Shown in pieces: positions 1 to 64,000 of a stretch of 64,000 nucleotides of DNA; position 1 is the first letter of the stretch, and each line of letters starts with the position of its first letter. Where the stretch lies: assembly GCA_001986395.2 (NCBI GenBank), contig MQVO02000034.1, forward strand, positions 62,001 through 126,000, read 5' to 3'. The notes below the pieces were generated by a model. It was not told the origin of the DNA. It worked only from the letters and a program-made list of their open reading frames with translations, and did no database searches. Position numbers and translations under genes: made by a program. The stretch is from Irpex lacteus. Lineage: Eukaryota; Basidiomycota; Agaricomycetes; Polyporales; Irpicaceae.

Positions 1-953
1 ATTCAAGAACAGTATCCATATAGCGTGGTGGTAGCGCTGCACATGTCGACATGTGCCAGTAATTGTGCGCGGACTGCGACAAGAACGTGCTAACGCACTT
101 GGAAGTTACGGTAGCTCAGCCTCCGCCTCTTCCAAAACACCTTGACAATCAAGTGATTGAGTTGACGTTGCTTCTTCATTCGCTTGTCCATGCTGACTTT
201 ACGAGGACCAGATTGAGTGTCAGAAAGTCCCATGACCATGGGTTACGGATAGAGGGAGGTTCACCTACTAGGTACAGTACACAGCTTCGGTCGGTGTCCA
301 GCTAAATCTACCTTTCGTCGGGGTGAGGTTCTGCGAAGCTCTTGCTACCATCCGCGTCGGAGTCAACGTTAGATGTCTTGTCTGGTATGGGCGCATCGTC
401 GTGGCTATCCTGTGCCCTAATTAGTTGCACTAGACTTGAAGGATCCACGTTTAGAAGACGTGACCTGATACAACCGTCAAGTCTCCCGACACAACTAGCA
501 GTACAGCACTTGTAGCACACAACATAGTTCTATTCTTCTCCCTTTGAACCCTCCTGGCTGCAAGCTCAAAGTTCGGAGCTCCTGCCAGTCCAACGCCGGG
601 ATGGGTTGTGGTTCGGCAGAAATGACACGAGCATCCTCCAACTCCATTTGATTAGTTATGTACAAGATGTTAGGTACGGTAGAAGAGTTATGAAGAGCTT
701 TCAGAGTAGGTTCCCAGGATATGTGGTTGGCGGCGAGAGTGCAAGGTTGTGCTGAGGCGGCGGCGGCAGACCCGCGCTCATCATGTCACCGCACGTGGCG
801 CCTGCCAGCCTGAGTGAGCGAGTCGGAATGCTGGTTCAGGTTGTTCGTTCTGTTCTTCCTCAACGCTTTGTTTCTCTAGTGGTATTGACACACCTATCTA
901 GCTTCAAATATATGCACAGGTCATAATAACTCTCAGTACTCACACGGGCTACA
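1..953. other. 5' flank with no recognisable gene
   Basis: All frames are broken by stops, and no CNH-domain coding sequence is visible here. Homologues of the next gene would carry about 350-400 residues of CNH domain at this position. A stop codon (927-929) closes the frame just upstream of the first usable ATG at 954. The stretch reads as non-coding or replaced sequence. Confidence 0.5.
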
Positions 954-3900
954 ATGAGTTTCAAGTTTCCGACCTCAAACGTCCTCGTTCTTGGTTCTAA
1001 CTCTATCCACTGTCTTTTACCTTCCACCCTCATTACACGCGCCGATGCTCTACTTGCGGCACACAAATTGGAGGAAACCGTCGAGCTTGCAGACCAGCAG
1101 CTTAAGAAGTTCCAGGGCAGAGTGACACTTGATACAGAGGAGGTGCGTGTTGCTCGTTACTAAAGTAATTATCTCTGCTTGCAGCTTCTTATTTCCTTTG
1201 TGTAGGCCGACGAGCTTCGTTACGTTTACCAGAGGATCGGCTTTCAATGTCTCACAGAAACCTTGTTCGATGATGCAGGGAAACATTTCTTCGCCGGAAA
1301 CCTGGATCCCCGCGTCCTCATTAGCTACTACCCAGAACTACGCGGGTCACTATTCAGTCCAGATGACTCGGTGGACATGTTTTCCGGAGTGACAGAGCAT
1401 ATGCCCTCGGAGGATTCGATAGACGACATCAGTGAGTGCCCTGCATCATTTACTTTACATCCCCGTTTCTACACGTCTCTCCCGTTCAAACCCCCCACTC
1501 ATCCACCCACTAACCCGTTCTTCTTTATGTTTTGCTCTTCACTCGCCTGCAACCCCGTTGACCAACCAATCCAACAAAACACCCCATTTGCTCCCACGTA
1601 TCCTATGCGTCCTGCCGTTATCTGTCGGGACTAATCAATAGTATCCACCAACTTAGTCATGAACTATTCGCCTCACCTCGCCCCGAACACCTCCACCGCA
1701 CCCGTCGCCGTCGAACTGCGAGATGTGCTCAAGATAGCGGCAACGGAGATGCTCAAGGTCTTTCTAAGAAAGTGGAGGGCCAAGCGGAGAGACAAGGAAG
1801 TCGAAAAGGCGAACACTGAATTGGGGGAGACGCGGAAGGGCAGGACTGTGAACGAGGTCGTGGATACAGTGTTGACCAAGTTGTACACCACGAGTGGGGA
1901 GACTACGGATCTGCTCGCGCTAATCGAGGGCCCGAATGATATCGTCGTGGAAGAGGTAGAGAATCTGTTGGCAGGCTCGCATAGGTATGATGCGCTGTGC
2001 AAGTTATATCGCAACCGGGGCGAGGAAACGAAACTTCTCAACGTGTGGGCAAAGTAAGCTGTTCTCTGTTCTTTTTTTCCCAGTCCACGTTCATGCGGTC
2101 TGACGTTCGCGCGAATCATAGGCTTGTTACAGGCGAAGTCGTCGACGAAGATGTACATGGCCCTCTTGAGAGCATGTTCACATATCTCACAGAGAGGAAG
2201 GACAAGAATCTCATTCAGGAGTGGGGCGTATGGCTGCTCAAGTGGGATTCTGAACGCGCTCTGAAGGTACTCACCCAACCTTATCTTGAATTATATCCTT
2301 TGCTATTGTCTACACTTCTCTCATCCGTGTTCTCTCCTACAGCTCCTCACGTCGTTCGGGGGAAGCAAACGCGGTGCGAAAACTTCAACGGCGGACGAAA
2401 CGACGCTATTGCAGCGCATTCATGAAACCGACCCAGCTGCGGGTGTACAGTTCCTCGAGTATCTAGTGCTTCAGAGACGAAGCCAGGTGAGTTCCGTACA
2501 TTTCCTCTGGACAATACCTGACGTTTGAATGTGGAGGACCCGGATTTACATGCTCAGCTGGCGGCGACATACGTCGAACAGCTCGTTGAGTGTTTGGAGG
2601 ACGAGGCAACGGCTAAACTATGGCGCGCAAAACGTACGTGTCATCTAACCGTCTCTCTTTTCTACCATAAAAACCTCCTGACCTTCACACCCTTCTCCTT
2701 GCTGCTTACACGTACCAGTGGCATCGTATGCCTCCTCTTCAACGTCGTCGACGTCAAGGACGTCGTTCCTCAGCTACTTCGCGAGCACAACACCAGACTC
2801 TGCGTCCAAACGCACGAGACTCAAGACCCTGTTGTTCTTGCAATCGTCTAAGCTCTACGACTTTGACGCTGTGAAGACGAGATTGGAAGGGGCGACGCTG
2901 GACGCTGAATGGGGTGTGAAGGTGCTCGCTCTGGAGAGGGCGATCGTCCTTGGCAAGGTAAATGGCTACTTTCTCGTCACGTCGCTTTATAGGACCGGTA
3001 CTAACGAGAAAATGACGACTGTTCGTTCTGACAGCTCGGCCACCATCGAGACGCGCTCGCACTCCTCGTGCACACCTTGCACGACTCGGCCTCGGCTGAA
3101 GCGTACTGCACGCTCGCAGGGGAAGTTATACCGCAGAAGGTCTCTCAGGCGATCGCGGAGCGGTTCAGCATACCCATGCTCCCACCGTCGTTACCGGCGA
3201 GAGCTGTCGCGCCTGGTGCGAGGGATAGGGAAGCGAGTATCGACGAGGGTGTGAAGAGGGAGCTGACGAAGGTACTGTTGGACGTTTACATGAGTGGCGG
3301 GTACGTACTTCTGTTTCCTCTGCATCCTGTCAAGATGCAGTATGTGAGTGATGTGTGTATACTCATTCACGTTTCTTCGCTTGGTTCTGTAGGGAGTCTA
3401 TGGCGGAGAGTACGGCACGGTTGTTGAACACACAAGCAATGAACTTGGACGTCTTAGATGTACGTTTGCTGCGCTCCTCTTCCGCCTTGAAGTTTGTACT
3501 GACAAAGCCGTATGACATCAACGCACACTCTACTACATCACGCCATGTCCTGTCATCTCCTCTGTCTTCGTACAGGTCATCACGGACGTTCCTCCAGCAT
3601 GGCCCCTCCACGTCCTCTCCTCCTTCCTCTCTCGCTCCTTTCGTCGCACCCTACACGCTCACCACGAAGCCCAACTGGTCAAGGCCCTCGCAGCGAGCGA
3701 GAATCTGGCCGTCGCAGAGGCTTCGTGGGTTGTCTTACGAGAGGCGGGTTCTATCGTCGAGGAGGAGGATAGTGCAGCTACAGAAGATGAGGACGAGGTG
3801 TTTGAAAAGGAGAAGGTCATGGGCGAGGTGCACGCGGAGGGTGGCGCCCTACGTCTATCATTGGACGAGAAGGCAGGTTTGAGAGGGTCTGCTACGCATC

Positions 3901-3965
3901 TCGTGCCAGGAGCAGAGCTGAGAGGGTATGATGTTAGTGATAGGGATGGTGGGGGAGTCGATTAG
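954..3965 (+). CDS. Vps3/TGFBRAP1-like (Vps39 family) trafficking protein, C-terminal half
   Basis: This encodes the alpha-solenoid half of a CORVET/HOPS-type tethering subunit (Vps39/Vam6/TGFBRAP1 family), which acts in endosome-to-vacuole fusion. Ten exons join cleanly by GT-AG introns: 954-1142, 1206-1431, 1642-2053, 2122-2266, 2343-2486, 2537-2633, 2720-2957, 3035-3300, 3393-3459 and 3576-3965. Family signatures include LGSNSIHCLLPSTLI near the start, ADELRYVYQRIGFQCL, GNLDPRVLISYYPELRGSLF, a VFLRKWR motif, VQFLEYLVLQRR and LGHHRDALALLVHTLHD. The N-terminal CNH beta-propeller is missing, and the ATG at 954 has an upstream in-frame stop. The missing half is recognisable at 34575-36011 on the same strand. 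The product may be a stable half-protein or non-functional. Assignment to Vps3/TGFBRAP1 rather than Vps39 is by resemblance only. Confidence 0.85.
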
Positions 3966-4331
3966 CATGTGGGCGTAGGGTACCGTCCGATGAGTATCTG
4001 GATCATTGCTTGCTTCATGTCCCTTATCCGAGTCACTGCACACATGATTTCTTTATTACTCGTAATGACTACAGATGCAGTGTGCGCATTTGCCCGAGGA
4101 TGAAGCACTCATCGCCAAAAGCAAGCACATTCGGTCGCCGGTGTCCGAGATTTACTTACACGACAACAGTCGCCGGCTCAGGTGGGCTTGCAGAAGACTA
4201 GTTGACCTGTACTATGACCGGTATCAAAGCTAGGGCTGAAGTCGATTGTCGGTAGCCTGAGATTCAAGGTCTATATGATAAGTATACTACAAACATATAC
4301 GCAAATTCCGCAAGAGAGATTTATTCAGGAT
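3966..4331. other. intergenic spacer between convergent genes
   Basis: A 366-bp spacer separates the stop of the trafficking gene from the stop of the kinase gene on the other strand. I see no gene in it. It should hold both 3' UTRs. Confidence 0.5.
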
Positions 4332-7271
4332 CTATTCGGCGACTGTAGCTAGGTCGTTAGTACTACCAGTACACACTCTCTTTGCCTCCTCTCCACGAGA
4401 TGATTCGGACTTTCGCTTTGATGTCTGGCGGCTGCCGGTCGAGCCCTTGGGCAGGACACCAGTAAGTTCGGGAAGCTCCTCGAACTGATCCTTCGTCTTG
4501 TCAGGTTTCATGTTTGCATCACCGTTCGTGCTTCGGTGAAAGATGGAGTTTGTGATTGGTACAATCAATTCCAGCATAGCTTGGTGTGAGTTGAGAGTCC
4601 CGCGCGGAGGCAATGTAGCGGTCGGGACAGCAGGGGGAAAGGTCTTGGGTGGGCCTCGAGCTTGAACACCACTTAGACCAAAGACGGCAGTGTCTTTCTT
4701 GAAACGGTGTCGGCGGCGAGGCTGGCCCTGATTCACCGAGGGCTGAGGAGGTACTGGCAGGGTAGGAGGATGGCTCGGTGGCGCACTATATTTCTCGTAC
4801 TCTGCGAAATCGAGCGAAGAATAGTGCTCCTTCAGAAGTGCATACAAACCGTCGAGGACCGCGATGAGATCAGCCGAGACATGTTCGCGGCTAAGTATGA
4901 AGCCAGGTTTCCCAGATTTCGCAGCTGCTCGTTTGTGATCACCGCCGCCTTCAATGCCCCCTTTGCACAGCCAACTCTCATGGAAGAAGTTGCCCACAAG
5001 TCTCCAAAGTTGGTCTGCGGGCTGATTGTGGGCATGGAAGCGAAGAGCGCACCAAGTAAACACGTAGATGAATGACTCAAGGTCATCGGAAAGGCTGTTT
5101 GGCTTGCGTGGAAACTGCAATAATAACGCAGACATGAATGCCCATGTACCCTATTGAAAGCGAACCGTCAGGTCTCCTTTCAAGACGTTCGGAAGAGATA
5201 TGAACGTACTGAGCGACCGTGCGGAGAAGTCTGTTGCCCCAGATTCTTCGTGAATTTGCTCAAGTCCCAGTCGTTCAGTATGCCTTTCATGCCGATGTCT
5301 TCGTCATCTTCGTTGTTATCGTCTTCATTACCGTTGTCTCCGCTGTCATCCTCATTTTGATTCACAACGCACATGATATTGTTGACACTGATATCCCGAT
5401 GAAGAACACCGGCCTCAAACGCCTCGTAATGCGCTGTCCATGGTAGTATGATCACTTGCTAATTGCAACTACAAGATAACGATGCTTACCGATGAGAGCA
5501 TGGGTCACCACTACAATCAGCTCCTACGAGTCTTCATATTCTTCGAGGGGTTTCGCCAGTTCCTTAAAAACGATGCGGACATGGCATCGCTCTGCCTGGA
5601 TTCGCTTCTCCCTGTCCTTATACAGATATATCTGGGTGACGGAGCATTGGACCACCATGCCATTGGCTACATCTCCACCTGCCTCGATTTCAGCGATATA
5701 CCTGACTCTCTTCGAATGCAGATGGACGTATATAGCGATCTCGTTGGATATTGCGTCCGAACGGGGTCTCCAGTAGTCCTTGAGGAAGTACAGACGTTTG
5801 GCGCCCTCCTTGAACGCAACGTAGCCTCGAGTACCCCGACCAGTTGGCGAATGGGAGGCGGAGATGTACTTTCCAATGAAGTACGTCCCCGACCCGCCGC
5901 CATCCAGATACGCACAATCGACCTGATAATGGTGGTCAAAACATGAGCGGTGAGTTCTGGTCATATACGCACCTTGTATATAGGAAAGAATCTTTGATTA
6001 TCCAGGACTTCCCGTGCACGCCGCCGAGCGTAAGAGTTCTTGTGCACTATGCGCTCGAGAGTGGAGACTTCGGCTTTCGAAGCGAGGACAGCTGTGGTGT
6101 CGTATCCGAGGCGAGGGTCCGACATGAGTCCCAGACGATAGACAAAGTTGAGAAGCGGATATGCGTCTTTCTGTTCCTCGAGGTTGATCGGTTTGGAGAC
6201 GACGCACCCCACGCGATCCCAACGGGTGATGCGAGCGAAGTTTTCGGCGATGTAGATGATAAAGACGTGGGTACGATGCTGGCGAACCATCAATTCTGCG
6301 GCGTACTTGGTAAGCTGTGCCTGCGCTTGTCGACCCGCGTCACTGTCTCTCAAGAGGCCCTTGGTCGCAGAGCCGCGTTCTCCGAAGTAGAAGGCCGCAT
6401 CTTCGCGCTTGCGCTTGACCTCGACACCAACGGTCATCCAGGCCCAAGCAGCACGCGCGAGATGCTTATGCCGGGAGGGGTCCACAGTCCGTTGGGCCTT
6501 CTTCTTGACCGACTGCGTATCTGCAATGCCCACAGCCGGCTGGGTCTCTGCGTTCTCCACATCCGGCTGAGCCTCTGCGTTCTCCACCGCCTGCTGGGCC
6601 TCTGCGTTCTCCGCGGCCGTCTGATTCTTTCCACTCAGCTGGTAAGCGGCGCGCTCTCTGTCACGGTCCCGATACATGGCGATGTCAATCTTCATGTCAT
6701 CTTTGGAAGTCTCAGGCGTATCCGCAACGTCTTTGAAACAATAGTGTCTGCCTTTGCGCGGTGCAGCCTAAGCAAAACAGGGTTAAGAGACTAAACTAAG
6801 CGAACAACATGAAGCTTACATTCTCTTCTTCCTCCATGCGTGGATCACGAGCATGGGCCTCATCTAGTGCCTTGTTGAACGCCGTGCACTGTACCAAGGA
6901 GACGGATGAGACACCAGGGATCCATGATGACAGTCGAACAATGTGATACATACTATGATTGGGTACATTGGCCACTCTCTAGTGTCGTTGACAAGACCAG
7001 CAAGGCTGATCTCCTTATTGGGGAGGTCCATGGACACTCCCTCGGGCAGTTCGTCGACGGAAGCAAAAGTGTCCAAGAACTTTTCAGTCGTGTCATTGTA
7101 CTCGTGCCAGCGTTTGTCCATTTCTTCGACTAGAATTGGATCGTGATTGGTATTCTTGAGAATTGGTGAACGGTATACGACCTTGGGAGGGGCTTTGGTA
7201 TCTAAAGAGAGGTTCTGTACCGACGGAGGGTCGACAGCAAGAGTGGATGGTGGAGAATCGTCAGAGGCCAT
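4332..7271 (-). pseudogene. FunK1 fungal-type protein kinase with an in-frame stop
   Basis: This is a kinase of the FunK1 family (PF17667), which is expanded in mushroom-forming fungi; substrates are unknown. The start at 7271 begins MASDDSPPST. Exons continue through RDPRMEEEEN, the long 6700-5990 exon, YKVDCAYLDGGGSGTYFIG, the catalytic loop GVLHRDISVNNIM, the metal-binding segment ILNDWDLSK, GTWAFMSALLLQF and a basic C-terminal tail. The HRD and DWD catalytic elements are intact. An in-frame TAG at 5524-5526 interrupts the conserved segment between LEEYEDS and ELIVVVTHAL, upstream of the catalytic loop. No plausible intron removes it, because the only local GT-AG pair is about 17 nt apart. 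The gene is therefore a young pseudogene, a readthrough case or a base error. The C-terminal tail is rich in Pro, Lys and Arg. Confidence 0.8.
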
Positions 7272-7335
7272 GTTCAACCAAGATACGGGTGATGTACAGG
7301 GAGCATACCGTATCAAAGGCGCAGTACGCCTTTAC

Positions 7336-7780
7336 TTATATTCGAACGAGATTGTGGCGCTGAACTAGTTCCTTCTGCCGTTTGGTGGCCTAGATTGATT
7401 GGTTAACGACTGTCAGCAAGCAGTGCGCGTCAAAGAGAATGAACAATGAAATCAGATGGTAATATGACTCACGTTGGTAACTTCGAGAAGCAAATACAGG
7501 GTGCAAACGTACAGCCCTGAGGCCCCGAGTCCGATGTTTGTGGCCGTATGATATGTCTCGGAAGCACGCTAGAACTGCAGCATTAGTCACATACATATTC
7601 CACACGCGTGAAATTAGCCTACCTGAGGCAGTCCAGGCGAGGATACCTCTTTCGAACACAACGATGATGGTGGTTGAGAGCTATGTCACGCTGGTCACAG
7701 CTGGGTGGTTTGGTTCGCACGCGTTCAGCCGACTCGGCCCGGACACACTGGCCCGCATAAATCATGGTGAGGCTTTCCAT
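7336..7780 (-). CDS. small hypothetical membrane protein, possibly decayed
   Basis: Three exon-like pieces are visible. One starts at 7780 and reads MESLTMIYAGQCVR. A second hydrophobic piece reads LSTTIIVVFERGILAWTAS. A third reads TYHTATNIGLGASGLYVCTL and continues to LLLEVTN, followed by a short basic tail (ATKRQKELVQRHNL) ending at TAA 7336-7338. The last two pieces look like membrane spans, and their outer introns are normal in size. The obvious splice between the second and third pieces leaves them one base out of frame. Either a splice site is misjudged or the gene is broken. I do not recognise the family. It lies upstream of the kinase, on the same strand. Confidence 0.35.
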
Positions 7781-8361
7781 TGTTCTTCCACGAACTTCAT
7801 ACACGAAGATATATTATACTCACCAAGATCATCAAGGTTCAACGTTCAACGTCGAAAAATGTGGTCAAACAACGATGTGACCACGTCACGCAGAACGGAC
7901 CGAGCGGAACCGCGCCACAAAGCTCATAGATAGACGCTGCGGCCAGGGCGATCGGTGCAAATGAAATTGATTATGTGTAAACGCCGAATCTTTGCGATAA
8001 ACGTGTAATTTGCTACACAAATAGATTTGGTATAGTGCATTCATGTGTCATTCTGCGCCATGTATAAGAAGTACGTAGTCGACATTATGAAGATGTGAAA
8101 TCTGTGGTAGAGAGAACACGGCCAAACGGTGCTGTACAGGGTAATCTGCATAAGTGGTGGGAATGTAGGGGAGTATGAACACTAGGTATCACGGCGTATC
8201 ATATAATAGGAAGATCAAAGGTAGCGCATGGTGGTTACAACGTCTATAGGTGGGAAGCTGAAAAGGGAGACGGAAGGAACAGTCTAGGTCGTTGATAAAG
8301 GGACATGGGTAGCCAGAAGAATCGGTGAAGGATAGATAAGTGGGAGGGATGAATAGGTTGC
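7781..8361. other. intergenic, AT-rich, no gene seen
   Basis: No frame of useful length or splice pattern is visible. The right part is expected to be the 3' UTR of the perilipin gene, which is transcribed leftward. Confidence 0.5.
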
Positions 8362-9530
8362 TCAGTGAGAGGCTCCGTTGCCATTTGCTGCGCCGTTCGT
8401 GTCTCCGTTGACCGTATCGGTTACTACCTCCTTCTCAGCCGTAGCCTTCCCACGCAGCGTACCTAGAATCTCCTGCAATCGTGCAGACGATGCCTCTAAG
8501 ATCGGGTTCACGCGCTGTTGAACCGTCTCCCGCACCTTCCCAACCTTCTCGTGCAACGGGTCAGGCGAAGTGAGGATGGCGGAGATGTCGTTGATCGCAG
8601 TGGAGAGGTGGGAAGAGACGTCGTTGAAGGAAGCGTGGAGCTGAGTTGGAAGTGCGGCGGTTGATTGCTGAAGCATACGTAAGTTAATTGAACTTTCATA
8701 GGTTGATGATAAGAAGAGACGCGTACCTGAACTTTGTGAAGTTCGTGCAGCAGGACATCGCTCACCGCATGAACCTTCTCTTGAGCGGCACCGTACGACG
8801 TGGACGCGACCTCGCTGACATGGTGAGCAGCTTCAGCAGCACGTTGAACGTAGACGTTTTGGTTCCGGATTTGGTTTATCTGCTCTGAAGAGAAAGATAA
8901 CAATTGGTCGCTCAGGTCCTTCGACAGAGCGTACGCGCGCTGATACTGGAATTTGGGGGCCTCGCCTTCCTTGGGTGCTTCGACAGGCGACCCGGCAGTG
9001 GAATGGACCTTCTTGACCGCTACCTCAAAGTAATCAACCACAGGTGCGAACCTCTGATGAAAAAAACAGAGAACTGTCAGATAAGGTTGGCGGGTGAGAC
9101 GAAACAGGAGACGCACCTGGTCAATTCCTTGGGCAACGCTCAGCGCGGGGTGAACAAGATTGTCATCGATTGTCTTGTTAGCCACGTTCCTGGCCTGGTC
9201 GCTGCGACCCTTCAGGTCTTTGACAATGTCCTCCGTGGGCGTCTTGAACGGGTATGGGTATCGCGACTCGACAACGTCGAGACCCTTGTTCGCAAGTCCG
9301 TCTGCACGGACGATGAGAGGGGCGATAGTCTTCTGGATGGGCTCTGCATACCCCAAGGCTGCTTTGGAGATACCTTGGGCTGTAGCATAAGGCGAACGCG
9401 TGTAAGGGTTGTTAGCGAGTGTCTGGTGAATAGTGTCCAGTGAAGTAGCCACGAGCGGAATGGCGGCGACACGATAGAGAATGGTGAGCTCTGGCGCGGT
9501 TTGAGGTTGCGTTTGCGTTTCTGTGGCCAT
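8362..9530 (-). CDS. perilipin-like lipid-droplet protein
   Basis: This resembles fungal perilipins (PF03036, MPL1/CAP20 type), which coat lipid droplets and influence triacylglycerol storage. Translation starts at 9530 (MATETQTQPQTAPELTILYR). The N-terminal region contains SLDTIHQTLANNPYTRSPYA and repeated GLANKGLDVVESRYPYPFKT-type amphipathic stretches. Then come a YFEVAVKKVH segment, a long helical region (AAEAAHHVSEVASTSYGAAQ) and a C-terminal helix rich in Gln and Leu that ends with a Gly-Asn-Ala tail. Two introns are clear: the donor after CAG at 9117 (GTGCGT) and another donor near 8725, each closed by a CAG acceptor. No transmembrane span is present, as expected for a droplet-binding amphipathic protein. 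The gene looks intact. The assignment rests on overall pattern rather than a catalytic motif. Confidence 0.7.
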
Positions 9531-9639
9531 GGTGGTAACAGATAGGGGGAATGACTGTGAGGCGACTGTGCGAGATAGGGCTCAGCTTTTAAATATTCAA
9601 GTTGGGTCCAGGCGATTTTGAGTAGACCAGGGAGCATTC

Positions 9640-9909
9640 TCATGTGATTTTCCCAATATACGTATCTAGGGCGCCTATCTGCCATGCGCTCTGTCCCTGC
9701 AATTTGGATCGCCCTCGTCCCTTCGCTGTGCCTTTTGCTTCCGGCCATGCGCGAGCCATCGTCTCGTCTGCTCTCGACATCGCCAAGATCTCATCCAGCA
9801 TATGCTCATTGCTTCGTACAAGAGACATGTGAAAACTCGAGGGATAGCGTTCAACCACTCGCTTTGAACGCCGCAAAAATCGCCGCGCTACGGTACGACC
9901 CCGTTCCAT
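9640..9909 (-). CDS. hypothetical short basic ORF upstream of perilipin
   Basis: This is an ATG-initiated 89-codon frame (MERGRTVARRFLRRSKRVVE...). It is Arg/Lys-rich and lies just upstream of the perilipin gene on the same strand. No motif or signal peptide is seen. It overlaps an opposite-strand frame of similar length, so coding status is doubtful. Confidence 0.15.
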   Translation of the reverse strand: MERGRTVARRFLRRSKRVVERYPSSFHMSLVRSNEHMLDEILAMSRADETMARAWPEAKGTAKGRGRSKLQGQSAWQIGALDTYIGKIT

Positions 9910-12219
9910 ATCTCAATTCAGAAAACGGCGACTTGGGCAGCTACTACCGTCACTTACATGATTGTAAAAACGACCGTGGCATCCACGTACGGCGATAGAG
10001 CAATTGAGCCCGGTCAAGTCTGGTAAGCCCCTACTGCAATCACCTCGTAGCTCAAGAGAATGCTCCTAATCCCCGTCGTTCTCTCGCTTGGACTTTGGGG
10101 TTACTTCTCAATTCTGATACACATGTCTCAGCCTAAACGGCGTTTTGAACTTCGCAGATAATCACAGTGCAGCGACGGCCGATACATTCGTGGTCCATCA
10201 TGAAACACCACCTGGGTTGGCTCGTCAGTAGTCATGTAGCAACACTGGCCTCAGCTTCGATGGAGTACTCCCTGCAATTATCGCGCTGTCAGCGATCGCG
10301 ATACTGTGTGCTGAATTTAATCGATAACGTCTTTTGACACGCCATCAACGTATATCAAGCTCTACGATCACCAAGCAGTGACAACATACCCGCCTCGGGC
10401 CAGCCGGTCTTCACCGGCATCTTCCAACATACGTCCTACCGAGAATTTTCCGACGGCCGCAGCCTGTCGTTGTGCATCGTGTCTCAATGTTTGTTGCCGT
10501 AAGAGTCAAGCCTCGTTCCTCCCACCAAGGTGAAGAGTTATCGACAAGCAAGACGACAAGCTCATCGAAGGTGGCGTATTTTCTCGTCCATTACGAAACG
10601 TTCCCAGCTGATGATTTTGCATCTTTGCAGATGTATCCTTCTGAAGGTCCTTCCGTGCCAGACCGCTCTATCGCTGGTCCTGTATACGGCTCCGCTTCCG
10701 TACTCTTCGTCGGATTCCTGACGGCCGACGGAAAGTGAGTACATACGGTGATATGCCGGTCGCCCAGTACTTTGAGTTATTCAGTCTCAGAATTCTCCCT
10801 TTCACCAAGTTTGCATTCGGGTGGTACTTGTGAGTATGCACAGTCTCGAAGTACCTTGATAACGCAAAAGCTGACAGGAAACTGGGCCGTGAGGTTTACT
10901 CCGTTGCCCACAAACATCAAGTACACATCGGATTGCACAATCATCAAAGACTTTATAATATTCGTTCATGTTCCCGAAATTTTGCATGCCGTTGTAGATG
11001 AGAGTGGTTTGTGGCTCTGTCGCTTGTTCACCGCGAACATACTTACCTGCCATAATTGGACAGATCACTTTGTGCCTGGGCGTCTTTGCTCACGCGGAAA
11101 TGCCACCGTGTTTGTTCAACAAATTTTATGAACGCTTCAACAGTACTTTGGTCTCAAGAGGAATGGAACACCGCGTGGTTATTGTGGCCTCATGATATAA
11201 AAATGGTAGGTATTTTGGGGCTTCTTGCGAGTCAACTGGTACTAAATGCTCTATGTACGCGTCTAGGAAAGCTCGTATTTGCGACTGTGACAGCACTGGC
11301 TGGAAGCTTGCTGTGCGAGCTGCTCAAAGTGTATCGGTAATTGATTTACCAATCCTACACACCAAACGTCTCATGATTGACATGCTCTCGCTCATTGAAA
11401 CGTTAGAACAAGCGGTCGTCACTGTCAATGTCGTCGTACCAACTCGCACCAGCGTACCGCCAGGGCCCAGCGCAAGCCCTCACGCGTTTTCATGGTCATC
11501 TGAGGTCAATTTGTGAGCTCGAAGATGTTCGCTACTACAGGTATGAATGCTTATTAATCCTGTAGTACCGTCGATGGCATACTCACAGTGACCTAGTAGG
11601 CAGTTTTGACCAAATCTTCTCAAACAGTCGTACCGAGATGGACTCCGCTCACCACCGTTGTACGTACCTACTGCGCTCAATAGCCGAGACCGATCTGTCC
11701 GTCTGACGAGCATTGACAGGTATTGAACTGCAAACGTATCACTACATCTTCGCGGCCACGAATCTTGGCCGCCTTTTTCATAACTCATCTGTCGATCAAT
11801 ACTCGGATTCAATAGCGGTGAGCCGCCGGGATTAAGCACTGAGAAGGGACATATAGCGGGCTCACTTTGTGGCATCATAATAAGACTCAACATGGTAGGG
11901 CGCAAATAAATCGTCGAAGGAGGGTCGAGCTGACCTCTAAATCATCTATTCCAGCCTCTTCCCATACGCGACATCACGCACAGCAGTAGAACATGTTTCG
12001 ACAGACAATAATCCCACGACTCGCAAGATCAAGCACCAATAGGCTGTCAATGGGATGGAAAGATCTACGTCGGATCTTTGATGCGGGGGTCAATGCCAGT
12101 GCCTGGACCACGAAATAGTAGTGTATCCGAAGTGGTCGTGCGTTTACAAGCTTATAAGTAAGTACTTTGCTTACACAATGGACGCTCACACGCTTCATCG
12201 TCTCCCCTCAATCCTTAGC
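9910..12219. other. 2.3 kb with no supported gene
   Basis: The longest frames (about 10472-10738 + and 10748-11131 +) show no recognisable domain and no convincing splice connections. Several short frames start with TTG or CTG only. I see no tandem repeat, inverted ends or RNA gene here. It may hold gene relics too decayed to name. Confidence 0.4.
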
Positions 12220-13863
12220 ATGGCTGCAACGCCTTGGACAGACATACCGTTGTCTGAGGAGACAACGTATTGGAGATCTTTGTCAGTGATCAATATTCAG
12301 TCTAAATATGCGGGTTCATATTCTTATAAGACTTACGTTCTAGAGTCACGGGAAGCTTCGTAGAAGTAGCAGCTACAGGTATGTAAGGTAAAATGGATAC
12401 TTTCGTCTCTCGCTGACATCGACTCCCAGCGCTGTTCTTCTATGAATACTTCCAGATTTTACCGGACGAAGTCAAATACATATGGAAGCTCAAGAAATCT
12501 GTCGCGTCCTACCTGTTTCTGGTCAACCGATACGCTGTATTGTGCATCCGAGGGTTTAGACTGGTACAGATGGTCCCATGGGTGGGAAGAAACGCCCACA
12601 CCGCGGATATTGTCAGTGCCTCTCTGTAGTAATGGTTCCGTAACGTATCACTCACAGACCCATCTAGATGTATGAAGATCCTTTCCTAAGTTTGGGTATA
12701 TAGTTTTGACGCCCCTGGTCTTTGACAGCTGTACCGTTACATGGCGAATAGGAGACACAGGCACCATTACCATGTACTTGGTCCTCGCACGTAAGAAGAT
12801 CTCATCATGATGCCTTTCCATCTTTGCCTGAATTCTCTTCTGTTAGTATTTGCATCCCTCAGAACGTACGCAATATGGGAAAAAGAACCGGTTTGTGCTT
12901 GCGGGTGTTCTCATACTGGGTTTGATATATCCTTGTGGGTTTACGGTGCGTCCATAGTCGCAGATGTTCCGCACAGTAGCTGATCCCGCGCCCGTAATGT
13001 AGTATTCTATCACTACACGCTCCTACCGAGCGGCTCCTCCTCCGTTTACCGGTTGCGACTACAATACATCGTTGAGTCTGTCTATCAAGCTGGATCCTAA
13101 TATGATCTAGTACGTATTCAAGACTGCTTTGCTGCTTGCCTCCGTGGTTTTAACCCTCTGCCTTCCTTCAGCTGTAGGTCACGTCAGTCGCCAGTCTCGT
13201 CGTAGAATCTGACATGAATACGTAACACAGCAATGTTAGGTATAATATGCAGCATGGCCTTCGAAGCCTCTGTCGTGGTTCTCACGTGGGCAAAGACCGT
13301 AACTCTTCTCAGACGGAGAAGACAGATCGATGGACGGGTTAGTCAAGGCATGGGATACATCCTGCTGAGAGACGGTATGTAGTGCGCATATCAACATGAT
13401 CAGTACTAAGTAATGCTGATTTTGCTGTTATTTCAATGAAGGCACTATTCATTTTGGAACCCTCTTCATCCTGAATGCTGTCGGTCTGATAACCTTCGTC
13501 TCAACAGTAAGCATTTTCTACCCCTCGCACAATGCCCCTCCATGATTGACGACGCATCGTTAGCCATTCGACTTCATATCGCCCATGACAGACACCATGA
13601 TATCTATCCTGATTTCTCGTCTCATACTCAACCTCAAGAAAGACTTCCTCAGGACATGTAACCGACGTGGCATCACTAACGATTCAGGCGCGGCTACCGT
13701 TCATGGAACCATGACTAATGCAAGCGGTGATGGTCGAAGGACGGGAGGCGCTTTTGAGGACGTCTCGAATATGACCTTGCAATTTGCTCACAACTTAGAT
13801 GAGGATGGGTACGGTGAAGATGAAGCGGCATGGGATAATGGTACAGTACTGCCTTCGAGTTGA
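12220..13863 (+). pseudogene. DUF6533-family seven-span membrane protein, copy 1 (frameshifted)
   Basis: DUF6533 proteins are multi-span membrane proteins of unknown function, expanded in agaricomycetes. The start at 12220 (MAATPWTDIPLSEETTYWRS) matches copy 2. Exons give VTGSFVEVAATALFFYEYFQ, then SYLFLVNRYAVLCIRGFRLV, a 20-residue core CTVTWRIGDTGTITMYLVLA, LRTYAIW, a loop with PPPFTGC, and the last span SILISRLILNL before a variable acidic tail. Two 2-nt microexons are required: AT at 12668-12669 and CT at 13172-13173. An extra A in the run 12880-12884 (TGGGAAAAAG against TGGGAAAAG in copy 2) shifts the frame just after LRTYAIWE, although all later exons still match copy 2. This is a recent pseudogene or a homopolymer error. 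It forms a tandem pair with copy 2. Confidence 0.8.
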
Positions 13864-14958
13864 GCAAATAGTCCAGTCGTGGCAATGCAAGACGCTCAAT
13901 AAATAATACTGTCTCACGCAATGTTTGTACGGAGTTGCCGTATGTATCAACAATCGTTCCTTCAAGCCTCTGCCTTGGATCTATTCGTGAGTGTTTTGAA
14001 TCACGTCACGACGGAAAGGCTGATGAACACGAGTTGGGGCAAATAGTTCAACGCCGCGTTATCACGCCCACATGCCACCTCAACTGCTTGTGGAAACTAT
14101 CATACCCTTCAACGGCCCGGGCTGGGCTTGCTTCTGCATACTTGAGTTCCCTCAAGTATACTCAATGTGGTGACATTTCATGACAGGCTTGGTCTTACAG
14201 CTTTATGTGTCGACGTGCGACCTGCCAGTGTGAGCAGAGATCCGAAGACATCCAACCCGTGTTACCACTGCAGGCGCCCTGGTCTCTCTATATCGTTTCA
14301 CCATGACGCTTGGAGCTTGAAGCTTGATGCGCGATCGATCACAACACGCTGGTCACCGTTGTGAGTAAGATGTTTTGAACTCCGGTCATATCTTTCTCGA
14401 GTTGTTGAAGATGGGTGTCTACTGTTCCTAGCTGTGTACGTACTTCAACATCTGTTGGTTCGATGAACACTGATAAGAACAGATCCGTCACTACCACATC
14501 TTCGTGATTGCTGATTGCAGCACCAAGCTGTTCGTCGATTCTCAGGCGCGAATAATTTACGCTGCATCTGGCGACCTTGTAATACATACCGTCTCTGGTA
14601 TAAAACACCGTAAGCAATCCAATTTCTATCGCGACATGGTCTAGTAAGCTATCAGTAGCCTTACGTTCGTCTGGAATAGCTTCCTTTAGTAACCGGAACA
14701 GCATCGCCTGTGGAACTTCGACTTGAACCGCATCACATGATCAAAGCATACTTGAAAGTTGGCGAGGATGGGGATCGATGTCCCGAAGATTGCGCAAACC
14801 TACGTCGCATCTTGACATGCGGGTAATGTCAGTACATTGTTATTACTTGATGTGCATCCAAAGGTAAGTGGCTGTGGGCTCATGAATCTATAAGTACTAC
14901 GCAATAACGGCTATCGATAGTTTGAACTTGCTCTCTCATAGTAGATTTTATCACGAAC
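13864..14958. other. spacer between DUF6533 copies 1 and 2, with an unassigned ORF
   Basis: This 1.1-kb spacer contains an ATG-started 121-codon frame on the minus strand (14704 to 14339, MLFRLLKEAIPDERKATDSL...). It has no recognised domain and could be chance. The last 100 bp should hold the promoter of copy 2. Confidence 0.35.
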
Positions 14959-16606
14959 ATGGCCACAATGTCTTGGGAAGATGTGCCCTTGTCTGAAGAG
15001 CCAACCTATTGGAGATCATTGTCAGTATCCAACGCCAAAAACTTCACTGACATCCAGATTCCAGCGCCATCTGATTACTCATTAAACATTTCTTCTAGGA
15101 TCGTAGGAAGCGTTGCAGAGGTAGCAGCTACAGGTACGAAGATCGGGGTACTTATATTCGTCTCCTACTGATAATTATCCTCTATGCAGCTCTATTCTTC
15201 TATGAGTATTTACAGATGATACCGAACGAGGTCGAGTACATATGGAAGCACAACAAATCCACCGCATCCTATTTATTTCTCGTCAACAGATATGCCATGC
15301 TTTGTGTCCGAGGTTTTCGGCTGGTACAGATGGTCTCATGGGAAGGAAGAGACGAACTCACTGCAAGTGAAGTAGGTTGTCTATGTAGACCCTCAGCCTC
15401 AGGCAACTGATCAATCTGAACTTATGATTGAGATGTATGAAGACTTTCCTCATTCATGGATTGAATGTCAAATTGATAACATCATGCAGATGCATTATCG
15501 CGTGGAGGGTTGGAGACACTTGCACGATTATGGTGTACTTAGTAGTTGCTCGTAAGTCCATCCTACACGTGCATTCCTCCGGCAATCTAAGTTGTTTCAT
15601 TTATTTCATGCAGTCTTCGCATCACTCAGAACATATGCATTATGGGAAAAGAACCGCTATGTGCTTGTAGTTGTCCTAATGCTGGGTCTCATTTACCCAG
15701 GAGGCTTTACTGTACGTATCTACCACTGGTTCCTGCATACCCATCAGCTCCTCTGATCATTACATGATTGTGTATAGTATTCTGTAACTACGCGAACCTA
15801 CCGAGCCGCTCCGCCTCCGTATACTGGTTGTGACTACAACACTTCGCTTGACCTCTCTATCAAGTTGGATCCAAACATGATATTGTACGTACAAGGGCAT
15901 GGGTGATACGTGAGATTTGCTGACCTTCGTCCATAGCTGTAGGTTCATTCTCTCGTTGAGGCTCGCCTGGTAGAATCTGATCTGAATATGTACACAAGCG
16001 ATGCTTGGTATAACCTGCAGCATGATTTTTGAAGCTACGGTCGCCGTTTTGACATGGGCTAAGACTATTCGCTTACTTAGGCGAAGACGACAAATGGTCA
16101 ACGAAGTTAAACAAGGCATTGGTTATATTCTTTGGAGAGATGGTATGTGCATTGTCTACACGCAACCTGTCGTGTAAGATCAGCTCTGATGTGCTTATTG
16201 TAGGCACCATGCATTTCATTGCTCTTTTTGTCTTGAACGCCGTCGGGTTGATAACGTTTGTCTCGACGGTACCTCTCTTTCCTCTCGCATATCCACCCAG
16301 TCTAATTGCGGTGCTCTCTTCTAGCCGTTTGACTTCATCTTGCCGATCACTGACACAATCATATCCATCCTCATTTCTCGTCTGATTCTCAACCTTCGAG
16401 AAGACTTCCTCAGTACATGTAATCGTCGTGCTGATCCGGGTATGGATTCCTCGGACTTGAACAACGTTGAGTGGACCATGCCGGGTACTGATAGTTATGC
16501 ATCAAGGATGGGAGGGGCTATGGATGACATGTCAAATGTAACGACTGGCATGCAATTTGCTCTTGACTCAGGTGCGCTTGAGGAGGGTGGACCTGAAGGG
16601 GTTTAA
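14959..16606 (+). CDS. DUF6533-family seven-span membrane protein, copy 2
   Basis: This intact tandem partner of copy 1 starts MATMSWEDVPLSEEPTYWRS. Hydrophobic segments in order are the VGSVAEVAATALFFYEYLQ span, the SYLFLVNRYAMLCVRGFRLV span, the 20-residue CIIAWRVGDTCTIMVYLVVA running into LFASLRTYALW, YVLVVVLMLGLIYPGGFT, the loop APPPYTGCDYN, FSMLGITCSMIFEATVAVLT, MHFIALFVLNAVGLITF and DTIISILISRLILNL. That makes about seven spans. The frame closes only with two 2-nt microexons, AT (15433-15434) and CT (15937-15938). The introns around the second are 52 and 60 nt. The cytosolic-looking tail is rich in Gly, Met and Asp. Function is unknown. The LRTYALW motif after the third span recalls the position of the DRY motif in GPCRs, but that is only an analogy. 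Confidence 0.85.
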
Positions 16607-17417
16607 GAAGTGCCTTGGGAGACGATCGACAGTCGCATACCTACAATACGAGAACGTTGATGCAGCATTCTAGTGGCGAACATGGAAGACATTACTCTAA
16701 CCACAATTAATCGAAGTAGGCAGCGATGTATATTCTTATTTATAGGCCCGTTATTTCATTCGCGTATATTCAGAGCTTGATCAGACCTACTACTTATGTC
16801 TCCGTACGGAACTTGAATGCAAATGAGAACGTACCAACACCCATAACAAAAATTGTGCAACGTGAATCGAAACTGTTACATAAAATACCTCGTGCTTTTG
16901 AATCGATTATTCCTCCACAATGTCGACCAGCACATCACCGCACACGCCGCGATCCCGACCCAGGCGGCTTGCTCGAACTCCTCGGCAACCATTCCAAGAA
17001 GATCCCTCCAAATTTTTTCGGACAAGTAATCAAAGCTATAGAGGTTCCATTTGTCGTGTAAGAAATATGTGAGTTGCTGAAGGTCCAGGGGCCCAGCGAC
17101 AACGTAGAGATGCACTTCTACTCGAGCCGACTTTATCGTCCATAAGTGTCTGTACCTCCCTTCTTCTGCGTAATAATGGTCTACTCACAAAACAGCAGTG
17201 TCGATTGCGTCATCTTCAAGTCACTACGCTGACAAGCAAGTATGCTTAACATGCCACTGGCCGATGACGACGACAGCTCAAAGTAAGTGTAGATGTAAAA
17301 TTCGACAATTAAGCCCTCCAACCGCAAGTAAAGTTGAGCAATAACTCATCAAATGCATCATATAGTATTTGTGACTGGCTAGCGACCCAACGCTGTAGAT
17401 CGCCGTCTCCAGATTCC
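16607..17417. other. intergenic; one unassigned minus-strand frame
   Basis: A minus-strand frame around 17100-16876 (LSEKIWRDLLGMVAEEFEQA...) has natural-looking composition, but it starts only at GTG and has no known domain. It could be an exon of an unrecognised gene. Nothing else is supported. The right end carries the 9-bp copy (17409-17417) that flanks the transposon. Confidence 0.3.
17409..17417. repeat. left target-site duplication CCAGATTCC
   Basis: A 9-bp direct repeat immediately left of the inverted-repeat element. An identical copy sits at 18118-18126 immediately right of it. Confidence 0.65.
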
Positions 17418-18117
17418 AAAAGGTTCCGGACCTCGAGACTCTACGCCGAAACCGGCCTGTAGGGCCGACTCTACGCTCCCGTAGAGTCGCCTCCACGCTC
17501 TATATTGCCTAAAATGACAGGCATCTGTGACACTCCTGTCACGCTGCCGCCGACTTACCTCCTCGTATGACGATATAACGCGCCCATACTGCTCTTATAC
17601 TAGCTCTGTACTGTAGGGATATGATTATATATGTTTATTATAAATTCTTCACGAAGAATTTGGGCTCATCAGATGTTGAATTAGGCTCATCCGACATTCC
17701 AATCACTGGTCTCGTTCGACAGCCGTCGGCACTCGTAGAGGCCCAGCTTCTCACAGGTAGTGGTGGCTTTGTCGTTCAATACTAGTCTTGTGTACGCTAT
17801 GCCCGTCGCCTTTGCTATTGTCAGCTTACTTACTCGCCGACTTGATGTTGAGTACGGCGGCGTGACCGGCGTGAGGCTGTCACACGTCTCGTACAGTCAA
17901 GGGCCAGTGCTCTCCCGCCAGCAGATAACAGTGCCAACTATCAAAATAATGTATTTGCAGGTACAATCTGTGCTAAGCATTGCAGTCCCGGTATATGGTA
18001 TTCCAACTTCACTTCGTTAACGCGTTTTCGCGCGGTAGCACATGTGACATGTGACATAGAGCCGACTCTACGTAGAGTCGGCTCCACGCGTAGAGTCTCG
18101 AGAATCGGAACGTCCTC
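17418..18117. mobile_element. 700-bp non-autonomous DNA transposon (MITE-like) with terminal inverted repeats
   Basis: The two ends are inverted copies of each other. The left end (17418-17495) contains CTCGAGACTCTACGC followed by GCCGACTCTACG...TAGAGTCG. The right end (about 18055-18117) read in reverse gives the same order. The right end includes a perfect 22-bp palindrome at 18061-18082. The element is bordered by the 9-bp direct repeat CCAGATTCC at 17409-17417 and 18118-18126, the expected footprint of insertion. An 8-9 bp duplication suits hAT-like elements. The interior holds no transposase frame, so mobility would need an enzyme supplied elsewhere. Confidence 0.75.
18061..18082. repeat. 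perfect 22-bp palindrome in the transposon end
   Basis: The 22 bases beginning GCCGACTCTAC read identically on both strands. A related, imperfect hairpin (GACTCTACG...CGTAGAGTC) lies at 17467-17488 in the opposite end. Such subterminal hairpins are typical of transposase-binding ends. Confidence 0.8.
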
Positions 18118-18126
18118 CCAGATTCC

Positions 18127-18694
18127 GGCTGGCGTAGTTACGTTTAGACTTCCTCATTAGGCAACTTTTGGGCGCTCACTGGCTTGCAACCCTTCACCCT
18201 CGTCTGTAGCTGTAGACGTACACAGGGTGTACGCTGGTAGATTTCTTTTGTAGTCATATTTTGTTCAGGGACCATTTGGTGTGTTACGAACAAGTATTGC
18301 AATTTGGACGTATAGCCTAAGGAGTAAGTGAGATGCATCTTGCGAACGTGACGAAGCGGATGCATCACGAAATAGGCGTAGAGAAGAATACTTTCAGGTA
18401 TATTCCGCAGAGCTCAGCTGGGCGACGGTGCTCATTATGTCCTCAAGGAATTTCAGGCTCAGCTTGCAAAAGCATAATGCTCAGAATACTCGCCCACGCT
18501 GCTATTAATTTCAATCCAGCCTAGTCATGATACAAGTAGAATACGCATACACTATACTGAATTACAATTACACTATGATTACAGTCCACGAGAGCTTTTC
18601 CGATGCATCAACACCGCACATTATACACCGCAGGTACACATACAACTGACCCAGTCATCCACACGACACCACACGACACACCTCAAGCTCACTC
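18127..18694. other. intergenic, no gene seen
   Basis: No supported frame. The right part is presumably the 3' UTR of the leftward MFS transporter gene. Confidence 0.4.
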
Positions 18695-20818
18695 CTACAA
18701 AACATACCTCACACCTTCCCTCCCATTCCTCCTCCTCAACATAATCCAACACGCAGCCGCGAGTCCCCCAATCCCCAACTGGAACGCACCAAGAACCCAA
18801 CCAGCGACCGTCCACTCCGGCGCCTTGCTCCAGCTCCCGAGCAGCCAGGTGGCGAGTATCCCGCCGAGGTTGGTGGAGATGGTGAGGAGCGCGATGGAGG
18901 TGGCGCGAGCGGTGTAGGATGAGTCGTTATCTGAGTGACGGGAAGTGGGGGTGGTGGTGGGGAGAGATGACGAGGAGAGGAGGGAGGGGAGGTGGGCGTT
19001 GTTTGAGGTCCAGGCGGCGAGGGGAGGTGCGGTGCTGTATGTGGAGGGGATTATGAAGAAGAGGGAGGCGTAGCGAACGTGAGGGTGATGTGAGCCTATG
19101 ATATTAAGTTAGAAGGAATATAATTTAGCGAGCAGATGAGGAATCAGATGGTTATAAGCGCACCGAGGAATATCGCAAATCCAACTATGCCCATGACCGC
19201 GAAGACGATGATGGTCAGTCCGCGCTTGGCATATCGGTCTGAGAAGTATGATGACACAATAGATACTAAGGACATACGTATACGTCAGGAAACCAATAGC
19301 GCGCTCAATAAGTGAACAGAGGATACTCACAGACGAAACCGACAGCAAACGGGGGCACGCTCATCAGCTGCGCTTGGTTCGCAGTATACCCTAAAGACGC
19401 AACAATGGACGGAGTAAAGCTAGATGTACATGTGCACATGTTAGTATCATCTTCACCATCAGGATACCAATCAAGGAACACTCACTATGCCAATCCGCTC
19501 AACGTCGTTCCGTTGAAGAACCCCATTGCCACAAACATCCACAGGTGAGGTACCTTCAACGTCATCCAGATATGCTCCCAGTTGACGGCCCCGCTATTCT
19601 CGGACCCGTTCAATTCTTTACTTGCGGCGATAGAAGTGGAGTATTCGCTTCCGGTCGAGGTACCGTTGACCGCTCCCATCTCATTGACAGGAACATGAGC
19701 GTCCGAATCCAGAATGGCAAGTATATGCGCCTTCTCATCATGGCTGAGAAGGGCAACATGCGAGGGCGTACGAGGGAGAATGAAAAACGAGAGGACGCCG
19801 AAAAGGAAAGTGAATAGACCCTCCTAAGCAATGATAGAGACGTGATCTCCGTCAAGAACGGAAGCGAAGAGAATTAAGAATAGACGTACGAGGATAAATA
19901 TCCAAGACCAACCAGGTCTGCCGCCGACACCGTCCATATGGAGGATTGCCGAAGCTAAGAGGCCAGAGAACGCTCCAGCCAGGGTAGTAGAAGCGAAGAA
20001 TAGTGATATACTGGTGATGGTTTGAATTAGTAGCTGTGTAAGCCAGCAAAGATACATGAATGCTGGCAAGAGACATACCGTAATTGAAGCTTCTCCTTCG
20101 GATAGAAAGTCGATAGGTAGAGCGTGATGCCTGGGAGTAGCCCGCCTACAATAAGAGGACAATAACGTTTCCGATGAGCGTGATAGCATATAGCCTGAAA
20201 ATCCGGCACGCACCTTCGAATAGTCCTAGAAAGATCCTACATGCGACCAATCCTCGATAATTAACAACGACGCCTTGCATTGTCGTTGCAATGCCCCACA
20301 ATACCGTCATAGACGGTATAATAATGTTCGGACCGATCCTTTTGAGCCATAGGTTGGACGGCAGTTCTACAAGAATATACGGGATTAAGGTGTTTGTAAG
20401 GAGAAGGCTGTACTAAATGAAAAGATCAAGACGTCAGTATGAGGTCGTCTCGTTATGAGATTAAAAATACCTGATAATCAGACATGGACAAATCCTTCTG
20501 AAGTCCGGCAATACGGGCATTTCCGATGTTTCCTTTATCCTATATAGACGGGAATGGTCAGTTCCTGGATACATGCTACCTGCGGAGGGCCCGTACCAAA
20601 AATGACAAGAAGAAAATCATCGTGACGACCGGTAACACCGCATAGTCCATCTTCCTCCACGCCCGTGCGTCCATCTCGCGAGTGACACGGACCTCGTCGC
20701 TCGCTCGATGGTCAAAGCCACCGTCTGCAAGAGTGACGACACGGGCGAGAGGGGAGCCCTTCTCATCACCAGACTCGCCCAGTTTGAAGACCGTCGACTG
20801 AGAGCGATTGTCGTGCAT
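18695..20818 (-). CDS. MFS transporter, anion:cation symporter (allantoate/vitamin permease-like) family
   Basis: A plasma-membrane solute carrier with the ordered hallmarks of the ACS family: an acidic cytosolic N-terminus (start 20818, MHDNRSQSTVFKLGE), MDYAVLPVVTMIFFLSFL as first span, the motif DKGNIGNARIAGLQKDLSMS, LVELPSNLWLKRIGP, VACRIFLGLFEGGLLPG, ITLYLSTFYPKEKLQLR, GAFSGLLASAILHMDG, GWSWIFIL and EGLFTFLFGVLSFFILP. The second half has WEHIWMTLKVPHLWMFVAMG and final spans ending GGLAAACWIMLRRRNG at TAG 18695-18697. About ten short introns split it, each closed by a normal acceptor, and I saw no broken frame. The substrate cannot be told from sequence; organic anions, vitamins and small peptides are usual. 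It stands alone among DUF6533 genes. Confidence 0.85.
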
Positions 20819-22247
20819 GTCGACGTTGAGAACCGTCGATACAGCCAGCACACGAGGGGGTAGGATGGCTGGAGGGAAAGAAAGGAAATTCGCGCTCGAC
20901 CTGAATATTTGTATGTCATCCTCAGGCCGAGCCGGCATCGTATAACATAAAGAAGCACGTACATCGTGTGTGTGGTCGCTGGCATCGACGGCGGCACCTC
21001 GTGGAACGGCGAGAAAAATTGTGTATCAAATGACGAGGATCCAATGTTGGCGATCTGCCGGTAACGAATCAGGCCGTCATTCATAACATGACAGATGATA
21101 AACGTACCTATTCCACACAAACTCTGTCCTCTCTGCTCCAATGCAAGATTGATTTTGTCGCCGTCGGGGACGTTTGGGAGAGCAACTTCGACTGCGAGAG
21201 GGATCCCAAGGCTGCACATGCAACGTCCTAAGATACTTGCGGAGTAGATGAGGCGGCGGCGCAAGATCATACGACGGCGTCGGGGATTCGTCTCCCGTAA
21301 ATATATCCTGCTGTGGCCGAGCACTGCTTCTCCGATCATTCCGCACGTAGGACAAGTACGTGAAGCGAACTAGGAAGTTGAGAGTCCGTTTCTGGAAGAT
21401 ATCAATGTAAATCCCAAAGGGTAGGGCACAGGCACCCAATCTATCTTCTCGATACAATCTCGAAGGAAGCCATGGTATATCTTCCCACAGTATGCGCCAC
21501 GCGACTTGCGAATCCAAAGAGGTCAGAGCGTCACCAGTCCATGGTCGAACCTCCGCGTACTAACAAATGTCTAGAAAGTGTGCGGTCCAAAATATCCAGC
21601 TGTATAGGTGAGCTTCATGATAGAATTGGAAAATACTATGGACGGCTAGTCCTGTACTTACCTCACGCGTACGCTGGCCGGGGCGATTTATTTCTGAGAG
21701 AAATATTAATATCGTCACTGAAATTGTTCGATCATTGCTTCTTCTCCTTTTTGAAAGAAGTATTGCCTTCGTTAGAGATCAGTCGTTCCCGAGAGATCTC
21801 TTTGACAGCAATAACTATATGACCCCGAACTAGATCTTCCTCTTCGGTCATTGACCTGTCAATAAGACAGGGGCTACCCACGTGCAGATGATTCATGGAT
21901 CTCGTTCCAGACAGGTAATTGTGTACCGGTGCCTTCGCCGCCGGCGTACGCAGAAGTCATAAAAGTTCGAGGATAACAGCCGTAACCGGATTTCTCCGCT
22001 TCGTTCAACGAACTACAAACATGACCAAACACAGCGCGCAGGTCGATCATCCCAGGTCCGAGTCCAGTCATGGCGTTTTCACATTTACTCGTAAGTTTTG
22101 CAAGCATCTCAGTACGTGAAGCAAAACTCCTTTAGTCTGAATGCCACCTCTTCCTAAACGTTGAAAGTTCTCCCCACGCCATCACCTCCTAACTTACGCG
22201 ACCCGCGCCGTCTGCACTGATCAAGTAGGAAGACGGCTTATTGAAGT
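20819..22247. other. upstream of the MFS gene; unassigned coding-like relics
   Basis: On the minus strand, short runs such as YREDRLGACALPFGIYIDIF (about 21440) and AVEVALPNVPDGDKINLALE (about 21150) look protein-like. They fall in different frames, and no consistent splice pattern joins them. I could not name the family. They may be a decayed gene. Confidence 0.3.
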
Positions 22248-23892
22248 CTAGATGCGACGTGTACCATAGCGAACAGTTGAGATGTCTGAGAGGGGAACGG
22301 AGGAGGCTTCGTTATTCTTTTTAGAAGCGTAGTTCTTTCGTAAATCAAGAATAAATCTTGAAATGATGATTGAAGTGAGGCTAGTCGGCAGTTCAGCACA
22401 TTATAGATACTAACAAATGAGGCCACTTACGTTTGGATAAGGTCGGAGAATACGAATCCAATTGACTGTGAAACACGTATTGTTAGATGTATTCCTAGAT
22501 ATAATCAAAGAACGAACTGGAATGAACCCTACTAGACTAATGGCGTTCATAAGCAACAATGCGCTACGGTTTAGTCAGCGATAGTATTCAAAGAGAGAAA
22601 ACGCGGCTGTCTCACACAAACTGTATAGTTCCTACCATCAAGTAAGCTATATGAGGACAAAACGCCATTGCCAGTATGTGCGAGTTGCTCACCGTCAAGA
22701 AATAGAACGAGGGATATACTCTTCACGCTACTTGTATCGTTTCTCTGCCTGCGATGGATAGTCGGAATTGTCTTCAGCCATGTGAGAAGCGCAGTGGCGC
22801 CCTCGAACAATATTATGCTCCCAGTACCAAGCATATCTGGAGCAGCCAATATCATTCAGCTTGCTAATCTTCGGTTATGAGTGGCATTGATGTCTGTGAC
22901 ATACGACTGAGTAGCATTATGATTATTAGTAGACGATATCGCGTAGATGAATATTAGACATACATACAATAGACTATCCGAGCCGTATCTTGTGGTAATA
23001 CTCGGCGGCAAAGTGCTGTAATATTCGCAACCGGGGATTGGAGAAGACGAAGCACGGAACACTAGACGGGTAGCATAGTACTGTGCTGTTTCATCAGAAA
23101 CGTGGAATTAATGTTGAACCAAGTGTGCTTACCGCATAGCCACAAGGGTAAAGCATGCCAAGTAAGAGCACACAGCAGAGCACACGGAGATCCTTGTTCC
23201 ATAGAGCATATGTTCGAAAGGCAGCAAAGACTAAAAATGTGGGCATCGAAGATTATCCTGAATCAGAATCGTTATGACAGCGAGGAGCACATCCACGTAC
23301 CCGCGAACGTCATGTACACTATAAATGAGCATGCATTTGCTAGCTTGAGGATGATACGACAACTGGAGTAGAGGAGAAGGCGGTGACTAGTAGATAAGTC
23401 ATTGACAAGCGACATAAATGTACAGTACTACTCAACGTCTGGGAGAATACGTGAGTGATTAAAGCGAAGTGGCAGTTCAAGAAAACCTACTTCATCTGCT
23501 GTATCGGCATTCCCACGAGTCCATGACACCAATTGTGCCATGTCAAGAAGATTATAGCACAATGTCCCATAGCGATTGGCTATAAATAGAAACGACGCCA
23601 TAGAGAGCTCATGCTTCCATATGTATTTGACTTCCGAGGGAAGGGTTAAAAGGTAATCATACAGATAGCATGCTGTGGAAGCGTGTTTAGCCGTATACGT
23701 GAGTCAGGAAGGATGAAGGTTGGAAGGTGCAGCGCACCCGTTGGTACTAATACGAAATATTTGGAGGTATATCTAGACAGTCAAGGGAGTTAGAAGTGGC
23801 ATTGAGGTCGTATTTTCACTCCTCACTCACTGGTTTTGCCATTCCGTCGAGGATGGTGTGGGCGAGACACTACTAGGGGGTACCACTAGCAT
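22248..23892 (-). CDS. DUF6533-family seven-span membrane protein, copy 3
   Basis: Starts at 23892 (MLVVPPSSVSPTPSSTEWQN). Exon 2 gives YTSKYFVLVPTA, joined to CYLYDYLLTLPSEVKYIWKH and SFLFIANRYGTLCYNLLDMA. The 20-residue core is CRIILKLANACSFIVYMTFA. Then come FRTYALWNK, the loop SSPIPGCEYYS, and FHMLGTGSIILFE as fifth span. The end is TSIIISRFILDLRKNYAS plus a short tail to TAG 22248-22250. Microexons are required at 23437-23438 (AC, coding strand) and 22905-22906 (TC). All joins keep frame. The C-tail is short, about 30 residues, and lacks the acidic box of other copies. Confidence 0.8.
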
Positions 23893-25105
23893 CGCTGATA
23901 ATAGTGAATGTCAGGATACAGTCTAAGCGAGGGATATTTCAAGCACCAGATAAAGCACCTGAAATGGCTGTGAGAATCACGCCTAACACGATCATGCCGG
24001 ATACCGCAGTTGTAGAATATGAACAAATCAGACTTCCGTCGCTGTTCTGTTTGAATATCATTCAGTGGTGGCATACCATTAATTATACGTATGGTTCTAA
24101 TCCCATAATCGTATACTTCATGTTCGTCACCGGGTCCCGGAGAGTACGCAGGAACGTTGGTGTACGTACGTCCGTCACGTGTTGACTGTTGTATGATTTA
24201 GGCCTTATATACCTGGAGAGCATTGCGTTTGTTAGAAATATGTGGTAACTTTGTGGACCTAGGCATTCGTCGTGGTAAGCCATTTCACGTCAAGAGAAGA
24301 ATATCGTGGCCTCGGTAGTAACGTCACGTATGCAGGCATCCACAAAGTATTTGAGAATCTGAAGAGATGCTCCACCGCTGAGATCGTTGCGGTATGTTAC
24401 ATCGCTTCAGGATGTGAAACATGTCTATTCCTGTCATCTGTAGCCGTTGAGCTCAATCGAAGATCAACACGTTATTTATTAACGACAAACCCCAAGAATA
24501 ACGTAGAGTAGGGTGACTTACGATACCAGTAGCTGTGTGCTCATGATACGAGTAAGATCCAGACCCACTGCTGCTTCGTTCCGTCGCCCCCGTCTTTGAT
24601 ACGTCACGCAGAGAATCAAAGTTACGCGATATCATCAACACTTGCCATATCAAGCGGATGAGACGGACAGTGCGCTGATGGATATCTAAGCGAGGGAGCA
24701 TTAATATTATTGCTGCTTTAAGCCAATACCAATGTTTCATCTGTGCCTATGAGACGAAATTAGTTGAAGGCAATGATAACAGAAAGATTCTACTGACTAC
24801 ATTCTCGATGTGTCCGTGCTTGTGTGCATGAAACAAGTTGGGCTAATGTAATTGAACACGATGATTAGACTCGGAGTAGCGACTTATTCGTAAGAACACT
24901 CGTACGAGTTCAGCTAGAGCGTGTCACGACTGGCCATAGTCATCTTGCTTTGATAGAGTGCGCTCGATGGCTCCTCCGGTTGTACCCGACTCGTAAGCGA
25001 CTCGATGATTTAGATAGCTCATTGGTGACGCGAAAACCAATATAGATCAGGAAAAGGCGTACACCTGTAGTTACAGAAGTGCGACCACAAGAATACCGCT
25101 TCCAG
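23893..25105. other. spacer between DUF6533 copies 3 and 4
   Basis: About 1.2 kb with only short minus-strand coding-like runs (for example a hydrophobic GMIVLGVILTAISGALSGA near 23980 and a Ser-rich run near 24600). None can be built into a gene. They could be relics of another family member. Confidence 0.3.
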
Positions 25106-26755
25106 CTAGACACCAGAGCAGGCCTGATGCCAGTCTCTGACCTGAGCACTTCCGCGAAAACGGGATAATTCTTGAGAGACGTGGTGGAGACTCGATGGCG
25201 CAGATATGTCCCGGATATGAAGCGAGTGATCTTGATCGTGCTCGCTCCTCGTAACGTAGTCTCTCCTCAGATCAAGGATGAACCGCGATAGGAGTATTGA
25301 GGTGATACTATTTCGTCACACATGGGCGGAGAGTAAGGAAAATAATTCGTTACAGGTATACACAAACAACTCACGCTTCTATGAGAGACGTGACGATGCC
25401 CTTGTCGGATACTTGAAAATCTGGTGTTTGTGAATCACGATCAACTCGACCAGTCGCAATCATCGAGATGAACAGCGGCAGACCGCTGAGATTAATGACA
25501 AGAATAGCCCTAAATTATGCTTATCAGACGATGCTCCTGAATACGGACTGATTATGAAACTTACAGGAAATTGAATGTACCTAAACGTCGATGAAAAAGT
25601 ATGCTTAGCCTGAGTACCAGGACACATGCTTGAATCGTACCGTTGCGGAATACTACATAAGTAAGGTTCTTCCCGGAATTCATGCATAGGTCCTCCATTT
25701 GACGTACGGCGGGAAACGTCCTCATCCATGTCAGCGTAACCACGATAAACTCGAATAGAATGTTGGTTCCAAGTCCGAGTAAGCCTATAGAACAAAGTCT
25801 AGCTTAGAGAACGTCTAGCTAGATGACAACGTACAGCTGCTCGAGGATTTAGCTGACTTTTGAGAAATAATTCCAACTATGGCGACGCACAATAGCTGAT
25901 CTGACCCCATTCGCGGAGTCAGTCCATCAGGCAAAGTACTGAACGTGCTACATCCAGGAACGGGCGATGGGAATGGACGGTAGTTTTGTCTTGCAAGACG
26001 ATACTGCCAACACTGCATGGGCACGACAGACTGCAAATGATTGAGATTTTACTTACAATATCACCGAAGGGAAACAATAAGCCAAGCCCAAGTACGCAAA
26101 AGAATACCACCCTACTTTGATCGTAGATCTCGTAGGTACGAATTGCGGCAAATACTGAGATGTGCCTGTCATCAGCGTGGCGCCGTTCGCGTACGCACAA
26201 CAACTCACAGGCCAGCACGGAATGCATAATAACCATGCATATATCATTGAGTCGAGCAATGGCCGAACATCTATAAGGATTTAGGCATCAGTTGCAATCC
26301 GTTAGATCATCAGAGTTTGCGACTTAACCCCTAAGCAAGCATAAATTAGACGGAGGCGGCCTCTCTGTTTGAATCGAGGAGACGTACAAGAAGTGCAGCT
26401 ATGCCATTGTTGCTCCCTAAGGAAGCCAGCTGAACCATTCCGGATGCGCTATAAAAGACGAAAGCATATCGGTTTACCAGATATAAGAATGCCGCGAGAG
26501 ACATCTGGCGACGCCAAATGAGGTCTATTTCATCCGGAAGAGTCAAGAAGTACTCGTAGATACACAACGCTGTAAAACACTGAACATGAGCTAAGTACGA
26601 TAGAACAACTAAGAATAAACCTTCTCACCGGCTGTTGCTACGTGCGCATGGATGACTATGTGTCTAAAGAGAGCAACTCGGTGAGTTTTTGCAAACCATT
26701 CAATTAAGTAGACGAGTTGAACGTACTGTATGCTCCAGAAAGATGATATATCCAT
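25106..26755 (-). CDS. DUF6533-family seven-span membrane protein, copy 4
   Basis: Starts at 26755 with MDISSFWSIQ, then exon 2 HIVIHAHVATA and CIYEYFLTLPDEIDLIWRRQ. The NRY exon reads AAFLYLVNRYAFVFYSASGM. The conserved 20-residue core is CSAIARLNDICMVIMHSVLA, followed by FAAIRTYEIYDQ, the loop PSPVPGCSTFS and FCLLGLGTNILFE. The last span is TSILLSRFILDLRRDY, with a tail ending at TAG 25106-25108. The microexons are GG at 26329-26330 and CT at 25835-25836 (coding strand). The intron between the first microexon and the core exon is 58 nt. The motif after span 3 is RTYEIY instead of RTYALW. Confidence 0.8.
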
Positions 26756-27555
26756 GATCTGACCTTGAAAGATATGCGCCAGCGCCAGCGGCACCCAACA
26801 CTCGCGTCGAGCAAGATATTGAACTGCACAAGAAAGCAGGACACCGTCAGTCAAACAGATATATGTATCTGTTTTTGCGACGATACCATGTGATTCAGCA
26901 CCTGGTACATATCACTGACCTGTCATTTGTAACCAGGATCGTTGTCAGTCCCTTTTATGTTTAAAGATCCGTCCATCTTTTTTGCGTTTGTACTTACTGA
27001 TGGTAGGGTCCATTCGTGACCTATCATACCTAACATACAACATCCTGCTGAATATCGACTCATGCATCATTTCGGACATCTGTTATCGCGTCGACGTGCT
27101 GACGGTGTTCAGCATATATTGAGCAAAGCAGAATGAAATCAGACAAATACTTACGCCGATCATCCCCCTATCTATCAAAGTCTTCGACTCCGAGTAAGGA
27201 CATTCTAGACCAGTTATACGCTTTCATGAGAACTCATTAATCATTGTGTGCCCGCATGATTAATGTCATCTGGACAGCCATCGAAACAAGATGCTTGTCC
27301 GGCGATCAACAGATGTCTGACTCGTCTGTCATGGTCGTGTCAGTAATAGTTAATCGGGGTGTTTTCTCGTCGGCTCACCTGGCCAAACGGTGGATAAGCA
27401 GTGTCGATTCGCAAGAAATTACCACTGCATGAGGCTATCCGAGGAACACATGACCCGTCGAGCTTTCAGGGCCATGCAATGACATTGGACAGTATAGGAC
27501 CAGAATCTGGTCCTTCAGCAACTCGGGTAGACGATACAGTGAAGACTTTCCCGAC
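26756..27555. other. spacer between DUF6533 copies 4 and 5
   Basis: I see no supported gene. It should contain the promoter of copy 4 (right to left) and the 3' end of copy 5. Confidence 0.4.
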
Positions 27556-29298
27556 CTAGTCGTGGGAAGGCCTGTCTGGTTTGCTGGCAAAAGTCCTTTC
27601 ATCATGCTCCACACCGTCGTGACCCTCCTTCTCTGAAAGCGTCGCTGAGACGACGTTATCAAGCTCTGGTATGTTACCGTCAACCTCACTAGCAAACCGG
27701 ATACTTGTCAAATCAAAGATGTAAAAGGAAGCGCTCTGACCACTTGAAGGTCCTCTTCCCCTGGCCGCGTAGGCTTCCCTGAGATCGAGTATAAATCTCG
27801 ATACAAGTATCGAGGTGAGTCTAGAAATAGAGACCACGAATGAGTTTGCGAACACAATAAATATGGGAAACGAACGTGTCACTGAGTGATGTAGATGCAG
27901 CATAGAACAAAGGCTGCGGTATGTAGATTATTCGGGTCGAACTAAGATCGAGAAGGATCGAGACACGTACTCTCCAGACGAACCCTAACAGTCCGATGGT
28001 GTTCATCAAGAGTAAGGCGCTAAGATACTTGTCAGTGATGCTGATAGATATTCGCCAGAGATTCCGTGCATTTACTCACGTGAAGTGTAGTGTACCTGAC
28101 AGCAAGGCTTGTTAGATCAGCAATGTGCGAGCTGTTATGTCGACAAAGCCTCTTACCGTCGTAGCATATCACAAGAGATAGGCTTGGTGCGTTGCTCGTG
28201 GTGCTCATCAGCTTCGCTTGTCGAGTAAGGGAGACAGTTCGCATCCATGTCAGTGCAATAGTAAGGCACTCAAAGACCATGCTACTGCCGATCGACAGTG
28301 CAACTGTTCGAAGCGCCTTAAGCACATGCGGTTAATGACTAGGAAGGTATCAAAAGCATACATCTGGAGTGGATTGCTGATCAATACAGAATGTATGATG
28401 CGAATGTGAATGACTCACAATGTTACATTGTCACCGAACTTGGCAGTCTGGATTTGCGGCAGCGTCTGGTAGTATTCGCAGGTGGCGCTTGAGTGACGAG
28501 CAGCATTGAAACTGCGTCGAATTGAAACATACTGGACGAACATTGAACATGAATGCCCTTTTACACCGTGAATAGCACTTACTACATAGCTTACGGGGTA
28601 GACTAGCCCCAAACCCAGAACAGAAATGAATATCCTTCGATTCTTGTTCCATAAAGCGTAAGTCCGTAGTGCCGCAAATACTAGGAGCGTAAAGGCGGTC
28701 AATTCACTGTACGAACCAGACTCGAATATTTCCTCACCTGACAACACTAGATATTCCAGTATTGCACAGACATCGCCCAACCGAAACAGAGCAATAAGTC
28801 TTCCGACATAAAGTAATCAGCTCGTGGCGCCCATAGAGATACATGAACTCAACGTCTGAATCACCTGTCAGTCTAAATGTGCACCGGCCCCTGTTTAAAT
28901 CAAGCACGTACTTCTAGGGATAAATACTGCTCACGAGCAGCCCAAGATGTCGATTGTAAAAGACCCAGGGCGTTGTTGCACAAGGTAGCATACCGATTCA
29001 TCAAGAAGAGTAGGGATGTCAGCGACACTTCTCGCCCCCATATGCAACGTAGTTCTTGGGAAAGTGTCGCCAGATAGTCGCAAAAGAAGAGCGCTGCAAA
29101 ACGAACGTCAACAGACCCTTGTCGAACGCACGAAAATTATGAATCTCACTTGTTGCAGCTATTTGAAAGTAGTTGGAGGCGTATCTGCAGATTGAATCAG
29201 TGTCACGCTTACGAAACATAGTACGAAAGTGAATGCAACTTGTTTTCCCAGTACACAAAGTAAGCCGCACAGTCTGCGGCACCAGGAGTCGATAGCAT
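27556..29298 (-). CDS. DUF6533-family seven-span membrane protein, copy 5
   Basis: Starts at 29298 with MLSTPGAADCAAYFVYWENK. Exon 2 ends NYFQIAATT and joins LFFCDYLATLSQELRCIWGR and TSLLFLMNRYATLCNNALGL. The 20-residue core LIALFRLGDVCAILEYLVLS has Leu instead of the usual leading Cys. Then come FAALRTYALWNKNRR, a longer loop with TCEYYQTL, LFALSIGSSMVFECLTIALT and the last span TSILVSRFILDLREAYAA. A long Asp/Glu-rich tail ends at 27556. Microexons are AC at 28854-28855 and AT at 28362-28363 (coding strand). For the second, the frame closes when the following acceptor is the AACAG directly before TTGCACTG. Confidence 0.8.
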
Positions 29299-32260
29299 GT
29301 TTATCTGTGAGGAATCAGGGGTGTATAAAGTTATGGACGTACGGGATGAGCTTTATGTACTGACCTTTACACGGGGGAGGGCAGTATTTGCCTTGTGAGA
29401 GTGGTATTATCAGCGATAGAGTGACGATCAGCCTATCAGCGACAAAATCTCTAAGCCGCATGAAATGTCAGCCAGTTCTGACTATGTAGCACAATCATCG
29501 AGTTGAAGGTAGCTGAACAGCTATAAACGGGAAGCAAAACATAGAAATAGCCTCCCTCTATCACACATCTGCTACGATAAATTGCGGTCAGTGACAGCAC
29601 CGTGAAGGTTGAAATGGACATAGGCCCACCTCCTCAGCCACGCCGATGAATACCTGCCGCTTGTCTCGGTCTTTCTGCACCGGCGTGAGCGCAATTGGAG
29701 GCCCGCACTGTGCCGCGCACCGATGTTAACACAGGTTCGTGACTGAAATGGGATTGAACAACAGAAAAGAACGGCGAAATTTGACCTGAAAATAAAACTT
29801 CGAGATTCCGTCCATGAGTGTCATGAGCGGCTGACTCTGTAGAACTGCATGAACGAAGTACGAGGCTACACGTAGGTGTCATGCTGTGCTGTGTCGTTCT
29901 CTGAAGTGTACCGATGGGCGCAGCAGCTGCAGTAGTTAATTTCGATGACATCGTCGTGTTATGGTGAGTGCTCTACTATATAATGTGATTGCGAGCGAAG
30001 CGAGCATACTTGATTAACACGAGATAGGGCCCGTCCGCCTGTCGTTCGGGAAGAACAAATAAGACCAAACACCCCGTTCGCAAAATCGTCGTTTCTTCTT
30101 TACCGCGTCAAAAAGCTGCCCAAACTCGCGCCTTTCTGTAGTTTTTGAATCTCAAAACGCTCCTCTATGTGTTACCTTTTGTACACCATTTTTTTGTATT
30201 TTTCTCTTTGTTCTATCCTTGTTTTATTCTGCCTTTTTGCCTTTTCGTGACCTCGCGTATTATAACGTCGTGTCATCCTGTGACATACAGTGTCGCGCCG
30301 TCACGGTCGCTCTCGGCAGCCCTCTCAGTACTCTGTACTTACTCGGTAAGCATACATACACTCACGTCTTATACTTACCATGCCTTCCAATAAATGTCCT
30401 CTCCATGCCCCTCATCATGCCTGCCGTTCTCAGTATCCGCCGCTGACAGCATGTGGCCATGGACCTTATACGGTATGCTCTTAATTGATCAAGCAAACAA
30501 CAGTCTCCGTACTAGTGACTCAGCAGGGTTAGTGCTCCCTTTGCCTTCAACTCAGCTAGCCTCCTGTCATTACTGGCCCTCACTCTTGCTGTCTCAGATG
30601 TCAGAAATCAAATTCGGAGCATTCAATCAAGTGTTGGAAGATAAGAGAATAGCATCGTTGTATGATCACTGCTCAAACGTTCAAGACTCCATGGGCTCCA
30701 TGCATTACATGTCGGGAGAATACTGCACTGGGTTGTAGATACTCGCCCGTAATCGATGTTGATTACAAAGCTCACGCTGCTTTATTGACACGCCCGACTG
30801 ACTGAGAATGTCGCTTCGCGAGCACACCCGGTACGTACCGGATCCATATTAAGCCTATCACGTTGAAATAAAGCTCTGGCACCGCTTACCGGCTACAAAT
30901 ACAGCACGCAGGCTGGTCGACGTCATGGTAGAGAACATAGCCATCTTGAACCGGACTCGGAGTCTGCCGGAGTTGTGGCAAATGCCGCTGTCGCGTGAAT
31001 AACAACCGCCCAGCCGCCCACTCTCACTTCTACCAGCAGGGCCCGAACTACGTGCAAAATGCTGCTTTCTGGGCATGAGCATTGAAACAAGCAATGGTAC
31101 GGTAGTTGAATGACCACCAAGCTTTTATAACGTTCACTCTTGGTTCATTACCGCTCGCGATTACTACCAGAAGTCGTTGATATCTCTCAAGGTTCCGATA
31201 TACTTCCACAATCTGTTGCCCCCGCCGACGAACTCGCATTGCTCTTTGGGTGAATTCACTGCACATATTGAGCCAGCTGATGTTAGGTTTGTGAATGTGT
31301 CGCCGAATGGGCTACTCAGGATCAGGTGTGTCATCTTTCGATACCGCGATTGTCGAACGTGCTGACCACCCATGCAGTCAGGCGTACCGTACTTACTACT
31401 AATCCGCAGACTCATGCGCCCCATACTCCGTTTTATAATTTTTGAACACTTGAACGCCACGCTGTTACCGAGGACGGCGTATGCGCATCGACTGTGCCCA
31501 CCACCAATGATGTCCGTAACAGCCCATGTCGGAGAGGATGGGCAAAGAATATAGATGTCGAGAACGAATGACAGCATCCACCTGTAGGCCATGCTTGTGC
31601 GAAGGATCGCCTCGAGTTCTTACGTCTGTGAGTTCCGGATACTTATGACTATGCTTCTGCGTGTCCTGATTCGAGCGTATCTTAATGTAGTGAGACTGAC
31701 AGTGTCGTATAGTTTGAATAAGCACGCTGTCGAAATGCAACCCGCTGCTATCGTCGGTCGATCAGGTGACTCGATACTCAATCTCTCAAGGTAGCATACT
31801 ACTTGCACTACGCTCATACTTGCATATCCTATATAGGCGGATGTTTGAAACCAAGTGCCACTCGTTCAACACTCGGTGTCGCTACACTGACGTCTGAGCA
31901 GGCACACGCCGTGATGGAATGAAGATCGTTCAGGGTACATCGCGGTCGGCATCATTTTCCGTCGACGATGAGACAGGCACCGTGTAGCGCTGACGCATTG
32001 TACGTTCCACTATGTTTCAGCATACTGCATCGTCCGTTATCGCCGAACACGCATTCCGCTGGCTCCTGATCGTATATAACACGTTATCGTTGAGGATACG
32101 GAACACACCGTGCCCCAAGCTGGACTTGTGCGCTGCCTTTGTACAATAACGTTGTGAGTGAACTTTCCTCGCATAATCTATCGACTGACAAGCTCACTTG
32201 CGATGATAGTCTGACCTATTAATTCACATCTCGAAGCGTAAAGATACATATCATACGGGA
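29299..32260. other. 3 kb with no assigned gene
   Basis: A minus-strand ATG frame of 105 codons (29951 to 29634, MSSKLTTAAAAPIGTLQRTT...) and another of 142 codons (31592 to 31164, MAYRWMLSFVLDIYILC...) are open but match no family I know. Around 30130-30290 there is a T/C-rich tract like a fungal promoter or 5' leader, but no convincing gene follows. I found no clear terminal repeats. Confidence 0.3.
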
Positions 32261-32561
32261 ATGCGGTCTACTCTGTTGATTAAATTGGGTCTTCTTGCTG
32301 CCGGCTTCGTGGCACCCATATTTGCAAGTCCCGTCCCTCAAAACGATGGTCCAGCAGTATCAGCCTCTGACTCTACTGAGCCTCTGATCGCTCCAACGTG
32401 CGTCTTGCGATACGTTCCGCTTTGACATCTGCTTATTGGAGAGGGACAGTCCCACTGCTTCTTCCGGATTCAAGTTGAGCATACCCCAGGGAGAAAGTAG
32501 TGTGGGAAGCTTCGGTGCCGGTGCACCCACGATTCGTATTTTCCCTTGGTTCTGGCAATAA
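32261..32561 (+). CDS. small secreted protein (82 aa) with aromatic C-terminus
   Basis: A signal peptide is clear: MRSTLLIKLGLLAAGFVAPI followed by FASPVPQ, with cleavage expected after FAS or nearby. Exon 1 (32261-32397) ends inside a Thr codon at a GTGCGT donor. Exon 2 resumes at 32450 after GGACAG and runs to TAA 32559-32561. The mature part is Ser/Pro/Gly-rich and ends APTIRIFPWFWQ, an unusually aromatic tail. No Cys residues and no KR sites are present. The start is supported by the signal peptide and by the absence of other ATGs nearby. Possible roles are an effector-like or peptide-precursor secreted protein. I do not recognise a family. An alternative acceptor 6 nt upstream (32444) would add two residues. 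Confidence 0.6.
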
Positions 32562-33484
32562 CAATGGTAAGTGTCTTCTGTGGCAGCTATGAAATCTCCG
32601 ACATGAACTGACGGTAGTATGACAGCCGTACATAGTCTAGAAGAAGAGGAATTAGATGTATTGCTCAATGTGTACTCAGTCGCTCCGAACTGCGTGATAG
32701 TTTGTTCAGACATTCCCGATCTCGCGAATATGTTGGCGGCTTCCGGTTGTTGGAAGCAATGAGCACAGGTATCTGCGTGTGAAGTCCATTAAGTGAGCGC
32801 TCATCCTGTAGCACTGCGACCGTCATCACGTCCTGCGACGACGCGGTCACCCGTGATTTCTGAGCTCTTGTCTCGACAGATCATCTTAACTGTCGACCAT
32901 CTCTACCTTAGGAACTTGATTACAGCCACCTGTTTGCCATGGAGAATCACTGTGGCCAGAATCGCCGTGGGACTCTTTTTCTCAGAGACAAGCCCATCAA
33001 GCCCGCGGACGACATTCATCGGAAGATGGCCACCCCAAGTAAGCTGTGCAATGTATTGTCTCTAGGCACGTTAACATTGTTCTTATGCGCCATATCTTGA
33101 TTATAGGCTTGCGATGGCGCTGATAGCAATCAGCTCGGGCACTTAGCGTCAGAGACATGTCTCATGCACGATTCGATCCTCAGCTGCCGAAGGTACCAGA
33201 TGATCATCTGCCCCATGTCATGGTATGGTGGTACTACCATCTAGTTGTTGGTGGTTCGTCTTCGCGCTCTTCGGCAGAATCAGGAGTTTATATAGGTCTG
33301 CGAGTGCGCTGGCCAATTCTTCAGTCCCTTCCATCTTTACGGCCGCTGTGCAGGTACGAGAACTTTTAAAATATCCTCGCACGAAGTTGAGCGCATACTG
33401 ATGATGCGTATCTAAAATAGCCCTTTGTCCTACCTTCCGATATTGATTGTCGAATTTCTGCCATACCCAGTCACGCCGTTCGCA
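32562..33484. other. spacer between two small secreted-protein genes
   Basis: No supported gene. The last 100 bp carry pyrimidine-rich sequence (CCTTTGTCCTACCTTCC) typical of a fungal core promoter. Confidence 0.4.
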
Positions 33485-33955
33485 ATGTCTTTCAAGCTCG
33501 CCTTCTTCGTCACTGTCCTCTCGTCGATCTCTCTCGCATTCGCTGCTCCGATGCCCCAGGCCGGCGGAGCCCCAGACATCAACTCCATCATTGCGTCGCT
33601 TCGAGCGGGGTTAGTTCAATATATCGTCCGCTCCTCTGACAAGTCGCTGATACTCGTGTAACTTGTCACAGCGAAAGTGGCGGATTGTTCGCTCCTCTAA
33701 CCCTTCCGTATGAGTTCTTCACATTGTTTATGTATGTTCGGCGTGTTGACTACAGATCGTTTAGGACTGCTACTGCTGTTCCTGGTGTTTTCGAGGCTGC
33801 CCCAGTACATGCCGCGCCAGTACAGAAGAGAGTTTTCACCGGTGGTGCGCCACCGCTCAACCCAGCAATCATCGACAGGCTCAAGCAAGCGTAAGCTCTT
33901 TCTGAAATCGGCCTTTGTGTGATAACCTTCCTAAACTGTTTTTAACAGTCAGTAG
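33485..33955 (+). CDS. small secreted protein (88 aa) with internal repeat and KR site
   Basis: The signal peptide MSFKLAFFVTVLSSISLAFA is followed by APMPQ. Three exons are 33485-33609, 33756-33890 and 33949-33955, with normal donors and acceptors. The last exon encodes only Gln plus stop. The mature protein holds two similar blocks, GGAPDINSIIASLRAG and GGAPPLNPAIIDRLKQA. The second follows APVQKR, a likely Kex2 cleavage site, so a 20-25 residue peptide could be released from the C-terminus. No Cys is present. It is the same size class and general plan (SP, Pro/Ala-rich spacer, KR, peptide) as the KREA precursor at 40.4 kb. The family is unknown. Confidence 0.7.
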
Positions 33956-34574
33956 AGGCACGACTAGCAGTGAAAGACCCAAGTCAGTAGGAATGTACTG
34001 GTATCATTCCGTGATCGTCTTACTCGACAAGACCATGAGTAGTAGATATCTGGAGGACTTTGGACTTACGGACCTGAAGTATGCAACCTTGATTCTCGAA
34101 TGTATCATAGTCGATTGCTGGGACAAAGAATGGGACAAATACTTGTACTAAGCACCATGCCATGCTTTTGTAAAACCTGGGATAGCAAGCTGTCCTAGAA
34201 TGATGTGAACCGGCGATGGTCTGAAATTTAGATGGTCGAGCGGAGGAAGTGATGCCTCCGTGCCGATGAAGTGATCCGCCTCTTTACACGGCGCGCCCTC
34301 CAAGTGACGCCGGCGTGGCAGACTTGAACACGAACAGCCTGAGTGACCTCGTTGTGCTGAGACTGTTTCGTTGGAGTAGTCGAAACGTAAGTGAATCATT
34401 CAATGGCAAACAACGTTGGCATTAACTATGAACAAAGGCAGATCACCTGGTAGGATACTTATCCGCTAGGCACCGAGGAAGTAGTTACTCCGAGTCGAAC
34501 GATATAAGTAAACATACAGGTACTCATGTCGGAATCGAGTACTTTGCATTCTCAGCTAAATATACGCACAGACG
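33956..34574. other. intergenic between secreted-protein gene and CNH gene
   Basis: No gene supported. It includes the expected promoter of the CNH-domain fragment. Confidence 0.4.
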
Positions 34575-36011
34575 ATGGAAACGGCGCCAGCTATTGTGCC
34601 TCCATACGAACTACGGTCGCTCGTTGATGCTGTTCTTGATGATAGTGGTAAGCAACGCCATCCTCCGTAGATATTGACTACTGCTAAGTTTTGCTGGGTA
34701 CGGTATACTAGTATCATTAGTAGATGCTCCAAAAATACAATGCGCGCAAGCAATAGGCAAGAGCTACCCTTGCAACATGATTCCGTTTTTCTCACGCCAT
34801 AGAGTGTAGGTCCTGACCTGTACGCTGGATGTTCAAACGGAGAGCTTTTGCGGCTTTCACTACATCGTAGTAACCCTTCGGAGGTTCGTTCGTTTTAAAA
34901 TGCGTTACACATATGGTAGTGAAAGTGTTTTCAGATAGGTTCATATTCGCTAGTGTCTCGCCAAAGCATTCCATCCGGCAAAGCCATCGACGACATAGTT
35001 CTCACAGCAAGTATATCCCGCGCTTTAATTCTGTCAGGTAATCACACAACCCTATATGCTCGATAGAACTTTCAATAAACATATCACAGATCGTAATATC
35101 TTCATATATACCTTGCCCAACCTCGATCTCGTAGGGATACAGCCTTTACGGAACGTCGTCACGTTCGCTGTCGACGAACAGCATTTGCGGCGAGGCCCTC
35201 CCAGATCAGAGAGTATGGAACAAGTTGACCCCATTGACCTATGTGTCCTCAAGAGGACCTCTATTGCACTGTACAGCTTGCGGGAAAGACTCATCTTTCA
35301 GAAGGTCGGTGAGATACTCGTCATTACCGAGGAACTCTTCTCATGCTGCCAGCAGGATATACCTCTTCCGTCTCGAGCCACGCTTGCCAGAAGAACGGGC
35401 AAGTATCTATGCGTTGCTGATCAGCAATTTTACAACATGATAGATCTTGAGGCAGCTTCCCTTTTCCCGTTGCTTCCACTATCGCAAGCTGAAGGGTCTG
35501 GACCTGTCAAGCCGTTCATCATAGTAATCAGCGACAACGAATTTCTGATTCTATCATGGACGGGAGCTAGCACCCTCGGTCTCTTCATCACAGGAGATGG
35601 AGATCCTGTTCGCGGTACTCTCGAATGGCCGACGCACCCCAAAGCTGTCGGCAAGTTACTTCTGCTTCATAGATCAGACTATCATGCTGATTTCTGAAGG
35701 CAGCCTTTGACCATCCACATGTGATGACACTCATGGCCGATGATAGTATCGAAATATACAGCATCGAAACTCAGACGCTGGTTCAGACAATCCCACCCCC
35801 GGTTCAACCAACGAGTCTACCACTGCCATTCTCCCTTGACAGAGCGGCGCTCTTCTCGGCAAGCAGTGGTCTGTTCGTGCCTTCGGCGCAGCGCTCGACG
35901 AAACTGCGAGCAACGTCTGTGCCTCTCCTACGAAATGCAAAGAAGCCCAACGCGAGTGTCAGTTCTCTGCCCAACGATGACCTGGAGTCTGAAGTGATTG
36001 ATCCCTTGTAA
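34575..36011 (+). CDS. Vps3/TGFBRAP1-like protein, N-terminal CNH half
   Basis: This encodes the citron-homology beta-propeller half of the Vps39/TGFBRAP1 family. It starts METAPAIVPPYELRSLVDAV. Exons then give KIQCAQAIGPDLYAGCSNGE, GSYSLVSRQSIPSGKAIDDI, RNIFIYTLPNLDLVGIQPLR, NVVTFAVDEQHLRR, LPSRATLARRTGKYLCVADQ, FLILSWTGASTLGLFITGDG, DPVRGTLEWPTHPKAV and MADDSIEIYSIETQTLVQTI. It stops at TAA 36009-36011, just where the alpha-solenoid half should begin. Two introns appear to use GC-AG ends (donors at 34757 and 35651). The frame is clean throughout, so the half looks recently active. The matching C-terminal half lies at 954-3965 on the same strand. Confidence 0.85.
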
Positions 36012-36196
36012 AATCTGACGCACGTTCATCGAATCGTTCTAGCCCGGGCCCCTATGGTTGCTGATACTGTCACTTCTCATTGATACAGTCACTACCATGT
36101 CATTCCTTTGTCGCTCATCTTTGCTCAGGTCCTAAATACATACTCGTACATCACAAACCGCTGATCTTGATACAATGCTACACATACGCTACGGTC

Positions 36197-37997
36197 CTAT
36201 ACAAGCTGTGCCTTGTACATGGTCCTCCCTTTCAACGGCACGTCCGGTTGATAGCCCAGATCGCCCTTACCGAGTAAAGAGACAGCTGTAGTCCCTGTTA
36301 TCTCAGAGTCAGAGCTATGAGGTAGGCTATGCCCATCGTCTCCATCTTCGAAGTCGCCTTCCACATGCAGCGAACCTCCGAGAGGCCCTATGAACGAGCT
36401 TGATGGTTGTGAAGCGAAGCGAAGGTCGGTAAACTTCGAAGAGTGGAATGAATCCGTACTTTCCAGGCCTGCAGTCGTTTTATCACCTCGAAGGTCCAAA
36501 ATGAAACGTGATATAAGAATTGAGGTCAACCTGTGTAACGTGTCAATGATAGGTTAAGAGAGTAAAATATTAGTGACGAACGTATCAATCATGGCAGGCA
36601 TGTTGTTGAAAGCCTATGCAAGCGCCTGGGTCAGAGAAGGAAGAGGCAAGTAGAAATCTGACGAACCTCAACACGAATTGAGAGCATGCTTAGCACATTC
36701 AGGCACAGCAGCGTGCTACAAATAGATGTTAGCAGTGTCACTGTTTTCAGATCGCGGTGCTTACACGAAATACGTAGTTCCTATAGAAAGCGTAGGTTAG
36801 TCAAATTAGAGGGAATCTGCCAATCCTTACGAAGACATACCATCACGAAGTATGAGAAAGGATAGTCCCTGGCGCGGCCCATGGGGGTTGGCTGATCTTA
36901 GTGCCTTCTGAATGTCGACGGTTTTCGCCCATGTAAGCGCGATGACAACGCTCTCGAAAAGAATACTAAAGATAGTGCCGAAAATAACTGTTCACGCATG
37001 ACGCGGTCATGAACAACGATCGAGGTTGAGTAATTTAGTACGTACAACTACGGCAGATGGTCAATTGGTGTGTAAAGGGTAAACTAAGCAGAGGAAGGTA
37101 CGTACAAGAATTCATCGCTATTGATATCGCGGAAGGCCAAATTGGAATGTTGTCCGCAGCCTGTAAGCGGAGGAGGGAAGGCCGAGAAAACGAGTGTTGT
37201 CACATAGTACTATATCGGTGGGTCGGATTACCGCAGAATAATGCGTGATATAAATATTTCACTTACAGTGTTCACGATGGGATATATCAACCCGAGTGCC
37301 AATACACAAGCAAAAACCTTTGAGTCCCGATTCCAAATGGCGTACATGCGGATTGCAGCGAAGACTACGCAAGTAGGTGTTTGAGTTAGTGAGCCATGCT
37401 GCAGGTTAGAAGCACCGCACTCACCTGCAACGACCAGATACATAGTAATCGTACAACCTTCGCTGAACCGCCACACAACGTTGCAGCTATATGGCGTTTG
37501 TCGTCAATATTGAGACTTGTCTCAAGGAAGATGCACTCAACATCTGTAGATAGCCGTTTGAATCCATTTATCGAGACAGTGATAAATTAGTACTCACCCT
37601 GTCTGCCGTGTGTTCGAATTGGCCCTGCCATGACACCGCCTGAATCATCCTGAACCCCCTATTGCACATGACTACATATCGATTGAGCAGGAATAGGATC
37701 GTTGCCGTGGACGTCTTGCGTGACCATATGCATTTGATCTCTCGTGGCAGAGTCAAGAAGTACTCATAGATGAAGAGGGCTTTACGCATCTATTCAGTAA
37801 ATGGTATCATATACTTATTCAAGGCACATACCGGTCGCCGCAACTTCTAAGGTGATAGCAATGTCCCTACGCGACCAAATTAGCCTACATGGTGAAATAC
37901 ACCGCCTTTACGACACCACCTACACCGACTCCCAATACGCGATGAAATCCAGGAATGCGTTAGAGTCATCCAGAGGGCCAGCCTGCGACGTCGACAT
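36197..37997 (-). CDS. DUF6533-family seven-span membrane protein, copy 6
   Basis: Starts at 37997 with MSTSQAGPLDDSNAFLDFIA then YWESV. Exon 2 is DIAITLEVAATA, joined to LFIYEYFLTLPREIKCIWSR and ATILFLLNRYVVMCNRGFRM. The core exon is CNVVWRFSEGCTITMYLVVA. Then come FAAIRMYAIWNRDSK, FPPPLTGCGQHS, FFIFGTIFSILFE, and the last span TSILISRFILDLRG. The tail carries GPLGGSLHVEGDFED, a motif also found in copies 8 and 9. Microexons are AT at 37542-37543 and TT at 37046-37047 (coding strand). The gene is convergent with the CNH fragment, with only 185 bp between stops. Confidence 0.82.
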
Positions 37998-40094
37998 GGT
38001 GCCTTTTCAGCTGCTCAGCAGCCTTGCCAGAAGGAGAGGGCGATGTGGAGGGCGCAACGTCTCGGAAGTCGCACGCAGCAGGAATATGTAGCTGGCATCA
38101 GAGCTTCCTCCCAGCGCCCGTGCGCGCTCAGATCCCTGTGTTGCCCTGAGATCAAAAGATCTCGGCAGGTATACGCCTCCCTATCCCCTCAGCAACGGAC
38201 GCGTTTCCCGTCTCCACCTATCATCGGTCTCACCCGCAAGTCCCCGGATCAATGAGAACGTGGGTCGCACGATCGCAGGTGTCGTCGCCAGGATAAGCGG
38301 TGGGCACCGTTGGTACGCCACGAAGTGATATAGTCGTCCTCTGCACATTAATCACTTTATCTGTCAATACACAGACGTTCATAAACCGAACCTCTACATA
38401 GCGTGCTTACCCGGGTAATCAGTACGCTGTTCGAAGGCGTAAGTAATGTGCCTTGCTCTGATGTGCCAGCCCGAAGTTTGAAGGGTGAAACGGATCGAGC
38501 GGAGGACGATTATGAGCAAAAGCAGTGCGTTATGGCTGTCCTCCCTCCCCAATTTTCCTGTTAAATGTGATGATTCTGGGCCCTCCCGGGATTGACGACG
38601 TTGCCAGCCTGTAATACAAGTAGACGACCTATGGCACTCGAGAGCATCATTCAAGTCGGACTCCGGGGTTGCGAAGACTCTGAACATGAGGCGTTCGAGG
38701 CCGATGTACTCAGCAGTGCCAACTCTGCGAACAAAGTTCTGCTCATACCATAACTTTAGCACGTATCGCCGAGTAGGTCGATCCATCCATATCAAAGGGC
38801 AAAGTGATGAGTCACCTGGTTCAGATAAGCATGGTAGCATGATGAGGCCACCAATAGCAGCAGGGAGTTCCACGTATTGATGTTCTGGCATCAGGTTGCA
38901 ATGACGATGAGGAGCGTCAACAAGGCCGAGTTCACCTATCATATGAGGGAGCTATAATTAGTTTCTGAGGCCCGAGGAGTCGGGATCTAGAAGCTATGTA
39001 CATACTCAACTGCGTTGAAGGGAACGAAGGACCGTGGGCTTCGTATGATCTATCCTTCAAGTACGACCACAGAGGGCTAGTGTGATTTCGTACATGGGTT
39101 GCGTCGGCGATGTCTTCCGTAGGTTTGTAGTTATCACGAGGACCAGACTTGGATATTACCTTGTTTGTGTTCGGCAGCTCTAATTGATAGGCACATGATA
39201 GTCAGAATCTTTCTATCGACAGCGGTGACATGGGCCTGTCAGTACGCACCTCATCACTGATTGGCACAGACCGTATTGAGCTGACTGGTGTGTATATAAT
39301 ATTCCTGTTCACAGATAACTCACGCACATAAGACACGGAAAATGAGAGACAGCACTCGCACATTGGGATCCGAGTCGTGGTCGTGGATGTAGTGACTGCG
39401 CGCGCTCAGCTGGTGTACGGGGGCAGAGTAACCGATGGAATATGTTTCAAGACCCCGAACACCAGCTCGCTAGAGCATCACAGGCCACGGCGCCTCGAAT
39501 CTCTTTCTGTGTGCACCATGACCAGATGGAAAGTCTCCCATGGTGCTCCCTTTTCTACGATATGCAACTCAGTGATACATGTCCACAAAACTACACGTCT
39601 GAATGTTGAAGGAGAGTCTCATATGCATGCAGGTTGTTTCACTTGAGTAACATGACGATTCGCTGGAAGTCTGGGACGTTGACTAGTAAGTCAGTGCATC
39701 CACACCAGCATCCCGTATTGACCGTCTCTAATATACCAGAAAGGCACTGATCATACATCTCAAAAACCATCCATATCGTCGACGTCCAAACTCGATCCCT
39801 CACACACGCCCCGACCGTCCGACGCACGACGCACAACACACGCCATCCGACTCTCCAGCGATGACAAGCTGCACAGATCCTGCCCATCGGTATACGAGGT
39901 ACCTATGTACTGCAACTGGTACTTACACACCGACCTCAAGTGCTCTGATGTAGAGCGTGGTCGCTGCACAGCCTTTGCCGTCGAGTATTGATGATCTTCA
40001 TTGCACATTGGCTCAGTATGAAACGCTGATGCGCAATGCATGCGTGCAATGACCGATCAATCAACGGGTACTCACGCGCACGGTCAATGTCGTG
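37998..40094. other. 2.1 kb without a recognised gene
   Basis: A minus-strand ATG frame of 182 codons (38942 to 38394, MIGELGLVDAPHRHCNLMPE...) is open and natural-looking but matches no family I know. Its Leu/Pro-rich start could suit an F-box-like hypothetical protein. Other frames are short. No repeats or RNA genes were seen. Confidence 0.3.
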
Positions 40095-40426
40095 TTCCTC
40101 GCCCTCGCCGAGGTATATAAATGTGCATTACGGTGTCTGGTGCGGGCTTCAGTTCTGTTTCCGTCTTCGCCTTCGTCTTCGTTTTTTCTTTTCTTTTGTT
40201 TATTTCTTCGATTTCTATAGGTACTGAGTGGTAAGTCCATTTACTCATGAATGGTCACGCATCCGGAACGCTAACTATCATGTTCGTTCCTGGTTCCAGC
40301 CTCTTCCTTCTTTTCGCCCTTCACATTTTATACGCTTCAGTCGTATTCTTCACTCTTTATTCTTATCCTCACCTTCTGGAATATTTTCAACCCCCGCCTC
40401 CTCCTTCCTTACATAACACATTCAAC
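40095..40426 (+). promoter_or_regulatory. TATA box and pyrimidine-rich leader of the KREA precursor gene
   Basis: A TATATAAA box lies at about 40114-40121. It is followed by a long C/T-rich run (40155-40215: TTCGCCTTCGTCTTCG and TTTTTTCTTTTC) and a possible 5'-UTR intron between 40216 and 40300. Strong TATA plus CT-rich leader is typical of highly expressed fungal genes. Confidence 0.55.
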
Positions 40427-41210
40427 ATGCGTGCCACTTTCTTCGCTATTGCCGTTCTTTTGGCTGCCGTGCTCCCCGTTTCTTCCGCTCCCATGTAAGT
40501 AACGCGTTCGGCGATAGAGTCGCCATCTTTATCCTCAGTTTTATCGAGCCACGATCTGACCTTCATTGCGTTTTGTTTTCAGCCCCGCCCCTGCAAACGA
40601 AGCCTCGGGAGCTCTTGGTCTGACCAAAGGCATCACAGGCGTATTCGGTGAACTCTCCGATCCCGACGCTCCCGTATACGTGGGCGACGCTCAGTAAGTC
40701 GACAGAATAACTCATAACGTCACGAATACCTAACTAACACCACGCATCGTGTAATCAGCGACAAACGCGAAGCCCGCGTCGAAGACCCCGACCTCTTGCA
40801 CATCATCTACAGCAACGCACCGCCGCCGCCCGTAGTAGGTGGACAGGAGAGCGGCGCACTCGAGGGCCCGTCGGCCTCGGGACATAGCAAGAGCCCTGGA
40901 GAGGGTGTATCTGGCACACAGTGAGAGAACTCCTCTTTGTGGTTGGATTGTCACATGTAACTCACATGAACATATGACCAGTGACAAGCGCGAAGCCCGC
41001 GTCGAAGATCCCGACCTCCTACACATCATCTACAGCAACGCACCGCCGCCGCCTGTAGTGGGGGGTACAGAAAGCGGCGCACTCGAAGGCCCTTCCGCCT
41101 CGGGACATAGCAAGAGTCCTGGAGAGGATGTATCCGGCACACAGTGAGGGACTCAGCTGCTTTTCATTGCTATGATGCGTTTCTGATTTGATGTCGCGTG
41201 CAGTGACTGA
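40427..41210 (+). CDS. secreted KREA-repeat peptide precursor (169 aa), two one-exon repeats
   Basis: The signal peptide MRATFFAIAVLLAAVLPVSS is followed by APIPAPANEASGALGL. Five exons are 40427-40494, 40583-40693, 40759-40920, 40982-41143 and 41204-41210. Exons 3 and 4 are each exactly 162 nt (54 codons) and both begin DKREARVEDPDLLHIIYSNA, then PPPPVVGG and a Gly/Ser-rich spacer. They differ in protein at only two residues (Gln/Thr and Gly/Asp). KR is a Kex2 site, and the following EA resembles the Ste13-trimmed spacer of yeast alpha-factor precursors. Introns 2-4 all split a His codon in phase 2, so the repeat exon can be gained or lost without shifting frame. The released product is likely a Tyr- and Pro-containing secreted peptide. 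No modifying enzyme of the UstYa type was seen nearby. Function is unknown. Confidence 0.85.
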
Positions 41211-42071
41211 AAGTAGCGAAACGGTGACCGAGTGCTAGTCGCTCGCTGGTTACTTATCTACGTCGACACGCAACAGCCGCGACCTCCTTACTAACAAGCA
41301 CACCAAGGGGTCCACGACCAGTCGATTCGGGGATCGCTCTAGTAGGAGAAGATCGTCCACATTCCTCAAGGCGAGGCAGGGCGCTGCCCAAGAGTTGACC
41401 ACCGAGGTGGGGCGACCGGATATGCACATAACCTTGTAGAACAAGGAGAAGGAAGACGTGCACGTGCGGGAAACCTTCGATAGCTGACCCCATGTACTTA
41501 TTGCACCAGCACTTTTAAGGTGAAACTGGGATCTCATCGAACGCATATGTACTCTTACATGATATCATCTACGAGCTCTACAGGAAGTGTGAGACGATCT
41601 GGCAAGCACACGATGAGGAATCCATTTCTATCTATTTCTTCACTTGATTCCAATCCATTCGAACGTGATCGAGAAACGACTGACATCAGCGAGTCGAGAA
41701 CGTATCGAGTGCACTACCTCCACTCCACAATCGACTCGCACAAGTCTCCTATACTACCCTATGAGTGATAAAGCACTAATTCGATGCACGGGCTTGCTAA
41801 ACCACGGACCAAAGGGCTTCATGCGCTCGGAGGCTGTATTAAAATCTAGGGAGCTGAGTACAGTAGATTACAGTACCGGCAGGGATCATGGCACATCTCC
41901 TATGCCTGCCTGCGCCGTCGACGAAGTCACATTGTCGCGGCACTGAAGCATGCATATGCACTACAATCCTCGTGTAGACACCGCCAGACACTAAAGAGCT
42001 TCGTGCACGAACGCTGACTACATCCATGTAGGAGCGTAAGCATTTTCTCTACATAGACAGAAAATGTACAA
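41211..42071. other. intergenic, no gene supported
   Basis: Open frames on both strands (41250-41546 - and 41520-41946 +) have no domain or splice support. Confidence 0.35.
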
Positions 42072-42169
42072 CTTATGACTCACGACTTACGACTTACGAC
42101 TTACCACTTATGACTTATGACTTACCACTTACCACTTACCACTTACCACTTACCACTTACCACTTACTA
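42072..42169. repeat. heptamer tandem repeat, 14 units of CTTAYSA
   Basis: Fourteen uninterrupted 7-bp units: CTTATGA, CTCACGA, CTTACGA twice, CTTACCA, CTTATGA twice, six CTTACCA and CTTACTA. The reverse strand reads TGGTAAG again and again, that is, a row of strong 5' splice-site-like strings. Confidence 0.9.
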
Positions 42170-42343
42170 CCTTCACTTCATAAAACATACTACTAGTAGC
42201 CTTCTTGCCTGTTACACATCAGTCAACTCACAGCAAGTGCGTATGCGTAACATACCCAATAGCACTCACCTCGCGACCAACCTGTATCGATCCTCTCGTC
42301 CAGGTCAAAGCCAGCTCGCGTGGATGGCAAGATCCTATCATGA

Positions 42344-42393
42344 TGTGAACCAGACGGTCAAGTTGGGATGCGAACCAGACGGTCAAGTTGGGA
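42344..42393. repeat. 25-bp direct duplication
   Basis: Two adjacent 25-bp copies of TG(T/C)GAACCAGACGGTCAAG followed by TTGGGA differ at one base. It is a small local slippage duplication inside otherwise non-coding sequence. Confidence 0.9.
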
Positions 42394-42848
42394 TCTTGAA
42401 CACTGGCACGAGGAGGGACAACCCGCATTTGAGACTTACCGTGAGTGAGCGAGCGACGAGAGCAAGGCGTGCGTATGTGCGTATGAGTGACTTGAGAAGT
42501 CGTCTTCGGCCGTACCCTCAGGCATTGTCGCGTGACGTCTTGCATCCGTACCACCCACTCCACCCCACCCTCGTTTGGGTTCTTCAATCGCATTTCGTTT
42601 TAGAGGACACTCGCTGCTAATTGCTAATTTTAATGATATAATACATTTCCCTACAGTCTACACCAAAGCGATCAGTTAGTATGATACGGTGCAGGTGCTG
42701 AGATGAAAAGACGCAAGACGTACCGTACCGTACATAATATCAACATCGACGCCGAACCCACATCCCCATACACTCCACACTCCGCACATCCACACCTCCG
42801 CCACTGGCAGGAACAACTCCAAAGACCCCTCCAATCGAAAAAGCCATT

Positions 42849-43430
42849 TCACGAAGGAAGACCTTGCCAATGATACAACACGCTTCCCTGCAGAGTATAA
42901 TCCTCAGATCGTCATTCAAACATCATTCAGCGGTGGAATGAAGCTGAAAACACTTGACAAAGGGAGAGCGAGGGGAGAGAGAGACAAAGAGACGTACGTT
43001 ACTGTTATCCTTCCTGACAAGTTTGCGGTTGACGAGCGCGATTAGACATTTGTTCACGCGTGCTTGGGTTAGGTCGGGGGGTTTTATTAGTTCTGGTACT
43101 GCGAGTCGAGTCAGTTGTCGTCTCTTTCATCTCCAGAATAAAAAGTGACGATAAACGTACGAGCAACCCCCCTCCCCCTCTCCAAAAACCCCTCAATAAC
43201 CATCTCCACATGTCTTCTCAGCGTAGGGTCACTCCCCCGAAACTCGAACGGCAGCGACACCACCATCCTCTCAATCTCGAGCGCGCGTTCTTTCTTCTCT
43301 TTGGCGGAGAGTTTCGGTTTGCCGGGTTTCTTTTTGAGTATGCTTTTTGGTTGGGTGGTGGTAGTGGATATATTGGATGGGTGGGATGGATGGGAGGTGG
43401 AGATCAGATACTGAGCGTACCACTTGTCTG
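42849..43430 (-). pseudogene. 5'-truncated duplicate of DAM1
   Basis: This segment repeats the 3' part of the DAM1 gene that lies just to its right. It has the second half of exon 2 (SILKKKPGKPKLSAKEKKER, LEIERMVVSLPFEFRGSDPT, RRHVEMVIEGFLERGRGVA) and exon 3 (PELIKPPDLTQARVNKCLIA), and sequence near the final exon still matches. Homology stops at about 43430 inside exon 2, so the Dam1 domain, start codon and promoter are missing. Similarity continues past the stop into the 3' flank (about 42660 against 43845). The fragment keeps open frames, so it is young. It arose by tandem duplication with an offset of about 1.2 kb. Confidence 0.85.
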
Positions 43431-44075
43431 TGGCCTGCGTCGTATGCGGGTATGTGAAAGTCGCATCTATTCGTGTGTCGAATCAGGGGGCTCCAACCTG
43501 AGCGTAAGTAACCATCTTCATCTCCGACAGACAGAGAAAACCTACTCGTCATCTTCTATACCTCCACCTTCTGTGAAGCGTATAAGCTGGCAGGCACTCA
43601 CTAGTCACGATCCCAGCACTCACCAATCACACCTTCAAACCACAACACTAGTGAATCTGTCCAGCTTCAAGGCCAGTTCATCTTGCACGTCAGATGGATA
43701 ACCGAATTACCTGCGTCGAGGAGCCACCCAGGCCTGCACTGGAGTAGCACGCCGCGCGAACGTCGAACCTGGAGGCATATCTCGGTGTATACCCAAATTC
43801 ATCGCATACATTTCACAAAGGAATGGTATAATACAACACACTTTCTACATCCAAAGTGATCAGTCAGTATCAGCAGCTGCTGCAAGCTTGATAACACGCA
43901 TTCAACGCACCATACTACCATCATCCCCTCATACTACTCTTCTACTTCCGTGCCGCTCAACGCTCGTACCCTCAGACACTGGCGCCCCTCCAGCAGCCCC
44001 CATCCCTCTGCTCGTACGTCTGCTATCACACACCTCCGCCTGTCGCATATGACCCCTTCGACCGAAAAGGCCATT
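43431..44075. other. spacer between DAM1 duplicate and DAM1
   Basis: No gene supported. The part next to 44075 is the DAM1 3' flank, duplicated again at about 42660-42848. Confidence 0.5.
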
Positions 44076-45154
44076 TCACGAGGGGAGACCTTGCCAGTGG
44101 TACAACACGCTTCCCTAGTGCCCCCCAAACGAACGCAGTGAGCATCATCAGCTTTCACGTACGACAGCAAGTATTGAGGGGAAGAGGGAGACAAAGAGAC
44201 GTACCGTACTGTTATCCTTCCTGACAAGCTTCCGGTTCACGAGCGCGATGAGACATTTGTTCACTCTTGCTTGGGTTAGGTCGGGGGGTTTTATTAGTTC
44301 TGGTACTATAATCACCAATCCACGTCAGCTTCCCCTCCCTCCAAAACAAAAAGTGACGATAGACCGCAGAGAAAAGTTGAACGGAAGAGGACGTACAAGC
44401 AACCCCTCGTCCCCTCTCCAAAAACCCCTCAATAACCATCTCCACATGCCGTCTCAGCGTAGGATCACTCCCCCGAAACTCCAACGGCAGCGAAACCACC
44501 ATCCGTTCTATCTCGAGCGCGCGTTCTTTCTTCTCTTTGGCGGAGAGTTTCGGTTTGGTGGGTTTCTTTTTGAGTATGCTTTTTGGTTGTGCGTTAGTAG
44601 TAGATATATTGGACGGGTGAGATGGGTGGAAGGAGGATATGGTGTTGTCGGCGTCGGTGAGGGTTGTGCGGTCTAGAGTGGATGTGTCTTGGACGGAGAC
44701 GGAGGGAGGAGGTGGGGAGGGGAGTTGGGCGAGGCGGAGGGCTTCCATCGCAGCCCGTGCATCCTCCTCTACAGCCGTCCATTCACACGTCAGAGTACAC
44801 AAGAGTGACCTCGCACACCCACTCACCAGCCCTCCTCGCCGCAAGCTCAAAGCTAGCCCCCGTCGGCGCCTGCCTCCAATCCGTCGTCAACGCATTCATA
44901 TCCAACACATACAACCAACTCGCAAAGCTCTCATTGAACACCCCCAGCGCGTCTCCCAGGTTCCGCAGGCCATCGACGTTTCCCTGGAGAGTTTCGACTT
45001 CGTCGAGGAGCTCGGAGAGGGCGGGTTCGAGGAAGCCGAGGCCGTGCGGGGCGTTGGGGAATGCGCCGGAGCGGGAGAGACGCGAGAGGGAGCCTTGGGA
45101 GAGGCGCCGCAGGGGGGTTCGGTGCGGGGTTGGGACTGTTGGGGGGAGGTTCAT
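44076..45154 (-). CDS. DAM1: DASH complex subunit Dam1 (outer kinetochore)
   Basis: Dam1 is the microtubule-contacting subunit of the DASH/Dam1 ring that couples kinetochores to spindle microtubules. The start at 45154 (MNLPPTVPTPHRTPLRRLSQ) leads into the Dam1 domain (PF08653), recognised by GLGFLEPALSELLDEVETLQ and FNESFASWLYVLDMNALTTD. After an intron, the chain continues EEDARAAMEALRLAQ, a Ser/Thr-rich linker, a Lys-rich stretch KKKPTKPKLSAKEKKERALE, and a C-terminal fold containing PELIKPPDLTQARVNKCLIA and LVNRKLVRKDNSTG. It stops at TGA 44076-44078. Three introns keep frame. A small gene starts 85 bp away on the other strand, so the two share a promoter. A 5'-truncated copy lies directly downstream. 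Confidence 0.85.
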
Positions 45155-45239
45155 CGTTGTCGGTGGTGGAAGACGGGCGACCTGCAGACGGAGCGGTGAG
45201 GCGATCAAGACGCGGTCACGTGCGGGTTTCTCACGTGCG

Positions 45240-45577
45240 ATGGGCAACGCGATCAGTAGGGCGCTCCCAAGCTGTCCTTCGAGCAACCATGACCACTGCC
45301 AGAACGACCAATGCTCTGTAAGTGTCGGTCCTCTATCGTGGCCATAAATACTGACACGGAATAGTTGCCTGCTGTCCTGATACTTGCAGAGAATTTGAAG
45401 GTGAAGACGACTGTATCATACCCCGCAAATGCTTACAGTACTTTTGTCGTCAACGGAGAACTTGTGCCAGAGAACAGCGGCAATATTAGTGCGCTACTCG
45501 TGCTCGCGACTTTGACCATCCACGCTCGTTACAAGTTGCGAGATGAACTGGCTTTGCTGCTTGAAAAGCACTACTAG
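45240..45577 (+). CDS. hypothetical 96-aa protein divergent from DAM1
   Basis: Exon 1 (45240-45317, MGNAISRALPSCPSSNHDHC...) joins exon 2 (45365-45577) across a 47-nt intron in phase 0. Exon 2 reads LPAVLILAENLKVKTTVSYP and STFVVNGELVPENSGNISAL, ending DELALLLEKHY. The first exon is His/Cys-rich (DHCQNDQC). The second looks like a small folded domain. I do not recognise the family. Support is the clean splice join and the divergent position beside a conserved gene. More exons after 45577 cannot be excluded. Confidence 0.4.
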
Positions 45578-47598
45578 TAGGGGTTAAACGTCAAAGGTGC
45601 GATTGATACTGCTAGCGGGTTTACCTAGTATTCAAACGTGTTTACGTAGCTTCTTTTCCTTTGAGACGGCGCAGATATGTCTCGTGAGTTGTGTTTCGCT
45701 TTACGTTCTCTGTGTCGCAGATGTTAGTACTCACTCACGCTCACTCCTAAGGCCTGACGAGGTGTCGACGGAGTTTTGGAGTTGCCAATGAAATCCATCC
45801 TTCTGATTCAAATCATGCGAAGTCATTTGTTTACCTTCCTGAACGGAAAGCTTGCACTTGTGATGGGGGATGATGCAACGATGAACTGGTAAGCTTATCC
45901 TTAATTTGTTATCGCATCTGAGAGCCGTTGATCATAATGTTGTTCTTAGGAAGTGCGCCGTATCGTTGGCGGGATCTTTCGTGCACGTAATTTCGATAAG
46001 TCCCAGACTACCTCTGGCTTCAAATAAACGAAAGCAGACGGCACGAATAAACGTGGATGGCATCAGTGGATGCGTAGATGTCCGGGAATTGCTTGTGCTA
46101 TGCAAGTGTCTTCAGGACGGGACGTTCACGCCATGGGGCGACCAGAATCAAGGGTGACCGACATCGTGCCGTATATCTCTACTCTATCTCCTCAGGTGCT
46201 GGGAATTGTGGCATGTATGGTATTGTGGAGTCACTAGACGTGTCTGCGTAGCTGACTTACATCATTATTCCAAACAGCGCAGATATGGGGTGGAAGAGCC
46301 GTCCTCGTCAATCGTCAGTGGGCTCACCTTGCCTGCGTCCGAGTCTGAGATGACAGCACTCACGCTTCTCGATATAGTTATGAGGTCCATCAAGTCTCTG
46401 ATTCGAATCAACATCAACCCCGTACACTAGATCAGTGTCTAATGGGTCTAGTGAATAGAAAAATTAGCTATGATGGTCCATGGAGGGATCTATCAGCAAG
46501 CTCTGAGTATATCGTAGGTGCTATGGGTCTTATTGCGCGCACATACCCAGCTTATATGCTTTCCAGGCTACTACGCTGTATACACGCCTCCACATATCTG
46601 ATCCATTGATACCTCTATGAATGCGTGAGAAAGCGTAAAATTTCATCTCCAAGTCGAAGATGATCACACCGTGTGCGAGAATCACCGGCCATATGGCGAG
46701 TCTCGTACGACGGTCATCTGTGCCGTCATGGTTTGGTTATCCCAGGTGAGATGCGAGATGAACCGACGTTGCTGAAGGGACCGGTAAATAAGTGTCGGGA
46801 GTTGTGAGTACTGCGAATCTCATTATACAGACGCGCCCAACTCACATACGATACATATCACTCATTCACAGATCCATGCATACGCGGAAGCGTCAATTCT
46901 AAAGATGATCATATCACGTTCGAGGATCACCATCTATGCAGTCCCTCCAGCGGTCATCTGCGCCATCCAAGTAGGCTGTGCATTCTGTGGCACATAGACA
47001 GTTAGCTGATTATGGAGCTTAGTGGCTTTGGCTTTCTGTTCTTCTGTTCGTGCAACTCACCCTAGTCTGATCATCATGAACTCCTCGCGTCATCATCTTA
47101 TAGATTCCGAGTCCAACGAAGGACGTGAAGCTGGACTCGCACCCATTCTAACGGTGCGGGACTGCAGGCTCGTCCTCTTTCTCTGTGTCCGGATCGTGTT
47201 TGTATAGCGCCTTGTGGATAGATGCAGGTCATCGCCGCATATTCGGGTATGATGAGACGCGTGCGAAGAGCATCTGCTTCAGAGATTGTTCCTTGTGTTA
47301 TGGATAAAGCGCTCTTTAGCTATCGTAAGTCTGTTATAACTTGTACATCATTGATCCCCTCCTCACTCTTACTTGCTTACTTCAAGCAGGCCAGACCGCA
47401 CAACTGGAGTCGACTCCTGACTGCGCGAAATTTCGTCCGACTGTCGTTACAGGAACCATAGGTTAGAAGAATTCCTTGCGAACGGACCGTCATAGAACTT
47501 ACTCTCGTTTTCGACTTTTAGAGCGATCGCTCCAATCTTTTGTCCACCTCAGGGAGAGGTACGACTCACCGCAAGATTCCTTCTCCACGCCACAGTTA
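45578..47598. other. 2 kb with no assigned gene
   Basis: Short frames only (for example 45906-46157 + and 46206-46430 +). Splice-like signals exist but no protein family is recognisable. The last 150 bp carry the leader of the membrane-protein gene. Confidence 0.35.
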
Positions 47599-48260
47599 AT
47601 GGCACCCAAAAACCTCCACCCTGGTGTTATAGTCGCCATCGTTCTCGCTTCGCTCTTTATTGCCATCGGACTGTTTACGTTTTTCTTCGTCAAGTCTCGA
47701 CGTTCGCGCCAGCGGGTGACTCAATTGAGTGAAAAGCAGTATGCAGAAAAGCCGCGGCGACGACGACGACAGCAATTTGTCAGGCTAATCTGTGAGTAGA
47801 CGATATAAACAACCGGACATCATATTACACCACTGACAGCTCACGCCGGGGCTGTCATGTTGTAGGCTCTCAAGATAGGAGTGAACCGTGTCAGAAAGAG
47901 CGGACCAGCCCCACATATATCCTCCCCGTATTCTCCACGCACGCGACCATCAATCGCGAGCCCTCACGATCCACCACCCCAAATACCACCCAAACCCAAG
48001 AAATCACCGCCCCAACACCTTCAGTCCTCTTCACATCGGTGATATACACCGGCAGCGGAGACGTCGCCCTCACTGATAGATATAGTGCTCCGATGGGCTC
48101 TCCACGGACGTCGTATCAACATGGGATCTCGCAGTCGAGGAGGATGCGCTCGTCGCAGATGATCTCGTTTACGGATCGAACGTGGGAGGACGATTGGGTG
48201 CATATACCTCCTAGGCGGCCGCCGTCGGCGAAGCTCAAGGAAAGATGTCAGACGGCGTAG
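47599..48260 (+). CDS. single-span membrane protein with Ser/Thr/Pro-rich tail
   Basis: Two exons (47599-47791 and 47866-48260) join in frame. The protein starts MAPKNLHPGVIVAIVLASLF then IAIGLFTFFFVK, one strong transmembrane helix near the N-terminus. An Arg-rich stop-transfer stretch follows (KSRRSRQRVTQL and KPRRRRRQQFVRLIC). The rest is a tail rich in Ser, Thr and Pro with conserved-looking FTDRTWEDDWVHIPPRRPPS close to the end. The orientation predicted by positive charge puts the tail in the cytosol. No signal peptide is needed. Such small anchors occur widely in fungi, but I know no function. The upstream region has no other ATG in frame. Confidence 0.6.
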
Positions 48261-48667
48261 CTGATGTATTCTATTGTGCGTAAAAATGTATTGTTACTAT
48301 CTACCAGTAACTTGACACTCTTTGTACTGTCCCACAGCTTATGTACACTACAAATGATGGTTATTTGCATGATTTGATGCAAACAATTTCAGCCACGAGC
48401 AACTGTGTTCAACTTCGCATAGTGCCTTAGCCGGGCCCAACCCTCAGATACGGATGCATCGTGTATGGCCGGTGCGTGGCCAAACATGGTCGGTGAATCC
48501 CAAACACGCTGGACGGCCAGCAATTGCCGATGCTCTTCTTTCTATGACCCTACATGCACAAGTTTTGGCGTACATGGAATGGCAATCGACACTCTCGGAT
48601 AAGAGAGACGATCGTAGACCCCTGACTTACATTTAACCTTCAAGTTGATCCTGCAACGTTTTCACCA
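48261..48667. other. short intergenic region
   Basis: No gene seen. Confidence 0.4.
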
Positions 48668-49660
48668 TGCCTGACATCCGTACTTGGCTCGTTACCGGGT
48701 ATAGTAGTATGCGCCCTTTTGGCTACATTATCGAAGCTGACCGCAGAGTCTTGCGGACAGTACATCACGAGGGATTAGTCTCGAACTCGTGAGGCATCAT
48801 AGCTTCGTCTTCCGACGAAGTCCGTCCTGAACGATCGTCAAGTTGCCAGGAACAGCAACGCCAGACACGCGCTGCACGGCTTGGACTTGGATGCTACTTC
48901 TATCGAAAGCATCGAAGGTATCATAAAGCTCGGGCTAGGAATCCTCGGAGAGCATGCATTATACTACCTTGCCAATAACGCTGCAGTCGCGAGTTCCTAA
49001 TTCTACGCTGCGTCGATAAGAGCAGCAAATGTCGGTGCTGTTTCGGAAGAACTACCGTTCACCCATCCTGGTCACTAACTATTGCCCTTTCAATGTCGAC
49101 AGAACCTAGCGATCTACACAGCCGTCGACTTCAAGCCTGCTGACCTGCTCAGCGTTCTTACCACAAACGTCGTCGGCCCAGCCCACCTCTCGTAAGTGCT
49201 GCTTCCTCTTATCGAGAAGTCTCATAAGAAGTTCATACGACTTCTCGAGTGGAATTGCCAGCATGGTCCTCGATCGTCCACCGTGAGCTGCGACGTACAG
49301 TATTAGCAAGGCTGCGATTCATATGCCAGTGTGTGGTAGAGTCTCCATGCCACCTACATAGACAGCGCTCATCTCATCTGTGAGCGTATCTCCTGCAGAC
49401 TCATAAGCAAGTGAAAGCAAAGCCGGCACTGACTGTTATCGCTATTGACCCTGTTTGGTGTAGGACAGGTTATTACAGGTTTCTCAACTCCAGGCAGACG
49501 TGGTGTTAATGTGTTGCTGTGTATAGAGATGAGCGGACCCGACACGAATCTCGCGCCTGCAGAGAGTATCGAAGGACTCGTGGATCGATCGAAGGTGGAG
49601 GATAGCGGGAAGTTTTTGCCTACACTGGCAAGGAACTCCCATGGTGACGCCAGATGCTTG
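48668..49660 (+). pseudogene. short-chain dehydrogenase/reductase (SDR) relic
   Basis: Pieces of a classical SDR appear in order: the nucleotide-binding start MPDIRTWLVTG, then ISLELVRHH, ARNSNARHALHGLDLDATSI, ALYYLANNAA (the NNAG-type motif), AIYTAVDFKPADLLSVLTTN VVGPAHLS, LPLIEKSHKK, the catalytic YSISKAA, and the C-terminal MSGPDTNLAPAESIEGLVDR with DSGKFL. The reading frame changes or meets stops between most pieces, and intron removal does not repair all of them. The catalytic Tyr-x-x-x-Lys is still visible. This is therefore a decayed gene rather than an active enzyme. It ends 280 bp from the CoA-transferase-like gene on the opposite strand. Confidence 0.65.
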
Positions 49661-49940
49661 CGATGGATCGAGTTCCATTATTTCGTACGATGGGACCAAA
49701 TCACTGTACGATTCTAGCTAACCGTGCCAAGAAGGGCACGATTATCTGTCACGGCTCCGTAATCATGATCCAGGTCGTTTTCATATGAGGTTATGAGCTT
49801 GCAAATGGTGGTGAATCCGATAGATGGGAAGCGTTATACATCGTGAGACCATATGTTATATTCGAGTGCCCTAGGTACCGTTACAGTTAGTCAATGTTCT
49901 GTGAGGACTCGGTACTAAACGGATCGCTTACATTATAATG

Positions 49941-51563
49941 TCAAAGTTTCGGTCTCAGTCTACCATAGCTGTTGCGTAAGGTCGACCCTAATACACCGTT
50001 CGATGCCAGTTGTGCAATGTTCGAGTCGCCCAGCCCAGCTTCCTTTAGCACCTCTACCGTATGCTGCCCAGGCTCTAACACTCCCTCTTCCGGACGATAG
50101 GCAGGAAGAGGACGAGCTGGCGTCCTTGCCAATCGAGGATGAGGTGTGGGAGCCGCTTGTTCACTCGAAGCCAACTTAGCAGCTTCGATAGCGTTGAGGA
50201 CAGGAAACACGCAAGCATCTGACCCTATATAGAGGTTTCAGTCGATAAACTCTCTAACGGAAAGGATAGAGCGATATACCCTTGAAAACGTCCTCCCAGT
50301 GGTCCCTGTCGTAAAGTTTGAAAGCCTTCTCGAATAAATTCTTCATCTGCGGCCAAAGCTCTGTGTTGTGCTGATCCTCCACCGACAGCTCCAAGCCTTG
50401 CGCTGCTAGATATCCATCCGGGAGAGCCGCAAGGAATTTTTCCAGGAACACCTTGTAGAATTCAGGCTCAAGGCATCCCACTGACATCCATCGTCCGTCC
50501 GCACATGTATAGACATTGTAGAATGGTGCGCCTCCGTCGAGTGTGTGTTGCATTCGTATAGTGGGAACCTTTGACCCGGCCTCCGGCGAGGCAGCAAATG
50601 GCTGAAGTGGCGAACGAACCTTGTACGGCCATTGCATGGCAGCGAGCAAGGGAAACGTTGACAGATAACGTGTTCCTGATACCTGGTTAATGATGAGTTG
50701 GCGTGATGAACCCACAAGTTATAATACGATACCTACCATATCGACGCTAACGACTTGACCCAGTCCACTCGAGTGACGCTCAATCAGAGCAAGCAGAATT
50801 CCGAGCGCACATAGAAGACCGCCTCCTCCAAAGTCGGCAACGAGGTTGAGTGGGAAAGCTGGCTTCCCCGTATCGCCTGGGAACATCTATTAATTGACGT
50901 CAGTGCCTGACAGTTGCAAAAGATCGTCACGTACTGAGAGCACACCGCTTAACGCTATGTAGTTGATATCATGGCCTGACCGGAGGGTTCAGTGTTCAAG
51001 AAGCTTTCATCAGTTGTTGATCCTATACATACCTGCCTGGTCTGCGCCAACAGCCCATGGTTAATTACGCTGTCGAGTTCCTATCTCTGAAGTTTGTTAC
51101 GAACCTGAATGAGCAAAACTATGTCCACGAGGTATCATATGAGTTATGTTGTTTATTCATAAGCATTGGCGACTGACCCCGCCAGTCGAGCGTAGACAAG
51201 GCTCTTATTTAGACCATTATCTCCCAGGAACACGCTTGGACCAAGACCCAGCCTCTCAAGCACCCCGGTACGGAATGGGTCGATCAAGACGTCCGCCTTT
51301 GCTATGAGATTTCGTGCAGCTTCGAGACCGTCAGGATGCTTGACGTCGATGATAACTGACCGCTTGTGACGACAGAGCGTATCGACGTGCCTGGTCCCTG
51401 GGCGATCAAGCCGTACGACATCTGCACCCCAATCTGCCAGAACGAGACCGGCGAAAGGTGCAGGAGCAAGACCTGCAAACTACCATGCTTGTATTAGACG
51501 AGCAGAAGTCCGCGATAACAAGGCTTGAATTACCTCGATAACCTTGGTATGCTTCAGCGCCAT
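49941..51563 (-). CDS. family III CoA-transferase / alpha-methylacyl-CoA racemase-like, probably disrupted
   Basis: CaiB/BaiF-type enzymes move CoA between acids or racemise 2-methylacyl-CoA. The start at 51563 reads [10 protein letters not shown], then [20 protein letters not shown] and [20 protein letters not shown]. The catalytic segment is [20 protein letters not shown], with the conserved Asp of AGHDINY. The middle has [20 protein letters not shown] and [12 protein letters not shown], and the second half [20 protein letters not shown] then [16 protein letters not shown]. It ends at TGA 49941-49943. All expected parts are present. One exon is faulty: the frame encoding [10 protein letters not shown] meets TAA (51061-51063) directly upstream, and I could not find a splice that enters it in frame. 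It is probably a recent loss of function, or an unusual splice. Confidence 0.75.
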
Positions 51564-52467
51564 CACGCGATACTTAACTCGTAGCCTTCGAAATATCTGT
51601 TGCGTTGATACTCCACCTCTATGGCCGAGAGTCTCGTTCCCAGAGGTAAGGGCTGCCCACTGTTGGCAAACATGGGGGCCAGAGTGTGCGAAAGACTGGT
51701 GGCAATAAGTATTGAGACCGGTCACCGAGATAGCAGGACCCCGAAAACCTGGTTACGACAACAATCACGTGTGCTCTATCCACGCTTAAGTTCAAGCGTT
51801 CGCGCCAGTTCAACTTGCCCTCTTGATTCTTGCCTTCTTCAGGTCATGTCGTGGCTGAGAAATTGAATCATGCGACGAGTCTGCAGATCATGTCTCAGGC
51901 CACTGGAACTAGCCGTGTAAGATATCGCTTGCTAAGTACTGTTTTTCTCATTCTCTTTATCATGACTTGTGTGCGAAGCATGGAGGCTGACATGCTTCCG
52001 AGTCCTCGATTCCTCATCATCGCTCAAGTAGTTCCCATCTCGCTGATGATTTGACAGATTTAATGGCATATCGGTGACGAACTGTCTGTAGGTCTCCGCA
52101 CCTCATCACTGGTCTCCTACTAAGACAGCCTGCTGCACGTTATAGAACGTTGTAATCTATGATCCGCTTCACGAAGGCCCAAGCTCAGTTCGGTATTCGG
52201 CGTGTTGTATACAGCCGTAACCGTTCACAAGATAACAGCTACGCGGGATACTGGGTATCAGGTTTTCGGTGGCCTGCTCTGGCCGATCACTCATCATCTA
52301 CAGCCTGTGAAAGGAACCGCGGGTAAGATGGTTTCGATGACGGAAAGAACAGATCCATGATTGATGTTTTTCATCCATGAGGTAAAGTATCCTCCACACT
52401 CCCTATATGCAGAGCAATACAGCTGCTTGCAACTGTCGTATCGCCCACTGGCTGCTGAGCGGCCAAG
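51564..52467. other. intergenic; promoter regions of two divergent genes
   Basis: No gene supported. It separates the leftward CoA-transferase-like gene from rightward DUF6533 copy 7. Confidence 0.4.
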
Positions 52468-54237
52468 ATGTCTGTTTCGCTGGACGATTTTCAAGACTTC
52501 GTATCTTACTGGGAAGCGGTGTAAGCAATTCGTCACGCGTATATTTTCTAGCTGACCCCACATTGCAGCAACGTCATTGTGGTGGTTGAAGTTGCAAGCA
52601 CCGGTATGTCATATGTATCGTCCATAATCGCCGGGCGATGCTAAAGAACTGCTCTCCAGCTCTGTTCCTATATGAATACGCCCTGACGTTGCAGCGGGAG
52701 ATAGATTGCATTTGGAGACGGCGGTTTTCTACGGCAACGGTTCTCTTTCTTATCAACCGGTACGCGTTCCTGACGAACCGCGGTCTTCGGATGGTGCAAG
52801 TAGTATCGTGGCAAGGCTACTTCGAAGTCACAGCAAACAAGGTATGTTGCTAGCTTATAGCCTGTGCCAAATATTTGTTTATATGTGATTTTAGATGTTG
52901 AGTACCGTGTTTCACTGGTAAGCGGCTGCGCGATCAACCTAACGTCCGTTTTCCAGCTGCAATGTTGCATGGCGCTTCAGTGATGCGTGTTCCATTCTGG
53001 TTTACACCATCGTTGCAGGTACTGCTTATTCTCAGCATATCAGCTCGCAGAAGTTTGACCCATTTTTTCAAAGTATTCGCCGCCATCCGTATGTTTGCTA
53101 TATGGGGTGGGGACCGCAAGATGCTTGTCGCTGTGTTGGCGCTTGGCTTAATACGGCCACTGATCATCACCGTACGCCTCAATTTGGAAGAGTCCTGCTC
53201 GGCTAGCTCATTGTTTCTTCTCTAGTACTACACATCGACGCTCGAATTCCTAGCCTTCCCACCACCGATGGTTGGATGCGGGCAACATTCTGACCTGGTC
53301 ATCCAGGGTATGGACACTACGGCAGTCTTGTAAGCAGACCATATTACATCAAACCGTAAACTGATGCTAATATGTGTGGCATAGCGGTATGTTTGCAATT
53401 GCTAGCTCCCATGGCCCAACATACATCTGATCTCAACCGGGCAGATGTCTGCGGTATCATCGCTCACGCGGCCTTTGAGAGCGTCGTCATTGTGCTCACT
53501 TATATAAGGATCACACATATCCGTCAATCTCTCCGCAGCATTGGTCAAGAATCGGACGGAAGATTACGCCTACTATGGCGTCATGGTACGAATCAGTTTA
53601 AAACCCCTCCTCTCTTCAATTTAATAAATAATTCTGAACAGGGATTATACACTTCATGTAAGCATTAGCTGGAAACGCTGCGTCCCTCTGCCCATCTCGC
53701 TAACCTGCCCGCAAGCTCGTTGATGTTCTTGGACGTCCTAGGCTTGATGGGAAAGTCAAATCAGTTTGAGGTGAGCTATTGTAAATACGTGACAAATAAT
53801 CTTATGATGTTGACGCGAGACTTGCAGATGCTGAACGATATCCCCAGCATAACAGACACGTTTGTCTCTCACATCTGAAACAAAACGTCCTCTGATCTAA
53901 ATTACTCTTTAGATTGATGTCCATCCTCGTATCCAGGTTCATTCTAGCCTTGCGGAACGATCACAAGACTGAGGGCAAAGCTTACACCGACCGCCCACTG
54001 TATCTGTCGCATACTACGAGCGTTTGCTTCGCCACTCCGCGGTCAAGCCGACTCATAGGAAATCTTGGCGCTTCCCTTCGACTCTGCTGCGACGAAGATG
54101 AAGACGGGGAATGTAGTGAAAGGGGCCAAGAGAATATGTCTGAAGACGATTCTTTACTTCATCGGATATCGGTTGCGTCGCTGGTAGACGGAAACCTGCA
54201 CACTCCAAAGGGACAGTTCTCCATATTCCCTGTATAG
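52468..54237 (+). CDS. DUF6533-family seven-span membrane protein, copy 7
   Basis: Starts MSVSLDDFQDFVSYWEAV, close to copy 6. Exon 2 is NVIVVVEVASTA, then LFLYEYALTLQREIDCIWRR and ATVLFLINRYAFLTNRGLRM. The core exon starts CNVAWRFSDACSILV. It is followed by FAAIRMFAIWGGDRK, FPPPMVGCGQHS, FDVCGIIAHAAFESVVIVLT, a LFLDVLGLMGK-type span and MSILVSRFILALRND. The tail is long and acidic (GNLGASLRLCCDEDEDGEC), ending at 54237. Microexons are AT at 52895-52896 and CG at 53385-53386. It pairs best with copy 6 across 15 kb and opposite strands, so one was moved or inverted. Confidence 0.82.
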
Positions 54238-55205
54238 GTTTGTATGCAATGGATTGCACATTTAGGCAACATGTGCGCAGAAATCGATGCTAGAAGGCTC
54301 GAACAGTTCAACAGCACAACAGCGTCCGATAGACGAATACACCGCCTCCTCGCCCTCTCATAGTCATCGCTTGTCTATCTATGACCGCCTGGTCGAGCGT
54401 ATCAGTAAGGCGATACAGAGTCGGTGTCCAGGGTGAGTAGGTTTGGAGTTTAATTTTCTCAGCACTTCTAGCCCGGCTGTATATTTTCCCACCAATATCG
54501 CGCTTGTATGTGGACCAATAGAAACGATGCGTACCGTTAATGTGAGTCTTACCCCACATCTTGACCTTCATCTGACGACGAGGAGTTTGTTTGGGGCAGT
54601 TCCCGTTGTTCCGGTCTACAGGTATCGCCGGAGAAGTTGGATGGAGAAGCGCGTTATACTACTCGTATTAAGAAACCGGTAACTTCGATATCCTCACCGA
54701 GTTGAACGGATCTGGTAGCCAATGCTACGAGCTTTGGTACTCTACCGTATGTGACATCTTGGATGGCGCTCATTGCTAGAGGCCTTTGTTTCACACAGCT
54801 CACGATGTTAATATTCACTGGTTCTTACTAGTCATGCAGACAGAACACAGAAGCTTCCGCGCTCAGTGCACTGTGCTAGCATTGACTGGCGCACGAGCCT
54901 GAGCTCAGCACGGCAATACGCATAATCCAGAACCCCGGGCTATCACGTTGCACGCCCATTGCAATGATTTGGGCGCCGACCATTGGCGAAGAACAAATGT
55001 TCGTCATCATCCAAGGCAGTATAGACTATATGATCAAGCTTAGGGCGCAAAAGTAAACGCTTTCCTGGACGCTGGGCCGCTTTTGCATATAAGACACGCA
55101 CTCGACACGCACTCGATGCTCGCTGTTCTGTCTCTGTTCTCTACCATCGCGTCACTAAGGTCTGTTTGCTAGTGGACAAAGTAGTCTGTGACCTCCGTGC
55201 CGGTG
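54238..55205. other. upstream region of copy 8
   Basis: No gene seen. The part from about 54910 is duplicated upstream of copy 9 (from about 57370), including matched strings such as GGACGC and CATATAA/TATATAA near the presumed core promoter. Confidence 0.5.
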
Positions 55206-56828
55206 ATGTGGATGATAATGTAGGCCCTGGTTATCCGCTCTCGAGTGAGTGCATACTCATACTAACGGGTTAGAGATCGCACTGGTATTGGGACAGAGTG
55301 TACAAATACAGGTGAGTACTGGATGTACGCTACTTTTGCATGTTTCTGAAACTTCGCCTATTTTAGCTCTCCTCGTTTACGATTATTTCTTGACTCTACC
55401 TCAAGAAGTCGAACACATATGGCGGCGGAGAACGTCTATGATCACGATTCTCTTCTTCATCAATCGTTACTCCATTATCCTCATCCGAGGGTTTAGTGTC
55501 GTACAACTTGTGTCTTTGGGCGGTTCATCCGAGTCGGAATTTATGGCCAATAGGGTGGGTCAACGAGTCAAGCCACTCTTGGTACATCGTCGAGCTTACT
55601 GATGTACAATATCAGATGTCGGTATTTCATTGTAACAGAAACCAAGTAGATCCTGACCTCAATGTGCCATAGATGTACTGTTCTATCGAGGTTCATCGAG
55701 GCGTTCTTGATCGTATTTGACATCACAGTCTTGTGTAAGTCTACCAGAAGTCTCCCGTCAACTCTACTGCACATGTCAGCGGTCCACCTTCCTTGTCATA
55801 GTAATTTCTGCGCTCCGCCTATGCGCAGTTTCCAACGGAAATCTCAAGCTCCTAATCGGTGTTCTATTACTCGGACTGGCTTACCCCATCGTCAACACGG
55901 TCAGCTTCTCCATGACTTTAATCACGGTTTTGACACTCATAAATGTGTACAGTACTACTTCACGACGCTCAAGTTCTACGCCCTTCCCTCCCCGCACACT
56001 GGATGCGGCCAACGTAGTACGTTGGAGCTCCACAAGATAAACGTTACCGAGTCCCTGTATGTCCACTGCTTTAGGGGCTGGTGATGTCTCTTGCTGATGG
56101 ACTCGTATAGGTGTACGTCTTGTGTTCTTTCCCTCTGGCCTCTGAAAGCTCTGATTATGGACGTATGCCAGCTATATTTAACACTATCGTCTGCATGCTA
56201 TTCGAGGGTATCGTGCTCGCCGTTACTTGGATAAGGACGTTCTGTACACTACGAGTCTTGCGAAGGACAGAACCGGCGTATTCCGGAGGAGTTTCCTATC
56301 TCATGTTCCGCGACGGTAAAGTGCTGTCTCTTCCAGAGTATAGATAATATTCAGCTTACATATTATGTGCTTCAGGCTCTGTATACTTTGTGTGAGCCAT
56401 TTTGGATTTAAGTCAAAGCTAAACCGCAATTTTCATTCATCGCTGTTTCTTTAGGTCATTACTGCTCCTCAACATATTGAGCTTGTTATCGATATTCAGC
56501 GCGGTCAGTCACGCCCACTACTTACGCCAGCACATACGTCTGCTTAAAGTGGCATCTTATAGGCGTTCAGTGAAGTGTCAAAGCTCATCGATACGTACGC
56601 TTTCGCGCCACCACTAGATATTGCAGTGATGGGTATGCTGACCAGCCAGACAGGTTTATCTCGATTCTCATGTCGCGACTCATCCTTAACCTGCGCGATG
56701 GCAAGCCGTTCTATCCTCACGAATCCAGTACATCTTTTTCAGAGATCCGATTCGAGGCTCCTACCACATCGGAAAGGCTCGCAGGGAATATCGGTGCCAC
56801 GGTGCATGTCGAAGGCGATGAGGAGTAG
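55206..56828 (+). CDS. DUF6533-family seven-span membrane protein, copy 8
   Basis: A very short first exon (MWMII) joins DRTGIGTECTNTA at 55274, then LLVYDYFLTLPQEVEHIWRR and ITILFFINRYSIILIRGFSV. The core is CTVLSRFIEAFLIVFDITVL. The motif after span 3 is degenerate (LRLCAVSNGN), followed by LPSPHTGCGQRS, LSIFNTIVCMLFEGIVLAVT and a final SILMSRLILNLRDGK. The tail closes GNIGATVHVEGDEE at TAG 56826-56828. Microexons are AT at 55616-55617 and GT at 56111-56112. The first intron (55220-55273) is 54 nt. Its closest relative is copy 9, next door. Confidence 0.8.
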
Positions 56829-57635
56829 GAGTAAGTAATCTGGCGTTCGTATATGCTGAATTATACAGTACTTTGGCTCTCAATAGCCGTCGTGTACCAC
56901 ACCCAGCACTCGATCAGTGAGCACAGGCTTCATTGGTAGTGTATTTATCAAGGTGACGATGGGTATCACCATGAACGTAACTTTACACAACCCCACTCCA
57001 TGATGATCATATTCAGCTATTTATCTCGACTGATCTTGCGCCACCTACCACGTACTTGTATATGAAAAAATCAGAATGGTATCTGCCGTTGAGGTGAGTC
57101 TCATATCTCTTCGCCCTCATCTGATGACAAGGGGCTCAGTTGGTGATTTCAGGTATCACCAGAGAAATGGCATGATTGATAGGCTTCAGTAGCTAACGTG
57201 CAAGAGAAGCGCACATCAGGAAACTTGGGCGACTTCGACACCATTACCAAGTAGAACGTACCTGTACGAGAATTGCGGTTAGCATTCGTTTCATACAGAT
57301 CACAATGTGCATTGACTTGTACTAACTTTGTGCCAGTGCCCGCATTGTCCAACCCCCGAACTCAGCACAGTAACATACATAATCCATGACTTGGTGCTTT
57401 CCTGTGAAGTTACGTCGCGGTTGCACGTCCATTGCCATGATCGTGGCGCAAATATTTGTTGTTCCAAAGCGCACATGTAAGGTCCGTGATCAAGTTCAAG
57501 GAGCAAAGGCAAACGTTGTCTTGGACGCCGAAACTGATGCGTATATAACACGCTCTCGAAGCGCATCGCATGTTCTCATTGAACTGACCTTGTGGACTAG
57601 GTCATATCTGACTAAAGTACTTTCCAACTTCGACG
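56829..57635. other. spacer between copies 8 and 9, partly duplicated promoter
   Basis: From about 57370 the sequence resembles the 54910-55130 region, showing that the duplication unit includes the promoter. A TATATAA box is visible at about 57541-57547. Confidence 0.5.
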
Positions 57636-59242
57636 ATGCAGATGACTACGTACGCATCATTTATCTATCACTAAGGGAAGCCACGCTCAACGTGGGATCA
57701 CAGAGACAGAACCCTCAGTACAGAGTGTGCAAGTATTGGTGAGTATTGGCCAAGCACAATGCATATGTCTAATCAATCACAGCCCTCTTGCTTTATGAGT
57801 ATACCTTGACTCTGTCGCAAGAGATTGAACACGTATGGCAGCGAAGAACATCCATGGCGACGATACTCTTCTTCGTCAACCGTTACTCCCTCGTGTTCAT
57901 GCAAGGATTTAGTATCGCAAGATTCGTTTCATGGGATAGTGTCACAGGATACACTATTTCGAACGATACGGTGAGTTGGATGGCGCAGGGTTCGACTGGT
58001 AGTTGACATCGTTGACGTGTACAGACGTTTGTAGCCAGACTTCCAGGATACGCATATAGGCTCTAACCGCCCTGTATTCCAGGTGCACCATCCTCTCCAG
58101 GTTCGTCGAAGCGTTCTGGCTCGCATTGTATATATCACTTGCACGTAAGTTCTCTCTGCCATCTCACGTCAAATTGCATCAACGCTCCTTTTTCCACAGT
58201 ACTCTCGGCACTGCGTCTATACGCAATCTCAAATATGAACCTGAAGTTCCTACTCGGCGATTTATTCCTGGGTTCTGTATACCCTGTCGTCTATGTTGTA
58301 AGATCTCCTTATATCCTTGGCATGCTCGCTGGAGCTCATTGTGTACGCGTGCATACAGTACTATTTCACGACGCTCAGGTTCTACGCTCTGCCATCTCCG
58401 CACATGGGATGTGGACAACGTAGCACGTTGGAAATCCACAATGCGGACATTACCAAGTCTCTGTATGTCCCTTTCAAGGGCTATCAATGCCACCTTTCGC
58501 TGACAGACTCGTACAGGTGTACGTCTTACGTTCCTACCCTCTTGCTTAAAGTCCCAAAGTTCTGATTACACGCCAGCTATATTCAGTACTATCCTCAGCA
58601 TGCTATTCGAATGTATCGTGCTCGCCGTAACTTGGAGAAGGACGTTCGGTATACTAAGAGTCCTGCGAAGGACATACCCGACATATTCTAGAGGAATTTC
58701 CTACCTTATGCTCCGTGACGGTAAATTATCGCTCCTTTATCAATAAGAGAACTATCGTGGCTCACATTTTACTTCTTTCAGGCTCTGTATACTTTTTGTG
58801 AGCCAGATTTCAAGCTTTACCACTAGTGCTACTTTCATCGCTCTTTCCCTAGGGCGTTGTTGCTCCTCAACGTATTGAGCATGCTGTCAATCTTCAGCTT
58901 AGTCAGTCCTGTCTCCTACGCAACCTCATGCGTCCGCCTACTTAATGTGGCATTTGTAGACGTTCATTCAAGTACCACCGCTCATAGATACGTACGTTTC
59001 CATATCGTCGCTAGTAGCCCAGTCTCAACATTACGCCCGCTGACGAGCCAAACAGATTGAGCTCGATTCTGATCTCGCGACTCATCCTTAACCTCCGCGA
59101 CGGAAAGTCGTCCGATTCACACGATTCCAGTCCACAGCTTTCAGAGATTCAATTGCAATTCGAGGCTCCTGCGACATCAGATAGGCTCGTAGGAAATATG
59201 GGTGGAACAGTACATGTTGAAGGCGATGAGGAATGGGAATAA
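57636..59242 (+). CDS. DUF6533-family seven-span membrane protein, copy 9
   Basis: The first exon is MQMT plus a split codon. It joins DRTLSTECASIA at 57704 and then LLLYEYTLTLSQEIEHVWQR and ATILFFVNRYSLVFMQGFSI. The core exon is CTILSRFVEAFWLALYISLA, followed by LSALRLYAISNMNLK, LPSPHMGCGQRS, LSIFSTILSMLFECIVLAVT and a last span with LISRLILNLRDGKSS. The tail ends GNMGGTVHVEGDEEWE at 59242. Microexons are AC at 58025-58026 and GT at 58517-58518. It is a tandem duplicate of copy 8, offset by about 2.4 kb, and both genes look intact. Confidence 0.8.
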
Positions 59243-60268
59243 TCTATATGGTATACAACGTGAAAAAATGTGAATGACCACCGTTATCAGTAAGCTCTTA
59301 TTTCTAAACTTCAACACGACGGCGCGTAACGTGTAAAATCGCGGTCTACGGGGCCCACCTACAGCAAAACAGTCACATGACCGCGTGCACCCCAGCGCCT
59401 AGATAACTCATATTCATCCCCCTTCCTCCCTTTCATCCTTATCTCGGATCGATCTCAATCAGCTCAATCTCGACGTTCGGATTCGTTTTCGCGGTCGCCG
59501 GTGTCACCCAGGTTCGACGTCGAGAGCTTGGTGGATCAGGAGGTGTTCACTCTAGATTGGTACTCGGTGTGGGCTGGGCGAGGGAGGGTGATTATGAAGA
59601 TGAGATGAGATGAGATTAACGTAATTTTATTGGGGTAGGCAAGTTCGTAGATACATGAGACCCAGTCTGAGGCGTAGAGGATGGTCAGTGTCGCAATAAC
59701 GTACTGAGCAAGACACTTGAATTCTTATATGCTGCCCAGTAACCCAGCGCACGCTACTTGAAAGAATCATTATCCGTCGCCGGGGTACCCTCGACTAGGC
59801 GATAGAAGCTCCATACGCCGTCGATTACCTTGGGATTTCGAGATCAAGGAACCAGGAGGAAGCACGACGTGCAGCGTTCACCTTACCAGTCGACGACTCT
59901 AGAGGTCCTATGCTTGACGAGCTGAATCCACAAGTAATCCAAAGCGCCGTGCGAACTTCGACGAGAGGAGACGGAGAGCTGGTATGCGCTAGAATAAGTC
60001 AAGGTATTCGTCGTCTGGAGCGTATGGCGCAAAGAAGAGGTCGTGCACAACTGATGAGGTTGGGAGAAATGAGAAGGCGTCGAGCTGATATTGCTGAGAG
60101 TACAGTATATGCGCTCCCCGCTTGAAGGGGTCTCGTAGAGGTCGTCCGTTCGCCGAGTGGAGTGTATGTGGTGTTTCGTAGATCAATTCTGCATAGCGCC
60201 CTCCTTGCAGGTTGAAGATCGGCGTGAGTATACCCTCAAAGTCAGTTGTAACGAGCCAGAAAGACCAC

Positions 60269-60326
60269 GGCCGAACGTTAAAGTCTGTGTTTGATGTGGC
60301 CGCACGTTAATGTCTGTGTTTAATGC
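60269..60326. repeat. 29-bp direct repeat, two copies
   Basis: Adjacent units GGCCGAACGTTAAAGTCTGT... and GGCCGCACGTTAATGTCTGT... differ at four positions. Non-coding. Confidence 0.8.
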
Positions 60327-63300
60327 AGCCGCACTAACGTAATGCGAAACGGCCGATTTGCGATTTGTTGGCATCCAGTTGCAGCTCGAATGTATAGCTC
60401 CACTCACCTGTGACCGCCCGACCTCGACCTCACCCAGAATATTGCGAATTGAGCGCGTAGTAAACGTGCGTTCTCCACAACGTGGGGTATTTCGAATAGT
60501 CCAGCTGTGGCTCTGTACTGTGGCCCCTATATCACAGTTAAACATTCCGAACGTTCTCTGCAGCTGCAAGAAACTCGAGAGCGCTGAAGCGACTTCAGTT
60601 TGTGATGGATTATCTGCTGCGGGTATTAGCATTCGCAGGACGCCAATAAGAAGAGAGTCTTACTCACTCCACGTCGGATTGTACGCACGACGGAGAAAGA
60701 CGCACCTCCTTTCTTACCTTGTACTTACACGGGGCTTGGTAGCCGTGCAGTATGCACTAGTCCTGTGGCGCTGAGGGGGTGGTGGAAAGGCCTGGTCTCA
60801 CGGTGGTGCCCGTGCAGGTCCACGCCCTATCCGAGCCTTTTGAACACAGTCGCACGCTGGCCCAGTCCTCCGACCGAAGATGGGATGAACGAATATGGAC
60901 GTCACTACCAGAAAGTTAATGTCAGCGGGACGGTCACACGATCTCATTAGATTGTCAGAGTTGGCGCACCGAGGAATGTCTAGAGCTTTGAGAGCATTAG
61001 TGGGAGGACTCGGAGTGCTGTTGCCAGTGGATGAGAAGAAGCGGAGGGATCGCGCATTGCCTAGTTGAGCGAGAGAGTGTGCCGCCCGCCGCCACGATCG
61101 ATCACGGCCAGTGTTGGCTGTTGGACGTCGGACAGCGGTGGGTAGTGGCGGGGAGCCGTGCATGGACAAGATATGTTGACATGGCCAGGAACATACGGCA
61201 GTAGTTGTATGGCTTGGATGCAGGCGTATTGTCCGACGGATAACGACGTCCGACGGGGTGCACCCGGTGAGCACGCCTCTTTATACACATCTGCTGACAA
61301 TCTTCCAACTCCCAGAGCCCGTACAACCGCGACGATGGCACCCGATCGACTCGGAACCATCGGCCATCTCAACATCAACCAACCTCTTGTCTAGCCGCCC
61401 ACCCCTCGTCATACCAACATTGCCCAGATCAAGATCTTCTGTCCTGATGTCGCCCGGCGTAATCCCTCTCGGCCAATCGTCGTCCGCAGATATTGGTCCG
61501 ATAGTTGGACGGATAAGGATACCGTTGATAAATGCCCTTTTAAGTACCGCGGCCGGCTTCGGCAGGCTCAGCGGGTGGTCCAGGGGATCAGAACGCAAGA
61601 AGTCAGAAGCGCACAGAAGATCATCCAGACAACTATCAGATCGTCCCCAGATGTGCGGCCGCCGCATATGTCCTGTCAAACCACTTCCTCCGCTTTTCAT
61701 TTTCTCCATCCTTCTCCACGACCTCCATGGAACGCTGCGCACTATGTATCTCAACGACGACCTACACATTCTGAGCACGACGCTGCTGAGCAAGTCATCT
61801 ACGTACTGGCACGGTGAGAGGCGGTAGCAGTTATCGGCTCGGCATGTGCATAGGCACCCACGCGATGGACGACGTCCAGCCGAAACCCGATTCCTGCGTG
61901 CTTGTATATCCGAATTGCCCAGCATGGCACCCTCAACTTATCCTTTCCTCTTTCGTCGTGCGTTCTACGCCGACGTTCTCTGCCATTCCACTGCTACAGT
62001 ACTTATCCCTCTTCGGCGAATAACACCTAATAACACCTACGGGTTTACTTGGCAAAGTCGGAAGATCAGACGAGCGAACGGGCACAACGCGGACCTCGTA
62101 TGACTGCCTATTTTAGGAATCGATAGCGGAGTTGTCATCGTCAATACAAACTCCCGGTCACTAAATGGCCATTGACATGTGGCCACCCTCTATCCGGCGC
62201 GCGCAAGATATGGGTATTCGATTCTCATCATTGGTCAGCGATCGCGACGCGGGACCGTACTCAACTCACGCAAAACGTGTTCAATATATTTTGCACTCAT
62301 GGCACCTTTTGACGTACGTACCGGCTTTACTTCGATTTTAGAGCGGACGAGTGATCCTACGGCTCATGCAGAGGCCTCGATAGTTGAAGCTTCGAATGCG
62401 GGGTAAGGCTGACACATGCTATCAGATATCTCTGGTTCTATTGCGCTGTATCTCCTCGATTGCAGCGGTAAGTACCATGGCTCGTAACTCAATAAGAAAG
62501 CGGCTGGCTTATTCTCGTAGATGCGTAGCAGGATACCCGTCTCCAGCTTCGACACGACCAGGCAGACGATGACGTCGAAAGCTCTCATTCCGAATGAGTG
62601 CAACTGTGTACGTACAAATACTATTCAGCTTATTCGGATTGCCGCTGCCCTTCTTCTTTACCGCATTGCTTATCTACATAGACGTACTTAAAATAGCCAG
62701 TGCGCTATGACATACTCACGGAGGCCGATTCTCTTCAACGTATACGCTCACGAACGGGCACGGATAGGTCAGTCAGCCAACTATATTGTTCCAACGTATC
62801 TGCAAGTGCGTCTGTACTTGGAAGATTCGCCAGACAATCCGTCTATGTGAGTTCAGCATAGTCGCAACATGACATCCAGAAGAACTCTAGAACACGACAA
62901 AGTTCATCCTGAACCTTCCGCCCCATCCCTCATCCCCTCATCCCCTCCCTCCTTCCGCTCTCCCAGCTTGAGATCTAATCTGACCAGCTGATAGAGTTTC
63001 CCTCCGTCGAGTCTTGTTCATGATGAACGTTGGTGAGGAGAGTTCTCTTTCTTTCCCCCCTCTAGATCTCCTTCGAATCCTTCTTCTATCTCGTTCTGTT
63101 CATTCGTTCTTTGCTTCTGTTCGTTTCGATTGTGGCCCGTCGGTCGACTATGTTCGGGGCGGGTACGGGATGGACTGTCCATGCTGACCCGTGTGCATGT
63201 CGTCCCGACGATAGTGCCAAGTGTCGTGCGTCGTAACGTCCTGGACATATGCAGGTGACGAAGAGGCTTATCTTATACGCCCCGTCGGACGTCGACATAC

Positions 63301-63410
63301 AGTACGGGTTGCTCGGGGAGGCATGTCACGTCGACCCGCGAAGGTTACTTGACAGCTCGATTTCATGAATGTCATTTTTCCTCAAATGGATAACGAGGCT
63401 GTGTACCACG

Positions 63411-63427
63411 TAGATAGATAGATAGAT
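63411..63427. repeat. TAGA microsatellite
   Basis: Four copies of TAGA, a short simple repeat. Confidence 0.85.
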
Positions 63428-64000
63428 CTCATGTCAAGGTTCGATTGGGCAAGAGTTAATGTATATCTGGATTGATGATGTTTGGCTGTGGCTGGATGTT
63501 GGTGTGATGATTGTGGCCACAGATGATCAATGCTCGATGCTCAATACTCGATACTCAATGTGATTGGGATTGCAGAGGTAAGATGTATATGTGAACATGC
63601 ACGTACATGAACATGCTTGCATTATGATCACTCGCTGTACCATGCCTACTATACTAGAGGTGAAGTGAATTGTATCGTGAATGGGCTGATCTCGAGTGCT
63701 TACTTGGCAAATCACCCATTGGCAGTGGCGTCACTCAAGTCTATCTGGCTTCACTGACACACGTCTATATTGAAGGTACGTTCTCAGCGACACGAATGCG
63801 TGCTCGTAGTCGTTGTTCGTGCTCTCATAGAGACCGAGTACCACGCGCACAGTGACCTCGGAGCGACCCATACATCGTCGTGAGTTTCAGCCCTCACTTG
63901 AGCACGTACTCATTCCTAAACATTCCGATGACTTGGTTACTGGTACCTATTCGACAGCACTGTCTCATAAGAACCGCACAGCCTGAACGGGTGTAACGAG

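Follow-up and report, generated by a model that had tools for sequence, protein, structure and literature searches.

Within a window of 64,000 nucleotides from the Irpex lacteus genome (the whole stretch of DNA analysed here), exactly nine matches to DUF6533 (PF20151) are found. These genes raise the question of how the reading frame is kept at two constant places, site A in front of the core exon and site B in front of the segment leading to the FE motif, where, according to the initial annotation, a dinucleotide forms an exon of its own. The best explanation, given a probability of about 0.92 on sequence evidence, is that DUF6533 genes of this type possess two constitutive 2-nt exons, one at each site and each between ordinary canonical introns. 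The DNA itself shows where these microexons lie, their phase and spacing, that they are conserved among paralogues and that the frame demands them; we infer that both dinucleotides are included in the mRNA.

Predicted two-base exons in the nine window copies

The initial annotation had listed 18 dinucleotides, and every one was found where it had been placed, on the strand given, with AG directly before it and GT directly after it (Table 1). In all nine copies both dinucleotides restore the frame and are flanked by two ordinary introns. In every copy the NRY exon in front of site A closes in phase 0, as had been proposed, and the core exon behind the site measures 62 nt, made up of 1 spare base, 20 codons and 1 further base; the codon made from the microexon and the spare base encodes I, I, T, G, T, I, I, I and T in copies 1 to 9. 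At site B, the stretch that runs from the microexon-completed codon up to the FE motif has a length of 13 residues in 9/9 copies, again in agreement with the annotation. Across the set of loci, no other arrangement of canonical introns was found that preserves both frame and length of the protein at one fixed position than two 2-nt exons per gene. The flanking introns measured in the initial annotation had been given as 52-60 nt long, which holds for 29 of the 36, the full range being 50-74 nt. Once spliced, copy 7 scores 53.2 bits against the DUF6533 (PF20151) profile, for which the cut-off is 24.1.

Table 1. Two-base exons, flanking introns and core exons of the nine DUF6533 copies (window positions)
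Copy	Site	Strand	Bases	Microexon	Flanking introns	Core exon
1	A	+	AT	12668..12669	12612-12667, 12670-12728	12729-12790
1	B	+	CT	13172..13173	13110-13171, 13174-13230	
2	A	+	AT	15433..15434	15372-15432, 15435-15489	15490-15551
2	B	+	CT	15937..15938	15885-15936, 15939-15998	
3	A	-	AC	23437..23438	23439-23490, 23363-23436	23301-23362
3	B	-	TC	22905..22906	22907-22967, 22837-22904	
4	A	-	GG	26329..26330	26331-26387, 26271-26328	26209-26270
4	B	-	CT	25835..25836	25837-25890, 25785-25834	
5	A	-	AC	28854..28855	28856-28911, 28800-28853	28738-28799
5	B	-	AT	28362..28363	28364-28418, 28304-28361	
6	A	-	AT	37542..37543	37544-37597, 37487-37541	37425-37486
6	B	-	TT	37046..37047	37048-37105, 36988-37045	
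7	A	+	AT	52895..52896	52842-52894, 52897-52956	52957-53018
7	B	+	CG	53385..53386	53330-53384, 53387-53444	
8	A	+	AT	55616..55617	55555-55615, 55618-55672	55673-55734
8	B	+	GT	56111..56112	56057-56110, 56113-56171	
9	A	+	AC	58025..58026	57971-58024, 58027-58082	58083-58144
9	B	+	GT	58517..58518	58463-58516, 58519-58576	

A few deviations were seen among these copies. An additional AG-NN-GT candidate lies 8 nt downstream at site A of copy 3. The core exon of copy 5 begins with Leu instead of Cys, for which reason this copy was excluded from the site-A chance statistics; at its site A a spliced-alignment program favoured a different path over the microexon. The site B microexons of copies 4 and 5 were left unchosen in one spliced-alignment run.

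Sites A and B across the paralogues

The feature had been claimed for the nine window copies. It is present in all of them, but this extent was understated, as it also occurs in paralogues far outside the window. At least 150 DUF6533 matches exist in the genome (150 scored among 240 candidates), and 60 of the 141 loci outside the window were read, chosen as the best-scoring and therefore a non-random sample. At site A, 15 of 69 loci were unusable (10 for want of an anchor, and a further 5 that were left aside). Splice-site anchors were set without use of the microexon, and 100 shuffles served as the control. All 54 usable loci carry AG-NN followed by a donor, GT in 53 and GC in one (L053); AG-N2-GT occurred in the shuffles in a mean of 5.6 and a maximum of 13 loci, versus the 53/54 observed. 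When a consensus-like donor was demanded, 32/54 loci were retained (shuffles: mean 0.9, maximum 5), a drop that arises because the donor behind the site-A microexon is often weak. Other gaps from 1 to 12 were seen in 2-21 loci without the donor requirement and in 0-1 with it. Gaps of 0, 6 and 7 exceeded the shuffles, with 22, 21 and 18 loci; they reuse the AG or the donor of the microexon itself in 22/22, 17/21 and 16/18 of these, either through NN being AG, which yields AGAGGT, or through a second GT contained in the donor.

At site B, 17 of 53 loci were unusable, and AG-NN-GT was found in all 36 that remained, whereas 60 shuffles gave a mean of 0.4 and a maximum of 3. The runner-up gaps, 5 and 6, occurred in 4 loci each. 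Template alignment, run on 70 loci, recovered a 2-nt exon at this site in 47 of the 53 scoring at least 150 and none there in the other 6; two of the 47 calls (L026 and L039) have odd neighbouring exon lengths.

The microexon-flanking introns are mostly 50-70 nt long and have canonical ends. The donor following the site-A microexon is distinctly weaker than the neighbouring donors. Branch-point-like CTRAY motifs are present in 17/54 upstream and 22/54 downstream introns of this site, a frequency similar to that of the ordinary next intron (19/52), and in 13% of shuffled introns. Additionally, in 10 pairs of alleles and close paralogues 0/20 bases of the dinucleotide NN were changed, versus about 8% in the flanking introns, these bases being too few for the comparison to carry weight.

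Published proteins and competing readings

The eight published I. lacteus models closest to the loci read (match at least 75% of self score) reproduce the microexon residue in 1/8 cases at site A and in 4/8 at site B. In the rest the core exon is skipped, the frame is wrong, an intron is read through or a different residue is given. The site-B peptides of P0006, P0017 and P0020 have a junction consistent with the microexon model, and the P0002 model bears a 138-nt single intron at site B with its acceptor within the downstream exon.

The last example represents the reading in which each site is one intron of about 110-120 nt, whose other donor or acceptor keeps the frame, so that AG-NN-GT is incidental. 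At site A, at least one canonical frame-keeping intron of this kind can be drawn in 49/54 loci; a good donor together with a YAG acceptor is available in 21/54. However, the options vary from gene to gene, the commonest being shared by 8/54 loci, and most of them gain or lose residues; those preserving length are limited to 7 loci and have poor donors. No such intron was found at site A of copies 4 and 7, and the conservation of AG-NN-GT in 53/54 (site A) and 36/36 loci (site B) would be left unexplained. This reading is considered highly improbable.

In a second reading, for genes that have AG as NN, a single long intron would end non-canonically (GT...AC or similar) two bases before the final AG, giving the same mRNA. 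The published protein P0008 (BC629DRAFT_1463743) illustrates it. On the genome DNA, its sole canonical solution with one or two introns comprises both 2-nt exons, AG at site A and AT at site B, but on locus L070 an identical peptide is also given by a GT...AC intron of 123 nt at site A and by an AT...AG intron of 108 nt at site B. At site A this possibility is confined to the 23/54 loci in which NN is AG, as the residue would differ in the other 31, and the AG-AG-GT or AG-AG-GC present in 23/23 of these loci would have no explanation. It is judged even less probable than the single canonical intron.

Complete removal of the double introns, either as stwintrons or through recursive (zero-nt) splice sites, has hardly any likelihood. 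Adjacent fungal introns removed sequentially do resemble stwintrons, and NN being AG produces AG followed directly by GT (the gap of 0 in 22/54 loci). Stwintrons require removal of the whole intervening sequence and recursive sites leave no exon, whereas two bases must be kept here: the best site-A donor falls in phase 0 at 56/59 loci and the core exon begins with one spare base, at site B the frame demands 2 extra bases (mod 3) in 34/36, and in 31/54 loci the site-A dinucleotide is other than AG. Just as implausible is the reading of these genes as decaying pseudogenes with damaged frames, which fits at least one damaged-looking copy (L015, seemingly 1 nt short upstream of site A) but not the identical two positions and frame correction across dozens of diverged paralogues, nor the confident 7-helix model of a published relative.

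Several loci that seemed to depart from the two-microexon structure were also followed. L015 was rejected as a microexon-skipping copy, since its DNA looks to have lost 1 nt within a run of C; the published relative P0009 has PPWNSS at this place. L039 was rejected as a fused (intron-loss) copy at site A, since its DNA has AG-AG-GT and the apparent Ser-Cys is due to chance. The irregular loci L027, L062, L063 and L067 were all resolved into the same microexon structure. The loci read included no copy that had lost its introns, and no relatives were found in viral contigs scanned with two alignments.

Two further proteins, P0039 (source 'jgi', contig of 1,720 nt, 399 aa) and P0082 (source 'lgn', contig of 1,791 nt, 357 aa), are uninterrupted open reading frames and may represent spliced cDNA. 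When the core is counted back from the FSxLR motif, the preceding residues are Arg and Ser, as would be formed from AG plus a base. Because the NRY segment is variable in length, proteins of other species cannot by themselves reveal the microexon, and these two sequences are only compatible with the microexon model.

Splicing, known systems and meaning

Evidence for seven helices comes from the AlphaFold2 model of P0008, the window copies being known from sequence. The helices of the model are long, in keeping with a count of seven, with block pLDDT values of 83-97 over residues 1-250 and a disordered tail; its fold similarity to GPCRs is weak (the best E is 1.7e-3, and no match reaches 0.001 or lower). 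On this 7-helix protein, site A lies near the start of helix 3 and site B near the start of helix 5.

Spliceosomes had been expected to struggle with exons of this size. Intron definition is the generally assumed mode of recognition for short fungal introns, which weakens this expectation, since two successive ordinary splicing events would then suffice for a 2-nt exon. In the likely course, one short intron would first be paired and removed, joining the dinucleotide to an ordinary exon, after which the remaining intron would be removed; prior removal of the upstream intron would fit the weak site-A donor. As loss of either microexon shifts the frame, inclusion should be constitutive.

Constitutive 1-nt microexons are described for plant APC11 and VPS55 (PMC4674806, PMC8831610). 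According to the cited passages, these share with the predicted DUF6533 exons a length far too short for exon definition, canonical flanking introns, a frame-critical role, conservation (for DUF6533, among paralogues) and usual omission from annotation. They differ in that the plant exons are 1 nt and proven by RNA, whereas those considered here, known from DNA, are 2 nt, occur twice per gene and are found in a fungus, in tens of paralogues; intronless relatives are also reported for the plant genes, and none was found among the DUF6533 loci read. Ascomycete stwintrons, as outlined in PMC9024468 and PMC5639578, are two U2-type introns at one place needing consecutive reactions, in which they are alike, but they are nested and wholly removed, while sites A and B must keep two bases. 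Very short fungal exons are also mentioned for Xlr2 of Trichoderma virens, with glucose-dependent inclusion (PMC11121469), and for P450 genes of Phanerochaete chrysosporium, where the shortest exon reported in the passage cited is 6 bp (PMC1184071); those of DUF6533 differ in being 2 nt and frame-critical. No description of a 2-nt exon was found in the open-licence literature searched, in which a match to the wording '2 nt exon' was merely a deletion table. What appears to be new, judging from the genomic reading, is the occurrence of frame-critical 2-nt exons, paired, in a big fungal family, constitutive exons of 1 nt being already known in plants.

It is conceivable, though unlikely, that both 2-nt exons are ancestral to DUF6533 of mushroom-forming fungi, with hundreds of genes per genome dependent on them, and that the paired, frame-critical sites, with the weak site-A donor, would act as a developmental splicing gate switching whole receptor sets on or off. 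One member of the family, SNB1 (Snowball) of Coprinopsis cinerea, is described as a DUF6533 7-helix protein required for fruiting-body patterning (PMC10949477); the window copies share its Pfam family, and seven transmembrane helices are predicted for SNB1 in the passage cited.

A family in which dozens of paralogues each carry a pair of 2-nt exons would provide natural replicates for the way in which spliceosomes handle exons that cannot be recognised as such, and the family is also suited to the question of the order in which flanking introns are removed. Moreover, the microexons offer a reason why published models break at sites A and B, in a family that includes the fruiting-body gene SNB1.

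Probable two-nucleotide exons at sites A and B

The initial annotation had placed a putative exon of two bases (NN), preceded by AG and followed by GT, between two ordinary introns at two sites in all nine DUF6533 (PF20151) genes of the window: site A, between the NRY exon and the 20-residue core exon, and site B, before the fifth span. As read directly from the window sequence, all 18 dinucleotides stand at their claimed positions, each as AG-NN-GT, and the frame arguments hold at both sites. At site A, the NRY exon closes on a complete codon (phase 0) before a GTRNGT-like donor, and the 62-nt core exon, whose first residue is Cys in every copy except copy 5 (Leu), opens with one spare base; two extra bases must complete that codon. 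The exon preceding site B stops in phase 2, and the one following it opens with two bases of a codon, which again leaves the frame two bases short. A spliced-alignment program using GT-AG introns and neutral toward tiny exons, with the reading of copy 7 as query, recovered the listed pair in 8 of 9 copies at site A (not copy 5) and 7 of 9 at site B (not copies 4 and 5), both counts including the circular recovery of copy 7 itself. When each copy was aligned to the best template taken from a different gene, all nine yielded the site-B pair.

Among 240 candidates in the genome (44.3 Mb, 317 contigs), at least 150 scored as PF20151 matches, nine of them inside the window; the best-scoring 60 of the other 141 were also read. 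Anchors blind to the microexon were used at site A: upstream, the donor with the highest score, whatever its phase, beyond the NRY codons or those of the TRY-type, a distant subfamily; downstream, an open exon of 62 nt whose first residue is Cys and which is followed by GT or GC. Both were found in 59 of 69 loci (dropped: copy 5, L010, L017, L023, L025, L029, L030, L039, L048 and L059), and the best donor was in phase 0 in 56 of the 59. Five more loci were excluded, L015, L031 and L037 for phase 2 and L057 and L065 for an interval outside 90-170 nt, leaving 54, including eight window copies. Of the 54, 53 contain AG-N2-GT flanked by introns of 44 nt or longer, whereas 100 shuffles averaged 5.6 such loci and reached 13 at most; L053, the only locus without GT, has AG-AG-GCAAGT instead. 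Gaps of 0, 6 and 7 also exceed the shuffles, 55 of 61 such locus hits reusing the microexon's own AG or donor. Two candidates occur in three loci. The scripted NN is AG in 23 loci, AT in 16, AC in 8, GG in 3, and TA, GC, GA and TT in one each; TA is the second candidate of copy 3, for which the initial annotation gave AC. Most of the resulting codons encode Ser, Ile or Thr, with Ser mainly in the TRY-type subfamily and its relatives.

Of 70 template alignments run at site B, 53 loci scored at least 150, and 47 of these have a 2-nt exon. This alignment found none in L046, L040, L032, L044, L019 and L065; one is present in L056, which is closely related to L046. Because most templates carry the residues at issue, site B was retested with half templates ending short of it on each side, for which 36 of the 53 loci passed filters. 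The frame calls for two extra bases in 34 of these 36 loci. All 36 contain AG-N2-GT with a donor that resembles the consensus (shuffles: mean 0.4, maximum 3).

Alternative readings and splicing order

At site A, 49 of 54 loci happen by chance to allow a canonical single intron that keeps the frame; in 21 the donor is good and the acceptor is YAG. However, its position differs among loci, the commonest occurring in 8 of 54, and single introns that leave the protein length unchanged are limited to 7 loci, with donor scores all below zero. A non-canonical GT...AC intron would yield the same mRNA where NN is AG, but it covers those loci alone, and NN is different in 31 of 54. Removal of the whole interval, as by a stwintron or a zero-nt (recursive) site, breaks the frame.

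For a 2-nt exon, both flanking introns (49-89 nt at site A, 47-70 nt at site B) would be removed by intron definition in two rounds, which their lengths fit; after the first round the two bases would belong to a normal exon. The donor 3' of the site-A microexon is weak (mean score 0.71, versus 3.15 for the upstream and 2.98 for the next intron), and we infer that the upstream intron is removed first there. Both site-B donors are strong (3.24 and 2.96), without the weakness seen at site A. GTTGAG follows the site-A microexon in 9 of 54 loci; window copies 3, 5, 6 and 7 have GTTGAGT and copy 4 has GTTAAGT, and over the 54 loci this donor often resembles GT[T]RAGT with an additional T. U1 might base-pair with a GTTGAG-like donor if one base bulged out.

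Published protein models and earlier reports

Protein searches found DUF6533 proteins for Irpex lacteus, I. rosettiformis, Trametes, Sparassis and others, and several from I. lacteus (P0002, P0006, P0008, P0020) reach 90-96% of self score on loci of this genome, as would be expected of I. lacteus or a very close relative. Twenty of the I. lacteus proteins were aligned, eight reaching at least 75%. Among these eight models, the site-A residue is present in one, P0008 (BC629DRAFT_1463743), and the site-B residue in four (P0006, P0008, P0017, P0020). Enumeration of one- and two-intron readings gave P0008 a single canonical solution per site, with exons AG (A) and AT (B). Several published models break exactly at the microexon place: the core exon is wholly or almost wholly absent from P0001 and P0003, P0002 lacks the NRY segment and reads the remainder of that exon out of frame, and P0009 continues through the upstream intron. 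Where the site-A microexon would give Ser, P0006 and P0020 carry Val; the P0006 annotation stayed in frame by taking in two different bases. On L073 (the same gene as L024), this Val needs non-canonical intron ends, GA...AG or AG...GC.

Constitutive 1-nt exons are described for plants in passages of PMC4674806 and PMC8831610; those are backed by RNA, whereas the 2-nt exons of I. lacteus are predicted from DNA. No description of a 2-nt exon was found by phrase in the open-licence papers searched, and other reports may exist. The shortest exon given for Phanerochaete chrysosporium P450 genes in a passage of PMC1184071 is 6 bp, and the passages of PMC11121469 on the Trichoderma virens Xlr2 microexon contain none of 2 nt.

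The DUF6533 family and its proteins

Positions of a family locus and of the microexon residues in P0008
Feature	Sequence	Position	Observation
Locus L015	contig C18	1183979-1187595	apparent 1-nt loss within a run of C upstream of the site-A donor
Site-A residue	P0008	69	inside predicted helix 67-99
Site-B junction codon	P0008	150	inside predicted helix 145-183

P0009, a published relative, stays in frame at the C run, and L015 is either an assembly error or a broken copy. For contigs C67 and C173, several copies on the window's contig have near-identical partners (copy 4/L038, 6/L045, 7/L036, 8/L016; copy 9/L014 more diverged), probably from a second haplotype. TRY-type genes (e.g. L024, L034, L070) have a 141-nt exon followed by short exons of 16, 46 and 44 nt, lengths kept across many paralogues.

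The structure predicted for P0008 is a high-confidence bundle of long helices, and in a fold search it resembled class A GPCRs only weakly, with a best E of 1.7e-3. SNB1 of Coprinopsis cinerea, a DUF6533 member, shapes fruiting bodies, according to a passage of PMC10949477. Many of the I. lacteus matches are clustered on C18, C173 and C67, and this 7-helix, receptor-like family has thus expanded very strongly in the genome.
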